Source of the DNA: Boothiomyces macroporosus
Lineage: Eukaryota > Chytridiomycota > Chytridiomycetes > Rhizophydiales > Terramycetaceae
Assembly (NCBI GenBank): GCA_027604185.1
Contig: JADGKB010000005.1
Coordinates: forward strand, 62,001-126,000
Length of the DNA stretch: 64,000 nucleotides
Direction: 5' to 3'
Shown here: positions 1 to 64,000 of the stretch, one piece after another
Layout: every line of letters starts with the position of its first letter
How positions within the stretch are numbered: position 1 is the stretch's first letter
Notes under the pieces: generated by a model
The model's input: only the letters and a program-made list of their open reading frames with translations
Told to the model about the DNA's origin: nothing
Database searches by the model: none
Made by a program: the position numbers and the translations under genes

Positions 1-233
1 TCAAAGAAAGCGTTCAAGGCACCGATTGCTTTTTCTAGTTGCAGCCTTCACAACTGATCCTTTGGTTGCAGCACCTGCGGGATTTCAATTGAGCCCATCT
101 GATGAATGATAGCGTTAGTTCTTGTAAATAGACGTATAACTTGTTGAATGATACCGGTGGAATGTAGTCTCACACAATCGTTGGTGAATGTTACTAACGC
201 AAAAGGCACTAAAGCAAAGGGAAAAAGAATTCA

Positions 234-563
234 GTTGACGGTACACAAGCTTCCATCAATGCAAACAAGGTTTGTCCAGTTGGTACAAATGAAAAAACCT
301 TGGCTCAAGATGGTTCTTTGGCAAATGCAACAGAGGAAAGCTTTTTTAATCCAGCTATTAAATCAGCAACTGATCCCAAAGTAAAAGCTGCCATTCAATG
401 TCAAAAGAATCGAAACAAGGTATTAAAGAACACTTGTTTCTTGAACTCTGCTAAAGCAAAAGGGGATCAACCAAACATTGATAAGCATTCCAACCAGCTG
501 CTCAAAAATAAGGCTGACGCTACATCCAGCTGCACTAATGTTGATGCCAATCTATTTATATAA
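234..563 (+). CDS. Unrecognised protein, 3' part; 5' exons unresolved
   Basis: The frame is open after a TAA at 210 and ends with TAA at 561-563. Its first ATG is at 300, but the translation already looks like protein from 234 (VDGTQASINANKVCPVGTNE). It contains four cysteines and many Asn/Lys/Ala residues, and I recognise no family. Another frame at 2-109 carries a hydrophobic stretch (LLFLVAAFTTDPLVAAP) that could be the signal peptide of the same secreted protein. At 184-205 there is a GT...TACTAAC...AG segment that could be an intron, but I could not join the frames convincingly. The gene may also begin outside the window. Confidence 0.35.
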   Translation, partial: VDGTQASINANKVCPVGTNEKTLAQDGSLANATEESFFNPAIKSATDPKVKAAIQCQKNRNKVLKNTCFLNSAKAKGDQPNIDKHSNQLLKNKADATSSCTNVDANLFI

Positions 564-957
564 TAAATATTCATTGTATATCTAAAACTTTTTGTTGTAG
601 TCTTGTCAATCCACGAAAATGTCTTTGGATTAATATGAAATGAGATCATCTCAAAGATATCGGCCAGTTTCCGGTATGACAGTATTTCTAGGCTACACTC
701 AATGATTCCACGCACTAATTACATGATAAACAAAGTAAAAACGGCTTTTTTAAATTATTTTTGTAAATAAATCCTGACCGGTTGAATTATCGTCTCCAAG
801 ATATTCGCCTTGAAGTTGCGTTATACTTTTAGCGGATATTGCCAGCGTAGCCATACGCCTTTTTCCAGTTGCTTAGTAAGCAATAATGAGTCTGTAATCA
901 CGTGACAAAAGATCATCATTATCATAAAACAGGGAATTTTCACTGAAAAAAATAAAT
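564..957. other. Intergenic, no gene seen
   Basis: There is no supported coding frame on either strand. The only feature I can point to is the E-box palindrome at 898-905, listed separately. Confidence 0.5.
898..905. promoter_or_regulatory. TCACGTGA palindrome upstream of SER3
   Basis: The 8-bp palindrome lies 53 bp before the SER3 ATG. CACGTG is the core site of bHLH factors such as Cbf1/USF. The same core recurs at 3299-3304 before the WOPR gene. That it is functional is inference. Confidence 0.35.
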
Positions 958-2256
958 ATGCCTCCAAATTTCCGCTCAAAGACTTTAAAACCATTCAACT
1001 CTGGTGATATCAAAGTATTATTACTGGAAGGTCTAAATGCAACTGGTGTCAACATCCTCCGCAACGCTGGCTATCAAGTAGAAACACACCCTAAAGCGCT
1101 CGACGTTGAAACCTTGAAGGAAAAAATCAAGGACGTTCATGCGATTGGTATCCGTTCAAAGACCCAGTTAACCAAAGAAATATTGCAACATGCCGAAAAG
1201 TTGCGTGTTATTGGTTGTTTCTGTATTGGTACAAACCAAGTCGATTTGCAATTCGCAGCTTCAAAAGGTATTTCGGTATTCAATTCTCCTTTCAGTAACA
1301 GCAGAAGTGTAGCTGAAATGGTTATTGCTCAAATTATTGCCTTGTCCAGACAGATGGGTGATCGTAATACCGAGTTACACAACGGCATCTGGAACAAAGT
1401 CTCCTCCAACTGTCATGAAATCAGGGGAAAGAGCTTGGGAATTGTGGGATATGGGCACATTGGATCTCAGTTATCTGTCCTTGCAGATTCATTTGGTATG
1501 AAAATCTTCTTTTTCGATATTCTACAAACTATGCCTCTAGGATCAGCAGTTCCTGTGCCATCTTTGGAAGAACTGCTCTCCAAATGTGATTTCATTTCTC
1601 TGCACGTTCCAGAAACCCCGGAAACTAAAAATATGATTGGAAAAAGAGAATTTGATTTGATGAAGAAGGGAGCTGTTTTCATCAATGCTTCAAGAGGGAC
1701 TGTTGTTGATATTCCATCACTAAAGCAAGCCCTAGTTAGTGGACACTTGGCTGGTGCTGCTGTTGATGTATTCCCAGTTGAGCCATTCAAAAATGGTCCA
1801 GGATTTGAATCAGATTTGATTGGATGTCCAAATACAATCTTGACCCCTCATATTGGTAGCTCATTTTAATGTAGGTGGTTCTACTGAAGAGGCACAATCA
1901 TCTATTGGTATCGAAGTTGGATCTGCCCTTGTAAAATACATCAACACCGGCTCTACTCTAGGCTCTGTCAATTTCCCAGAAGTAGATATTAGATCACCAA
2001 GTGCAGATTCATTGACTATTCGTGTAATCAATATCCATCAAAACGTTCCTGGTGTATTGAAGCAGATCAACAAGGTATTGAGTGATTACAACATTGAAAA
2101 ACAGATTTGTGATTCCAAAGATGCAGTTGCATACTTTATGGCTGACGTTACAGTAGAAAAGGAAGAAGACTTTGCTTCAATCCATAACGCTCTCAACAAC
2201 ATGCCAGGTAATTATAAACTAATGCAGAAAACATTCAAACTAGAGTCTTGTACTAG
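958..2256 (+). CDS. SER3: D-3-phosphoglycerate dehydrogenase
   Basis: This enzyme catalyses the first committed step of serine synthesis, NAD-dependent oxidation of 3-phosphoglycerate in the cytosol. The N-terminus (FNSGDIKVLLLEGLNATG) is the fungal type. The NAD-binding GYGHIG sits near residue 165. The catalytic Arg (NASRGTVVD), Glu (VFPVEP) and His (LTPHIGGSTEEA) follow near 245, 275 and 298, and a C-terminal ACT domain ends in NIQTRVLY. Introns are 1856-1874 (19 nt) and 2208-2227 (20 nt). Removing them restores TPHIGGST and the family C-terminus and gives 419 aa, close to bacterial SerA and somewhat shorter than yeast Ser3. An E-box lies just upstream. Confidence 0.95.
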
Positions 2257-2480
2257 TTTAATAAATCTATTATTTTTATTCCGTGTTTTAGATTGTGTTT
2301 TGGAAAGTTGCCCAAATTATCTCATCCAGGTATCTAATGTAACTCTAGGGAAAGAGGGTCTAAAGTCAACCAAATGGTTTAAAGACCTTTAATCAGCCCG
2401 ATAGCACCAATCAACAAAAGATTTACCAACAAATCCTCATTGTCAATTTTCCATTCAACATCCACGTCAAATTTCTTGCC

Positions 2481-3227
2481 ATGTCAAAAAAAAAGAAAGA
2501 CTCGATCCTGCCAAAGGTTCTGCCGATGCCATCTAAATGGCCCGGCAAGATATCTAACGAAGACTTGTTTAAAGAATTCGCAAAGTCCATCAGAAAAGAA
2601 ATCAATGAAAAGAACGAGCATCCACTAATAACTCTACGTATTCAACAAGTAGGATTCATTCACCATGATTTCATAGTAACATTATCCAAGAATGCAACTA
2701 TATTTCACCTTCAAAATGAGATTTGTCGGATTCAACATGGAAACTCAGTCTTGCCATCAGATATTTTGATTTTCAAGCATAGAGTGCAGACACCAAGTGA
2801 AAACCTGAAATCAATGGTACAAGACGAATATTCAATTGGTATTTCCAAAGATTCAATATGTACAGATTCTACCCAATCCCTGGTACACTACTTTCCCCAA
2901 ATCCAGAAACTTGCTCATTTGCCGCAACCCACTCAATTTCTACACTCTCTCTATAAATCCAATATCCCAAAATTTACAAAAAAGTACGTGTTTGATGTAA
3001 AGCTACCCAAAATTGAAATCACAAAGCAACAAGATTACAGCTGCCCCCATTTCCTAGTCTACTATGACATTCATGCCTACATTAAACTGGACATGTTTAC
3101 CTTCTCAATCAGGGGCGACATGCTAGACAAAAAGTTTCTAAAGAGCACTTGCCAGAAAAAACCGAAAAGGGAAACGTTTGATATCCGGTTTCCATTGATA
3201 CAGCCAAATAATAAATTCAAGGATTAA
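2481..3227 (+). CDS. Conserved-looking protein of unknown function
   Basis: This is a single open frame of 248 aa starting MSKKKKDSILPKVLPMPSKW. Residues about 48-100 (TLRIQQVGFIHHDFIVTLSK and following) have the hydrophobic pattern of a ubiquitin-like beta-grasp fold, but I cannot match it to a named family. The C-terminal part is rich in aromatic residues and lysine. The start is the first in-frame ATG and lies 224 bp after SER3. I saw no intron. Confidence 0.6.
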   Translation: MSKKKKDSILPKVLPMPSKWPGKISNEDLFKEFAKSIRKEINEKNEHPLITLRIQQVGFIHHDFIVTLSKNATIFHLQNEICRIQHGNSVLPSDILIFKHRVQTPSENLKSMVQDEYSIGISKDSICTDSTQSLVHYFPQIQKLAHLPQPTQFLHSLYKSNIPKFTKKYVFDVKLPKIEITKQQDYSCPHFLVYYDIHAYIKLDMFTFSIRGDMLDKKFLKSTCQKKPKRETFDIRFPLIQPNNKFKD

Positions 3228-3298
3228 TTACAACCATGTGTTTTGAATTTCCAACTAATTGGATAAAAATTTGTATTAAGGTTAGCAAAGTTTACTGT

Positions 3299-3304
3299 CA
3301 CGTG
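3299..3304. promoter_or_regulatory. CACGTG E-box core upstream of the WOPR gene
   Basis: The hexamer lies 35 bp before the ATG at 3339 and matches the core found before SER3. Role inferred only. Confidence 0.3.
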
Positions 3305-3338
3305 GATTGCATAAATACAAGTAAAAATAAAAAAAATC

Positions 3339-3845
3339 ATGGCCAGCTTTGTCGGTACAATTGAAACAGTTCGAGATGTAGTCTTGGTACTAGAAGCAAT
3401 AGATAGAGGTATTCTCCAGCTTGTACACAAGAGAATAGAAAGAGATAAAGTAATGGCTGGTAATGTGTATGTGTACAAATCCAACAGTGGGATTATTAGA
3501 TGGACGGACGGGTTGAAATGGTCGCCTTCACGGATATACAATATCTACCTGGTATACAGACACCAAGAATCCAACTTGAAGAAAAAAACCGTTTCTGTAT
3601 CTTACAAAGGTACGATTTGGCACATGGTGATTTACTTTGATGACAATGCACTTGCTACTCCGTCAGACTTGTTTGACTTTTCAGTTGACAGGTACAAGAT
3701 AATTCCGATACTAAAGAAAAAGAAAAAATGCATAGAGGCTGTAACTTCGTTTGACTGTGATTCACTGGAAGTGAATTTTTCGCAGATTCATTTACCAGCG
3801 ATTACAGGGTTGCTCACCTCCTTCCCAGGCTCGTATTTAGGTTGA
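3339..3845 (+). CDS. WOPR-domain (Gti1/Pac2 family) transcription regulator
   Basis: The 168-aa protein begins with a clear WOPRa segment: FVGTIETVRDVVLVLEAIDR, then GNVYVYKSNSGIIRWTDGLK, then WSPSRIYNIYLVYR. The motif RWTDGxxWSPSR is the family signature and contacts DNA in Wor1-type regulators. The second half (YKGTIWHMVIYFDDNALATP) fits WOPRb. WOPR proteins are fungus-specific regulators of morphology and development (Wor1, Ryp1, Pac2, Gti1). This one is short and lacks the long low-complexity C-terminus of most relatives. Its stop lies 7 bp from the convergent CUS1 stop. Confidence 0.85.
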   Translation: MASFVGTIETVRDVVLVLEAIDRGILQLVHKRIERDKVMAGNVYVYKSNSGIIRWTDGLKWSPSRIYNIYLVYRHQESNLKKKTVSVSYKGTIWHMVIYFDDNALATPSDLFDFSVDRYKIIPILKKKKKCIEAVTSFDCDSLEVNFSQIHLPAITGLLTSFPGSYLG

Positions 3846-3852
3846 TTGTTTA

Positions 3853-5572
3853 TTAAAACTTGAACTTCTTTTTCGGTTCTTCTTTTTTCTGTCTTTTGTA
3901 AGCCTGTTTTTCAGCGTGTTCATTGACCATGTCGCTTAGATCTTCCCTTTGCTGTTGCTGCGGTTTACTGCTTTCATATTTACGTTTAAGGGTTTCCTGG
4001 TCAATGTTTTCCAACTCTTCAGGGTTCAGCGATACGTCAACTTGCTTGTTTGCCAAACCAAGCTTATCTTTAATTTGATATGTGTGCGTGGAAGCCATAA
4101 ATCCAGATGTAGTTTTCTCTGATGTAGAAAGTACGGTATAAAGCGGTTTCTGTTCCTTCTTTTCTGTGATTGGAATTTCCTTTTTCATCTCTACAAAATC
4201 CGGTGTTTCTATACCACTAGGTACCGCAGAAGCTATACCAGACGGAGTTTCCAGACCTGAAACGCTTTCTATATTAAAAAGAGTTACCTTGTTCTTCCTC
4301 TTCTTCTTCCTCTTCCTCTTCTTCCTCGTCTTCTTCCTCTTCCACTTCGGTATCCAATTCTCCCCATAGTTTACTTTCGACTTCAGCCACAAACTCGCTA
4401 GATACTTGTGGTTTATGGGTACCAAACACATCACCGTACAATGGTCTATTGAACTCATCACATGGAGGTTTTCCCTACATTAATTATAAGATACCCAGCC
4501 ACCAGGATGGAACCCCCACTGAGCACCTTCTGGTATTGGTGCATTCAAACCAGGAATTTTCAATTGTGGATAAGAAGGAGGAGGTCCATATCTTTGCATA
4601 TTAATCAACCACGGTGGAGGAGCCAAATGTGGGATATTTAAAGCAATTTTCAACTCTTCAGACAAGACACCAGGCTTTCTCATTCTTAGTCTGGTTTCAA
4701 ACTCCTTTCCTTCAAAGTATATATCACCATGCTGAGAAAACAAGGGCTTGGTTTGGTATCTAAAGAATGCGTCATGTAACTTTTGATAATCAATGTCAAG
4801 TCTTCCCAGTTTTGGATTATGTCGTTCTCTAGCTTTGCCTTGCAAGGAGTGAGGCCCTTGTCCGCTTTGACGAAGTTGCATAATACCAGTTGCCTTGATA
4901 TACTCTGGCAATTCAAACGGAGGTTTTTCGATACCTCTTTTACCTATATTAAAAAAGAGTACCTTGTAAATATTTCCTTTTTTGAGACCAATGTGATGGA
5001 ACTGGAACAGTATTTCTGGTGGATTTTAGTTGAACAAGAAGAAGCGGATCAGAAGAAGTAACATCTACCCAATCAACAACTTCCGGTTTCTTTACTGCTT
5101 GTTTAAGCTGCGCTACAGTCATTCTGTTTAGTTTCTTTAGTTTCTTTTTCGTTTGTCTGATTTCCTCCTTGTCTACAAATTCATTATCTTCCTCCTCCTC
5201 TTGCTCTTGATCGTCATCCTCCTTTTCGTATCTTCTGGTCGATAAAGAATTGAATTTTTGAAAAACTTCAGAAAATTCTTCAAACGTACCCGCTACGTTC
5301 AGAGTCTCTGGAACAATTTCAATTTCAGCATTTACAGTCTCTTCCGGTTCGTTATTCTCTGTCTGTCCAACTTTCTTCTCTGGTTTATCGCCCTTCTTTT
5401 TCTTTGATCTCTTCTTTTTCGATTGTGGTAACAGCTCTGGATTTGTTTGCTTCAAGTACCGCACAATTCTATCCTTGACTGCAGATCGAGGTCCGACTGG
5501 ATCCAAGCCCAATTCTTTTGCGTAATCCTGTAATTCCTGGTCTTTTATTGTATTGAGATCTGGAAATGCCAT
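3853..5572 (-). CDS. CUS1: SF3b complex subunit 2 (SAP145/Cus1)
   Basis: This core U2 snRNP protein acts in branch-site recognition. Starting at the ATG at 5572, the 553-aa protein has an N-terminal SAP-like segment, a Lys-rich and then acidic middle, the DUF382 core (WSQKRKYLQGKRGIEKPPFE, DIDYQKLHDAFFRYQTKP) and the PSP segment (MQRYGPPPSYPQLKIPGLNA, HPGGWGKPPCDEFNRPLYGD). An acidic run follows, then SGLETPSGIASAVPSGIETP. Introns on the minus strand are 4944-4962 (19 nt), 4475-4494 (20 nt) and 4269-4287 (19 nt); each restores a family motif. The first and third introns are nearly identical in sequence. An upstream in-frame ATG near 5632 is not needed. Confidence 0.95.
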
Positions 5573-5814
5573 TTGTAAAAAATGTAAAAAAAAGTAAAAA
5601 TCTACTGCTAGCCCAGCAGCAGAGTAATCCATCAGTAGCTAGCCTGTAGGCCAGTAGAACTTCTTGACAGTACTGCGAATGTTTTTACATGAACCCGCCC
5701 GCACTGACAGATACTCTCACAATATTAAAGATAATTATCCGCCTTATACTCAAATATATTATCCGTGTGTCGAGTGTGTTGATTACTCATCCAAAGGTCG
5801 CGCTTTTTTTACCA

Positions 5815-6425
5815 ATGGGAAAAGCAAGTTCAAAGCTATCACCAGAAACGGTTCAAGACCTATCCAAAAAAACCCGCTTCACTGAAAAAGGTACTCTAAT
5901 ACTTACAAGAACTTCAGCAATGGTACCGCGGCTTCATGAGAGACTGTCCAAAAGGATACATTTCAAAACAAGAATTTTCAGCGATTTACAAAAACTATTT
6001 TCCGTTTGGTGATTCTACAAAGTACGCTTCAATGATATTTCAACTGATTGATATCGACCAGAATAATGAAATTGATTTTGAAGAGTTTATACAAGCGCTG
6101 AATGTTAGTGCGAAAGGAACGGTGGAAGAACGGCTGGAAGTATCTTTTAAATTGTTTGATTTGGATGAAGATGATAGGATATCCCCCGCGGAAATGCTAG
6201 CTGTCGTAGATTCGATTTATAGGATGGTTGGGTAACTAATGCTAATGTAGACCTACTCAAGTGCTAAGTGAAGATGAAGATACTCCAAACAAGCGAGTAG
6301 AAAAAGTATTCAGATTGATGGATAAGGATCATGACGGATTCCTGAGCAAACAGGAATTCCTAGATGGCGCCAGGAATGACCCGATGATTATGAATTCCCT
6401 TAATTTGTATGCGGGAATGGTCTAG
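5815..6425 (+). CDS. NCS1: Neuronal calcium sensor 1 / frequenin
   Basis: This N-myristoylated EF-hand protein activates phosphatidylinositol 4-kinase in yeast (Frq1-Pik1). The start MGKASSKLSPETVQDLSKKT carries the myristoylation Gly2. The cryptic first EF-hand keeps CPKG, and the others are DIDQNNEIDFEEF, DLDEDDRISPAEM and DKDHDGFLSKQEF. Introns 5891-5909 and 6232-6250, both 19 nt, restore FTEKELQQWYRGF and YRMVGPTQVL. The spliced product is 190 aa, exactly the usual family length, ending LYAGMV. Confidence 0.95.
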
Positions 6426-6529
6426 CGCACTATTTCTAATAATATAATAATAATACCTTTAGACTTGAGTCTTTATCTAATAGTAAACAAGGTATCTACC
6501 AAGTCAAAGTAGGCTAGGTATTGAATATA

Positions 6530-7737
6530 TTAAAACTTTTTACTCAATAGGTATTGATCAAGGTCATGCCAAAACGAATGTATAACTTTTACATCCAAGT
6601 ATCGCCTAGTCCGATTGATCTTGTTAGTAAAGAATTACATCTAGTATCTTGACATTCCATTGCGAAAGACTTCCGCTTGGTGGTTCATCTTGGAATTTAA
6701 GGGAGAACCCTAGTACTCTGGAGAATATATCAACTGGCTTGTCCCATTTCCACCCTTTGAATTGCCATTCTTGCCCACAAGTGAATACGGCTACCACTCG
6801 GTTCCAGTCTTTATCTTTCATTGTATCAATAGAGTCGAGAACAAGGAATTTAGAGATGGCATGCTTCTTTGGGTCCCTAGTAATGGTCAGTTGCATTGGC
6901 TTCTTTTCTCCTTTTTGTCTAATTTCTTCAGAAGAAATAAATCTGTATTAATTTAGGTTACTTTTGGTCAATGAGGAATTGCTGTGCATTGTATAATGTC
7001 AAAAGAGATTGGGAAGCTGCTGGAACAATAATAATTGGGACGATTTCTACGTTATTTGGATATTACTCTTCTTTTCTACTGGTTTCTGTGGTTTTACGTC
7101 TTTCTTGTCTTTGCCAGACATGAATGAATGGAATGCAGGCTTTTCAACGTTGGCAAAGTTCTTGTTGCCTTTGATACACAAGATGCTGCTGTTTGTATTC
7201 TGTATTAATGATATTTACAATTGTCCTCTGGTAGGTTTTGATTTTCTTTACTACTTGGTGGTCCTGATATTAGCGACGCTTACTTGCAGCATTTCTTCTG
7301 TTACTAATTCGCGTTTCTTGTTCAAATCAAATCCAAATATCTGTACTTCCTGGTTTGTTTTTTCTCGTTAGTGAATTGATACCATCTTGAACTATCGCTT
7401 TCTTGACATGCACACTTTCGTTTGTCTGGCCAGTTAGGAAATCCAGTAAATCCCTCCTATCCAAAAACGATACACTCTCCTTGCTTTTGCCCGCACACAG
7501 CTGCAAATAGGTTGGATGATCCAGCTGTCTGTTCAAATAGAAAAATAAAACCGTCCATGAATCGTATTGGTTATATCCTGACGGATCAGAAAGTTTTTGT
7601 TGCGGTGTATTTTCAAACGAAATCAGCGTCGCAAGTAGAACGTCATCTGTTTTCTGATTCTGATCTATCCAGAGTTGAAATGGCTTTGAATTTACAACTG
7701 AATTTCTCAGGTCTCTCACAAACTGAAATTTGGACAT
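6530..7737 (-). CDS. CDC73: Paf1 complex subunit Cdc73 (parafibromin)
   Basis: Cdc73 belongs to the Paf1 elongation complex that travels with RNA polymerase II. The N-terminal Cdc73_N part includes SVSFLDRRDLLDFLTGQ. The C-terminal Ras-like domain includes IVPIIIVPAASQSLLTLYNA, WNRVVAVFTCGQEWQFKGW and RRYLDVKVIHSFWHDLDQYL. Six introns on the minus strand (7364-7382, 7264-7283, 7200-7218, 7047-7066, 6943-6961, 6620-6638; 19-20 nt) are needed to connect the frames. The product is 363 aa. The short exons between 6962 and 7383 make this gene a good test of the intron model. Confidence 0.92.
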
Positions 7738-8043
7738 TAGATTTGCAAGTAGAAAAAATTATTCTCTCCAATTCATATTCGATTGATACTTATCACGGAG
7801 CTTAGAGTAGCTTCACATTAATTGAGATAATTCGGTAATCTGCATCTTGAATGGTTTTTGGGTAGAAATCAGCCCACCGATATAGCCGGATTAATGTGCA
7901 TGAAACCTTCCGCAAGTCGTATGCGAAGGATATTTTAACCAAGTGCTTTTGCCAGGCACTTGTTTCTTTCATCCCCTTTCTTTGGTTTCATCCCACTGAT
8001 TTCGCCACCAGAAAAAAAGTAGCAAATAGTTTTTCCCCAGATA
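7738..8043. other. Divergent intergenic region between CDC73 and the next gene
   Basis: These 306 bp separate two divergent start codons. I see T-rich and pyrimidine-rich stretches before the ATG at 8044 and no coding frame. Confidence 0.5.
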
Positions 8044-10059
8044 ATGAGTGATAAGGAGCAGGATAGAAAGCAGGCAATGTACCAGCAAAATTCAAGGACG
8101 TCATCCTCTCTTTCTACCTTCTATCAGCAACCCACCATGTCGCAATCGTCTCCAGCAATCAGTACACTTTCTAAAAAAACCTCGAAATTTTTTGGAATGT
8201 TTCAAAATGAGGATAAGGAAAAGAGCTTATTTAAATCGTTAAAGAAGCGCTCCTTCTTCTTTGGGAAACGGAAAGAAAGCAGTGAGCCTGTAAGTGTGAT
8301 TTAATCCTAGGATATCCGGGCATTGGATTTCCAGCAGTCTTCAAAAGTAGCAGAAATTAGAAACTGGGACTCTTTAACGTTGGATGAAATTGCCAAAGAC
8401 GTGCGCTCTAGTATTGATGAAAGGACCTACCCAAGGGATATTTATGCCAACAGAACTGGCAGCTTAGATATATCAAGAATGTCTACCCAAACATTCGATT
8501 CAAAAGAGTCTACTATTGAAAACTTGAAAAAAGAAGCATCAGATCCTGCATTGCAGATTCCAGTTAGGAGCACACTAGACCCGAAATACAGCACACTTAG
8601 CGAAGGAGTGAAAGAAGAGACTGCCGAAACAGCAACAAGTCCATTCTCTTTAAAGAGCCCAACAACCTCTGCACCAAGTTTATCTAGAAGGGCTGCTGCC
8701 AAAAAGAAGAACGTTCGCCCAGAAAGCTTTACAAGCGGGCAGAAAGCAGAGCATTTCTTGCCGCCAAAGATTGAAATTAGTGGATTTGACATTGATTTAT
8801 TAAAGGACTTGCAGTTACATACTGTCCATGATAAAACTGGGCCAAGCAATACACAGCCAGATGAACCAAAGATTCAAAAATCTCCGGTTTTGAAAAGAAT
8901 GCATACCACTCCTGCAAGAGCAAGTGTTTCGTTTTCATCTGAATTTGATGTTGATATATCCAAAGATCTAAAAAGACACCCTTCTTTGGAAAGAAAATCG
9001 GACGGCCTTGCTGTGTCTCCATCTAGAAATTCATTACCGAGATTCCTCACGTTAGATTCATTTGAAAATCCTGTTGATCCACACGAAGACCTGTTTGACA
9101 TGAAAAAGTGGCTACTGACTACTGACCAGAAGGACGAAGAGGAAGTTATTCCTGTTCCAAGTTTAACAAGAAGAAAGTCTGCAAGTAGACCAACGAAATT
9201 TAGCGACTCTCATGTTAATATTACCCCAACTTCTGAAAATCTTCCTGATATCGCAGAAAAAGAAGACATTCCAAACATTGAGTTTGAATTTCCAGATATA
9301 CAACAAAAGAAATTAGCGGTTCCTACTGAATTAAAGACTATCAAAACTGTTGGAAAAGTAGATGCAGCAGAAATTTCTGGACCTGTAGAAGAAACTATAC
9401 CAGTAATGAGTGAAAGCTATGACGGTGCATCCCAGAATATTGATTTGACTTTGCGCGAATTTAACAAGGAACGATTTTCCCTACCTACTTCACAAGAACC
9501 TCCTGTCCAATGGGCCCAAATCCCACAGAAACAGCCAAAAAGTCCATGGTCTTGGATTACAAAATTCATCCCAAAACTAAAGCCCAAAATCATTGAATCT
9601 GAATCTGAATGGAATCCATACCCAGATTGGTCACATCTTCCAAACAATAGATTGGACCCAGAAAAAGAAAAGTTTGTCTATTCTCTTTCCCACATCAAGC
9701 TTGCTCAAATTGGAAGGCCTTTATTACAGCAAGTCCAAATCTCCAACTTAATGTTATATATCCTGTCAGTTCATTCTGATGTAACTATACGTGGTAGAGG
9801 ACCAAGACGTAGCCGTCGCAAACAAAAAAGAAGAAAGCCGATCCAGCCATTAATTGATTTTGGAGAAAAGAAAAAGAAACCTGTAAAAAATGCAGATAGT
9901 GATTCTAGCGAAAGCTCGAGCGATGAAGAAGACGATGATGATGAACCAAGAAAGCCTGTTAAACACGTAGTTCCTGGGCGTCATATTGAATCAGAGGAGG
10001 ACGATAGTGATGAGGAAGATGATGTACCATTGGGAATGTTGCAAGTGAAAAAAGAATAA
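8044..10059 (+). CDS. Large disordered protein, possible Zds1-type C-terminal motif
   Basis: The 664-aa protein is mostly low-complexity and Ser/Pro/Lys/Glu-rich. Repeated short motifs of the type ISGFDIDLLKDLQLH and SEFDVDISKDLKRHPSLERK suggest linear docking sites. A compact hydrophobic motif near residue 545 (VYSLSHIKLAQIGRPLLQQV) followed by SNLMLYILSV resembles what I remember of the Zds1 C-terminal domain, but I am not certain. The tail is first strongly basic (RRSRRKQKRRK) and then acidic (SSSDEEDDDD). One 21-nt intron at 8290-8310 joins MSDKEQ...SSEP to DIRALDFQ. Confidence 0.75.
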
Positions 10060-10161
10060 AAATATCATAGTTGTTTAAAGTATTTCAATCTTGTATCACT
10101 CAAGGTAGCCTGTTTTACGGTCAATCTTTCTGCGTGACAGGTTGAAAAAATTTTTACCGCG

Positions 10162-11141
10162 ATGAAAGACAAAGAGGTTCAATTACACAAAGTAGCGACT
10201 GCTGGTGGTTTAGGGGGAACCCTAGCCGACGCCCTTCTCCATGGGTGACTATTTATTAACTTGCAGCATGGACACTCTGAAAACAAGGATGCAGGGACAG
10301 CTCACATCCAAATCAACCAAATATACAGGAATATACCCTTCGCTAACGCTATTATTTAAAGAGGAAGGAATAAGAGGATTTTTTGGCGGGTTTACTGCGT
10401 CACTGATTGGCTCTTGCTTCTCGACAACGGTGTATTTTGGATTGTACGAAACATTCAAAAGGGATTTTATCAAGAAAGGATTGAACCAAGAAGTATCGTT
10501 CTTTGTAGCTGGAGGATTAGCGGATACGGTTGCATCAGTATTTTACGTGCCGTCAGAAGTGCTAAAGACCAGATTGCAGTTGCAGGGGCGGTACAACAAC
10601 CCACACAGCTTATCGGCTCATAACTACAGGAATACATATGATGCTTTTATGAGTGTAAGCTGTTATTAACAAGATATACACCAAAAGAGGTTTGCCAGGG
10701 CTGTACTATGGATGGGGAGCCACATTACTACGAGATGTCCCATATTCAGCAATCCAATTCACTATTTATGAAACAATCAAAAAGTTTTTCAAGCGGTACA
10801 GAGAAGATGGCAGGCTAACTCCGCTCCATGATATGTTTGCTGGAGCTTGTTCTGGTGCAATATCAGGAGCCGTTACAACCCCTCTAGACGTTGTAAAGAC
10901 ATATTTGCAGACACAAAGAAGAATACCGAAAACCACGGCGTTCTTGAACATGAATGATTTGACACTGGTAAAGAGTGGGCACATGTATACTGGAATATTT
11001 AGTGCGTTCAAAGGAATTTACAAACAGAATGGTATGAATGGGCTGTTTAGTGGTGTTCTGGTGCGTAGTGTCTGGACTGGTTCTCAATCAATGGCCATGT
11101 TTTTCTTGTACGAATATTTCATTTCATTAATGGAAGAATAA
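10162..11141 (+). CDS. MME1: Mitochondrial carrier (SLC25), Mme1-like
   Basis: This inner-membrane carrier has three SLC25 repeats of about 100 residues. The signature sequences are DALLHGMDTLKTRMQG, VPSEVLKTRLQLQGRYNNP and TTPLDVVKTYLQTQ. The combination of the last two with GYGATLLRD-like YYGWGATLLRDVPYSAIQFT matches yeast Mme1 (YMR166C), reported as a Mg2+ exporter; substrate is inferred from this resemblance. Introns are 10245-10266 (22 nt) and 10655-10673 (19 nt). The first lies just inside repeat 1, so the true start is the ATG at 10162, upstream of the longest frame. The product is 312 aa. Confidence 0.85.
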
Positions 11142-11146
11142 ACGAT

Positions 11147-12503
11147 TTATTTTCTAACATGATGAGGGATTTTGTACAATACTTCTGTTCTGATTACATA
11201 CTTGGCATCACGTAACAGACCTAGAGTGTCCATTACGGCACTACCTTCATGCAACATACTGCCTTCGGTGTCACCATGTGGAAATACTAGAACGTCTCCC
11301 ATTTTAGGCAGGATTGGTCTGGCATCCAAGTAACCAACATCAACACTGGGTGTAAAGAATGTAGTTGCTCCTCCCTTGAAATCGTCATTTAATCGAATCA
11401 AAAATGTCAATTTACTCCATCGGTCTCCATAGTTGTCGTATTCGTATTTTCCATCTTTGTTTACACCGCTTCCTGGCCATGCACCATCTATATGTGGCCG
11501 GTAAATCGAGCCAGGGGTGTATCTGTAGACTCTCCATCGTGCATTTAATCCTGCAACATCACCACCGATTACTTGGGGTAGCAGATGCTTGCATCGATTG
11601 TATATAGTATTGTTCAATTCTTCATCAGCAAGCCAAAAGAAATTATGAGCCAAGACACTCTTCAGGTCTTTTGCTGAGCCGCCAGCTGGAGTGTCTGGAG
11701 TGAATCCCATAATTTGCGCCATCTCTATTATAGTGTTGCATTCAAAGGGTGATAATACTGACTGTAAAACGAACGCACCGGGCAAATACGGTACGTCAAA
11801 TCTCTTTACTGTGTAATTGTGTTGCGTCATATCAACAGCTCCTGGTTCTGATAGGTATAATGTCATTGGATGCAAATTTGGTGGTTTTCTATCCGGGCCA
11901 GATTCCTTGTATATCACTTTAAACTTTGATTTCACAGCTGCAGGATCCAAGTTTGGAGCTTCAGTTGGGTCCCAATGTCCAATCTTGTCTGGAGGAGACC
12001 ATGGCTGATGTTTTCTTAGTGGATGTGACGGTTGTTTTCCAGGATTGGCAGCAAGTACCAATTTAGGATCAGCAGTGCGTAAAATGGCATCCAGTGCAAG
12101 ATAAACTTCAGGCGGTGCAAAGTTATCATCATAGCCTGCAGCATCGCAATCTCTTGTCCATCTCTGCAATGCTCCAAGTTTCGGAACTTGTCCTCTGGCC
12201 CTCATTTCATCTAGGGAATGAATAGCGTCTCTCCACCTTCCGTTAATCAAATAGCTACCTTCCATCTCGCAATGCATCAGAGACTTTTCCCGAAGCAGTT
12301 TGTCCTTTACCATTGCTCAACTGATGCATGTAAACCCTGATTTGTTTGAATCTTTTGTCTTGCAAGAGCTCCTCATTCTTTGCCAATACCGCCAAGGTCT
12401 TGATCGTAGTGTCCAAATCCTCGTTGCTGATTTCTTGAATTTCATTTTCATTCAGTTCCAGTTGCTGGAGCTTTCTCTTTTTTTGCTTTGCCAATTTCCC
12501 CAT
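11147..12503 (-). CDS. 2-oxoglutarate/Fe(II) oxygenase, prolyl 4-hydroxylase-like
   Basis: The C-terminal half is a P4H-type double-stranded beta-helix. It has the iron ligands HxD in YRPHIDGAWPGSG and the distal His in GSMLHEGSAV, and a 2OG-binding Arg in AKYVIRTEVLY. The N-terminus (MGKLAKQKKRKLQQLELNE) is basic and may be a nuclear or nucleolar signal. The middle (WRDAIHSLDEMRARGQVPKL) is helical. One 22-nt intron at 12237-12258 joins SDALRDGR to WRDAIHSL. The spliced product is 444 aa. The substrate is unknown. The stop lies 5 bp from the convergent MME1 stop. Confidence 0.85.
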
Positions 12504-12577
12504 TCAAAAAACAAAAAATAACTTTGCCTCAAATTGATAATCAAGCCACATTCTTTTTGGTTGAAAATCTAAAAACA

Positions 12578-13904
12578 ATGGACTCGTCAAAATCGGACTC
12601 TATTGAACTGGACTCGATATTTGATGATATTAATGTTAACCTGCCAGATGTAATAACTGTGTAATTTAGGACTCATTCTACAAGCCACAGATAATATCAG
12701 AATACGAGCTGTTAACTTTGATGGACGACACATTTTCCACGCTCTCAAACTGGTATCTGAAACTAAAGAGTATCTTGGGTTTGACCATAGGCGACGGACT
12801 TGTACTTGTAGGGACTTGCAGCAGCCAGCCAGTTGGTATTTGCTCGCTAACTTAGAAACTGCATATGTAGCTAGAGCAAGGAACAAAAATATACAGACTG
12901 TCGATGGAAAGTGTTGGTTACTCAAAGGAGAAATGGATATGGTACAGATGTTGATCTCTGGAGAACCAAATCTGGAACAATTCCAAAACGGATTTCCTTC
13001 AAACTGGAAAGAAATAATAAGCGAAATGCGCGATAGAGTGGTCAAGAATACGAACGAGCGCAGCGCGTTGGAAGAGGTTGATATGGAACTAGATAGCGAT
13101 GATGAGACAACAGTGAAAAAAATCAAGGAGCAGTTGAAAAACAAAGTTGGTGATAGTTGTAATACCCTGGGACAAAATCCAATTGGAACGGAAAAATTAG
13201 ATGGTCTTTTGAAGGAATCGAAAGCAGAATATATAAATGGATCCTTAAAACCGGAATTGGATCGCATGGAATCAGAGATTACTTTAGCGGATGACTCGAT
13301 TGGAAAATCCAAATCTCATGACTTTGGAGATAGCCACTCTGATGAATTTGCCGGAGAATCACAATCCCACAAGTCAAAAATTGAAGCCGAATCCAACCAG
13401 TCGATTGGAGAAACCGGATCAAATGACATATGGAAAACCAAACCAAAAAGCGAAACTTTGCCAGATAGCAATAAATCCAATTGTCAGATCAGTGAAGAAA
13501 TAGTATCTGAAGGAACAACGCATTTTGAACAGCAGCCAGAAGAAAGAGATGATCTTGTACAGGCAATAAAGCTGCCAAGGAAAAAGAGTAGAAAAAAGAC
13601 ACTTGAAAAAGATGAAAAACATGTATATATGTCACCACCGCGTTCTGCTCATGAGTCAGTAAAAGGAAGTGACGAATCTCTTCCAAAGAGAAATAATTCT
13701 GACAGCGAAGATGAATTACTCAAATCGGCAACTAAAAAAACAAAAAGACCTAGGAAACCAAAGAGCGTTCCTACTACGCCATTCAAGAGCAGAAGCGGTA
13801 GAACCATCATCAAACCTTTGCAATACTGGAAAAACGAAAAAGCTAATTTAACTATTGTGGATGAACAAGGCGAAAAGCAGTTTCAACTTGTTGTATTAAA
13901 ATAA
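12578..13904 (+). CDS. KNL2: KNL2/Mis18BP1-like centromere protein (SANTA domain plus CENPC-like motif)
   Basis: KNL2/Mis18BP1 proteins license loading of the centromeric H3 variant. Residues about 49-132 fit a SANTA domain: SNWYLKLKSILGLTIGDGLV, LVGTCSSQPVETAYVARA, QTVDGKCWLLKGEMD and FQNGFPSNWKEI. A long acidic and charged linker follows, ending near residues 390-406 with SRSGRTIIKPLQYWKNE, which has the (R)S(G)R...P(L)xYW pattern of the CENPC-k motif. Introns 12650-12669 and 12836-12855 (20 nt each) are required; the second bridges two frames inside the SANTA domain. The product is 428 aa. Identity rests on two motifs only, so it is probable rather than certain. Confidence 0.7.
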
Positions 13905-13975
13905 AGCAGATTTTGAATTGTAATTGAATACAAGGTGCCTGTCCGAATTCTTTATTTCTGGACACGAATCTCAAA

Positions 13976-16381
13976 ATGTTCAAATGTCTGTATAGAAAGA
14001 AGCAAACGAAAAAACATTCGACCTGGGATAACGATGGATACCTGAAAATAGGAACCAGCATTGTCCTAATGGACGAAAACAAACAAATTCTTAAAACAGT
14101 CTCTTCCAGAAAAATTGAAACTGAAATAATCAATGTTGGCGGATTAGAAGTCCAGGTTCCATTGAATGAACTCGAAGAATATTATAAAACTGGGAATTGC
14201 AGCTTGTCTTGTGAAAACTCGGATCCAGGCTCCCAAAAGACAAAAACACTTTTAAAACCAATAGCAAATGTAAAGAAAGTGCCGGTTGGATTAAAGAAGC
14301 CACTGGCTAGAAAAAATGTCGATACCAATGCTTCAAAAAGAGAGTATAAAGTCATTTACAAAAAGAAGGGAGCTAAAACTTGGGAGAATGACGGAGTATT
14401 AACGATTGACGGGCAGCAAGGAACAGTAACGAGTGATAAAGGTTCGGTATTAGGCACCATCAACACCTCTGTAGTGGAAGGGGATGAATTTTCTATAGGT
14501 TCAAAAATATTTCAAGTTAATGAGGAACTGAATGTTAACACGACAAAGAAACTAAAACTTGGCCGAAAAGACTTTAAAACACCTTTAATTGGATATACAA
14601 AGAGTAACGCGGATACTGGTGCTGCAGTGAAAGAAGGGTCAATTGTAATGAAACGCCCAGAGTCTGGAGACGTCAAGGACGTCGTCTTGGATCAGTTCCT
14701 AGCGAGTACGATAGCCTAATTTAGAATACTTACGGCCACACCAAATCGATGGAATTAAATTCTTGTATGAATGTGTGATGGGATTCAAAGGCCAAAATGG
14801 TGCAATCCTAGCTGGTACTCTTTCTTTAACATAGATGAAATGGGTTTGGGTAAATCTGTACAAGCGATTTCATTGATATGGATGCTAACTAAACAATCAC
14901 CTTTTGTCAATACTCTGCCTCCTGTAAAGCGAACGTTAATAGTTTGTCCAGCATCACTGGTTTCAAACTGGGACAAGGAGATCAAGAAATGGTTGGGAAT
15001 TAGAATGAATGCATATAAAGCCGGAGATTCAGTTCGGGATTTTTTTGTTGGAAGAATATATTCAATTTTGATTGTTGGATACGAAAAACTCAAGAAATTC
15101 CAAGATGAAATCCTTAAAGGTAATTTTGATTTGTGTATATGTGACGAAGGTGTGTTTGTTTAACTCTAGGTCACCGGATAAAGAATGGAAATATTCAGGC
15201 TTCGCAGATCTTGTCTAATCTACCAACTAAAAGGAGAATCATACTCTCAGGCACACCAGTACAGAACGACTTGATTGAGTATTATCATATGATAAACTTT
15301 GTAAATCCAGGTAAGAATTTGCTAACAAGATTTGCTTGGATCTGTCCCAGAGTTTAAAAAAACATTTGAAAAGGAAATTGTCGAACGAAAGAGTAAAGAA
15401 CGAATAGAAGAGTTTCTACAACTTAGCTCAAAGTTTGTGTTGCGAAGAACAAATGAAATCAACCAGAAATTCCTTCCACCAAAAACTGAAGCAATTGTGT
15501 TTTGTCAGATGTTGCCCAAACAAAAAGGATACTACAAAGAAAAGCTGCAAATGATGGAAGCAGATGAGAACATTTTAACGACTCTTCAAGATTTACGCAA
15601 AATTTCAAATTGTACCAGCTTGATCGAAGGAAATTCCAATTGCCAGTCTGGAAAGTTTTCAGCTGTAAAGAAATTACTTGTAAAAATCAAAAACAGCGAT
15701 GAAAAAGTTGTAATAGTATCTCATTACACCAAAACGTTGGATATCTTTGAGAGTTACTTGAGCACATGTGGATACAGATTCAATCGGCTAGATGGTAGTA
15801 CACTATCGTCGAAAAGACAACAGTAACGACAGACTTATTATAGATTAGTAGACCAGTTTAATACCGACAAGAATATTTTTGCCTTTCTTCTCAGTGCAAA
15901 AGCAGGAGGTGTTGGGCTCAATCTGATTGGAGCTTCGCGGTTAATTCTTGTCGATATCGATTGGAACCCTGCTGTTGACCAGCAAGCCATGGCCCGTATC
16001 TGGCGCGAAGGCCAAAAGAATTCTGTATTCATATATAGATTCATATCCACTGGGACAATCGAGGAACGTATCTTGCACCGACAAATGTACAAGACTGATT
16101 TAGCAAACCAAGTAATCGATTCTCAAATATCCAGCAAGTCTTTCTCAAAGGAAGAACTTCAAGAACTGACCACTCTCTATGAAGGCGAGTGCTTATTACA
16201 TCATCTCAGTAATTGCGATTGCATGGACAATCAAGATGATACTGCAATAGACAGGAGACATTTCAACCGGTATTTTACAGATTCTCTAGAGTTGCTAGAT
16301 TACGGCGACCATATATTGAACGAGATCTTGAAAGAAAGCGAAAACATATCATTCGTGATGATTACAAACGCCAGCAAATAA
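13976..16381 (+). CDS. RAD54B: RAD54B/Rdh54-type Swi2/Snf2 DNA translocase
   Basis: This DNA translocase acts in homologous recombination and Rad51 removal. The N-terminus contains two copies of the short domain (DUF2439-like) that RAD54B carries once: [19 protein letters not shown] and [19 protein letters not shown]. The helicase core has DEMGLGKS (Walker A), DEGHRIKN (DEAH-type), [29 protein letters not shown] and [10 protein letters not shown]. The C-terminus (CDCMDNQDD...ENISFVM) matches RAD54B rather than RAD54. Introns are 14706-14724, 14815-14834, 15150-15169, 15311-15329 and 15823-15843 (19-21 nt). The product is 768 aa. Confidence 0.93.
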
Positions 16382-16395
16382 AGATATGCATTTAT

Positions 16396-17970
16396 TCAAT
16401 CCGATATTCTTTTCAAATGAATCTGTGTTCTGAATGATCTCTTTGGAAATTTATGGTCTATTCGTAAGTTGGACATGTCAAGATCAGCCCAGTCGTAATT
16501 AGAATTTATAGTGCTTATAGTAGGTATGCTTTCTTGTGTGATCTCTGTTAACTTTACTGAGCTTGGTTGGCTCGGTACACGAACTGTTTTGAATCCAAAC
16601 GCTGATAATTTCTTTGGGCCTCTTCGGACAGCTGGTGTAGCTGGTACAGCTAACGGCCCTTTATCAGCCAACCATGGCATTTGATCAGCAGCTTTTTGAG
16701 AATGAGAAATTATATTTTGTAGATTAGATGGATACTTTTGATTGCTTGGGGAGCTTGATGTAGAAATACTGGTTTGCGAAACTCCTTTAATTATTCCCCA
16801 AGACTGGTTTTGAGGTGAATCTGGTAAACCGTAAGCTGCAGGTGTAGAAATTATGGGTAAGACTGTCCTAGATGAGCTTAGCTTGGGGTCGGCTGTTTTT
16901 GCTCTCAAGTTTTTAATAGTTTCAGTTTCTTGACAATAATACTTTTTGCCTTTTAGACAAGTAATGCCAAGGCTTTTTTCCTTTGATTTTAAATTCAGGG
17001 TTTTTTGAGGTGCTGCTGAAGTACAAAGCTTCTTCCGCAGAGTGGCTATTCTATTGATATGAGTATTTTCTGTAGAGCTCAATGGAATGTCTGGGTCGTT
17101 CTTTGATGATATCATCAGCAGCTCTTTGGATGGATTGAATAGTGGGGGAATATGCTCTGTTTCATTTACTGACACATATTTTCCAGAAAATGTTATACGC
17201 AATTTCTTTTCAATTGGCGGTCCTTTTGTAGTGACCAGTAGCGAAGATTCTACCATATCAGCTGTGGCAGCAGGAGAGCCCTCATTGCATTCTTTTACAT
17301 CTGCAGTTTTACATTCATTCGTACAATTAGATTTCCTTTCGTTGGAACTATCAGCCTTGTTTTCACTAAGATTATCTAGCTCCTCTTCGTTTTCCATCAT
17401 TGGTGTGTTTTGTAATGCTATATTTATCGCTGGTGCAATAGCAGATTTCTTTCTACGAGCAATTTTCTTTTTAATGGTCTGTCCACTTCCGACTGTTTCT
17501 TGGTTGCTATCGTATGTTAGATATCTGTAGCTAACCCTTGACGAGTCGTTGATTAGCTTCAAAACCAAATCTTCGCTAGTATCTTCGTCCCAACCTTTGA
17601 TATCGTCAAAGAAAGTTGCATAAGGATCTTGAAAATGCTGGCCACCTCTAACTAATTCTGAAAATAATGATGGTTCGTCACTTTCTGCTGGATCCATAGT
17701 AATGTCATTTGGAGGGAAAGGTTGTGGTCTAGGTTTCAGCGGTAAAGGTGCTCCAGCCAGTACTGCTACGTTTGGCTTTCTAAATCTGTTAATATATGCT
17801 TCATTTGTCTCTATCTCTGGGCATTGTGTAACTACAGGTTGTGATGAGATAGCTACAGCTTTTTTCGCCTTGCGCAAATCAACCGGAAGAAATCCTGCAT
17901 CTGATTGGTTTGTCGCTTGTACTGGTTTAACACCATCTCCAAAACATATTTCATAGTCAGTATTTGACAT
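16396..17970 (-). CDS. Unrecognised protein, largely disordered
   Basis: A single open frame encodes 524 aa starting MSNTDYEICFGDGVK. Ser/Lys/Pro-rich segments alternate with short conserved-looking blocks such as EPSLFSELVRGGQHFQDPYA, FFDDIKGWDEDTSEDLVLKL and RRGPKKLSAFGFKTVRVPSQ. I recognise no domain. The gene is convergent with RAD54B (14 bp between stops) and divergent from SLH1. No intron is needed. Confidence 0.7.
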   Translation of the reverse strand: MSNTDYEICFGDGVKPVQATNQSDAGFLPVDLRKAKKAVAISSQPVVTQCPEIETNEAYINRFRKPNVAVLAGAPLPLKPRPQPFPPNDITMDPAESDEPSLFSELVRGGQHFQDPYATFFDDIKGWDEDTSEDLVLKLINDSSRVSYRYLTYDSNQETVGSGQTIKKKIARRKKSAIAPAINIALQNTPMMENEEELDNLSENKADSSNERKSNCTNECKTADVKECNEGSPAATADMVESSLLVTTKGPPIEKKLRITFSGKYVSVNETEHIPPLFNPSKELLMISSKNDPDIPLSSTENTHINRIATLRKKLCTSAAPQKTLNLKSKEKSLGITCLKGKKYYCQETETIKNLRAKTADPKLSSSRTVLPIISTPAAYGLPDSPQNQSWGIIKGVSQTSISTSSSPSNQKYPSNLQNIISHSQKAADQMPWLADKGPLAVPATPAVRRGPKKLSAFGFKTVRVPSQPSSVKLTEITQESIPTISTINSNYDWADLDMSNLRIDHKFPKRSFRTQIHLKRISD

Positions 17971-18125
17971 GTTAGTTTATTTACACCAACAATGAGCAAG
18001 AAAATTGTTGGCTGAAAACAATGGAAATGAACAACAGGAACTTGCGCTAGACAATAATTAGAAATTGTTCTTGTTTCCTAGTCCAAGAAATTTCGCTGAA
18101 ATGAATTTTTGCTGAAAATTTACCA

Positions 18126-21100
18126 ATGACTCTGCTCGAGTTGTACCAAGAATTCCATCCAGAAGTTACTTTTAACTTGGAAGAATCGTTAAAGAAATTC
18201 AAGTACTCTGATTTTGATTTAGTGACCATCTCCAGTCTTTCAAAGAAATCTTGAATGTGGAAAATATCGAATACAATGATCCCTTTGTAGAATCTAGCGT
18301 ACCAAGAGAGCCAACCCCTGCTCCTCAAGTAATTCCGATTAGCCAGGATAGCCTTGATCGTAATTGGCTCCTCAATCAGTGCGAAGAGCATATGGTCAAC
18401 TCAGGAATGCTTTTGGAACCAGAACAGCTGTGTACGGATGTATTTTCAATCTTAAGGAAACCGGCAAGCGAAGATATTGAAAGTGCGCTGGTTGATTTAC
18501 TGGGATATTCTAATTTGGACTTTATTGGGAAGTTGGTAGCTCATCGTTCCACAATTATAGACAACATTATGCGAGATGTACCAAATATTTGATATTAGGC
18601 GCCAGCAGAAAAGGAAATCGTTCAGGAAAAACATCCGAGGGTGAATAGACCGATCTATGGCACTCAAGTGACAGTTCAAACTGAAGCTGAAAAATTGGCA
18701 AACAAGCAGGCAAGAAAGGAAATGAAGAAGCAAAAGAAACTTACTAGTGGTAGCATCATTCTAAGATAGGCGAAACTGAAAATGCAACTTCTGCAAGTAT
18801 ATTAGGTTTTGGTGGAGAGCGCTTGCGAGAAATACGTGCCCAGCAATTAGCGGATAATGCCTCTGCCCCTAAAGTTTCTAATAACCGGCCAAAGGTAGAG
18901 ACGCCTGTCTACCCTAATGTTTATCAGTCTGGGGATGGGAATTCACATTTATCAATGTTTGGAACTCAATACGTCCTTCCCACTGGAACTGAGCGAATTG
19001 ATGAAAAGGATTTTGAGGAGGTTCAAATTCCAGTCTCAACACCCGCCCCAGTTCGAACTTCCGAAAAAAGAATCACCATTGATATGTTTGAAGAATGGAT
19101 CCAACCAACTTTTAAAGGATACACTGGATTAAACCGAGTTCAATCAATTGTTTATCCAATAGCGTTTCAAACGAATGAAAATATGCTTGTTTGTGCTCCT
19201 ACTGGTGCGGGTAAAACTGATGTTGCAATGTTGACTGTACTACGAGCAATTTCTCAGAACAGACAAAATGGAGTAATTGACCTGGACAATTTTAAAATCA
19301 TCTATGTTGCTCCAATGAAAGCATTAGCTGCAGAAGTTGTACGCAAGTTCTCTGGAAGGTTAGCACATATGGGAATCAAAGTTAGGGAACTTACGGGAGA
19401 TATGCAAATGACCAAAGCTGAAATTGTAGAAACTCAGATGATCGTTACTACACCGGAAAAGTGGGATGTCGTTACAAGAAAAAGTGTCGGAGACACGGAA
19501 TTAGTTCAAAAAGTCCAGCTTTTGATTATCGATGAAGTTCACTTGCTTCATGAAGATCGCGGTGCCGTCATTGAAAGTATCGTAGCTCGTACTTTGCGGT
19601 TGGTTGAATCTAGCCAATCTATGATTAGAATTGTCGGTTTATCTGCTACTTTGCCGAATTATGTGGATGTAGCGTCATTCCTTGGTGTAAACCTTTACAA
19701 GGGGCTATTTTACTTTGACTCGGGTTTCCGTCCGATACCTTTGGAGCAGAACTTTATAGGTATCAAGTCCAAATCAGGCTCGCCGATGTATAGAAGTAAA
19801 CTAAACGAAATCACTTACTCAAAAGTGTCTGAATTAGTTAGAGATGGTCATCAAGTTATGGTGTTTGTTCACTCCCGAAAAGATACAGTTCAAAGTGCTA
19901 AAGCGCTCCTTGAAGAAGCGAGAAACTTTGGTGAAGAGTCTCTTTTTTCCGGACAGACTCATGAACAATATGGAATTGCTTTGAAAGACATTCAAAAATC
20001 TAGAAATAGAGAGTTGAAGGAACTGTTTCCGTTTGGGCTTGGTATTCATCATGCTGGAATGCTAAGAAGTGATAGAACTATGACTGAAAGAATGTTTGAA
20101 AAGGGTGTCTTGAAAGTTCTGTTTTGCACAGCAACATTAGCTTGGGGTGTGAATCTTCCAGCATATGCAGTCGTCATTAAAGGAACGCAGCTCTACAATG
20201 CCGAAAAGGGCGCTTTCGTAGATTTATCTATTTTGGATGTTCTTCAAATCTTTGGTAGAGCGGGAAGGTAATCAAAGCATTAAATTAGGCCTCAATTTGA
20301 AGATAGAGGTGTTGGGTTTATCATAACATCACACGACCGGTTAAATCACTATGTATCCTCCATGACCAGGCAGCACCCTATTGAATCCTCGTTTGGAAAG
20401 AATTTAGAAAACAATTTAAACGCAGAAATATCTTTGGGTACGATTACAAATATTGAAGAAGCAATTCGATGGTTGTCATACACGTACTACTTTGTGAGGA
20501 TGCGAAAGAACCCATTCCAATATGGTATTGACTGGAAAGAATTGGAAGCGGATCCTACATTAGTTGGAAGAAGAAGGGACATGATTTCTATCACTGCAAG
20601 AAAGCTACACAAGGCTCAAATGATTGTGTTTGATGATCGAACGGGCTACTTGACTTCGAAAGATCTTGGGCGAATTGCTAGCAACTTTTACATCAACTAT
20701 GATACAATTGATGGAATTAATTCGGTAATGCGTCCACAAATGACCGAAGCTGATGTATTTGCCATGCTGAGTAAAAGTACTGAATTCCAAAACATCAATG
20801 TGCGTCAGGAAGAAATAGTCGAGTTGAAAAAGCTGGAGCAAAATTGCGAATGCAAAGTAAAAGGTGGAACAGATACGAGCTACGGCAAAACAAATATTTT
20901 ACTTCAGGCGTACATCTCCAAGTCCAGAATCGATGACTTTGCCCTTATTTCCGATAGCGGATATGTTGCTCAGAACTCCAGCAGGATACTGAGGGCATTG
21001 TTTGAAATAGCGCTTAGCAGAAATTGGGGGCCGGTTGCCTCTGTGATTCATTCCCTTTGCTTGTCTGTCGAAAGACGATTATGGTCATTCCAGCATCCCT

Positions 21101-24100
21101 TGACTCAATTTGATTTACCTGCAGAAATCTTATACAAAGTAGATCAAATCCCAAATACAATCAGTATTGAAGAAATGCGTGATATGTCTGAAAATGAGCT
21201 AGGCGAATTAATTAGACATGTTCGAATGGGGTCATTGCTAAAGAAATGTGTGAATCAGTTCCCGCTTCTGCAGCTATCAGCATCTATTGCTCCAATCACT
21301 AAAACTGTTCTTCGTGTAACTTTGGAAATCACACCTGATTTTCAATGGTTTGACAGAATGCATGGAAATATGGAGCCTTTCTATATTTGGGTCGAAGAAT
21401 CTGAAAATGCTGAAATCTTGTACACTGAAACTTTCTTATTGCACAAGCGTCAGATCAAAGAAACTCAAAAACTTGGCTTTACAATCCCGATTCCTAAATC
21501 GAATAGTACAGCAGACGGTCTTCCATCCCAGATTTTTATTCGAGCTTTATCAGACAGGTGGTTGGGTGCCGAGACTATTTTGCCAGTATCTTTCAAACAC
21601 TTGATTTTGCCTGATCAGCACCGCGCAACTCATACAGATTTGCTTCCTTTAGATCCATTGCCAATTTCGGCTTTGCACGACTCCTTGCTGGAGGCAATTT
21701 GCGAACAGCGATTTCAATTCTTTAACCCAGTTCAAACCCAAGTCTTTCACACATTATACAATACTCGGCATAATGTGCTGTTGGGTGCTCCGACTGGTTC
21801 TGGTAAAACCGTTGCCGCTGAATTGGCTCTGTGGTCTGCATTTAGAGATTATCCAAATTCCAAAGTTGTGTATATCGCTCCTTTAAAAGCTCTTGTAAGA
21901 GAAAGAGTTGAAGATTGGGGAAGGCGATTGGCACCTGCAATGGGTAAAAAGTTGGTAGAATTAACTGGGGATACAACTCCTGATATAATTACGATCGAAA
22001 AGTCTGATATTATTATCGTAAAAATTGACTAATAATAGACCACTCCTGAAAAGTGGGATGGAGTTAGTAGATCCTGGAAGAAGAGAAAGTATGTTTCTCA
22101 AGTTTCGTGCGTAATCATTGATGAAATTCATTTGCTGGGTGGAGATCGTGGCCCTATCTTGGAAGTGATTGTATCTCGTATGAATTACATTTCCGCATTC
22201 ACCAAAAACAAAATTCGAATAGTTGGTTTGTCTACAGCATTGGCAAACGCTACTGATCTTGCTGATTGGCTCGGAATTGGAAATGTAGGATTGTTCAACT
22301 TTAGGCATAGTGTGAGACCAGTACCGTTGGAAATTTATATTGAAGGATATCCTGGAAAGCACTATTGCCCTCGAATGATATCAATGAACAAACCGACTTA
22401 TGCAGCTATCGTGACACATTCCCCAACTCAACCAGTTATAGTGTTTGTTTCTTCTAGAAGACAAACCAGACTCACTGCCCAAGACTTGATTTCTTTGTGT
22501 TCGAATGATGAAAATCCCAAGCGTTTCTTGAATATGCACGAAGAAGAAATGGAATTTATATGTTCGCAAATCAAAGACCAAGCGCTAAAGATTACTCTAC
22601 CGTTTGGTATAGGACTGCATCATGCTGGTATAGTTGATAAAGATCGTAGAGTTGTGGAAGAGCTGTTTTGCAATGGTAAAATCCAAGTTCTTATTGCAAC
22701 TTCTGTAATTTAGTATTAATTTTAGACATTGGCGTGGGGTGTCAATTTCCCAGCCCATCTAGTGGTTGTAAAAGGAACCGAGTTTTACGATGCTAAAATC
22801 AAAGGCTACAAAGACTTTCCAATCACAGATGTGTTGCAAATGATGGGCAGAGCTGGAAGACCTCAGTTTGATGACTCTGGTGTTGCTGTTATTCTGGTTC
22901 ATGATGTAAAGAAGGACTTTTACAAGAAATTCTTGCATGAACCTTTCCCAGTTGAGAGTTCTCTCCATGAATGCTTGCATGAACACTTGAATGCTGAAAT
23001 TGCATCTGGCACAATCAAGAGTAAACAAGATGCGATGGATTACATGACATGGACATATTTATATCGCCGTGTTGCAATGGTAATTACATGCTAATGTAGA
23101 ATCCTACATTCTATGGTTGCGAGGATGGCACTGAAGAAAAAGTTGGGTTATATCTCTCACAATTGATTGAAAAGACGTTGTTTGAATTAAATGACTCTTT
23201 CTGTGTATCAGTCGAAGAAGATAATGTAAAAGCAACTCCATTTGGCGCAATAGCTTCTTACTATTATCTTCGCCACAGTACAATCAAGACAATGAAGCAA
23301 AGACTAGCTAGAGGCTACGCCAATACAGGTAACCCTGAACTAGGAGAGTATGAGCATGGCCACTTTTCAAAATTAATGCGCATATTGTGTGATGCAGCAG
23401 AATATGATGATCTTCCTCTCCGACACAATGAAGATTTGGTAAACAAGGAATTGGAACCAAAACTACCAATTCCAGTAAGAGAGAAAAGAGATTCTCCATT
23501 TGACGATGCTAGCCAACCACCATACAAGTATGATGATCCGCATGTCAAAGCATTCTTGTTATTACAGGCACATTTGTCTCGTTTTACCAACTTTTCTTGC
23601 GCAGATTACATTACAGATACAATTAGTGTACTGGATCAATCCATTCGTATTACTCAAGCAATGATTGATGTAGCCAAGTTCAATGGATACTACAAGCTAA
23701 TGTTGGGCTTGGTCAATCTATTACAGTGTATCAAGCAAGCTATCTGGCCAACTGAAAATATGTTTGGAATTGGAACCAAGCCAATTGAATTCAAAAACAA
23801 AGATAGAGAAGAACTTTTGAAAATGCTTTCTGGAGTAAAGAACGCTAAAGAAATTCTCAAAATAATTCCAAAGCTCCCGTTCATTGAAGTAGAATTGAAT
23901 GTGATTGATGGAAAGCAAAAGCATGGCAGATGGTATTTGGAATCTGGCAAAGAATACACGCTCTCAGTAACAATCAAGAATGGCAGAATTGGGGAAACCA
24001 TTTATTCAAAGTTTCCAAAACCTCAAACGCAGAGCTACTTTATTATTCTATCTGATCGAGATGCAGTAGTTGGATTCACAAGGGTTTCCCACACTACATC

Positions 24101-24221
24101 AAGAATTAAATTCAAGTGTCCGCTTAATTATGGCGAGCATGACTTTGGTGTGGATGTAATGAATGATGGATACTATGGATTGGATCTCTTCACCAACCTC
24201 CGCCTAGTTGTTGTTGAATAA
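18126..24221 (+). CDS. SLH1: Ski2-like double-cassette RNA helicase Slh1/ASCC3
   Basis: Slh1/ASCC3 is the helicase of the ribosome quality trigger/ASC-1 complex, which splits collided ribosomes. Two RecA-Sec63 cassettes are present. Cassette 1 has APTGAGKT (near residue 340) and [11 protein letters not shown] (near 450); cassette 2 has APTGSGKT (near 1195) and [11 protein letters not shown] (near 1295). An N-terminal block [19 protein letters not shown] matches ASCC3 rather than Brr2. Introns are 18204-18223, 18578-18598, 18750-18769, 20268-20288, 22018-22038, 22705-22725 and 23080-23099 (20-21 nt). The product is 1983 aa, close to yeast Slh1 (1967 aa). Confusion with Brr2 is possible but less likely. 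Confidence 0.9.
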
Positions 24222-24317
24222 AGAAACTTTCTGTCTTCATTGAGTAGATCATCTATTTTATATTTCATCTTGCTAATTCGCGGTCTCTATTTTTTCCCAA
24301 CTTGAATCAACAAAATA

Positions 24318-24755
24318 ATGCAACTAGAGATACACACACTAAACAAAGGCAAACTATTTATAATATCCCGCAACAAGTATTCATACATAGACTTTATATT
24401 TATTCTCGCTTCCACTCTAGTAATGTCCATAGTGTATATTGATCAACGCTTTTATTTACCAATAATATTCATAATCACACTTTATATTTACTTTCGGATG
24501 ACGAGTATATTCAAGGAAACGCTACTAGTTTTCCCACTTGGAATACAGCTTGAATCGCATTCGCTGGTATCGAAAAGAATCAAATTCATTCCTAAAGAAA
24601 AGATTAAAGAGGTAGTTATACTGGAGGGTATTTACAGGTGGCAAGTGGTGTTTTATCTGGGGATTACGACTGATGGTTTGATTACAGTTTGTTTTAGAGA
24701 ATTGCTTCCGCGGCTGCATTTGCTAGAGCGAATCTATATCGAATTGCAGAAATAG
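24318..24755 (+). CDS. GPI15: GPI-GlcNAc transferase subunit PIG-H (Gpi15)
   Basis: This subunit belongs to the ER complex that transfers GlcNAc to phosphatidylinositol in the first step of GPI-anchor synthesis. The 145-aa protein has a two-segment hydrophobic hairpin (about 24-60) followed by the PIG-H domain: ETLLVFPLGIQLESHS, FIPKEKIKEVVILEGIYRWQ, VVFYLGITTDG and LLPRLHLLERIYIEL. Order and spacing match the family. No intron is needed. Confidence 0.8.
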   Translation: MQLEIHTLNKGKLFIISRNKYSYIDFIFILASTLVMSIVYIDQRFYLPIIFIITLYIYFRMTSIFKETLLVFPLGIQLESHSLVSKRIKFIPKEKIKEVVILEGIYRWQVVFYLGITTDGLITVCFRELLPRLHLLERIYIELQK

Positions 24756-24824
24756 CACCAACTTGCAGGAATAGGATCAACTTGCAGGAATAGAATTGAA
24801 CTGGAGAATAAAAATGTCTTTTTA

Positions 24825-25102
24825 TTAGATTCTTTCATCGAATTTGGTGCGCAACAATGCAGGTAAATGATCATTGTGTTCCTTGTGAGCGATATATCTC
24901 TTTACATAATCTTCTTGTTGCTTTGATTCGAATGACACTGGTGGTTTGGCTTTCAATTGGTTGTATTTTGTTACAGAGTAATAGATACCGGCGTAAATAC
25001 CGACGGTGTATAATACGACCTACGTTAGGATTTCGTTACTCTGTATCTGTGGATTTTGAGACCAAAGACGTTGAATATTTCGTATGGATTGCCTCCTGCC
25101 AT
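24825..25102 (-). CDS. ATP19: ATP synthase subunit k (Atp19)
   Basis: This small inner-membrane accessory subunit of fungal F1Fo-ATP synthase associates with dimers. The frame is broken by a 20-nt intron at 25020-25039, so no long open frame exists. Spliced, it gives 85 aa: MAGGNPYEIFNVFGLKIHRY, then a single membrane segment (VVLYTVGIYAGIYYSV), then KPPVSFESKQQEDYVKRYIA. The start, the membrane helix and the charged tail resemble yeast Atp19 in order and length. Subunit e is ruled out because it is encoded at 29430-29784. Confidence 0.7.
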
Positions 25103-25344
25103 TTTTAAAGATGAGAAAAAATTGTAGTGGCTTTTTGGAGGATTTACAGTTGGAAGCATTAATACAGTTGGGAATTAATATCAATACAAATGTCAATTCA
25201 TTATCAATTCAATTGAGAATACTATTGGACAAGAATAAATAGAAATGATTGGTAATAAATTTGTTATGGTAACCAATTAATATTCATTTAAATCAGGTGA
25301 CTATCGAAATATATATTAAAGCCATCAATTATTTGGATTTTTTA

Positions 25345-25854
25345 ATGGTGTTGCTGACTCAATCTCGTGAAATCAAGGAATTTTTAGCAAGTGTAAATAC
25401 AGAAAAGATTAGCATAGAAGACTCGGTGCAAGTAATTGACCATACAGAACTGGTGAGACTATTGAAACAGCAGACAAAGCATACTTTGACCTCGCTTATA
25501 AAAACAACTACAGTTTACCATAAACCGCTTCCGAAAAGAATACCGTCACCAGAGTACATTAAACTGATGAATCATTACAAGTTATTGGCAGAGGAAAGAG
25601 AGTACAAAGAGATGACAAACAAATACGAAAAAGAGTTTACTCCTAGTGAGTGGAAAACAGTAAATAGCTTAATGGTTTCTATTTTCAATGTATTCTTTAG
25701 TGTTGGAGCAGTGTTTGTAGCTACATTTATGTTGGGAGAATACGCTGGTGTAGATATTGCTATAAAGGTACTGATGGCATTAGCAATGTCTGCAATTGTT
25801 CTAGTGGCGGAAGGGTGGTTCTTTACTAGAGATTGGATCTCTACCAAAGTATAA
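25345..25854 (+). CDS. VMA12: V-ATPase assembly factor Vma12 (TMEM199)
   Basis: Vma12 is an ER membrane protein that assembles the V-ATPase Vo sector. The family motif RIPSPEYIKLMNHYKLLAEE is followed by REYKEMTNKY, and two C-terminal transmembrane helices surround the VMA12 core (VNSLMVSIFNVFFSVGAVFV, VLMALAMSAIVLVAEGWFF). The first in-frame ATG is at 25345, giving 169 aa. The frame is open upstream to about 25297 without an ATG, so a small upstream exon is possible. Confidence 0.85.
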   Translation: MVLLTQSREIKEFLASVNTEKISIEDSVQVIDHTELVRLLKQQTKHTLTSLIKTTTVYHKPLPKRIPSPEYIKLMNHYKLLAEEREYKEMTNKYEKEFTPSEWKTVNSLMVSIFNVFFSVGAVFVATFMLGEYAGVDIAIKVLMALAMSAIVLVAEGWFFTRDWISTKV

Positions 25855-25963
25855 TAAACAATAGATCTATTTGATAAAACAAGACGATGTAATTTAATTG
25901 TTAAAAGGAATCTGGATAAATGAGTTTTTTTGTTTTTATTTGCAGCAAATTAGAGAGTGTCGT

Positions 25964-26035
25964 GGGTTGATAGCACAACGGTAGTGCATCCGACTCCAGA
26001 TCGGAAGGTTGGGGGTTCAAATCCCTCTCGGCTCT
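25964..26035 (+). tRNA. tRNA-Trp(CCA): tRNA-Trp (CCA), copy 1
   Basis: The 72-nt gene folds fully. It has a 7-bp acceptor stem with three G-U pairs, a 4-bp D stem (GCAC/GTGC), an anticodon arm TCCGA-CTCCAGA-TCGGA with anticodon CCA, and a T arm GGGGG-TTCAAAT-CCCTC. There is no intron, and a T-run follows as the pol III terminator. The A box and B box (GGTTCAAATCC) are present. Confidence 0.93.
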
Positions 26036-26706
26036 CGCTTTTTGTATTTTTTTCTAAATTAAATTTAACATATTTATACTGTTAGAAGCAATATTCTTTT
26101 GTTAATTTATCGGTTTTGAGTTTGTGGAGTATAGATCAGTTTAATCGTGACAAATTTTAACGACCTCAATCTTCCAACTCCATGCAAGCAAAGAAGAAAA
26201 AGCTTGCCAGTTGAAATTTGGGATCGGATTTGGCTATTGGGTGATGAATATACCTTAAAAACACAAGGAATTACAAAGAGAATATATAAAGAAAACAACC
26301 GAATTTTTTACATTTGAGCAATGAGCATTAAATGGAAACTTGAAAAATATGAAATGGCTGTTGGAGAATTTATTTTAAATACAAATAATAAAAATTGATT
26401 TTAGAAAAGAATTTAAACCAAGAACAAGAGAAATGTATTCAGCGCCTATTTTGTCAATTGTGTCTTGTTGAAGTAACTCTTTCTCCTTGCATGAATTCAT
26501 TCCCTTGTCCAACCATAAAATACTGGATATGTTGACAAGATTTTATTTGGTATAGAATAGTCGGAATGGCTTTTTTACTTTGAAACAATGTCATGGAGTA
26601 CTTTGTAGAAAAAGAATATCGAAAATAAGCTAATATTACATGGATGTTTTAAAAATGTAACTTTAATGGAGCAGAATTTTAAATATTATTGAACTGATGG
26701 AAGCGT

Positions 26707-26778
26707 GGGTTGATAGCACAACGGTAGTGCATCCGACTCCAGATCGGAAGGTTGGGGGTTCAAATCCCTCTCGGCTCT
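26707..26778 (+). tRNA. tRNA-Trp(CCA): tRNA-Trp (CCA), copy 2
   Basis: It is identical to copy 1 over all 72 nt, and flanking sequences differ. A run of eight T follows directly as terminator. Confidence 0.93.
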
Positions 26779-27091
26779 CATTTTTTTTCCATACCGCAAG
26801 CCTGATCGTTGATACTTTACTAGACTTTTTGAAATTTAAAGATAGATTTTTGACTATCATTCCATAAGAGAGCAAAAGACAACTTTTGAATTATCCGTAC
26901 TGCAGGGCTTTTAGTGTGGGGAGAATTCTAAACATCCGAAAGGCTTAGTGCTGGTGGTTAAATATTTGTGATCTTTAGTAGAATTATTTTCAACTTGTCA
27001 CGGAATACAATAGTAACATACATTTAATGTGGTAAATAGACAAGATATTTAAACTAGTGGTTTTAAAATGCAAGGATTTCTCTTGTAACTA

Positions 27092-27110
27092 AGCCCGGAG
27101 TACCCGGGTT
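27092..27110 (+). other. GC-rich hairpin in AT-rich intergenic DNA
   Basis: AGCCCGG and CCGGGTT pair around a 5-nt loop (7 bp with one G-T). It lies in a GC-richer patch of about 120 bp between a tRNA gene and ALO1. It could belong to an unrecognised non-coding RNA; I could not match it to snRNA, SRP, RNase P or 5S signatures. Confidence 0.3.
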
Positions 27111-27377
27111 GGGGGAATAATATTGCTGGGAAGCGAAACCCCTCCTGTCACAGCGGATAAATCAACAGTTGAACCATACACCAGAGACAATAAAGATAGT
27201 GGCCGCTTATCCGACAATGGTTATTAATTCTAACAAACAGTATAGAACAACACTGGAATTTTTGTCCTGGAAAACTGCAACATTTATCGCTTGATCAGGT
27301 GTGTCACTTTACTGAGCGGCAATGTTTTAAAACAAAAAATTAATCATGGATATTTCCCCCACCGGAAAATAATCCCT

Positions 27378-27384
27378 TATAAAT
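27378..27384 (+). promoter_or_regulatory. TATA box of ALO1
   Basis: TATAAAT lies 31 bp before the ATG at 27415, in the position expected for a TATA element with a very short leader. Confidence 0.45.
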
Positions 27385-27414
27385 TCACTTGCCAACTTTT
27401 ATTCAGCAAGGAAA

Positions 27415-28848
27415 ATGTTCAACTGGGCAAAGAGTGTACAATTATGTCAGACAAACCAAGTTGTCAAAGTCAGAAATGTTGAACAGCTTAGAGATATTCT
27501 CATTCATGTCAATTCTACCGGAAAACACTTGAAGATAATGGGTACTGGCATGTCGTTTGGAGGAATAGGTGCTACTGATAGCTCCTCGGATATAATGGTT
27601 GATATGTCAAACTTTTCTGGGCTAATCAAGTTGGATGGGAATTTGGCAAAATTTGGTGGGTCTACAGTTTTGCAAGTGGTTGCAGATACGTTGGTTGAAC
27701 ATAACCTGCAAATTGCAGCTTGTCCTGGTGTTCTTGTAGCACAAACTTTAGCGGGAGCGTTAGCCACTGGAACTCACGGGCAAGGCTTGAAAAATGGTGG
27801 GCTGTATGATATTGTGTATTCTATGGATGTAATGTTTGCTGATGGAACTCTTCACACCTTGAGCAGAGATTCTCCCTACTACAACGGCAAAGATGTTTTT
27901 CACGCATTTCAACTGCACTTGGGATGCCTGGGAGTTGTAGTGGCAGTAACATTGGAGTGTGAGCCATTGCAAATCTACCGCTTAGACAAATCAGTCACTG
28001 ACTTTGAAGACTTGAAAGAAAACTATATTAAATGGAACAACGAGAACGAGCACTGCAAAGCGTGGTGGTTCCCAAATACCAACCATGTTCAAGTATGGAA
28101 GACAAACGTTGCTTCTGCAAAGGAAGTGTTGCAGTATAAAGAGAATGGAAACAAGATTTATGATTTGAAAAAAGAACCTGTTGCTGGTGGATCAACTTAT
28201 GGTAGTGTAAATGACAAACCATCAGTTGGAGATTTGAAAGGTTCTGGTTTCAGCTCCTCCCTTCAAGAACTGTTAAGCAATATGGCTCTTGATACCAGCA
28301 CTGATTCTAAAGGAAAGACTAAAGACTTGAACGAAGCCAGGTTTAGAACTGTCCAGCGGTTCTCAAAATTGGACGCCAGGGTTGGGAATATTTACCAAAT
28401 TTGGTGTAAAGGAATTCCAGCTCCACAAATCAACTGCGAGCTCGCCGTTCCATTAGACAGATTACCAGAGTTGCTTCAAACGCTTAGAGATTTCTATGAA
28501 TCTACAGACAAGAGCATTCATTATCCATTCATTCTCAGAACTGGCGGCCCAAGCCCTTCCTGGCTAAGTCCATCATACAACCAAAAAGTATGTTACATTG
28601 GCTTCCTCGCTTATTTAAATGAAAAGACTTTTACAGTGCATGAAGATCAGATGGAATTCGTTTGCCGTATTGAAAAAGTCATTGCAGATTTTGGATGCTG
28701 GCCTCACTATGGAAAGTTCTTTACCAGATCGCTGTATAACTTTGAAAGCATGTTGCCTCGATTCAAGGAATTTGCACAGCTTCGCCAAACAGTGGATCCA
28801 AATAATGTATTTGCGAACCAATTCATCAGAGATTTATTGTCAATTTAA
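27415..28848 (+). CDS. ALO1: D-arabinono-1,4-lactone oxidase / sugar-lactone oxidase (FAD)
   Basis: This vanillyl-alcohol-oxidase-family flavoenzyme would make D-erythroascorbate or a similar antioxidant. The FAD-binding PCMH domain has KIMGTGMSFGGIGAT, GVLVAQTLAGALATGTHGQG and GGLYDIVYSMDVMFADGTLH. The ALO domain ends in WPHYGKFFT and LRQTVDPNNVFANQFIRDL. The His that binds FAD covalently in many relatives (GxGHS) is Met here (GTGMS). The 477-aa frame has no intron. The first ATG is used and follows a TATA box. The exact substrate is not shown by sequence. Confidence 0.85.
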   Translation: MFNWAKSVQLCQTNQVVKVRNVEQLRDILIHVNSTGKHLKIMGTGMSFGGIGATDSSSDIMVDMSNFSGLIKLDGNLAKFGGSTVLQVVADTLVEHNLQIAACPGVLVAQTLAGALATGTHGQGLKNGGLYDIVYSMDVMFADGTLHTLSRDSPYYNGKDVFHAFQLHLGCLGVVVAVTLECEPLQIYRLDKSVTDFEDLKENYIKWNNENEHCKAWWFPNTNHVQVWKTNVASAKEVLQYKENGNKIYDLKKEPVAGGSTYGSVNDKPSVGDLKGSGFSSSLQELLSNMALDTSTDSKGKTKDLNEARFRTVQRFSKLDARVGNIYQIWCKGIPAPQINCELAVPLDRLPELLQTLRDFYESTDKSIHYPFILRTGGPSPSWLSPSYNQKVCYIGFLAYLNEKTFTVHEDQMEFVCRIEKVIADFGCWPHYGKFFTRSLYNFESMLPRFKEFAQLRQTVDPNNVFANQFIRDLLSI

Positions 28849-29018
28849 TATACTACTTTGTTGTAATCTTTTTCTGTGTGCGTCTGTAAAGACCAATCGT
28901 TAATCGTCTGGCAATCTTCCCTTTGTATCATTTGATGATCCACTCCAAGAACAGTTTCACTTTGATAGACATACAGTTCTTTCGAATAATGTAATCCAAA
29001 GCGAGCAGCCATTTCCAT
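28845..29018 (-). CDS. Small unrecognised protein, 57 aa
   Basis: An open frame from ATG 29018 encodes MEMAARFGLHYSKELYVYQS and then VLGVDHQMIQREDCQTINDW. Its composition looks like a real protein. Its stop codon overlaps the ALO1 stop codon on the other strand by two bases. It would be easily missed because of its length. I recognise no family; a mitochondrial assembly factor is only a guess. Confidence 0.45.
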   Translation of the reverse strand: MEMAARFGLHYSKELYVYQSETVLGVDHQMIQREDCQTINDWSLQTHTEKDYNKVVY

Positions 29019-29152
29019 AGATATATTTCAAGCAGAAGAGTACGTTATAGGTATAGATTGACATTGTAATTCCTTTATGGCTCAACGTGGAATTGGCTAA
29101 ATTCACTAGAATTCCAGCCTATCAAAACGCTTACCTATCCGTGAAAAAAAAG

Positions 29153-29224
29153 AGAGCCGAGAGGGATTTGAACCCCCAACCTTCCGATCTGGAGTCGGAT
29201 GCACTACCGTTGTGCTATCAACCC
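29153..29224 (-). tRNA. tRNA-Trp(CCA): tRNA-Trp (CCA), copy 3
   Basis: It is identical to copies 1 and 2 but on the opposite strand. Its downstream flank reads C then T8, a pol III terminator. Confidence 0.93.
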
Positions 29225-29429
29225 GTCGAGAAACCCTCCTCAATTGCAATCATTAATATATTTTTTAAAGACTACAAAATCTTTGAATACACTCAAACTC
29301 GTATATGCTCAAACCCTTATCAGCAACTACTCAGAGCGCCTCTCTAAAGCAGTATGATCATTCCTAATGTGATCACTGTAATTGGACGTTAATATAAATA
29401 GGAATCCGTTACTTGTAAATCCTGTTCTT

Positions 29430-29784
29430 TTATTTTTGGGTTTCAAGTTGCTTTGATTTCCATTCAAAGTACAAGTCATCGTTGAATTTGTATGATTCAA
29501 AGTCGACACATGGAACTGCATTAACAAAGAATTACCTCCATCCTTGGCCGCAAGCTCAGCTTCTTCCTTCTTTTCTTGAGCTTCAAATGCAAGCTTGGCT
29601 TCTTCAACCAAATCTTCGTACTTTCTGCGTGCGTTTTGTTCGTTTCTTTCCTTTACATAATAAGTGAGACTTCTTTGTTTAGAAAATCCGTAGGAAACGC
29701 CGAACACAAGAGCACCAAGGCGCAATAACTATCATTAGTAATTCGTTGTACGTTGACTGAATGGTGGTTGATGAGTGATGCCAT
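29430..29784 (-). CDS. ATP21: ATP synthase subunit e (Atp21/Tim11)
   Basis: This inner-membrane subunit is required for ATP synthase dimerisation. Spliced, it reads MASLINHHSVNLLRLGALVF and then GVSYGFSKQRSLTYYVKERN, with the dimerisation motif GxxxG (GVSYG) in the membrane helix. A charged coiled-coil tail ends VDFESYKFNDDLYFEWKSKQ. Introns are 29729-29751 (23 nt) and 29516-29535 (20 nt). The product is 103 aa. The first exon encodes only 11 residues. Confidence 0.85.
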
Positions 29785-29843
29785 CTGAATTTGTTGAAAA
29801 TTTTTTGAGCTCTCAAAATTTCACTTTTTCGTAACCCTAGACA

Positions 29844-30430
29844 ATGAAAAAGAAGAGCATATTGAAACGCCCTACAGATAAACAACACGAGCACAGGGGG
29901 TAACATCCTTTAATGTAGGATTCGATGGGATGAAGATAATCTGGCGATTACGGAAGCGCAAAAGGATTCTACAATGAAAATCTTGGAACCAAAAACACCG
30001 TATATCCACTATGATTTATCTATGGACGAATTGACTGGAACTTCCAGTCAAGGCGTGCCTCCGATCGAGCTGGAGCGAGCGATAAACGTTCAAAACTCTC
30101 TTAAACGAGAAAATTCACAAGAGATTTCATTTGATGTGGATAACCAGCTGCATATCAGCAACAAGGAATACGACTGGTCCGAAGATGAAGAGGACCCGAA
30201 AGGTTTGTTCAGCTAATTCAGATGTACAGAAACACCAGCGATTCAAAAAAATGAGAGCAGAGCACTATAACATGAAAGCTGTACTTTCACACGCAAAAGA
30301 GCTGCTGGAGAGCGAGATGGAAGATGAGAATATTAACGATCCTAATAAATACGAAGTCGAAGAGGCCAGCACTCCCATGATTGAAACAGATTCCGAAGAC
30401 GAATTATCAAATAATCATACAAGAAAATGA
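29844..30430 (+). CDS. GLC8: Protein phosphatase 1 inhibitor-2 (Glc8)
   Basis: It regulates the PP1 catalytic subunit. The family blocks are in order: KKKSILKRP (KGILK-type PP1 contact), [34 protein letters not shown] and [20 protein letters not shown] (the (K/R)xHYNE-type helix). Introns 29900-29918 and 30203-30221, both 19 nt, connect the three frames. The product is 182 aa with an acidic tail. The expected Glu after HYN is Met here. Confidence 0.85.
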
Positions 30431-30611
30431 ATAATAAATTGTCCATATACGTTTCATTTATCGTGTAAAGAATTTAATGCAACACTTGAAAATCATCCGC
30501 GAGAGGAATTAATCATGGAACGAGGAGGTGCCAGCGAACGAGTCCTTTGAATGCGAGGGTTAAACTACCATTAACTGCGCGTTTGATTTTTTCAAATCAC
30601 AACAAACCAAA

Positions 30612-32589
<1,978 letters not shown>

Positions 32590-32644
32590 TAAAATCGTAT
32601 TTGCTTTTCATATACCACTTGGCACAATTGTTAATCATACATGT

Positions 32645-33418
32645 TTATTTGGTACTTTCTTCAATCAATATCTGAACAAGCATTTCAAATGTATACAAAA
32701 TCTTTTTTGACGGATCAGCAATAGCGGCTTTGTAAGCGTATTCCAGCTCTTCATGCACAATCAAACACAAACTTCTTTGTAAAACACTATCGCTACAAAT
32801 AAATGCACACAAACTAAGCAGAAACTCTTCAAGTTGATCTATATCCCATCTAAATGCACACGCTAAACCAACGACCAGCTCAGCAATATTATCGCTGCCC
32901 ATTGTAGAAATATTTACCCAATTACCAACAAACGCTGCTATAATTGATAGTGATTCACCAACCAAAATGACAGGCAGTAGATCATTGATTTTTTCTAGTT
33001 CCCACGAATGAGCAAGCCCCCAAACAATTCGACAGAATATCGCAGAGCTGATCCTTTTAGTATAAAATAGCTTTAGAATTAGCTCTGAAACAGATTCCAA
33101 GGACCAACCGTCCGTCATCCATTCAAGGGCATGTATGCTAGATTCGAAATCCTTTTCGATAAAGTCTTTAATCAATTCTGCTTTAAATGTACAAATGTAA
33201 TTAAGGTTGTTCTCTGACTTTACCCATTTGGTGAATGACGTTTTGTTTTGTTTATCCATTTGAGCCATGGTTGCTTCTACATCTTGAACTGAAGTGTGTC
33301 TTTTGAATACATTTACAGGGGCATGTTTATCAGCTATCCTATTTTCAAGTAGTTTGTGCATCAAGGGGAAAGAGTGCCTGTGTGACGTTTGACTGGCTTT
33401 GGGAGGGTTTCGTTTCAA
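32645..33418 (-). CDS. Unrecognised alpha-helical protein
   Basis: The 257-aa open frame starts MKRNPPKASQTSHRHSFPLM. From about residue 75 it is a series of helices with regularly spaced Trp residues (ALEWMTDGWSLESVSELILK, IVWGLAHSWELEKINDLL, AFVGNWVN, ACAFRWDIDQLEEFLLSL), suggesting a helical-repeat fold. No family recognised. It sits between VMA1 and METTL16, 55 and 23 bp away. Confidence 0.6.
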   Translation of the reverse strand: MKRNPPKASQTSHRHSFPLMHKLLENRIADKHAPVNVFKRHTSVQDVEATMAQMDKQNKTSFTKWVKSENNLNYICTFKAELIKDFIEKDFESSIHALEWMTDGWSLESVSELILKLFYTKRISSAIFCRIVWGLAHSWELEKINDLLPVILVGESLSIIAAFVGNWVNISTMGSDNIAELVVGLACAFRWDIDQLEEFLLSLCAFICSDSVLQRSLCLIVHEELEYAYKAAIADPSKKILYTFEMLVQILIEESTK

Positions 33419-33441
33419 CCTGTTTCACAAGAATATCCGCT

Positions 33442-34277
33442 TCACATTAATTTGAAAAAAGTCCAAGATATTACCCATCGGACTGTTTTTCCTTGCTGGT
33501 ATGAATCTAATCTATTTTTTATCCCTTTTCCGTTCAAATATTCTTGTAAATTCATCGCGTCTTTTTTGATGCCAATCAGGCTAGTACACCATCTACATTA
33601 ATTGATAAAATACTTTATATCCCTCCTTTTACTTTCTTTGATCATTCTTTTCACAAATTCATACTCACCACCTTCTGTTATCATTTCATTGTTTGATCCT
33701 GTGCATTCGCCTGTAGGATTGTCCAGCTTTAGCTTCTTTGATTCATGAATATGTGAATGATCCCTGTAGAATGGCGGATTACACATCAGGAAATCAAAGC
33801 TTCCTTTTGGAATAATCTTTTTTGAAGTATTTAGCTCGACTTTGATCAAGGAGTCTAGATTATTCCTGGATACGTTTTCCTGCGCATACTCTAGGGAATC
33901 TTGGTCGATATCCAGAGCGAGAAAGTGCCAGTTGAAGATTGTTGCCCCCAAAATAGGGTATATGCAAGATGCACCAGTCCCAATATCCAGTCCTTTCAAA
34001 TCTCGTTTTTCCATAAACAAATCCGCTATGTGCAGAATGTAATCTAATCGGCTTGGGATTATTGGTATCAATTTATCCAAAGGTATTTCAATTCGCACTT
34101 TGTAGTATTTCAGCAAGATGGCGATATTCAGATCCCTAATCGCTTTCGGATCTTTGAAATCTTTGATTCTACCATTCTTTAAACTAGTCTTAGATACTGT
34201 TACTGTTTCAAAAGAGGAGGAAATGCGACTGCGAGTTCACTGTAATCAATTTTTTCAAGCGGGTTCTTTGGGTGCAT
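33442..34277 (-). CDS. METTL16: METTL16-type U6 snRNA N6-adenosine methyltransferase
   Basis: METTL16 methylates the ACAGAGA-box adenosine of U6 snRNA, which pairs with the 5' splice site. The protein has the family N-terminus (IDYSELAVAFPPLLKHLKNG), IPLDKLIPIIPSRLDYILHI, SAM-binding GLDIGTGASCIYPILGA and catalytic CNPPFY, then EMITEGGEYEFVKRMI and QGKTVRWVISWTFF. Introns 34184-34203 (20 nt) and 33593-33613 (21 nt) are needed. The 264-aa protein is the methyltransferase domain alone, without the vertebrate C-terminal regions. Budding yeast lacks it; fission yeast has it. Confidence 0.92.
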
Positions 34278-34425
34278 TTGGAAAAGAAAAAAAAAGAAAA
34301 TTGAATTATGCTACTCTATCTCACTTGCTCTTGTGTTAATCAAACCAGCCTCTTTGGTATGGGGGTTAGCCTGTTGTGGCGAAGTATCAAAAATTGAAAC
34401 TGAAAGCAAAAGGTGTTTACAAAAA

Positions 34426-34918
34426 ATGCAGAACCCATTCGCTTCACAAAATGAAATGGACGACGTAATCTACCAATTAAACATAGATGTGCGGAGGATT
34501 TAAGCTAACTCGTATGCAAAGATTCCAGGCCTTTGGAGTTTGTTTTGGTGCCGGTTTCCTGATTTCTTTCTTTGCGACCTTTTCCTTATGGACTGCTCAG
34601 TTCGGATTATTTGCAGCATTGTATTCAATTGGAAATGTTATTTCATTGCTGGCTACTGGATTCTTAATTGGATTCACCAAACAATTTAAAAAGATGTTTG
34701 ACGAAACTAGAAGAACAGCGACAATTGTATTCTTGTCATCGCTGGTAGTTACTCTTATTTGCGCCTTTGTGGTAAGGATGATTTAATATTAGCTGCAAAT
34801 CGCCATATTGACCTTAATCGCTGCGTTGGTTCAATTTTTAGCACTGTTGTGGTATTCCCTGTCATATATTCCTTTTGCAAGAGATGGAGTAAAGGGAATG
34901 TTCAAGAGCTGCTTTTAA
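34426..34918 (+). CDS. SFT2: Sft2 family Golgi membrane protein
   Basis: It is a four-helix protein of late-Golgi/endosome traffic. The family pattern is present: MCGGFKLTRMQRFQAFGVCF, then LYSIGNVISLLATGFLIGFT with KKMFDETRRTATIVFLSSL, then LLWYSLSYIPFARDGVKGM. Introns 34465-34486 (22 nt) and 34772-34792 (21 nt) join a 13-residue first exon and a final exon supplying helix 4. The product is 149 aa. Confidence 0.92.
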
Positions 34919-34942
34919 ATAAACTTGATTGTAATTTACGAT

Positions 34943-35224
34943 TTATTGCACCATCTTTTGTATTTTCTCCAATTCCTTTTGTTTTTCGAGTATGTGATCC
35001 TGCGCTAGCTCTCCAACCAACATATTCGCTTCAAAGAACTTGCTGAGACAGCTATCTGTGCAAAGCTTTTCCTTGTCCGTCAACTCGACTCCTGTGGGAT
35101 TGAGGCATTTTTTCTGGCAAGTATTTATTCCTCCAGAGTGCAAATCAATGAACGCATCCTACTGTCAATACAACAGTACCATTTGGACTTTGGCCTGCAA
35201 TAATGGGAGAGAGTGTCTAGACAT
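34943..35224 (-). CDS. TIM10: Small TIM chaperone, Tim10-like
   Basis: This intermembrane-space chaperone helps mitochondrial carrier import. It shows the twin CX3C pattern (CQKKC and CTDSC) with the usual intervening sequence and KFFEANMLVGE after the second. A 21-nt intron at 35159-35179 joins MSRHSLPLLQAKVQM to DAFIDLHSGGINTCQKKC. The product is 86 aa. Distinction among Tim8/9/10/13 rests on overall resemblance; Tim10 is most likely. Confidence 0.8.
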
Positions 35225-35284
35225 TTTCTGCAAAAAAATTAAACTCGAAAAAAGTTCAAGTTGCATTGAAAAAATCATGTTTAT

Positions 35285-36463
35285 TTAAGGGTGAACAGCT
35301 TTGGCAAACCCAACTCTGTTGTTGTTCTTGTCGTATACAGTGTAGTAGGCTCTAGTCAAGATATCACCGAAAATATTTGGTGATTGGCTGCTAGCACCTT
35401 GAGTAATACCAGAAATACAAGTTCCATCTCCATTTGACAAGACGTAGATGCTTGCTGGAACAGAAAGAGTGAATTTGCTTCCAAACTTGAAGTTGATTGC
35501 AGGGCCAGTCTTGGCAATGTTGCAATTGATGGCATATGCTCCAGTGGAGGAACTGTATGCAGAAGCACCAATAGCCTTGTTGATGGCATTAGCGGCTGAA
35601 GTACCAAGAATGATCAAAGTGGTACCAGTATCACTGATAGCATCAGTTGATCCAGATGAAGTTGTTCCAACCTTTCCAGTAGCCTTTCCAACGGAATAGG
35701 TGACAGACGAGGCATCAAATTGCCAGTAAGTTTCAGAGTTCAATGCAACATAGTTGATTGCACCAGTGTATTTGGAAGAGTCTACTCCACCAAGGGTAAC
35801 TTCTCCAGAATCGCCGTCTGCACTGTTGGATAAATAGAATGCAAAAACGTTGTTGCTTCCAGAGAAACCAAGGGCATCGAAAAAGTTTGCAGATTGTCCA
35901 AGGGTAGAAGAGATTTGCGAAATCGAATCGAATCCTAAACCAAGTAAACCATCAGATGCTCCAGAGAAGCCAGTTTCTTGGGTAGTTACACCAAATGGTA
36001 GTTGAGAAGCTGTGGCTCCAGCAACAGTAATATCACCAGTATAGATTTCGAAATCTACAGAACCAGACCCGTATTGGACAGATGCACTTTGCCCTTGGTC
36101 TTGCAAATTGCTGTCAGAAGTATCTACAGAGTTTCCAGAGCACGAGGTGTCTCCAGAAGTATTGCTTTGGCAGTTTGACCCACGAATCCATACATCAGAG
36201 CTGCCAGTATCTAAATCTACAGTGAATGATTGGCCAGTTCCTACAGTGGCAGTGGCCTGATAGAATACATCAGCCTCATCTTGCAGTGGGGCAGATCCTC
36301 TTTTCTTTGAGCTGCCAAATCTTTCAAGAGCAAACTTGGTTGATGCAACGTATCTAGTTGGGCCAACGGCTCTTGTTCTGGTGAGAGGAAGAGTAATTGG
36401 CCCTTTAGCTGGGGCTGCGTAAACAGTAGCAAGTGTCAAGCAGAGGGTAGTAAATGAAACCAT
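35285..36463 (-). CDS. Secreted pepsin-like aspartic protease (A1)
   Basis: The signal peptide MVSFTTLCLTLATVYA is followed by a propeptide and a mature pepsin fold with both catalytic motifs, DLDTGSSDVWIRGSNC and AISDTGTTLIILGTS, the flap VQYGSGSVDFEIYTGDI and C-terminal FGDILTRAYYTVYD. The length is 392 aa with no intron. Ser and Gly content is high, typical of secreted fungal proteases; an extracellular nutritional or host-directed role is inferred. A TATA box lies upstream. Confidence 0.95.
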   Translation of the reverse strand: MVSFTTLCLTLATVYAAPAKGPITLPLTRTRAVGPTRYVASTKFALERFGSSKKRGSAPLQDEADVFYQATATVGTGQSFTVDLDTGSSDVWIRGSNCQSNTSGDTSCSGNSVDTSDSNLQDQGQSASVQYGSGSVDFEIYTGDITVAGATASQLPFGVTTQETGFSGASDGLLGLGFDSISQISSTLGQSANFFDALGFSGSNNVFAFYLSNSADGDSGEVTLGGVDSSKYTGAINYVALNSETYWQFDASSVTYSVGKATGKVGTTSSGSTDAISDTGTTLIILGTSAANAINKAIGASAYSSSTGAYAINCNIAKTGPAINFKFGSKFTLSVPASIYVLSNGDGTCISGITQGASSQSPNIFGDILTRAYYTVYDKNNNRVGFAKAVHP

Positions 36464-37955
36464 TCGTTTTAGTGTATGAGCATGATGGAATTGGCCCTCT
36501 ATTTATACTCGTTTTACACGCAATTTTCTCCACTCATGCGGTTCTCGAACCTTGGTGTGAGCAACAAAAATAGAGCAATTTCAAGATCAACGGAAGCCAA
36601 TTCACGTTCAACTGGCTCGACGTTGCCCCAACTATACAAACGATTTTCCGTAGATAATAGTATAGCATATTCTTTGCTATATACTCGAATTATTTCGGAC
36701 CCGAGAATAATTTCAAGTTTCGGAATGCATGCTTTTCGAATCCATGAATTGGGTCTACGCATGGAATCAAACGAGAAAGAACAGCTGAAAGGATATTCTT
36801 CTTGAAAAACAAGCTTTGCAGAATCAAGTTAAAGATCACTATGTGTAAGGTCTCGTAACGAATATTGCAATCAAAACTGCAAGATGTTTAATTATCCTAC
36901 AACATTGCCCGCACATTCGCCGTTCTATGGCGTGCGAATTTCAAGTGCGCTTCTGAGTTACAGCCGTAATGGTGATTGAAAGCTCTTTTTGAACCGTCAT
37001 TTGAATATTTGCATCACTGTAAAAGCTTTTCAATCCTTGGATGGTGGATAACTTACATAGACGCACAAAAGACTCGGTCTTGGCAATGTGATGATGAAAC
37101 TACTTGCCATTGCATCACCACTACGCTAGTTTGGTATAATTGTAATCATTGTGTTGAAAGGTGAGCCCATTGTTTGCCAATTAGAACAATGACCAGGTGA
37201 AGACATTTCCTGAACTTCCGACATTATTAATTTTGGATCAATCAAAAGAAAATAATGCAAGATAATCAATGCGTGTGAGTTTGGCTTTAATATTTGTGGC
37301 ACATGGCTCAATTGATTATTTGGTAATATGCATGAATTTAAAGATGGCCGTAAATCGGAATACATTGGGAATTAGCACATGACTTGTTCAATCAAAGTAT
37401 CTTTTTTAAGTTGCTCATCTAGCATCACAAAGAATCACCAAAAGTACATGGCTGAATTGGGCGAAGTTAACAACGCCTTTGGTTACAAAAGCTGGAATCT
37501 CCATTACTTGGAAAAATAATCCAATACCTCAAAATTCTAAAGGGGAGTATTTCGTTCTTGTTCCGGTTGAGGAAAATTCTGTTACTACCCTTAATGCGGT
37601 GTACGTTGATCAAGATCAGCCTTAAAAATACGAGTCCCACCATCGACCCTAATGTGCCATAAATAGCTTGCCCAGCGCCACAAGTCTGTGCTGCAAAATA
37701 AAGAATTTTCGAGAACACCAACGCAAGAACGACGAATCCTTAATACAATCAATAAAATATCACTGGTTTTGCGCTTCAACCTAAAGTTATTACAAGATTA
37801 ACATTAGCATCAAGAACCTTAGAGTCAGATGATACAAATGGCTTGCAAAAATACTGGTGTCACTCTGCAAAAGGTTGTGGCGAATGCTGCACCCCCCACT
37901 TTAATTTCTGAGCCCATTGGTATTTAAAAACAAAGCAACGGAAAAAAAGAAAAAA
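36464..37955. other. About 1.5 kb without a supportable gene
   Basis: Both strands hold only short, partly protein-like stretches. On plus, 37431-37625 reads GISITWKNNPIPQNSKGEYF, faintly like a fungal KNH/Kre9 domain. On minus, about 37540-37740 reads VLALVFSKILYFAAQTCGAG, like a membrane helix. Neither has a clear start, splice pattern or family. The region may hold a fast-evolving or decayed gene. Confidence 0.4.
36500..36507 (-). promoter_or_regulatory. TATA box of the aspartic protease gene
   Basis: On the minus strand TATAAATA lies 36 bp upstream of the ATG at 36463. It is among the clearest TATA elements in the window and fits an inducible secreted enzyme gene. Confidence 0.5.
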
Positions 37956-38711
37956 ATGATTCTCACTCGTAATTTACAAGAACAGATGCCAAAATCCAAT
38001 CCGCCTGTTAATATAGCCCGTGAAGTAGAGACGCCGCAGCTAAAGCTATGCCCGATAACCAGCAACTCGCTTTCGTACTCTCATGCAAGTTTTCTAAACC
38101 AACTCTTTCAACTAGAAAGCATTAGAAATTCTACTTTTTGTATTTTGCAATCTCTTCGTATACCTGACTTTGATAGCTGGACTAGTGAAACTATTCATAA
38201 GTTAATTCAACTATGGAAAGAAGATTGCCAGATTCCAGGCTGTGGAGTCTGGGTTATATTCCAAGAAAAAGAAAAAGAAGATTTGCCTATGGATGTAAAT
38301 ACCACATATCCTCCCCGCAACATTTCCAGTTCGAAAAAGACGCCTATCGGTCTTGCAACATTGTCGCCTTCGGAAAATGATCCTGACGAATGCATATTGA
38401 ATATATTTATCCACCCAAACAACAACGGCAAAGGTTTTGGATTTGAAGCTGCAAAGGCGTTACTCAAAGCAAACTTGTTTCCAAGAAGAATATTTCCAGA
38501 TATATTCCCAGTAGGAAAAGAACGAGTATACAAGACCAAAGTGTCTTCCTTTGTAAATGATCAAGACGCAAACTGTGATCGCTGGACAAGGCTTTTGGAA
38601 AAGCTCGGAATGAGTCTGACTGGACAGTTTATCATTGCAGGAAGGCTTTCACAAGTATTTACTATTTCAAGAGAAGAGTTCATGGATCTATGGATTCCGA
38701 TGGATGAATAG
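37956..38711 (+). CDS. GNAT-type acetyltransferase-like protein
   Basis: The 251-aa frame starts at the ATG at 37956; the frame is open a little upstream without another ATG. The region TPIGLATLSPSENDPDECIL and FIHPNNNGKGFGFEAAKALL has the beta-strand and the Q/R-x-x-G-x-G/A-like acetyl-CoA loop (NNNGKGFGFEA) of GNAT enzymes. The substrate cannot be told. The N-terminal 60 residues are not conserved in any way I recognise. Confidence 0.65.
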   Translation: MILTRNLQEQMPKSNPPVNIAREVETPQLKLCPITSNSLSYSHASFLNQLFQLESIRNSTFCILQSLRIPDFDSWTSETIHKLIQLWKEDCQIPGCGVWVIFQEKEKEDLPMDVNTTYPPRNISSSKKTPIGLATLSPSENDPDECILNIFIHPNNNGKGFGFEAAKALLKANLFPRRIFPDIFPVGKERVYKTKVSSFVNDQDANCDRWTRLLEKLGMSLTGQFIIAGRLSQVFTISREEFMDLWIPMDE

Positions 38712-38820
38712 AATAAATTATTACCTCATTTCATTTCTGTTTTTCACTGATATCATCCTTTCGAATGGATACACGATTGCCTTTTGAACACAACAAAGGA
38801 AAATAAACAGCTAATCCTTT

Positions 38821-39429
38821 TTATTCTTCTTCCCAAATAGTTCTTCCAGAACAAGCGCATACTCTCTTTTTGTTTTCAAATGCGCCAGCACTTCTGGCTA
38901 GTATACCGCAGACAGAGTCTTTACCTTTGGTCAAACACATTGCCTTTCCAACCAACTCCCAAGTTTTTGCTTTTACATTTCCGGTCCAAGTTCCTTTACC
39001 ATCCTTTACATTTACATTGCCGAGTTTTAGAAATACGTTGCCTGTTGACTCAACTCCACTGGACAAGTCACCGTATTCATGTATATTCAATTGCCAGTCT
39101 CCGTTATCTATTCCGGACACACTTGAATCCACAAATAGGTTGTCGTCATCTACCGGTATTATTCTCGCCAATCCTTTTGAAGTCTTTTCGGGCCATCCCA
39201 TCGTGCCTCTAAAGAACTCAAACATGACTACTAGAGCGTTAGGCGACCCGATAATCCTATAGGTTTGCGCATTTTCATGCAAAAACTTTGTAACGGCGGG
39301 TAAATTTGATGGTTGACACAGCAGGAATTCCTCGTTATCCTTCTTTACATATTCCGCCGCTTGCAGCTTCTTTTTCAATTCGCTACTAAGAGGATTCTTC
39401 AACAAAATTTCAAATACGTTTTGAGCCAT
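38821..39429 (-). CDS. CCS1: Copper chaperone for superoxide dismutase (Ccs1)
   Basis: Ccs1 delivers copper to and oxidises Cu/Zn-SOD. The SOD-like domain II is recognisable (GLARIIPVDDDNLFVDSSVS, IHEYGDLSSGVESTGNVFLK). The C-terminal domain III carries the Cys-x-Cys copper-transfer motif in ILARSAGAFENKKRVCACSG followed by RTIWEEE, very close to yeast Ccs1. Domain I lacks the MxCxxC copper site: the protein begins MAQNVFEILLKNPLSSELKK. The product is 202 aa without introns. Its ATG is 17 bp from the divergent POP7 ATG. Confidence 0.85.
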   Translation of the reverse strand: MAQNVFEILLKNPLSSELKKKLQAAEYVKKDNEEFLLCQPSNLPAVTKFLHENAQTYRIIGSPNALVVMFEFFRGTMGWPEKTSKGLARIIPVDDDNLFVDSSVSGIDNGDWQLNIHEYGDLSSGVESTGNVFLKLGNVNVKDGKGTWTGNVKAKTWELVGKAMCLTKGKDSVCGILARSAGAFENKKRVCACSGRTIWEEE

Positions 39430-39446
39430 TTTGCCGATCGAAAATA

Positions 39447-39785
39447 ATGGGAAAAATTCACAAGATACACAAGCGACAGCCAATACGGCCGGAAACCAAA
39501 CCAACAGATATTTATGTTACAAGCAAATCGACTATACCATCTCTATTGAAGCGGATAGATAAAGTGTTTTCCCGGTACGATTTCGTTGAAATTCATGGAA
39601 TGGGAATTGCAATTCAGAAAGCGGTACAGGTAGCTTTGCAGTACAAAAAGACGCCTGTCAGAATAGAAACCAGGACTGGGACTGTGAAATTGATTGATGA
39701 TTTTGAAATGGATAATTTGGATGACGATTTTGAAAGCCAAACCAGAAACAATTCTTCTATTCATATAAAGCTAATAAAGCAGTAA
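39447..39785 (+). CDS. POP7: RNase P/MRP subunit Pop7 (Rpp20)
   Basis: This Alba-fold protein binds the P3 stem of RNase P and MRP RNA with Rpp25/Pop6. It shows TDIYVTSKSTIPSLLKRIDK, VEIHGMGIAIQKAVQVALQY and RNNSSIHIKLIKQ, matching the family from start to end. The product is 112 aa, with no intron. Confidence 0.88.
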   Translation: MGKIHKIHKRQPIRPETKPTDIYVTSKSTIPSLLKRIDKVFSRYDFVEIHGMGIAIQKAVQVALQYKKTPVRIETRTGTVKLIDDFEMDNLDDDFESQTRNNSSIHIKLIKQ

Positions 39786-39877
39786 TTTGCAATCTAGATA
39801 TCTGCGGCGTATTTCCTAGTAAATTCTATACTAAGACAATAACATAGAATTCAAAAACAATTTTATTACAAGAACAA

Positions 39878-40300
<423 letters not shown>

Positions 40301-40358
40301 TTAAAAAGAAATTGGACATTTACAAGCCACTCTTGAAATTCTGATTTCTAATCCTGAA

Positions 40359-41532
40359 ATGAATAGACTGGAGAGTGTGTGGGATAAATTGGCGAATCAA
40401 GAGTTTAGAGAAGCACAGCAGTTGCTATCCAAAATAAAGAGCCCAATGCTGGCCATATACTCGAGAATCGTGTCATTGGAAGCACAGTATTTCGCTTTGG
40501 AAAAGAAAGCAATTGTAAATCTAATTAATATAGCTGAAACAGAATTACCAAATATTAATACAAGAGCCGGATTTACAGACTTTTCCGGATCTAATTTCCT
40601 ACCTTCAAATCAGATCAAAACTATTGGAAATGCACACGATCTTTCCTGATTTCAAAGCTGCTAATGACTATCTTCCATCGGAAATTGTTATCAACTCAAT
40701 CCCAACTCTTTCCAATAATTTATCGCAAGAGATACGGATTTACAAGGATATATTTAGGGCTTTCAAGTGTATCGCTAATCATGAACTGCAAGGATCTGTA
40801 CTCTCTCTCTATTCTGCACAGTCAGGATTCAACAATTTCTGTACCAACAATTCAAAACCAAAATCAAATTTACTTCATACTAGATTATACCTATTTATTG
40901 ACGAGATGTTAAAACGGACGTGTACAAAGATTGGGATTCTGTTTCACAAAATACTTGGCCAGAAAGATTTGGCATTACTGCATTCTACCGCACCAAAGAT
41001 TCGGTTTGCAGACGAAATCAGATCAAATTATTTGACAGCGTAAATGAATACTGACTCAGGATATTAGATATCTACGATGCTCTGCAACCAGATAACATCT
41101 CAATCTTATATCTAAATACTAGAAAGAGATTTTCTCAAGGATTCGAGTGTACTGGGACCGAATACGTGAAAAGAGACGGAATTAAGCAATACCCATCTGT
41201 CCTTAGTTACCCCCAGGAAGTACTTTATATTAATCTAGGAAATACCCAAAGAGTACGTCCCCTCTTTGGTATCACTACTACTAGTTAACCACAAGGACGT
41301 CCCACTGTTTAGCATTGAGAGCAAACAAGATTTTGACACTGACTGTCAAATAAGGATAGGCGACTGTTTTCTACTGGTTGATGTACAGCTTAATCGAACT
41401 TTTATTCAATTCCGCTTAGATGCGAATTACTTACTATGCGTGGTAGCTTACGAGAATCCCAGAAACAACCTGGTAAACCTATTTAGAAAGATTTGGACTC
41501 TGATGAACATGAGCGATCTGTGCAAGAAATAA
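40359..41532 (+). CDS. KICS2: KICSTOR subunit KICS2 (C12orf66)-like protein
   Basis: Three introns (40515-40533, 41040-41059, 41220-41238; 19-20 nt) connect frames into a 371-aa protein. It is all-helical at first (LQTFPDLISYLQIRSKLLEM, HTIFPDFKAANDYLPSEIVI) and then alpha/beta. The C-terminal blocks GIKQYPSVLSYPQEEIPKEY and FIQFRLDANYLLCVVAYENP resemble KICS2, a roadblock-fold subunit of KICSTOR, which anchors GATOR1 to the lysosome in amino-acid sensing. The resemblance is from memory and should be treated as provisional. Confidence 0.55.
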
Positions 41533-41610
41533 AGCAATAGACGCCCTTTTTAATTTATGCATTAAGATGAGCCACTCTGAAATCAAGCCACAAAGAATTA
41601 ACCAAAAAAT

Positions 41611-43141
41611 ATGACAGAGGAAGAGCTAAACTTGCTACGCAGCGAGACAGATATCGATATTGAAACGGAAACAATTGATGCTATCGATGTAACAAAAGAT
41701 TCATTCTAGAAACTAAACGAGTGTATAACCAAAATCGGAATGGGGTCTTACCAGTGGAGACTATTTTTTCTATGTGGAATGGGATGGGCAGCTGATAATA
41801 TGGTAATTCTATTTAATATAGTGGTTCCAGGGGCTAGCGGTAATTCTCACGCCTGTATGTATGGAGTTTAAACTTTCTGGATGGATGATTGGCGCCGGTA
41901 CGACTAGCACGCATATTGGAGCAATGGTTGGAGCACTGCTATGGGGATATATATCGGATAAATTTGGAAGACAACCAGCATTTTTATGGACTTTGATAAT
42001 TTCGGCGATTGGCGGGATAGCAGCATCCTTATCTACCAATATATATATGCTGTGTGCTTCGCTCGCATTTTTAGGATGTGGAATAGGGGGGAACTTGCCG
42101 GTTGATGGTAAATATTCCTGACAAAGGTGCGTTATTTCTAGAGTTTATTCCCCAAGAATACCAATCGTTGTTGACATTACTGTCCTTATTTTGGCCGGCA
42201 GGACAAGTTTTAACTTCACTGATAGCTTGGACTGTCCTTCCAAGCCATAGCTGTGAAGTAATGGAGGATTGCTACTTGGATAATAACAAAGGATGGAGAA
42301 TAGTAATGGTGGCCCTAAGTTTCATTTCTATTCTAATGATCCTAGCCAGAATATTTGTATTACATTTCCACGAAAGCCCAAAGAATCTTATAGCAAGAGG
42401 CAAATTTCAAGAAGCAGTGGATATACTCAACATTTTGGCAGATGAAAATAATATACAGTTGGATATCTCAGCACAAGATTTTTCAAGAGACAGATCAAAG
42501 CAAGAAAGTCACTTGTTGCAAGATTACGCTCCTCTATTCAAAAAAGACTTTTGTGTAAGCACAATAATGATAATCATGATATGGGTGTTGGTTGCTGTGG
42601 GTTACAATATTTTCAATGGTTTCTTGCCAAAGTTTTTACAATCTAGCGGGCTTGAACCGTTAACCATCGACGAGACTTACAGGAATTACGTCCTAGTATC
42701 AATTGCCGGGGTTCCAGGATCTATCCTTGGCACTTTTCTTACAGATACGTTTCTAGGAAGAAAAGGCACTATGGCTATATCAACTCTTTTAACTGCAGCG
42801 GCACTGTTCTTGTTTACAGTGCTGAAATCAAACGCTGGCCAGCTCATTGCTGCATGCAGCGAGTCATTCTTGCAAAACATAATGTAAACATCATTAACCA
42901 TAGGTATGGCATCATTTACACGTACACTCCTGAAGTATTTCCAACTTGTATACGAGGGAAAGCAGTTGGGTTAGCATCCGCAAGTGGAAGGCTAACAGGT
43001 GCATTTGCTCCTGTCCTGGCAGGATACTTGGTATCTCAGAGTTTAACCTTCCCTCTCTATTTATCAGCATCGTTAATTGGGGTAACAGGGATAATGATGA
43101 TTTTCCTTCCAATTGAAACCAGAGGATCTGCTGCTCGTTAA
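41611..43141 (+). CDS. MFS transporter, SV2/organic-solute type
   Basis: This 12-helix major-facilitator protein has a short acidic cytosolic N-terminus. The start of helix 1 reads MGSYQWRLFFLCGMGWAADN; the loop 2-3 signature is GYISDKFGRQPAFLWTL, and the helix 10-11 region is YTYTPEVFPTCIRGKAVGLA, as in SV2-like fungal sugar or organic-acid carriers. Introns are 41689-41709, 41803-41821, 42108-42126 and 42884-42903 (19-21 nt). The product is 483 aa. The substrate is not predictable. Confidence 0.88.
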
Positions 43142-43179
43142 AATATAATATTAACAAGCGCAATTATATTTATTGTATT

Positions 43180-43431
43180 TTAGTTGAATTCGTGAGCGAT
43201 AATCACCAGATCGTTTGATTTTATCAGCATCTTGCTCGTTGGTGAGTCCAGTAATATCGTCGCATCCTTCCCAAAGAATTTATTTGCTCTGTTCATCATC
43301 GATGCAATGTATCCGCTCTCGCAAGATCCCTGAAGCGACAGTCCTTGTTTATCGATAATGAATGTTTCCAGTTTCTTTTTTTCCACCATGAAAAATTCAA
43401 ACTGAAAATTTCCAATTTTGATTTTTTTCAT
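43180..43431 (-). CDS. LAMTOR5: LAMTOR5/HBXIP-like roadblock protein
   Basis: The frame encodes 83 aa from the ATG at 43431 (or 69 aa from 43389). ETFIIDKQGLSLQGSCESGY and ATILLDSPTSKMLIKSNDLV with IIAHEFN follow the strand order of the Ragulator roadblock subunit LAMTOR5 (cTDSQGLNLGCRG ... IMIQKHDGITVAVHK). This Ragulator scaffold tethers Rag GTPases and TORC1 to the lysosome. Small size limits certainty. The ATG is 7 bp from the divergent ADE2 ATG. Confidence 0.55.
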   Translation of the reverse strand: MKKIKIGNFQFEFFMVEKKKLETFIIDKQGLSLQGSCESGYIASMMNRANKFFGKDATILLDSPTSKMLIKSNDLVIIAHEFN

Positions 43432-43438
43432 TTTTTCA

Positions 43439-45205
43439 ATGGACAGCAAGAAAATTGGAATCTTGGGTGGAGGTCAGCTTGGCCGGTACTTGAATTACTG
43501 ATGTAGAATGATGAATGAAGCAGCCGCGAGGTTGAATATTCAAACAATCATTTTGGACCAAGAGAATGCACCTGCAAAGCAAATATCAAATCAAAAACAT
43601 ATCAACGGAAGCTTTGCTGATCCGGAATCGATTAAATTACTCGCAAAAGAATCTGATATACTCACGGTTGAAATTGAACACGTTGATACAAAGACTCTTC
43701 AATCCGTTGTTGAATCTGGAGGTAAATCTTGCTAATACAGTTCCTGTACATCCAGATCCAACTACCATCCGTACCATTCAAGACAAGTATCAGCAAAAAC
43801 AGTTCTTGTTGGCTCAAGATCCTTCAATTCCAATCTCTCCATTCCGAGAATTAACAGGCAATTTGGAGCAAGATTTGAAAAAGGCTGGACAGGAATACGG
43901 ATATCCGCTAATGCTAAAATCCAAAACTTTGGCTTATGATGGGCGTGGAAACAAAGTAGTAAAAAGCGAAGCAGAAGCTGCTGAAGCTATAAAAGCACTT
44001 GGAGGGGGACCAGCCAATAATGGACCTGGATTATATGTAGAGAAATTCGTCAAATTTGTAAAGGAACTGGCCGTCATGGTTGCAAAATCTAGTGACGGGA
44101 CTATTGCAAGTTATCCATGTGTAGAAACTGTTCAAAAAGATAACATTTGCCATCTGGTGATTGCTCCAGCTCAAATTGACGGCTTGGTACGAGAAAAAGC
44201 TCAAGTAATTGCTGAATCCATTGCAAAAGCCTTTTCTGGAGTTGGAATATACGGTGTCGAATTGTTTATGCTTGAAGACGGAGATTTAACTTTTAATGAA
44301 ATAGCACCACGCCCACATAACTCTGGACATTACACAATTGAAGCTTGCCATACTTCGCAATTTGAACAGCATTTACGATGTGTTGCTGGATTGCCTTTAG
44401 CCAGTACTGCTATGAAAGTACCAGCTTCAATCATGATTAACATTATTGGAAAAGGCGATGGAGATGAAGGCCTGAAAGAAACGTTGGAACCATGCAAAAA
44501 TTCATTATCAATTCCAGGGGCTACTGTTCACTTGTATGGCAAATCAGGATGCAAAAAAGGACGTAAAATGGGCCATATTACACTGGTTGGAGAATCAATG
44601 TCTGAATTGCTGAGCCACACCAAGCATCTAATGAACACGCCTGTTCCAAAACCAGCACCTTTGGTTGGTATCATCATGGGCTCAGATTCCGATTTGCCTA
44701 CTGTTAAACCAGCAGCTCAGATTCTAAAAGGATTTGATACACCTTTTGAGTTGACAATTGTATCTGCTCATCGTACACCTGATAGGATGGTAGAGTACGC
44801 TAAAAATGCACACTTGCGCGGATTAAAAGTTATTATCGCAGCAGCCGGAGGAGCAGCTCATTTGCCTGGAATGGTAATTAAATTCTAAACTTAGGTTGCC
44901 GCTCTAACTCCATTACCAGTAATTGGTATTCCAGTTGCTCTCAAACTGTTGGATGGTGTTGATTCATTGCACTCTATCGTTCAAATGCCAGTAATTCTTT
45001 CTAATGTTAGCGAGGTGTGCCCGTAGCAACCGTTGCAATCAACAATGCAGTAAATGCAGGGCTATTGGCAGTAAGAATTTTGTCAACGCTCATTCCCTCA
45101 TATACTGACAAGCTCTTGGAATATAGTCAATTGCAAGAAGATGAAGTAATGAAGAAAGTAGAAAAGCTTGAGCGTTCAGGATGGGAAAAGTATGAGCTGG
45201 CATAG
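43439..45205 (+). CDS. ADE2: Phosphoribosylaminoimidazole carboxylase (bifunctional PurK-PurE)
   Basis: This purine-synthesis enzyme converts AIR to CAIR. The N-terminal ATP-grasp half starts [20 protein letters not shown] and includes [20 protein letters not shown]. The C-terminal PurE mutase half has [33 protein letters not shown] and [20 protein letters not shown]. Introns are 43486-43506, 43722-43740, 44874-44894 and 44991-45010 (19-21 nt). The product is 561 aa, close to yeast Ade2 (571 aa). Confidence 0.96.
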
Positions 45206-45210
45206 TAAAT

Positions 45211-46034
45211 TTATTTTCGTTTCAATGTCTTGTGTATTTCGTCTAAATGCTTATCATAAGAATCATATAACAAGAGCTTCTCATTTGCTAATGCTTCTTG
45301 ATGTTGGATTTCTTGTTTTAGTCTTTCAAGACCGTTGCTAAACTCGCTCCAGAAGTCCAACTCTTGCGTGTCATCAATTACTTCCTCCTGCTGCATCAAG
45401 CTTTGCCCAATAGAAATAGCATCAATTGAACTTTCATCCATCAAAAGGTTTTGCAAAATTGTGTGTTTGCCAACTGGCGTATCGAGTTCGTCTGGCATAA
45501 CAATGTTCTTTGCGTTTGATAACTGGTGGTACCAAACATTCAGCTCTGAGCTTGAACTGACTACATTACGAATCAATTACCTTCGTAGACCCGTTTTGAT
45601 TCTTGAGATTCGCCATGAATTGAAAATTGACAGCGTTTGTTGTTTTTTGAGTTAACAAGCGCGAATTTCATGTCCTGGATAGGAATCACTGCCAGGACCG
45701 TAGCATTATCCAACGATAGCTCCCGTATATACTTTTTGCCGATTTCCAGATAAACTGAAACTTTGCGTGTCCAATAACCAGTTTCGTATTTTTTAGTAGA
45801 CATTATCTTTTGTATTTGACCCAGCTCGTGGTATGCAGAAACCGATATTATTTTACCCTTGAAGAGAATGTCATCTTGGAGTGTTGAATCGATGTATGGC
45901 AAGACATCTAGTGAAAAGCGTTTTGAGATGGATTTAACTAGTGTTGAAGATGAATCTCCTTTGTTAAAGAAGTGTGTCTTTCCGTATCTGAATGCATCAG
46001 TCAATGAATGAAGCGATAGTGCGTCGCGTCTCAT
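45211..46034 (-). CDS. PH-domain-like protein of unknown function
   Basis: A 20-nt intron at 45561-45580 joins two frames into 267 aa. The N-terminal 150 residues look like a pleckstrin-homology fold: DILFKGKIISVSAYHELGQI, YWTRKVSVYLEIGKKYIREL, and a terminal helix with the conserved Trp (VSSSSELNVWYHQLS). The C-terminal part is a coiled coil (LERLKQEIQHQEALANEKLL). Partner and ligand unknown. Confidence 0.65.
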
Positions 46035-46310
46035 AAGAAAAGTTTGTCAAGTCTATATTGGGATTAGAATAGTTTGGTCTTTGATAAATAAGGTGTTTGC
46101 AAACAATGTATTCCTAATTAAGAGAGCTTTTCATCATCTGTAATGGACTGCTATAATATTTTAAACTGGGGATACCATCTATAGGTTAAAGTACATTCTA
46201 GTACAGGCAGCCAGGAAGAAAATTCAAGCCCTATATTCTGACAGGAAATCTTCCATCGTGGTCCTTTAAATGAACCAAACTAACCACCATTTTTCCGAAA
46301 ATAATTTTCA

Positions 46311-47898
46311 ATGTTCCGAAATATTGCTGCTCATAAATTTAAAATAGCAAGCGCATTAGTAGCTTCAGGGATAGTATATTATGAATCGGATTCCAGTTTG
46401 ATCAATAGACCATACGGTTTGGTGCGGCATGTACGGGCAATTACAACTTTGGGAGTTATCGCCGCTGATTACAAATTCAACTTGAAAGGAGACACAAAAT
46501 CAGATGAATATTTGAAAATGAAATCAGAGTGCCATCAGCGATCGGCGGATAGACTATTAGGACTCTTTAGAACCAATGGGGGAATCTACATCAAATTGGG
46601 ACAGCACATTGCGTCTCTGATATATTTATTACCAAGGGAATATACACAGACAATGACCGAACTGCAGGATGATTGCCCGCCATGTACTCTGGATCAAGTA
46701 AATTCAGTAATGCTAAAAGATATGGGGAAACCATTATCTCAAGTGTTTGCATCCTTTGACCCAGAGCCAATTGGTGTTGCTTCATTAGCTCAAGTGCACA
46801 AAGCGACTATAAAAAAGGATGGCAAACTATTTCCTGTCGCTGTCAAAGTTCAACATTACTACCTGGATGACTACAAAGATGTAGACTTGTACACTTGCTC
46901 TACTGGCTGTCGAATCGTTAAATGGCTATTTCCAGACTTCGAATTCCAATGGCTAGCGAATGAAATTGAAAAGAACTTTCCAGTTGAATTGGATTTTCGC
47001 ATTGAACATTTGAATGCAGACAAGGCTAGGTTAAATTTCAGGAATATTCCTGAAATAATTATTCCAAAAGTAGAATATTCCGATCGTAGAATCCTTATCA
47101 TGGAATGTAAATGATGCTAATGTAGATATTGATGGAGCCAAAGTAACCGACATGGAATACATTGAAAAACATGGGATCAAGAAGGAAAATATTTCGATAA
47201 TGATTGGGAAAATGTATGCAGAGATGATATTTAAGCACAGGTATTTTCATATTGATCGTTGATTCATTCACTGTGACCCCCATCCAGGAAACATCCATTT
47301 ACTTGCAAAGAAAAGATATTTTTGGTCTTTCAAACCACATTTTAGTGTTGTGCTGTTAGATCACGGTTTGTATAGAGAACTGGAACCAGATTTTGTGTTC
47401 AATTATGCGCAATTTTGGAAGAATATCATTCTCGGCAACGAAGAAGGAATAGAACGATATGCGTACTCGCTATTTAGGCATACTGGAAGGAAACAAAAGG
47501 ATGGAATAGATTATCATCGATTATTCGCATCAATGGTCAGTGCTCGATCATGGGACGCCATTACCAGTAAAACTTCTGCTGGATTTGGAGGTATAGTTAC
47601 CACTAGACAAACTAGTGAAGTGACTAATGTCCAGAACAAAGCTGGAAATGCGCGATTCCTGGAAGCCATTTCAAAGATCTTATCCCAGTGTTCGGGCGAG
47701 CTCTTGCTAATCATCAAGAGCAATGATTTGATTAGATCTATCGATCAATCGTTAAAAGTAGATCAAGGCAGACACGTAATGAAATTGGTAAACCAATTGG
47801 GCTGGTATTGCATAGAGGCAATACAGAACCGCGAATTCAATTTCAGTCTACTAGTATTTCGAATCAAATTACTTTTAATCGGTATAGTATGCGAATAA
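46311..47898 (+). CDS. MCP2: ABC1/ADCK-family atypical kinase, ADCK1/Mcp2 type
   Basis: This mitochondrial protein-kinase-like family member is linked to lipid and coenzyme Q homeostasis. It has the KxGQ motif (GGIYIKLGQHIASLIYLLP), SLAQVHKA, ELDFRIEHLNADKARL, HCDPHPGN and VVLLDHGLYRELEPDFVFNY, all in the ADCK1 order. Introns are 47107-47125 (19 nt) and 47241-47261 (21 nt). The second must be removed to give FKHR-FIHCDPHPGN but ends in TG rather than AG. The spliced length of 515 aa is in frame. See findings for the alternative that this is a single-base error or a nonsense mutation. Confidence 0.88.
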
Positions 47899-47997
47899 AT
47901 TCAGTCATACGAGTCGTTTGTTTCATCATAATTGTTAGGAACAATGAATAATCCCTGGCGTGACCTCGCAAATTTTTCTTAGTAAAGTTTACTCAGA

Positions 47998-48352
47998 ATG
48001 GGAAAATCAACTACCAAAACAACTTCAGATCGTATCGTCTATACCACAAAGGTTGGTGACAATACTCATCAATTCTTTGTTTACGTCGAACCTAATCAAG
48101 TAGACAGCTGGCGCAAGGGTAAATTACGCTAATCTAGATAAATCTATTCCGCTTGTCGAAGTGGTCCAAGCTTTCCAAATATTTGAAAGCGACAACCACA
48201 GCAACCAAGGGATTGCTATGAAGCCAAATAAAGCGACTCTTTCTAATGCTTTTGGGACCGAAGATGAAAACAAGATTATTGAAAAGATTTTGAGTGAAGG
48301 AAAGGTTATGCATACCGTCAATAATGGGGGATCTAAGGGCTATGTTGCTTAA
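47998..48352 (+). CDS. RTC3: Rtc3-like SBDS-domain protein
   Basis: The single SBDS N-terminal domain reads FFVYVEPNQVDSWRKD, KSIPLVEVVQAFQIFES and ATLSNAFGTEDENKIIEKIL. A 19-nt intron at 48119-48137 joins WRK to DKSIPLVEV. The product is 111 aa, the same as yeast Rtc3, a protein linked to RNA metabolism and stress. No further domains. Confidence 0.88.
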
Positions 48353-48440
48353 TAAAACCGCTGCTATTTGCGTACCTTTATTTATCGCTCTTACTACAAT
48401 TATTCACTTCTATTTAAATTCATGCGATTCACGTATTCCA

Positions 48441-49018
48441 TTAGCGCCTCCTAACATTACTAATTTTTACAGTCGTCCTGTTGATCGAATCCTGAAATGA
48501 TGATTTACAATTTTCCAAATTTATGCGGCTATTTTCAATGCTTTGCTGGTATATGCTGACAGTCGGCTGAATGAGCGGTGCTAGATTGGCAATGTCAGTC
48601 TTGAACAATTCAGTAGCTTGATTGTAGAACCCGAATTCCTGAATCAATGTAGAATCCTGGCTGTGATTGGTGGTGAATAATCCAAATACAGGCAGTCCGA
48701 GTGATTCTACCAGGAGCTGATCGCGAATACTAGGAAGCAACTAAATTAATCATTTCCTACAGGGGAATTTCTTCTTGTTTTAAAGTAACCAATTGGCTTT
48801 GAATCAAATCTCTCCAGATTCTTCAAATTATCCGTGATTTGATAAGCAGTGATGAGGATTACTTGTTCCTCAACCTGCTTCTCTTCTCCATCTGTGAACT
48901 TGGTAACGGTCTTGTTCATTATTTTACCAAACAATACGCCCTGCTTATCTACGGTAGAATTCATCATTTCAAACTGAAGCATTGATATCAATAATCCAGC
49001 TGTTATGCAAGTCGCCAT
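48441..49018 (-). CDS. Abraxas/ABRO1 (FAM175)-like MPN-minus protein
   Basis: FAM175 proteins are the non-catalytic MPN scaffold of the BRCC36 deubiquitinase complexes. Key stretches are [38 protein letters not shown] (family WYxFRR...T/SxRExxLH) and [20 protein letters not shown], followed by a C-terminal coiled coil. A 20-nt intron at 48741-48760 falls inside the [15 protein letters not shown] block. The product is 185 aa, shorter than animal Abraxas and without its BRCA1-binding tail. BRCC36 is not in this window. Confidence 0.65.
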
Positions 49019-49040
49019 TCTGATTTTCTTTTTTCAAAAA

Positions 49041-49799
49041 ATGAAACCAGTTTTACCAATAGAAAAGACTAGAGGATTGAAAACGATAGATTACTACACT
49101 GTAGATATCGATCCGAAAAAGACTCAGAATATTCTTGCGTTGCTCAAGAATTACCAAGTCCACCAGCACTTGAAGAGGATCAAAAGGCATGGAAATATGA
49201 ATCGCATACTGATATTTCCAGTAGAAAGCGATATAGTAATACCAAAAGGGAATGGCGATTCACCAAAGCAGTTATTGATTAACGAAATATCGGGTATGGG
49301 AGAAATATCGATTGTTCAAGTGTCAGAGTATGCAGCACATACTATAGAGCAATACAAACCATGGAATGCACTCTGGCCAATGAGTTATCATCAAGCGAAA
49401 CCAATTGTAATATCAGAACAGGAAAAAATATTTATCAAACAAACCTGTCAAAAGCTAAACGAAAACATGTGCATTATTTGTGATCCTAGCTCAAATCAAG
49501 CTCTGATTGAAGCTACTCGACAAGATTATATCCTGGGCCACCCAGTTATGGTAGCAATTGACAATATGGCAGAGTTGGAAAAGAAACGAAAGAAGGGATA
49601 CTTGTTGAATGGATTGGATGTGTACCTTTACAAAGAGCCCTGTGTAATGTGTTCAATGGCCCTAGTACATTCAAGAGTAAATAGGGTTTTTTATTGTTAC
49701 GATTATGAATATGGCGGGCTAGGTTCAAAGCACTCAATTCATACTTTAGAATCGTTAAACCATCATTTTCAAGTATACAAGGATTGTTTAGATGAATAA
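49041..49799 (+). CDS. TAD3: tRNA adenosine deaminase subunit Tad3 (ADAT3)
   Basis: Tad3 is the non-catalytic partner of Tad2 for A34-to-I editing of tRNA wobble positions. The deaminase fold shows [14 protein letters not shown] (the active-site Glu of HxE is replaced, as in Tad3), [20 protein letters not shown] (zinc ligands) and [20 protein letters not shown]. The start at 49041 is preferred to an upstream in-frame ATG at 49005 that would overlap the divergent neighbour. The product is 252 aa, without introns. Confidence 0.88.
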
Positions 49800-49804
49800 A
49801 GTCT

Positions 49805-51323
49805 TTATTTTACCTGGGGATCAATCCAATCATGGTATTCTTTTTTGAGAGTGACAATTTTAGTTGCTTTATCATGGTCCATATATTTTGACATTAGTTC
49901 CTTGAGTTTCTTTTGGTTGCCATCCTTGTCCTTGTCAAACCAAGATTTCAGTTCCCTTACTAAATCTCTAATTCCTATTCCGTCTGGCTTTGATTTTACT
50001 ATTCTTATGATATCATCTGCAGTCATTATATCTATATAAAATATCAAATACTTGGATCTTGCTCTGCAGAAGGAGTTGGAGTTGCAGGCGGTGGTGAAGC
50101 AGATGTGAGTCTGTTGCGCTGTTCCTTTTCCATTCGCTTGATTACTTGCGCTGCAGTAGGCGGCGGTGGAGTCTATGTTAGCGAATATTTACTGTTCCAT
50201 CCTCTAGCTTAATTCTTTTGGCAGGCGGCTCAGTCGATGGCGCAGTGAGTTTGATTTTTATTGGTTCCTTTATGGCAGGACTGCTATTACGGCTGGTTTT
50301 CTGCAACTTATTCTTCTTTGCCTTTTCCAATAGTGGATTGGTCGGTTTGGCCTTTTCTTCCTCTTCCTCATCATCCTCCATGTCACTCCAGTATGGATTA
50401 TCTTGTCCCATATCTTCATAGAAATCTGATTTTTCACGTTTAACTAAACTCTTTGCGAGTTTTTTGGCATCTTTTGATTTCCACAAATCATCTTCTTCGT
50501 CAATCTCATCCACAATTTTTGTAGTATGAAGTCTCTTTTGAGCCTCCTTTCTCTCTTCTTCATCATCAATTCCAAAGTTGATTTCCTCATCATCTGCAAA
50601 CTGCTCATTTTCATCATAATCAAAGCCGTTGTCTTCGATATTTTCATTTCTCTTTCGAGATCGAGGTTCTTTTTTGACAGGAACCTCATCCAGTGGATCT
50701 CCATCACGAATCTTTTGCAATACGCTCTTTTCTTTTTCTACCTTTTCTCCCTTCTTTTTTGGCTTGGTTTTCTCCAGCTCACCTTCCTTCATCAACCAGC
50801 GATTGTCTTTCTTTTGTCTAGTATTCATAATTGCTTCTGCTTCTTCAATAGTCAGAGTCTTGTGGGTCAATTTCGGGTTGAATCTGTACCATTTTGCCAC
50901 AGGAACAACCTTAAATCCTTCGTTTGTAGATACAAATATTACATAATTAGAGTTTTGACTTCCCTCCAGGTTTCCAATAAACGTTTGTTCGCCATCTGTG
51001 ATTTCCCAAGGTGCCTTGTCAGGATCAGCGTGTCTAGATCCAATTGAGGCAATCAAAGCCCCACGATGAACTGATTTATTCTCGCCCATCACTACATCCT
51101 CTTCCTCTTTGCCCAGAAAGATTGCTTTTGTTTTCTTTTTAAAGTAATTGCTGGTAGATTCTTCTTCCTTTACTTCCTCCTTTTGCTGCCGTGTCATTCT
51201 GACTGGCTGCTGCATAGAATCCAAATCAAACTTTTGAGAAGGAACTTTCATTATATGATGCGGGACTGTTGCTGGTCCCCTTCCGGCTGAAAAGAGTCTG
51301 TATTCCTGGAATCCCTGATCCAT
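49805..51323 (-). CDS. TFG1: TFIIF alpha subunit (Tfg1/Rap74)
   Basis: This general transcription factor subunit accompanies RNA polymerase II. The N-terminal dimerisation region includes EYRLFSAGRGPATVPHHIMK, SNYVIFVSTNEGFKVVPVAK and WYRFNPKLTHKTLTIEEAEA. A long acidic/basic linker follows, and the C-terminal winged helix is ADDIIRIVKSKPDGIGIRDL. Introns 50173-50192 and 50032-50051 (20 nt each) link the linker to a Pro-rich exon and then to the winged helix. The product is 492 aa. The TAD3 stop is 5 bp away. Confidence 0.9.
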
Positions 51324-51467
51324 TTTTCAGCAACAAAAAAATACGCAACTCAGCAATTGATATAGTCCAGAATGACTCATTCGTGATATAGAATTGGCGC
51401 ACCAGGCAAGACTAAAAAGCATAGTTCTAAAGCAAAAAGTAGTTTATTATGGAGAAATTGAGAGTAG

Positions 51468-52083
51468 TTATTCATTCTTCTTGATTTCTTCGGTTATGAC
51501 AGAAGAGACCTTGTTCTGCGTTAGCTTAGCGTACCTTGAATTTATCTAGACTGGCGTCAATTTCGTTTTGTTCAGCAACCAAGAATGGGCGGATGATTTT
51601 AGAGTAAACAAAGTTAGCTCCCTATCGTTAGCTTCTATTAACCATGGTTTGTGGAAGAACCAACCATAAAATAATGGCGGCTTTGAAAAAGTAGTAGAAT
51701 GGCAACCAGAATAACAGAATATCCGAAAAGAATTCAATCAAGTTGAAGAATCCGAAAACTACCCAGTATGTGAGCCAGTGAACATCATCCTTTGTGCTTG
51801 TAGTTTCGAGCGCTTTGAATGAAGCATAAGCTGGGTAAACAAATCCAAGCAAATTGGTTAAAAGATCACCCCAGATGTTGAGGAAGATGAGTAAGAAAAA
51901 GACAAAGCCTAAGCCGGATGCGACAAAGACTTTTGGGATGTTGGTTCTCTTTTCGAATTCAACAGCGAGCGGGTACTTGTTGAGTTCCTTGTCAAACTAG
52001 AATTAATGAATCCAATACCTATGGTTAATGCGAATGCGAACTTGTAAAGCGTATACTTGAAGTTGTGGAGGTAATTTGTCCAT
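51468..52083 (-). CDS. YOP1: ER membrane-shaping protein Yop1 (DP1/REEP5)
   Basis: This reticulon-like hairpin protein curves tubular ER. It reads FDKELNKYPLAVEFEKRTNI, LLTNLLGFVYPAYASFKALE, WLTYWVVFGFFNLIEFFSDI and FYYFFKAAIILWLVLPQTMG. Exon 1 encodes MDKLPPQLQVYALQ and is followed by 45 nt of non-coding sequence (51997-52041) that looks like two complete introns of 23 and 22 nt placed end to end. Further introns are 51622-51642 (21 nt) and 51516-51534 (19 nt). The product is 176 aa (yeast 180 aa). Confidence 0.92.
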
Positions 52084-52549
52084 ATGAGATTTCAGGTTTT
52101 TGAAAGAGAGAAAACGGCAACTCAATTTTTAACTGCTCGTGTAGTACAAAGGGACCCAGACAATATCCACGTTTGTTATCTATATTGTTTACAATGAAAC
52201 TAGAAAAGAACAATAAGGCGGTTGATCTAACAACCGAAGCGGCTGTAAATATAATCTCGCCGTCAATTTTTCGTGTATACCATAGTCACCAATTATGTTC
52301 AATTAACATGTGATTGCCGTCAAAGATTTTTTAACTGAAAATCAAGAATTATCAATCAGAACCAACGATAAATTCAATCCCAGATGTTTCTGTCAATCAA
52401 ACTTGACCGATTACGATAGTCTGCTCACATGCTCACATTTTCATGCAGAATTCTTGGCGCTAAAATGGCGCGGTCTTTACAAGTGAGAGCAAAGAAATAA
52501 AGCCCTGTCAAACATAATACAACTGTCGAAATGTCCGAAATGTTTTCCC
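52084..52549. other. Intergenic, no gene seen
   Basis: These 466 bp lie between the YOP1 start and the next small gene. I find only short shadow frames and no RNA-like or repeat structure. Confidence 0.5.
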
Positions 52550-52825
52550 ATGGAGTTTGACGAAAAATTAAATCAGCTTGAAAAAGAATTTCAACAGTTA
52601 ACCAGCCAAGAACCAGGGCCGCAGCTTGTTTCAAAGACAGAGATTGCAGAGAAGCTAGAAATGTTTTTTGAAAAGCAGGATCAGTTACTGCAACAGTATT
52701 TCGCAGTTAATAAGGATCAGAATTATTACATGGATCAAGAAGGACAGTTTAGAGTGATGGTGGACAGATTGAAGAAACTGAGGCGGAAAGATACGAATAG
52801 AGAATTAATCGAGCTGTTGAAATAA
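52550..52825 (+). CDS. Small coiled-coil protein, unrecognised
   Basis: The 91-aa frame is strongly helical: MEFDEKLNQLEKEFQQLTSQ, then EIAEKLEMFFEKQDQLLQQY and MVDRLKKLRRKDTNRELIEL. It has the look of a small subunit of a larger complex (for example mediator, kinetochore or BLOC-like), but I cannot assign it. Its stop is 11 bp from the convergent neighbour. Confidence 0.55.
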   Translation: MEFDEKLNQLEKEFQQLTSQEPGPQLVSKTEIAEKLEMFFEKQDQLLQQYFAVNKDQNYYMDQEGQFRVMVDRLKKLRRKDTNRELIELLK

Positions 52826-52836
52826 ATGTTCTATCT

Positions 52837-54069
52837 TTATTCGTCCCAGTAATACAAGACGTCTTTTTTGTCTTCAAGTGTAAAACTATTGTAATTGGTA
52901 TAGCCTTCGATAATACTGGATTCGTCAGATACAAAGCTATCCCTGTAGTGTTGCTGATCGGTGTAGTCATTGGATTGTGGTCTATTATCCACCGCTTGAG
53001 GAGGGGCTTAATTAGATAAAACTACCTCTATTCTGGCGATTGCCTGCAAATATATTAGAGTAGTGATTATTAGGTAGTTGAGGGTATTGGGTTGATCTTG
53101 GTGGAAAATTTATGAATGGGTCATGTTTCTTTGTTGGTGATCGCCTAGTAAGCGTAGCTTGGCTGTCTTTGCTCTTGTTGCTCATCGTTGGAATTTCAAT
53201 CTTTATTGGGTCTTCTTTGTGCGTGCTGGATTGGGCTTTGGATTTAGATTGGGATTCAATCATCTTTTGAGTAGTCCTAAAAGTAACAAACAGATAAGAG
53301 TGTAGCTCCAAGCCATACAAGAACGATGGAATGTAAAGGCCAACGGTATTAATGTAGTTGCGACCACTACTAGCCATCGACACCGCGCTTATTGTTAGCA
53401 CAACATTTGTAATCATGATCAAGATTATTCTACTACAGCCGCCATCAAAAGACACATAAGTCCATACCTTGTACCACTTCTTTTCAGGGCTAATGGAAAG
53501 TACATACAAGAACGAGAATGAACCTGCAATGAACAATCCAGCCTCAATGACACACGCAGCTGCATAAGTGGGATAGATAAGATCGTTATTTGGAGATGCA
53601 CTGTATGACAAGTACTTGTTGATGGCAATCTGATATCCAATGAATGCACCAACACCAGAAGCAAACCCCTTTATGAAAAGTGTCAAGACGCCAAGAATGA
53701 CTGTAGCTAAAGTAATGACTGCAGATTTCTAAGTAAAGATAAAAATACCCCATAAAACACTCGTACTCGATGAAGCAGCAATCCAATAATAAATACTGAA
53801 ATGATATAAGCGAAAGTATAGTTCAACGCGCTGACTAACCCATACCAATAATTAGGAACCGGATAAGGGCTTATCTGATAGTCCAATATATATAACTGTA
53901 AAAAAACGAATCCAGTCAAAAGAACAGCTGTGATAAACGAAATTATCCAAGTTACGGTTGCATACTTTTTCCTCGTGAATAGAATGTAAAATGATGATAT
54001 CAATTCGTGAATTGCCATTCCGCCAAGCACAGTCGCTGGGGTCAAGAATGCGTTATCTTGCCGGGCCAT
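52837..54069 (-). CDS. Polytopic membrane protein, about seven helices, unrecognised
   Basis: Two introns (53729-53748, 20 nt; 53007-53025, 19 nt) give 397 aa. Residues 1-265 contain about seven hydrophobic helices (TVTWIISFITAVLLTGFVFL, NYTFAYIISVFIIGLLLH, GVGAFIGYQIAINKYLS, ACVIEAGLFIAGSFSFLYVL, IILIMITNVVLTISAVSM). A long polar cytosolic tail rich in Lys, Ser, Asn and Tyr follows and ends YNSFTLEDKKDVLYYWDE. The topology is receptor-like, but no signature is recognised. Confidence 0.75.
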
Positions 54070-54209
54070 TTGGAAAGATATCTAGCCATTATCATGAGTT
54101 TGAACGTGGATTGTTCTTTTTGCGTGGAGATAAGGGCACCAAATTGTATACTTGTCAACAATAGGCTGGACCCAAGAATAAGAAATTAACTGAAAGCAAA
54201 TTATATTTA

Positions 54210-55766
54210 TTAGTCAAGGTCAGCGGGATTCTCTTCTTCCTCTTGTAACTGAATGAAACCAGCTTTGGCAGCCATCTTTGCTTGCAAATCTGCTTCTTCA
54301 GCAGGGAGGCTGCTCAGATAGGCATTAATCTTGTCAACGTCCTCGTTGAGCAAACCAACTAGGATAAAATGAAAAAGCTACCTTTATAGTCGTGAGGAAG
54401 GTTATCAAACCATTCTGCTTGCTTCTTTTCCATTTCCGTTGGATTCTCTCCTAATGGCACTCGTAAGCTTCCATCAGGTTGAGTAAACGACTCGATCAAT
54501 TTCTTTCTGGATTCTTCTTGTTCTTTAAGTTTCTTTTGTAACTCCAACTTTTCCTTTCGAAGTACAGCACCTCTGGTGGTGATGTGTTGATAAGTCTTAT
54601 CCAAGTCGGAGAAGAATAGGTTTTGGGCACTCGTACCAGTTCCTGATAATCTACGTGAGTTAAAATTACTTTGCAAAGAACATATCAACACCTGATGGCC
54701 CAAGACTTCTAGTATACTTGATGATCATTGAAACAGTAACAGCTGTTTTAGCTTCCTTGGTTCTTCCTATAATTTGAAGAGCAAGTCCTCTGAGCAACAA
54801 AGTTTCTTCATTCTTTTCAGTTTGAATCACTGGATATTGTTTGACTATTCTAGCAATATCACCATAATCAGTTTTCTTTGAAATTTCCAACAATTGTGGA
54901 TGAATTGCTTTAATTTGCTCATCGGTAGCTTCAAATTCTTCAAGAGTAGCCTGTTGAATCTGCAAGTTAAACAAGTCATACTTCTTTGCTCATCTGATTG
55001 TCTGCTTGTGCTTTTGGGCTGTGGATGGTTTCAATTACTTTTTCTTTTCCAGAAGACTTGTGTGTATCAGCAGCTGGAGCAGCTGTGGACTCGTCATTCT
55101 TTTCCTTTGCAACAAAAGTCTTGTCAAATCCAGTAACCAGATTATCACTGGTGAGCTTTTTGCTCATTTCAGCTTCAAATTCCTTGATTTGTTTCTTCAC
55201 AACCACTTGACGTTCTTTAAACATTTCAATATGTTTTTGGAAGCAATCAAATAGGAATTTAACAATATGCTGACCATCCTGATCTTTTGCAATGAATTCT
55301 ACTAGTTCTTTGCCGATGTTGTTTATTTCTTCGTGCCATGGTTTATGGCTTCGCAATACATCTCCCCAAACTGGAGGTTCCCAGTTACCTGGCCAATCTT
55401 TCATTCGGCCAAGCGATTCATTACGAATAGGATCAGTGAATTTCTTTTCTACTCTTTCCGACAAGTTTTTCAAATATTCGAAAATCTGGGTTGGAGTAAG
55501 AGCTGCTAAAGGTTTGATTTCATCGGGAATAAACTTCAAGTATTCTTCCGTTAGATCGTATTCCATTTGGAGCAAATCTCTTTGATCTTTTCTTTCTCTG
55601 CGTTGCTTGTGTACTTGAGCCTGCTTCCATCTAACCATTGATTTCTTGTCAACGTTTGGACTAGGTTAGTAATCGCATACTGGCACTCAAAATCTTCATC
55701 GTCGCTTAGCTCGATAGCGTCCCATTTGCTGTAATCTGTCGTTAGCATGACTTTACCGATTGGCAT
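54210..55766 (-). CDS. CDC37: Hsp90 co-chaperone Cdc37
   Basis: Cdc37 loads protein kinases onto Hsp90. The hallmark N-terminus MPIDYSKWDAIELSDDEDFE is recovered only after removing the 21-nt intron 55736-55756 that follows a 10-nt first exon. Then come HPNVDKKSMVRWKQAQVHKQ, the central Hsp90-binding domain (VFGGDVLR-like WEPPVWGDVLRSHKPWHEEI) and the C-terminal helix. Other introns are 55661-55680, 54960-54981, 54651-54669 and 54359-54381 (19-23 nt). The product is 483 aa. The 21-nt first intron contains no in-frame stop, so unspliced mRNA would read through. Confidence 0.93.
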
Positions 55767-55845
55767 TTTGAAACAAAATTACTGGAAAATTCGAAAGGAC
55801 ACTGGATTTTTAATATGCGAGAATATATTGCAAAACATTAAACTT

Positions 55846-58204
55846 TCAATATGGCGGAGCTTCTTCGTACTTGAATAGAGCATCGTACATCTTTGCCCCC
55901 AGTTCTGCCGCGACTTGCGGATTCTTGAATACTGCAACTTTGACAGTATCGACTGATAATTTCGCATAATAGTTGGTGCTAGATTAAGAATAGAAATTAC
56001 TGTATAGCGCGGCCCATTCCTTCTATTATTACCAGATCTACATCGGTACAGGCAGAAACGACTTCTTCGCTAACTCGGTCCAAATCAATACATGGTGAGG
56101 CATTACCAGTGGATACAAAAGTGAGCAATTCGGATTTGTATGCCTTTTCAATAATCAAATCGATCTTTGATATTTGCTCCAAGATATCGCCTAATTCTCC
56201 AACGGTAATATCGTTTACAGATGGCTGCTCATTTGCAGCGATTACAACTTCGGTTCCACGAGAAACCAGATATCGAACAAATGGCAATATACCAAAGATT
56301 AAATCCGCACCACTGTTATCTACAAAAATCATGCATTTTTTGTATGGAGGTTCAGTTAAAAGCCTTTCTCTAAACTTGCTAATGTTGTAGAACTTTGGAT
56401 CATATCCGATTTTAGACTATAATTAGCAATCACTTACTTGAGCAACTTTGAAATCTAGCTCGCCCTTCTTGATCATTTCTTGAATATCAGCAGCACCCCA
56501 GTCGTACATGTTCCCAGCCAAGATATTGCTGATAAGCTCATCAACTAATGCTTCTCCTGAAAGCTTGTCCAGACTGGATGTCAACAAGGAGAATCCAAAT
56601 AAGGCTTGACTGTTTTCCTTTTGTTTGATTTTGGAAAAAATGTCATTGAATCCCATTTCCCTCAAGCACTGTTCTCTTAAATTCAGCAGACTAAATTAAT
56701 ATCTATTACCTTCGGACAGAAAGAGTTCCATACGCGTTTGGATTAGTCTTTAGTTCAGAGAGGTGATGTCGGTACATTTTTTCAAACATTTCAGCTCTAG
56801 CCAAAGCATCTTCATTCTTTTCAGTGGCAATATCAACCAAGGATTTCAAATTTGCATCCAATAAATCAATCCAGTAGGAATGCAAGTGTCTTTCAGTCAA
56901 TACAGTAGTATCTGGGTTGTAGGATTTAGGATCTAAAAGTAAAGGAAATTGTTTCAGCTCGGTAGGGTATTCTTCTAAACTTCCCACGGCAGTGATGATG
57001 TTCTTTTCAATGCTGCTAAAGTTTTCAGTGAAAGAGTTCAATCTTGCATAGGTTGGAGGATCTCTCAAGAATGCACCAACAGCTCCCAAATAACCTTCAT
57101 GTCTGAGGAATTGTGCCTTGATTTTACCTTTGGACCAAAATGCAATGGCATAACTAAGGGTGTTCATGGTAATCGGATGGCCACTGATAAAGAAGCCGCT
57201 GAAATAGATTCTAACGTCAAATTCAAATACCTTTGAATCCCGTGAGCTTGTGCATTCAAATAAGCGATTTGGCCAATGTTGTTACTTACCAAATACAGAA
57301 GAGAAGCGGAAATATCTTCTTGCGCGAATTTGGACTTTCTCTCTGCTGGTGGTACTTTAATCACTTTTCCGAATGAAGAAGCAATGGTAGTGCTCTTTAA
57401 TCCGATTTTGGAATAATCGCCACCGTAAATATCACCAACCAACATATCCACATTCTTGTTATCACCCAACTTTGACATTGCTCAGTTAAAAATAGAGATA
57501 CCAAGCATTTCATCATAGTCTTTAGCATCAGTCAGCAGCCCCAACAATCCCCATAAAGTACCTCCACCAAGAGAGGTACCACTGATACGTTCATAAGTTT
57601 CATCACTTGTTACTTTGATTATCGAAACACCTGATCCGATATTTACCAACATGTAGGGAAACAGTTCCTGAGAATTATTTTCATACTGCATCGGCTCTGG
57701 CCGTCTTTCATCATAGGTAAATACTTCATAGGCAATTTGACGAACTAGAAAGTTAAGCCCGTAAATTAAGCATTCCATTTCGTCCTCTTTTTGAACTGCG
57801 ACTCCCAGCTTTTCCCTAAATAAATCTGAATTAAATGAAACAAACCATAGTATTTATGGGAGCCTCCGCCGGTAGCTTATCTTAATTCCAAAGTACCTTT
57901 GATTCTTACAGGAGTATCCCCTCGTTCCGTCAATAATCCTTGCAGAAACCCAATGCATTGATCGATTTTGGCCGTTTCAAACTTGGAAAAGCTCAATCTT
58001 CCGCCTTGAGATTGCTTTGAGAACCAAACGACTTTGGCAAGACTGCCTCCCTTTGATTAACTTGCAATTTACGATATCAACGGCAATGTGGGCAATATTA
58101 TCGCTCTGATTTGGGAGCACAATATCACTCTTCTTGTTTTCCGATATGAAGGATTCGTTTGTATTAAGCGATCCTGCAGATGGGTTGCGATACATTTTCG
58201 ACAT
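55846..58204 (-). CDS. PANK4: PANK4-type pantothenate-kinase-like/DUF89 phosphatase fusion
   Basis: The N-terminal pantothenate kinase fold (AVDIGGSLAKVVWFSKQSQG, ATGGGSHKYYDLFREKLGV, ERISGTSLGGGTLWGLLGLL, MLVGDIYGGDYSKIGL, GFFISGHPITMNTLSYAIAF) is fused to a DUF89 phosphatase (FVDNSGADLIFGILPFVRYL, SRGTEVVIAANEQPSVNDIT, IIEGMGRAIHTNYYAKL). Mammalian PANK4 is a 4'-phosphopantetheine phosphatase acting in CoA control. The kinase catalytic Glu of active PANKs (KFE) is missing here (KYYD). Eight introns: 58051-58072, 57876-57896, 57826-57845, 57481-57501, 57211-57230, 56691-56709, 56417-56437, 55979-56000 (19-22 nt). The product is 730 aa. Confidence 0.9.
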
Positions 58205-60061
58205 TTTTGAAACTGGTGTTGAAAATTGTGGTTGAAAAAACTGTGGAATCTCTTTTGGAAAACATGAGGGACAACTTTGAACTCGCCGTGTTGGAGAGCA
58301 GGAACCATTGGAATTTATTTGTAAATGAAACGCTTCAGTCGATAAATATTTTCGAACAGCTGGAAACGGAAACACGGGATTTCAGCGAAATATCAGACAT
58401 CATACTGCCCTCAGTGGATGAATCTCTGGAATATTCATTCAAAGTAAAAGACCTGGATAGCGAAACGGAAATTCCAGAGTATACTGAGGAGCGAGATCAG
58501 GAATCGACAGTAGATCAGGAACAATTTGATGAGGATGGATCTGAGCTGTTCTCAAAACAGAAGCTGGTGTCTACTCTATTCCCAAAGCTTGCAGAGAAAC
58601 AACCGGAAAAAGAGTCTGATCAAAGCGAGCACTTGCTGGACAAAATTAATGTATTTTGAGTTAACTTAGCAACTGGAACTAGATCTATCAAAGACCAAGC
58701 AGCTTCTGTTAAAATCCAGGAGAGAATTGGAGGCAGTCGCTCAAAGGGAGAGCAAGCTCAAAGTAGACAAAGCAATCAGTCATTAATCATAGGATAATGA
58801 AATATTCTACTTGAATGAAGAGATAAAGAAACTCAAAATGTCTGTAGACTTAGAAATGAAGAAGTTTAAAAAGGAAAAGATACTATGGGAAAAACAGCGA
58901 AAGGCAATGGAAATATTACCAACCAAACGGTTACTCTTACTTAATTACAGAGAGCGGCAAGAAATTGAAATGCTGAGGATCCAATTGCAGGAAGAAAAAG
59001 ACAAATTCAAACAAAACGAGAGCAGGTTGCAAGCTGCTCAAGAAAGGATGAGGAAAAAGAATGAAGATCTAGAGAAACGGAACAGGGAGTTATTAGAGGA
59101 AGTGAAAACACTTGAGCAGGAACGGTCAAACTTCTTGGAGCTAAAGAAATCGATAGCAAAGGAAGAGTTAGAAGAAAAGAAACCAATTGAAGTGCGAACG
59201 AGAACTTCTTTACCGCTCGCAAAGCCTAAAAAGACTTCACTACTATCAAAGGCAACTAGGCTGTCGCTTGGGTCAGCAGAAACTAAAACGATAAAGAAAA
59301 CCGCTTCAATGCCAGCACTGAATATTAAAGTTCCCAAAAAGAATATAATACAACCGCTGTCAGAGGGAGAATTGAAATTGAACGAGATGGAAAGAAATTT
59401 GGGCATGCAACGCCATATTCATGTATTTAAAAGATTAATATTAGCAATCTGAGTCCAAAGATGGTACAATTGAACGATTCTATCCAGACAAATCTCGCTG
59501 TGTATGGAATACAGATTCTATCGAGATAATCAAGCCAGATGGAACAACAACGACGTTCTTCTCCAACGGCGACAAGAAAACTGTAACTGTAACTAACATA
59601 GATAGAAGCAAACAAAACAGAAACCTATTGGTACAAGGAATCAAAGATAAAACAAACTACAATGCCGGATGGAGAAACTTTGTTTGAATTTGAAAATGGG
59701 CAGCGAGAAAGGAAACTAGCAGATGGAACCTACATCATAGAGTTTACAGATAACACGATAAAAACGGTTTATCCAGACAAGTCTGAAAAAATAATATATG
59801 GAGATGGAAAATATCAAGAAACTGATCCTGATGGCCGCAAGGTAATCAGGTTCCCAGAAGGAATGATAGAGATTCATCAAAACGGGAGAAAAGAGCGAAT
59901 ATATCCCAGCGGTGCGAGAAGAATTACATACCCAACTGGAATCCAAGAAACTATATATCCCAACGGCGATATCTGTATCAAAGACAAACTCGTAATCCTT
60001 ATTAATCTAGGGAAATGTAATCAAGCAAACCCACACGAGCCTAATTGACAAGCAATATTAA
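58180..60061 (+). CDS. CENPJ: Centriole protein CPAP/SAS-4 (CENPJ), TCP10 domain
   Basis: CPAP controls centriole and basal-body length by binding tubulin. A long coiled coil (RERQEIEMLRIQLQEEKDKF and following) precedes the C-terminal TCP10/G-box beta-sheet repeats of about 16-20 residues: DGTIERFYPDKS, KPDGTTTTFFSNGDKK, MPDGETLFEFENGQRE, DPDGRKVIRFPEGMIE, RIYPSGARRITYPTGI. The tail CIKDKLGNVIKQT matches the CPAP end. Introns are 58651-58669, 58763-58792 (30 nt), 58929-58949, 59423-59444, 59583-59601 and 59992-60010. The product is 583 aa. The next in-frame ATG is at 58264; from 58180 the gene overlaps the PANK4 start. Confidence 0.9.
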
Positions 60062-60131
60062 TATTTTTTTTAAATTTGTCTTTATTATTTTCGGTCCACA
60101 CTACTACAAACAGTTGATAAATACAGCATTT

Positions 60132-61044
60132 TCATGAAGTAGGCGCAGTTTGGTTAATTGATATATCAAACACTGTTTTCAAAGGGTCGACAGTGCTAGG
60201 TCTGTCTCCAACGACATCGGTAGTATCAGTGGTATCGGTAGCATTACTTCTACCGCTACCCATACGGTTAACTGCACTCAAGTTTCCCAATTTCACATCT
60301 TGGTTAGATTCGGTATTCAAAGATGCTTGAGAGCCTAAAGGCATCACGCTATCACCCAAACCCTTCTCTCCTCCCCAAGATAGTCGTAATTCTTCATTAG
60401 ATCCAGCACCCAATGCCTTCTTTCTTTCCAACACTTTACGAGCGTGTTCTTCTTGACGTGCCAATTTGAGCTGCAACTTGCTGATTTCACGATCACGATT
60501 AATCTTTGCAGCTTGTTCTTTTTCCAAAAGACGTAGTTTCAAAGCAGCCAAGTCTTCAGGGTCCTTTTCTTTACGCGACTTGAGTTTTGGTTTGTCACCT
60601 CTACGACGCTTTTTCGTTTCTTGCTGATCAGCTAAATCCTAAAAAGTTAGTCCATTCTATTGAATAAAAATCTTTATGACGCACCCCATAAAGAAGATTA
60701 TCAAGATCGTTACCAACCTTCCATCGAGCTTCTGTGTTTGCTAGTTTTGCTTTGATATCGTTCTCGGATATCGTGAGCTTGGGTAATGAGAGTTTTGCTG
60801 ATTGCGACAGTGTTTTTGCTGGTTTTATAGATTCAGTTAATTCGTCCAAAGGAATTTCGAAGGCAACCGATTGGCCAACGGTATTAATAGGAATTGATGG
60901 GATCACACGTTTTGATAGTACGTCTGATCCTAGGGTTACTAAAGACTTACCTTGAGACGAATCTGTAACAGATTCAGCAAGTTTTGGTTTTGGAATAGTT
61001 GTAGCGACAATCTGATTTCCTTCCTTTGAAACTCCACAGCCCAT
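60132..61044 (-). CDS. Stathmin-domain protein with N-myristoylation signal (STMND1-like)
   Basis: The N-terminus MGCGVSKEGN is a classic myristoylation/palmitoylation signal. Residues near 60-115 (VAFEIPLDELTESIKPAKTL, KLTISENDIKAKLANTEARW) and the long charged helix after the intron (LAALKLRLLEKEQAAKINRD, ISKLQLKLARQEEHARKVLE) resemble stathmin and its membrane-bound relative STMND1, which sequester tubulin. The intron is best placed at 60639-60684 (46 nt, phase 0), the longest in the window; a 79-nt alternative with an earlier donor also keeps frame. The product is about 288 aa. Confidence 0.55.
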
Positions 61045-61647
61045 TGATGATAATAATTTAAAAAACGAATGTGTGATTTGAAGAGATTTAGCTTCACAAA
61101 GTGAATGATATAAGTGAGAGTGAAAATATGACTTTATAAGTGTGGTCGGAGATTTTTTGATGTGACGTATACCTGTCAGGGGGGAAAGATTATCAATCAC
61201 AGCTCAAAGACAAATAGTAAATAAATAGTTTGAATTGCCGTGCTGAGTATTCGCGGGAGTATTGTGGGATCGTTTCAAGAGTCTCCTCATAGCTGTCAAC
61301 ACGCAATTCTTCAAAGAGGTGAAAATGAAGTGATATTGAATTGCCTGAGCTTGATTGTTACTCAGTATTGCAAACAATTCATATAGAAGCAATTAAATGT
61401 AAATAAAATAAAAAACAATCAATTTCAAATACTCAATTTGCATTGTTTTCAAATTTTCCACATCTGCTAAATTTAGGGAAATGCGAAATCTAACGGAAAA
61501 CAATATTGAATTTGTCTTCAAATTGTAACCTCCTATCTTGCAACGGATTTGCCAGTACCGATCATGGGGTTTGCTTTCCCTTAAATTCTAGAATTTCCAA
61601 TACACAATGGCATCCTTGCAAATTACCAGTAGAACCCAGACTATACT
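61045..61647. other. Intergenic, no gene seen
   Basis: About 600 bp of AT-rich sequence between two minus-strand genes. The short frames present (for example 61204-61392) have no protein-like features. It holds the stathmin-like gene's promoter on its left side. Confidence 0.5.
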
Positions 61648-62249
61648 TTATTGGATATTTTCCTTTTGATAAAAGTCAACAATAACTTTGAGTTTTTCAT
61701 CAAGTCCGGCAACCCAACTTTTCAACTGTTCGTTTAGCTTCTGATCTTCTCCGTGAGATAAATTAGCATAAAAGTCTTTACGGTATGGGCAAGCTTTCAT
61801 TGCGACAGAAAAGATCGGACGAATCAAGAACGAATGATGCTTTGACAATTTTTGTTCGTAGGCTTTGGTAAACGAAGTTTGTAATTCCTCCGATCCATTC
61901 TCCAAGTTTAATTTCAATGCCAAACAAGTGAATTCCAATCCTCTTTTCAACCACAGCAGTGCTTCAGTTGCGATTCTCTTCTTTTCAGGCTTTTCTGAAA
62001 TAACTATGGATTGAAGGGTTTTGGATTTATCTGGGAATTGATCATATCTTGTCTTGAGTTTGGTTACGTTTCCCTGAATATCAGACCTCACTGGGGAGAA
62101 GGCTGATCCTAAAGAATCTTTGATTAACAAAAAGTACCGAGGAGCTTCACTAGAACTTCAACGCTATTGAGGAACGGAATGGTTTCTACTTCACCGTTGA
62201 TTAGATTGGCATCTTTGAACGAGGCAGGATTCTGGTCGAAAAAAGTCAT
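61648..62249 (-). CDS. GLTP: Glycolipid transfer protein (GLTP domain)
   Basis: This cytosolic lipid-binding protein moves glycosphingolipids or ceramide-phosphate between membranes. It shows the GLTP blocks GSAFSPVRSDIQGNVTKLKT (the ligand-binding Asp and Asn), TEALLWLKRGLEFTCLALKL (conserved Trp and Lys) and KHHSFLIRPIFSVAMKACPY (His ligand). A 20-nt intron at 62118-62137 joins VEVLVKLL to DSLGSAFSP. The product is 193 aa. Confidence 0.93.
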
Positions 62250-62558
62250 TTTGATTTGCAAACTTGGACAAAGAATTTGCGCGTTCTGCAAGGGTGACTA
62301 CAAATAATTCCAACTGATGATAAATCCTCCCTGATTGTTTAATTTTACAGGTTTATTTCAAGTTTGCAATTCCGTAAGAATCGGGACAGCTCATTAATAA
62401 CCCAGAGACTATCCAGGAAAAGTTGGTTCTTATTTCCTTGTAAAGTCTATAATGATGAATCTTGGATGGTTCAATAGTTCCCCAACTGTCAAACTTGGTT
62501 GTGACTGCTACGCCACCCTTTCTGTTTTGAAAAGTGAGAAATACTTTTTCACATTTAA
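62250..62558. other. Divergent promoter region, no gene seen
   Basis: About 310 bp lie between the divergent starts of the GLTP gene and the zinc-binding gene. Nothing recognisable was found. Confidence 0.5.
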
Positions 62559-63431
62559 ATGGGCAAGTCGGTGGATATCAAAGATCCGAAATCCCAAACC
62601 AAAGTCTGTCATTTATGTAGAACCAACCAAACCCAATTAACCAGGCACTTGGCAAAGAAATGCTTGCTCATCCCTGAAACCTGGAAATTTGATCCTGTAG
62701 ATTCAACTGATTGCCAGTTTTGTAAATCAATATTCAACTTCGCTGATGCAAATGCATACGTCTCACATTTGGATATTTGTAATAGATACAATGTGTCTGT
62801 AGAACGAATGAAAAACTCCGAGACCAGAATGACCTCAAAGTATGCTCGGTCGCCTGCTACTGGTGCCAGAAACAAATTCAAATCATCCTCAGCTGCAATA
62901 TGCCCTGTTGTTGGCCTTGTTGAAGTTATTCATATGGGTGGAAAGAAATATTTCAAATGGAATGATAAATACTTTGAGCCTGGAATGTTCTCTTCCGGAA
63001 ATATGGGGGCTTTTTCAGCAGTAAATGTTAGTCAGGATGTACTAGAAGCTGGAGCTACACCATACGATACTCCGATGGCTCAATTTAATGATTTCTTGTC
63101 TCCTTACAGCCCTTATGCCAACCTCAGTCAAATACCAAATTCGAACCTCTCAACCGGCATGGAGTTTATTAACCAACTGAGAGCAACTTCGCTTAAAGAT
63201 CCACAAATAGTTCCCATCACCGACCCGCTTTTTATAAATGCAGATACCAACGGTCCAACCTATCCAGATGTACGTCAAATGCCATATTCTGCAAGCAATA
63301 CCAACCAATCTACAAATTATATCAATTCATTGTTCCCAATAGATGAACGCGACACTCTTAGCATGGACTATCTGTTCCAAGTGGATGAAAAGGATAAAAA
63401 TGACATGTTTTCAAATGTGGTCGAAAAATAG
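62559..63431 (+). CDS. Protein with two N-terminal CxxC...H...C zinc-finger-like units
   Basis: The 290-aa protein begins with two candidate zinc sites: CHLCRTNQTQLTRHLAKKC and CQFCKSIF...HLDIC. The first two Cys, a His and a last Cys in each unit suggest C2HC fingers. A predicted basic stretch follows (TSKYARSPATGARNKFK), and the last 150 residues are Pro/Asn/Ser-rich and acidic, like an activation domain. A DNA- or RNA-binding regulator is plausible, but the family is unknown. No intron is needed. Confidence 0.7.
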   Translation: MGKSVDIKDPKSQTKVCHLCRTNQTQLTRHLAKKCLLIPETWKFDPVDSTDCQFCKSIFNFADANAYVSHLDICNRYNVSVERMKNSETRMTSKYARSPATGARNKFKSSSAAICPVVGLVEVIHMGGKKYFKWNDKYFEPGMFSSGNMGAFSAVNVSQDVLEAGATPYDTPMAQFNDFLSPYSPYANLSQIPNSNLSTGMEFINQLRATSLKDPQIVPITDPLFINADTNGPTYPDVRQMPYSASNTNQSTNYINSLFPIDERDTLSMDYLFQVDEKDKNDMFSNVVEK

Positions 63432-63470
63432 CCTCCTTGTTAATAAACTGTTTCAAAAACCAAGATTTCT

Positions 63471-64000
63471 TTATTCCAAAAGAGGAAGCAATTCAGTAAC
63501 AGTCTTGATGTCCATTGCTCGAATCTTTTCGGTCCACACCAATTTCTCATCATCATACTCTTGAGGCTCAATACCAACTACTTTGACATGTTCCAACCCA
63601 GATAGTGGGTAATTTGGATCCAATTTCAAAACAAATGCTCTGCCAGATTCAGCTTGAACAAGTAATTCTAATAACTCATCATCGAATATTCCTATTGTTG
63701 GTATTGATTACCTCCATTTTCTACTATTACTTGCATTTCTGATTTTCTACTCAAATAATTTTTAACACGATTGTTCAACAGCGTAACTGCTGTTCCTATA
63801 GCTTCATTAAGTGGCATATCAGCAATAATTTCTAATACATCTTGATACTCAATATGATCCGCCTTTGTTAATCTAAAGTACTTGAATATCTAGTTTTTTG
63901 TCAATAATAAAAGTAATAGTAACGTCTTGAATGATTACTTGAAACTTTGTATCCGAAAGAGTATTGATTTTAGTCTGAGTAAATCTGTACAATAAATTCA
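63471..64000 (-). CDS. Unrecognised protein, 5' end beyond the window
   Basis: Three exon frames join through introns 63863-63881 (19 nt) and 63692-63711 (20 nt) and remain open to the window edge. The visible sequence includes NTLSDTKFQVIIQDVTITFI, YQDVLEIIADMPLNEAIGTA and HVKVVGIEPQEYDDEKLVWT, ending VTELLPLLE. It has alternating strands and helices, but I recognise no family. Confidence 0.65.

Follow-up and report, generated by a model that had tools for sequence, protein, structure and literature searches.

Nearly uniform introns of 19-22 nt, very probably spliceosomal, in the nuclear genome of the chytrid Boothiomyces macroporosus

The DNA analysed here, referred to as the window, is a 64,000-nt stretch of the Boothiomyces macroporosus genome (assembly GCA_027604185.1, contig JADGKB010000005.1, positions 62,001-126,000 of the forward strand). 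Its 48 gene models contained 91 introns on both strands, of which 76 were 19-21 nt long (Table 1). This agrees with the original prediction of about 94 segments, 80 of them in that length range. Altogether 86 introns measured 19-23 nt, and the five longer ones 30, 79, 105, 238 and 316 nt; the last three were judged to be errors of the models and are omitted from the table. The genes recognized by alignment included SF3B2/CUS1, a U2 snRNP protein (model residues 133-567 aligned with human SF3B2, E 1e-131), the V-ATPase subunit A (residues 5-613 aligned with the mammalian protein), ADE2, and a pantothenate kinase with a DUF89-like part, whose protein aligned with yeast CAB1 (34-269 and 264-346) and with At2g17340 (430-727).

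Table 1 Genes and introns in the window, by position
Feature	Position	Strand	Basis
Intron 19 nt, model 958-2256	1856..1874	+	gene model
Intron 20 nt, model 958-2256	2208..2227	+	gene model
SF3B2/CUS1 gene, 3 short introns	3853..5632	-	model + human SF3B2 alignment
Intron 19 nt, SF3B2	4269..4287	-	gene model
Intron 20 nt, SF3B2	4475..4494	-	gene model
Intron 19 nt, SF3B2	4944..4962	-	gene model
Intron 19 nt	5891..5909	+	gene model
Intron 19 nt	6232..6250	+	gene model
Intron 19 nt	6620..6638	-	gene model
Intron 19 nt	6943..6961	-	gene model
Intron 20 nt	7047..7066	-	gene model
Intron 19 nt	7200..7218	-	gene model
Intron 20 nt	7264..7283	-	gene model
Intron 19 nt	7364..7382	-	gene model
Intron 21 nt	8290..8310	+	gene model
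Intron 22 nt	10245..10266	+	weak model
Intron 19 nt	10655..10673	+	weak model
Intron 22 nt	12237..12258	-	gene model
Intron 20 nt	12650..12669	+	gene model
Intron 21 nt	12770..12790	+	gene model
Intron 20 nt	12836..12855	+	gene model
Intron 19 nt	14706..14724	+	gene model
Intron 20 nt	14815..14834	+	gene model
Intron 20 nt	15150..15169	+	gene model
Intron 19 nt	15311..15329	+	gene model
Intron 20 nt, model 18126-24221	18203..18222	+	gene model
Intron 21 nt, model 18126-24221	18578..18598	+	gene model
Intron 20 nt, model 18126-24221	18750..18769	+	gene model
Intron 21 nt, model 18126-24221	20268..20288	+	gene model
Intron 21 nt, model 18126-24221	22018..22038	+	gene model
Intron 21 nt, model 18126-24221	22705..22725	+	gene model
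Intron 20 nt, model 18126-24221	23080..23099	+	gene model
Intron 20 nt	25020..25039	-	weak model
Intron 20 nt	29516..29535	-	weak model
Intron 23 nt	29729..29751	-	weak model
Intron 19 nt	29900..29918	+	gene model
Intron 19 nt	30203..30221	+	gene model
V-ATPase subunit A gene, 5 short introns	30648..32589	+	mammalian V-ATPase A + P0121 alignments
Intron 20 nt, V-ATPase A, junction fits P0121	30733..30752	+	gene model + alignment
Intron 19 nt, V-ATPase A, junction fits P0121	30948..30966	+	gene model + alignment
Intron 21 nt, V-ATPase A, junction fits P0121	31725..31745	+	gene model + alignment
Intron 21 nt, V-ATPase A, junction fits P0121	31934..31954	+	gene model + alignment
Intron 19 nt, V-ATPase A, junction fits P0121	32481..32499	+	gene model + alignment
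Intron 21 nt	33593..33613	-	gene model
Intron 20 nt	34184..34203	-	gene model
Intron 21 nt	35159..35179	-	weak model
Intron 19 nt	40515..40533	+	weak model
Intron 20 nt	41040..41059	+	weak model
Intron 19 nt	41220..41238	+	weak model
Intron 19 nt	41803..41821	+	gene model
Intron 20 nt	42884..42903	+	gene model
ADE2 gene, 4 short introns	43439..45205	+	match to Boothiomyces JEL0838 P0001
Intron 21 nt, ADE2	43486..43506	+	gene model
Intron 19 nt, ADE2 (intron 2), loop variable among homologs	43722..43740	+	gene model
Intron 21 nt, ADE2; uncultured P0022 has a 20-nt intron here	44874..44894	+	gene model
Intron 20 nt, ADE2; uncultured P0093 has a 19-nt, P0016 a 22-nt intron here	44991..45010	+	gene model
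Intron 20 nt	45561..45580	-	weak model
Intron 19 nt	47107..47125	+	gene model
Intron 20 nt	48451..48470	-	weak model
Intron 20 nt	48741..48760	-	weak model
Intron 20 nt	50032..50051	-	gene model
Intron 20 nt	50173..50192	-	gene model
Intron 19 nt	51516..51534	-	weak model
Intron 21 nt	51622..51642	-	weak model
Intron 22 nt	51997..52018	-	weak model
Intron 23 nt, doubtful, adjoins the preceding intron without gap	52019..52041	-	weak model
Intron 19 nt	53007..53025	-	gene model
Intron 20 nt	53729..53748	-	gene model
Intron 23 nt	54359..54381	-	gene model
Intron 19 nt	54651..54669	-	gene model
Intron 22 nt	54960..54981	-	gene model
Intron 20 nt	55661..55680	-	gene model
Intron 21 nt	55736..55756	-	gene model
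Pantothenate kinase + DUF89-like gene, 8 short introns	55846..58204	-	CAB1 + At2g17340 alignments
Intron 22 nt, pantothenate kinase gene	55979..56000	-	gene model
Intron 21 nt, pantothenate kinase gene	56417..56437	-	gene model
Intron 19 nt, pantothenate kinase gene	56691..56709	-	gene model
Intron 20 nt, pantothenate kinase gene	57211..57230	-	gene model
Intron 21 nt, pantothenate kinase gene	57481..57501	-	gene model
Intron 20 nt, pantothenate kinase gene	57826..57845	-	gene model
Intron 21 nt, pantothenate kinase gene	57876..57896	-	gene model
Intron 22 nt, pantothenate kinase gene	58051..58072	-	gene model
Intron 19 nt	58651..58669	+	gene model
Intron 30 nt	58763..58792	+	gene model
Intron 22 nt	59423..59444	+	gene model
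Intron 19 nt	59583..59601	+	gene model
Intron 19 nt	59992..60010	+	gene model
Intron 79 nt, plausible, branch site GGACTAAC	60639..60717	-	gene model
Intron 21 nt	60930..60950	-	gene model
Intron 20 nt	62118..62137	-	gene model
Intron 20 nt	63692..63711	-	gene model
Intron 19 nt	63863..63881	-	gene model

When a coding model allowed all lengths from 10 to 150 nt equally and used no motif apart from GT and AG, it placed 62 of 158 inferred segments at 19-21 nt. A rerun placed 60 of 161 there, against 0-7 for eight decoy dinucleotide pairs. The GT-AG ends were set by the model, yet the decoy pairs gave no length peak. The branch site YTAAY was visible also in the introns detected without any motif. 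Segments of the form GT..YTAAY N0-6 AG were counted by length on both strands and compared with five order-1 Markov resamples. At 19, 20, 21 and 22 nt we observed 38, 26, 20 and 18 segments against 13.8, 14.6, 14.6 and 14.6 in the resampled sequence; the maximum at any other length up to 80 nt was 22 (at 77 nt, 15.6 expected). Within the coding sequence of the models only 5, 2 and 1 strong-motif segments of 19, 20 and 21 nt remained, as against 57, 61 and 28 called introns.

In gene models covering 264 kb of the 15.2 Mb genome, 289 of 301 introns measured 18-25 nt. Exceptions to this near uniformity are a beta-tubulin gene and an RPL22-like gene, with introns of 118 and about 156 nt. Short introns occurred in 20 of the 21 genome stretches examined, the window included, and the other stretches contributed 52, 90 and 53 introns of 19, 20 and 21 nt. 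A genome-wide pattern search returned 1350 matches, duplicated segments counted in, versus 508 for the reversed pattern; 82 of the 100 places listed had 19-21 nt. By both approaches nearly all introns of the genome lie below about 30 nt, and their total was extrapolated to 16,700. Paramecium introns avoid lengths divisible by three; such avoidance was not seen in Boothiomyces, where the 21-nt introns of the 264 kb (68) sit between those of 20 nt (113) and 22 nt (23).

The layout of the introns was rigid: GTA, then the branch site YTAAY, then 5-6 nt to the end. Of the 252 introns in which a branch site could be scored, the branch A occupied position 14 or 15 in 216, lay 5-6 nt from the intron end in 223 and was followed by the 3' splice site as the first AG in 240. 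In the window, 69 of the 86 short introns ended in [CT]T[AG]A[CT] N1-4 AG. The 5' splice site was conserved, with A at donor position +3 in 92% of introns; G at +5 was present in only 16%, the background level.

Deposited predicted proteins from two Boothiomyces strains lacked the segments, and nine short introns in the ADE2 and V-ATPase A models agreed with them. The ADE2 model (561 aa) was 99% identical over 100% to P0001 of strain JEL0838 (561 aa). For its intron 2 support comes from this same-genus protein only, because 58 of 60 homologs vary by indels at the surrounding loop. The V-ATPase A model was 99% identical to P0121 of strain JEL0866 and agreed with it at 5 of 5 junctions, where 57-60 of 60 homologs were free of indels. 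Read-through tails of metagenome proteins from three uncultured relatives were decoded against 2000 shuffles as control. The tail of P0022 decoded to a 20-nt intron (9/9 residues fitting; 3/2000 shuffles), that of P0016 to a 22-nt intron (13/14; 0/2000) and that of P0093 to a 19-nt intron (11/11; 0/2000). The presence of such introns at the same sites indicates that the trait extends beyond the genus.

The snRNAs of the fungus were canonical in their recognition sequences: the U1 5' end reads AUACUUACCUG (68.8 bits, slightly below the Rfam value of 69.5), the branch recognition sequence of U2 is GUGUAGUAUC and U6 carries ACAGAGA. U1, U2 and U6 thus match the intron signals, as in a U2-type system. 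The proteins SF1, U2AF65, SF3B2, Slu7, Prp18 and Cwc25 were found as well, U2AF65 with a score of 230.7 against a cut-off of 310.3 in an exon-by-exon search that also matched 2 of 14 control genomes. The N-terminal GGG plug of Cwc25 was intact (MGGGDLNLKKSWHP) at two identical loci. The strain on the machinery that the original prediction had anticipated was not visible in U1, U2, U6, SF1, U2AF65, SF3B2, Slu7, Prp18 or Cwc25, all of which appeared ordinary.

Taken together, motif, geometry, restoration of reading frames, same-genus proteins and canonical snRNAs favour the spliceosomal reading of the original prediction. On these sequence data the segments are very probably spliceosomal introns of the U2 type that have contracted to 19-22 nt throughout the genome and that a canonical, essentially complete spliceosome removes. 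That they stay in the RNA, as assembly errors, pseudogene frameshifts or sites of translational bypass, is highly improbable. Fifteen of the 68 introns of 21 nt contain no in-frame stop, so that read-through is possible for those; however, GT-AG ends, one length and a branch motif at a constant distance are not what random errors would have in common, the decoys showed no peak, and retention is also contradicted by the deposited Boothiomyces proteins and by three uncultured relatives, whose corresponding sites hold GT..AG segments of 19-22 nt. Removal by a non-spliceosomal route such as an endonuclease-ligase pair is likewise highly improbable. It could be invoked because most spliceosomes are believed to require longer introns, but GT-AG ends, YTAAY and the first-AG rule are hallmarks of the spliceosome, and the fungus has the snRNAs that recognize these signals, in canonical form.

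A possible but rather less likely variant of the spliceosomal reading is that two classes of introns are handled partly differently, namely tiny introns, whose donors are weak, and a small number of long ones near the 5' end of highly expressed genes, which have GTAAGT or GTATGT as donor and a branch site resembling (T)ACTAAC. The long beta-tubulin intron (GTAAGT..TACTAAC) splits the start codon, the RPL22-like one (GTATGT, read by eye) lies at or near it, and introns with +5 G were slightly longer than the others (mean 20.6 versus 20.1 nt, p 0.005). Yet the long class comprised two genes only; the correlation of codon bias with intron length was weak (rho 0.12, p 0.047, n 270), and with +5 G there was none (p 0.39). 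Pairs of the form GTA[AT]GT..TACTAAC were matched 8 times, compared with 34 times when the sequence was reversed, and the remaining six matches did not translate sensibly around the junction. Intron length exceeded the usual range in some highly expressed genes: the beta-tubulin introns measured 118, 23, 24, 22 and 23 nt, the alpha-tubulin intron 23 nt and the RPL22-like one about 156 nt.

For the canonical spliceosome acting on these tiny introns the following course is conceivable. U1 and then U6 would bind GTA(A), with donor position +5 helping little, and U2 would pair with YTAAY some four nucleotides downstream. Branching would form a lariat loop of 14-15 nt, the first AG past the branch A would be chosen as 3' splice site, and Slu7 and Prp18 would support exon ligation in the usual way. 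Since their footprints nearly touch on such introns, the spacing suggests that U1 and U2/SF3b would act one after the other and not simultaneously. Loss of +5 G, by weakening the pairing with both U1 and U6, may ease the hand-over. A broader proposal, for which we see even chances, is that a full canonical kit (Slu7, Prp18, U2AF65, SF1 and the Cwc25 plug) would routinely splice introns with about 4 nt between the U1/U6-paired 5' end and the U2-paired branch site, with U1 and U2 acting sequentially, and that this state would be common to a Rhizophydiales clade of Boothiomyces, Kappamyces kin and uncultured lineages. If true, tiny introns need neither loss of step-two factors nor a retreat of branching factors, contrary to the model derived from Stentor. 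It would also follow that every intron is handled by U1 and U2 in sequence.

Ciliates and a relic algal nucleus are the main known carriers of ultra-short introns, and in some of these systems parts of the splicing machinery are reduced or altered; the introns of chlorarachniophyte nucleomorphs range from 18 to 21 nt. The nucleomorph is a relic endosymbiont nucleus, whereas Boothiomyces carries its introns, with a conserved branch site, in the main nucleus of a fungus. The two resemble each other in nearly equal intron length (18 nt in nucleomorphs according to PMC12316389). The introns of Stentor coeruleus (15-16 nt), as described in PMC9505925, share with those of Boothiomyces one dominant length, GT-AG ends, AU richness, a branch A confined to one position or two, a 5-nt tail past it, and the canonical U6 ACAGAGA and U2 branch-binding site; the commonest Stentor intron likewise lacks +5 G. 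In contrast, the Stentor branch A lies at position 10 or 11 in a weak consensus, compared with 14 or 15 and a strong YTAAY, and the same paper reports Slu7 and Prp18 as undetected and the Cwc25 GGG plug as missing (PMC9505925); Boothiomyces has all three and in these features departs from the Stentor machinery. Paramecium and Nyctotherus also have ultra-short introns genome-wide, but these are ciliates with longer introns of about 25 nt (PMC5014332). The type-B introns of Trichomonas (23-25 nt) are similarly uniform and short, yet that genome has 24 introns (PMC12316389), against the extrapolated number for Boothiomyces. Cryptococcus shares fungal U2-type introns and intron-rich genes, with introns threefold longer (mean 63 bp; PMC8476143).

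A free-living fungal nucleus thus appears to be full of tiny introns while its splicing kit is ordinary wherever it was checked. On sequence grounds, a Boothiomyces-like chytrid may serve as a natural test of minimum intron size. The combination separates two questions that have long been treated as one, namely the need for a modified spliceosome and the limit set by proximity of 5' splice site and branch site. Chytrids are culturable and the parts yeast-like, and the spacing could therefore be changed in single-base steps. Such genomes will be misread by software for gene finding or read mapping that sets its minimum intron near 20-50 nt; the metagenome proteins of the relatives, deposited unspliced, are an example.

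To judge from the genome sequence, the segments of about 20 nt in Boothiomyces macroporosus are spliceosomal introns. The decisive count came from the first form of the gene finder, which was given no motif: any segment of 10-150 nt bounded by GT and AG was allowed as an intron, all lengths were weighted equally, and the score reflected only the coding quality of the flanks. In the window and twenty 10-kb stretches from the same genome (264 kb), 62 of 158 segments were 19-21 nt long, and GTA starts as well as TTAAT/CTAAT-like sites upstream of the AG, neither of which the model had been given, were already visible. In a rerun beside decoys, 60 of 161 GT-AG segments fell at 19-21 nt, compared with 4, 6, 4 and 0 for the pairs CT-AC, GA-TG, TG-GA and GT-AC and 7, 1, 1 and 1 for AT-AC, GC-AG, GG-AG and GT-TG, respectively. 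An origin by chance or base composition was ruled out by these decoy dinucleotide pairs together with Markov resamples.

The first-form segments then served to train a later gene finder, with terms for donor, branch site and length. Its 120 models scoring >15 in the 264-kb sample contained 301 introns, with lengths of 18 nt (3), 19 nt (77), 20 nt (113), 21 nt (68), 22 nt (23), 23 nt (4) and 25 nt (1), and 12 that were longer. Since its length term was learned, these later counts are biased to short lengths, and the unbiased first run is the test. The original prediction had described about 94 segments in the window, 80 of them at 19-21 nt; with all models taken, the learned gene finder placed 91 introns there, 76 at 19-21 nt. 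In the whole sample, 289 of the 301 introns were 18-25 nt long. The density of short introns, 1.69 per kb of coding sequence, extrapolates to ~16,700 in the whole genome (15.2 Mb, 216 contigs). Within this genome the window spans bases 62,001-126,000 of contig 5. Genome-wide, the free-gap pattern GTAAN{3,33}CTAATNNAG yielded 1350 matches versus 508 for its reverse, and 82 of 100 among the matches listed, some of them in duplicated segments, measured 19-21 nt. Strong-motif segments peaked outside the scored models of the 264-kb sample as well (17 at 19 nt, 18 at 20 nt, ~2 at neighbouring lengths), representing either missed genes or UTR introns.

A branch site could be scored in 252 of the 289 short introns, and the internal layout was measured on these. 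The branch A occupied intron position 14 or 15 in 216 of them, and in 223 it preceded the intron end by 5 or 6 nt. The donor-to-branch and branch-to-end spacings each vary by about one base. The 3' splice site was the first AG downstream of the branch A in 240. At the donor, +3 was A in 92%, and +6 was T in 59% with G very rare; G at +5 occurred in only 16%, at background, and its absence was not compensated by G at -1 (p 0.75). In-frame stops were present in 53 of 68 introns of 21 nt versus 47.0 expected over the three frames, and thus gave no clear signal of selection for premature stops in this length class.

Removal of the segments restores proteins that match deposited homologs. The spliced ADE2 model shared 99% identity with the protein of Boothiomyces sp. 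JEL0838 across all 561 residues. The V-ATPase A model, with five introns, was 99% identical to the protein of Boothiomyces sp. JEL0866, which it matched at all five junctions, and aligned over its entire length with the mammalian protein. Among 60 homologs, indels within 8 residues of V-ATPase A junctions 1-5 occurred in 3, 0, 0, 0 and 0, and of ADE2 junctions 1-4 in 7, 58, 0 and 2; ADE2 intron 2 is inside a variable loop. The pantothenate kinase model (eight introns) likewise aligned with solved structures, and the SF3B2 model (three introns) with a solved structure over residues 133-567 only.

Boothiomyces belongs to the Rhizophydiales (Chytridiomycota), and its relatives appear to share the trait. 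Seven of the eleven ADE2 relatives considered (P0005, P0006, P0016, P0022, P0066, P0075 and P0093) are evidently unspliced ORFs that stop or lose frame at the site of intron 3 or intron 4. Four of their tails comprise 2-5 residues and are uninformative on length. The three testable tails decode as a GT..AG intron followed by the known ADE2 exon in a shifted frame, fitting introns of 20 nt (9/9 residues), 22 nt (13/14) and 19 nt (11/11); shuffled exons did as well in 3, 0 and 0 of 2000 trials, respectively. In the ADE2 tree, the unspliced relatives, Boothiomyces, Kappamyces and Gorgonomyces formed one set of 11 (support 100/98) with no resolved branching order within it; Batrachochytrium and Entophlyctis adjoined the set from outside. 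The size class as such is already known; for fungi it is new as far as literature searches show. No paper on Boothiomyces introns or on 19-21-nt fungal introns was found among the matches listed from the CC-licensed PMC literature, and such reports may exist in print among subscription papers and preprints, mostly outside this scope.

The splicing components named with the original prediction (U1, U2AF, SF1/BBP and SF3b) were recovered as U1, U2AF65, SF1 and SF3B2, the last encoded inside the window, along with U2, U6, Slu7, Prp18 and Cwc25. U1 snRNA starts with AUACUUACCUG, U2 snRNA carries GUGUAGUAUCUG in two copies, and U6 snRNA carries ACAGAGA. The two U2 genes (L031 and L032) have the branch-binding region in common and differ in their 3' halves. 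Slu7, Prp18 and SF1 scored above the cut-offs in a profile search of the genome. Because the search proceeds one exon at a time, U2AF65 reached only 230.7 bits (cut-off 310.3); from its recognizable domains, we take the spliced model to be the full protein. Cwc25 starts with MGGGDLNLKKSWHP. The RED_N profile had no match here or in any control, so its absence permits no inference.

This machinery is unlike that of the one other tiny-intron case compared in detail, the ciliate Stentor with its 15-nt introns. The Stentor study lists Slu7 and Prp18 as not found, describes a Cwc25 without the GGG motif and an Isy1 whose N-terminus is not conserved, and proposes avoidance of steric clash (PMC9505925). 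In the chytrid, by contrast, Slu7 and Prp18 are present and the GGG motif of Cwc25 is kept. Either steric clash becomes relevant only when the loop is shorter than ~14 nt, or it does not explain the changes in Stentor.

The long introns of the beta-tubulin and RPL22-like genes (see table) suggest that a second, rarer long class in highly expressed genes is possible, but the sample, when tested for it, gave weak or negative results. The remaining beta-tubulin introns measure 23, 24, 22 and 23 nt, and alpha-tubulin has one of 23 nt. Codon bias was unlinked to G at +5 (p 0.39) and correlated weakly with intron length (rho 0.12, p 0.047); its weights were derived from the two tubulin genes, whose own ranks are therefore circular. 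A search for further long GTA[AT]GT..TACTAAC introns gave 8 matches, only beta-tubulin being convincing, versus 34 in a reversed-sequence control that is poorly matched because TACTAAC is rarer than its own reverse (18 vs 74).

Long introns elsewhere in the genome and additional features of the window
Feature	Location	Position	Strand	Remarks
beta-tubulin intron, 118 nt	L002 (locus elsewhere in the genome)	1378-1495		GTAAGT donor, TACTAAC branch site; splits start codon A|TG
RPL22-like gene intron, ~156 nt	L037 (locus elsewhere in the genome)		reverse	GTATGT donor, GATTAAC branch site; after third codon; read by eye
tRNA-Trp(CCA)	window	25964-26036	+	near-identical to two others
tRNA-Trp(CCA)	window	26707-26779	+	near-identical to two others
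tRNA-Trp(CCA)	window	29152-29224	-	near-identical to two others
kinase-like model	window	46311-48352	+	requires 105- and 316-nt introns
protein with C-terminal repeat	window	58180-60061	+	

Identical pattern matches or loci recurred at a fixed offset on contigs C2 (~269.6/312.2 kb) and C3 (~197.3/218.9 kb) and between C49 and C100 (L045/L046); they reflect either recent segmental duplications or a duplicated assembly. Within the window, the three tRNA-Trp genes lie inside 3.3 kb, and the repeat comprises the tRNA and a few bases only. The kinase-like model, presumably of the ABC1 family, probably reflects misprediction or gene damage. The C-terminal repeat of the last tabulated protein resembles, in our assessment, the centriolar TCP10_C/CPAP type, and a protein of this type is expected in a zoosporic fungus.
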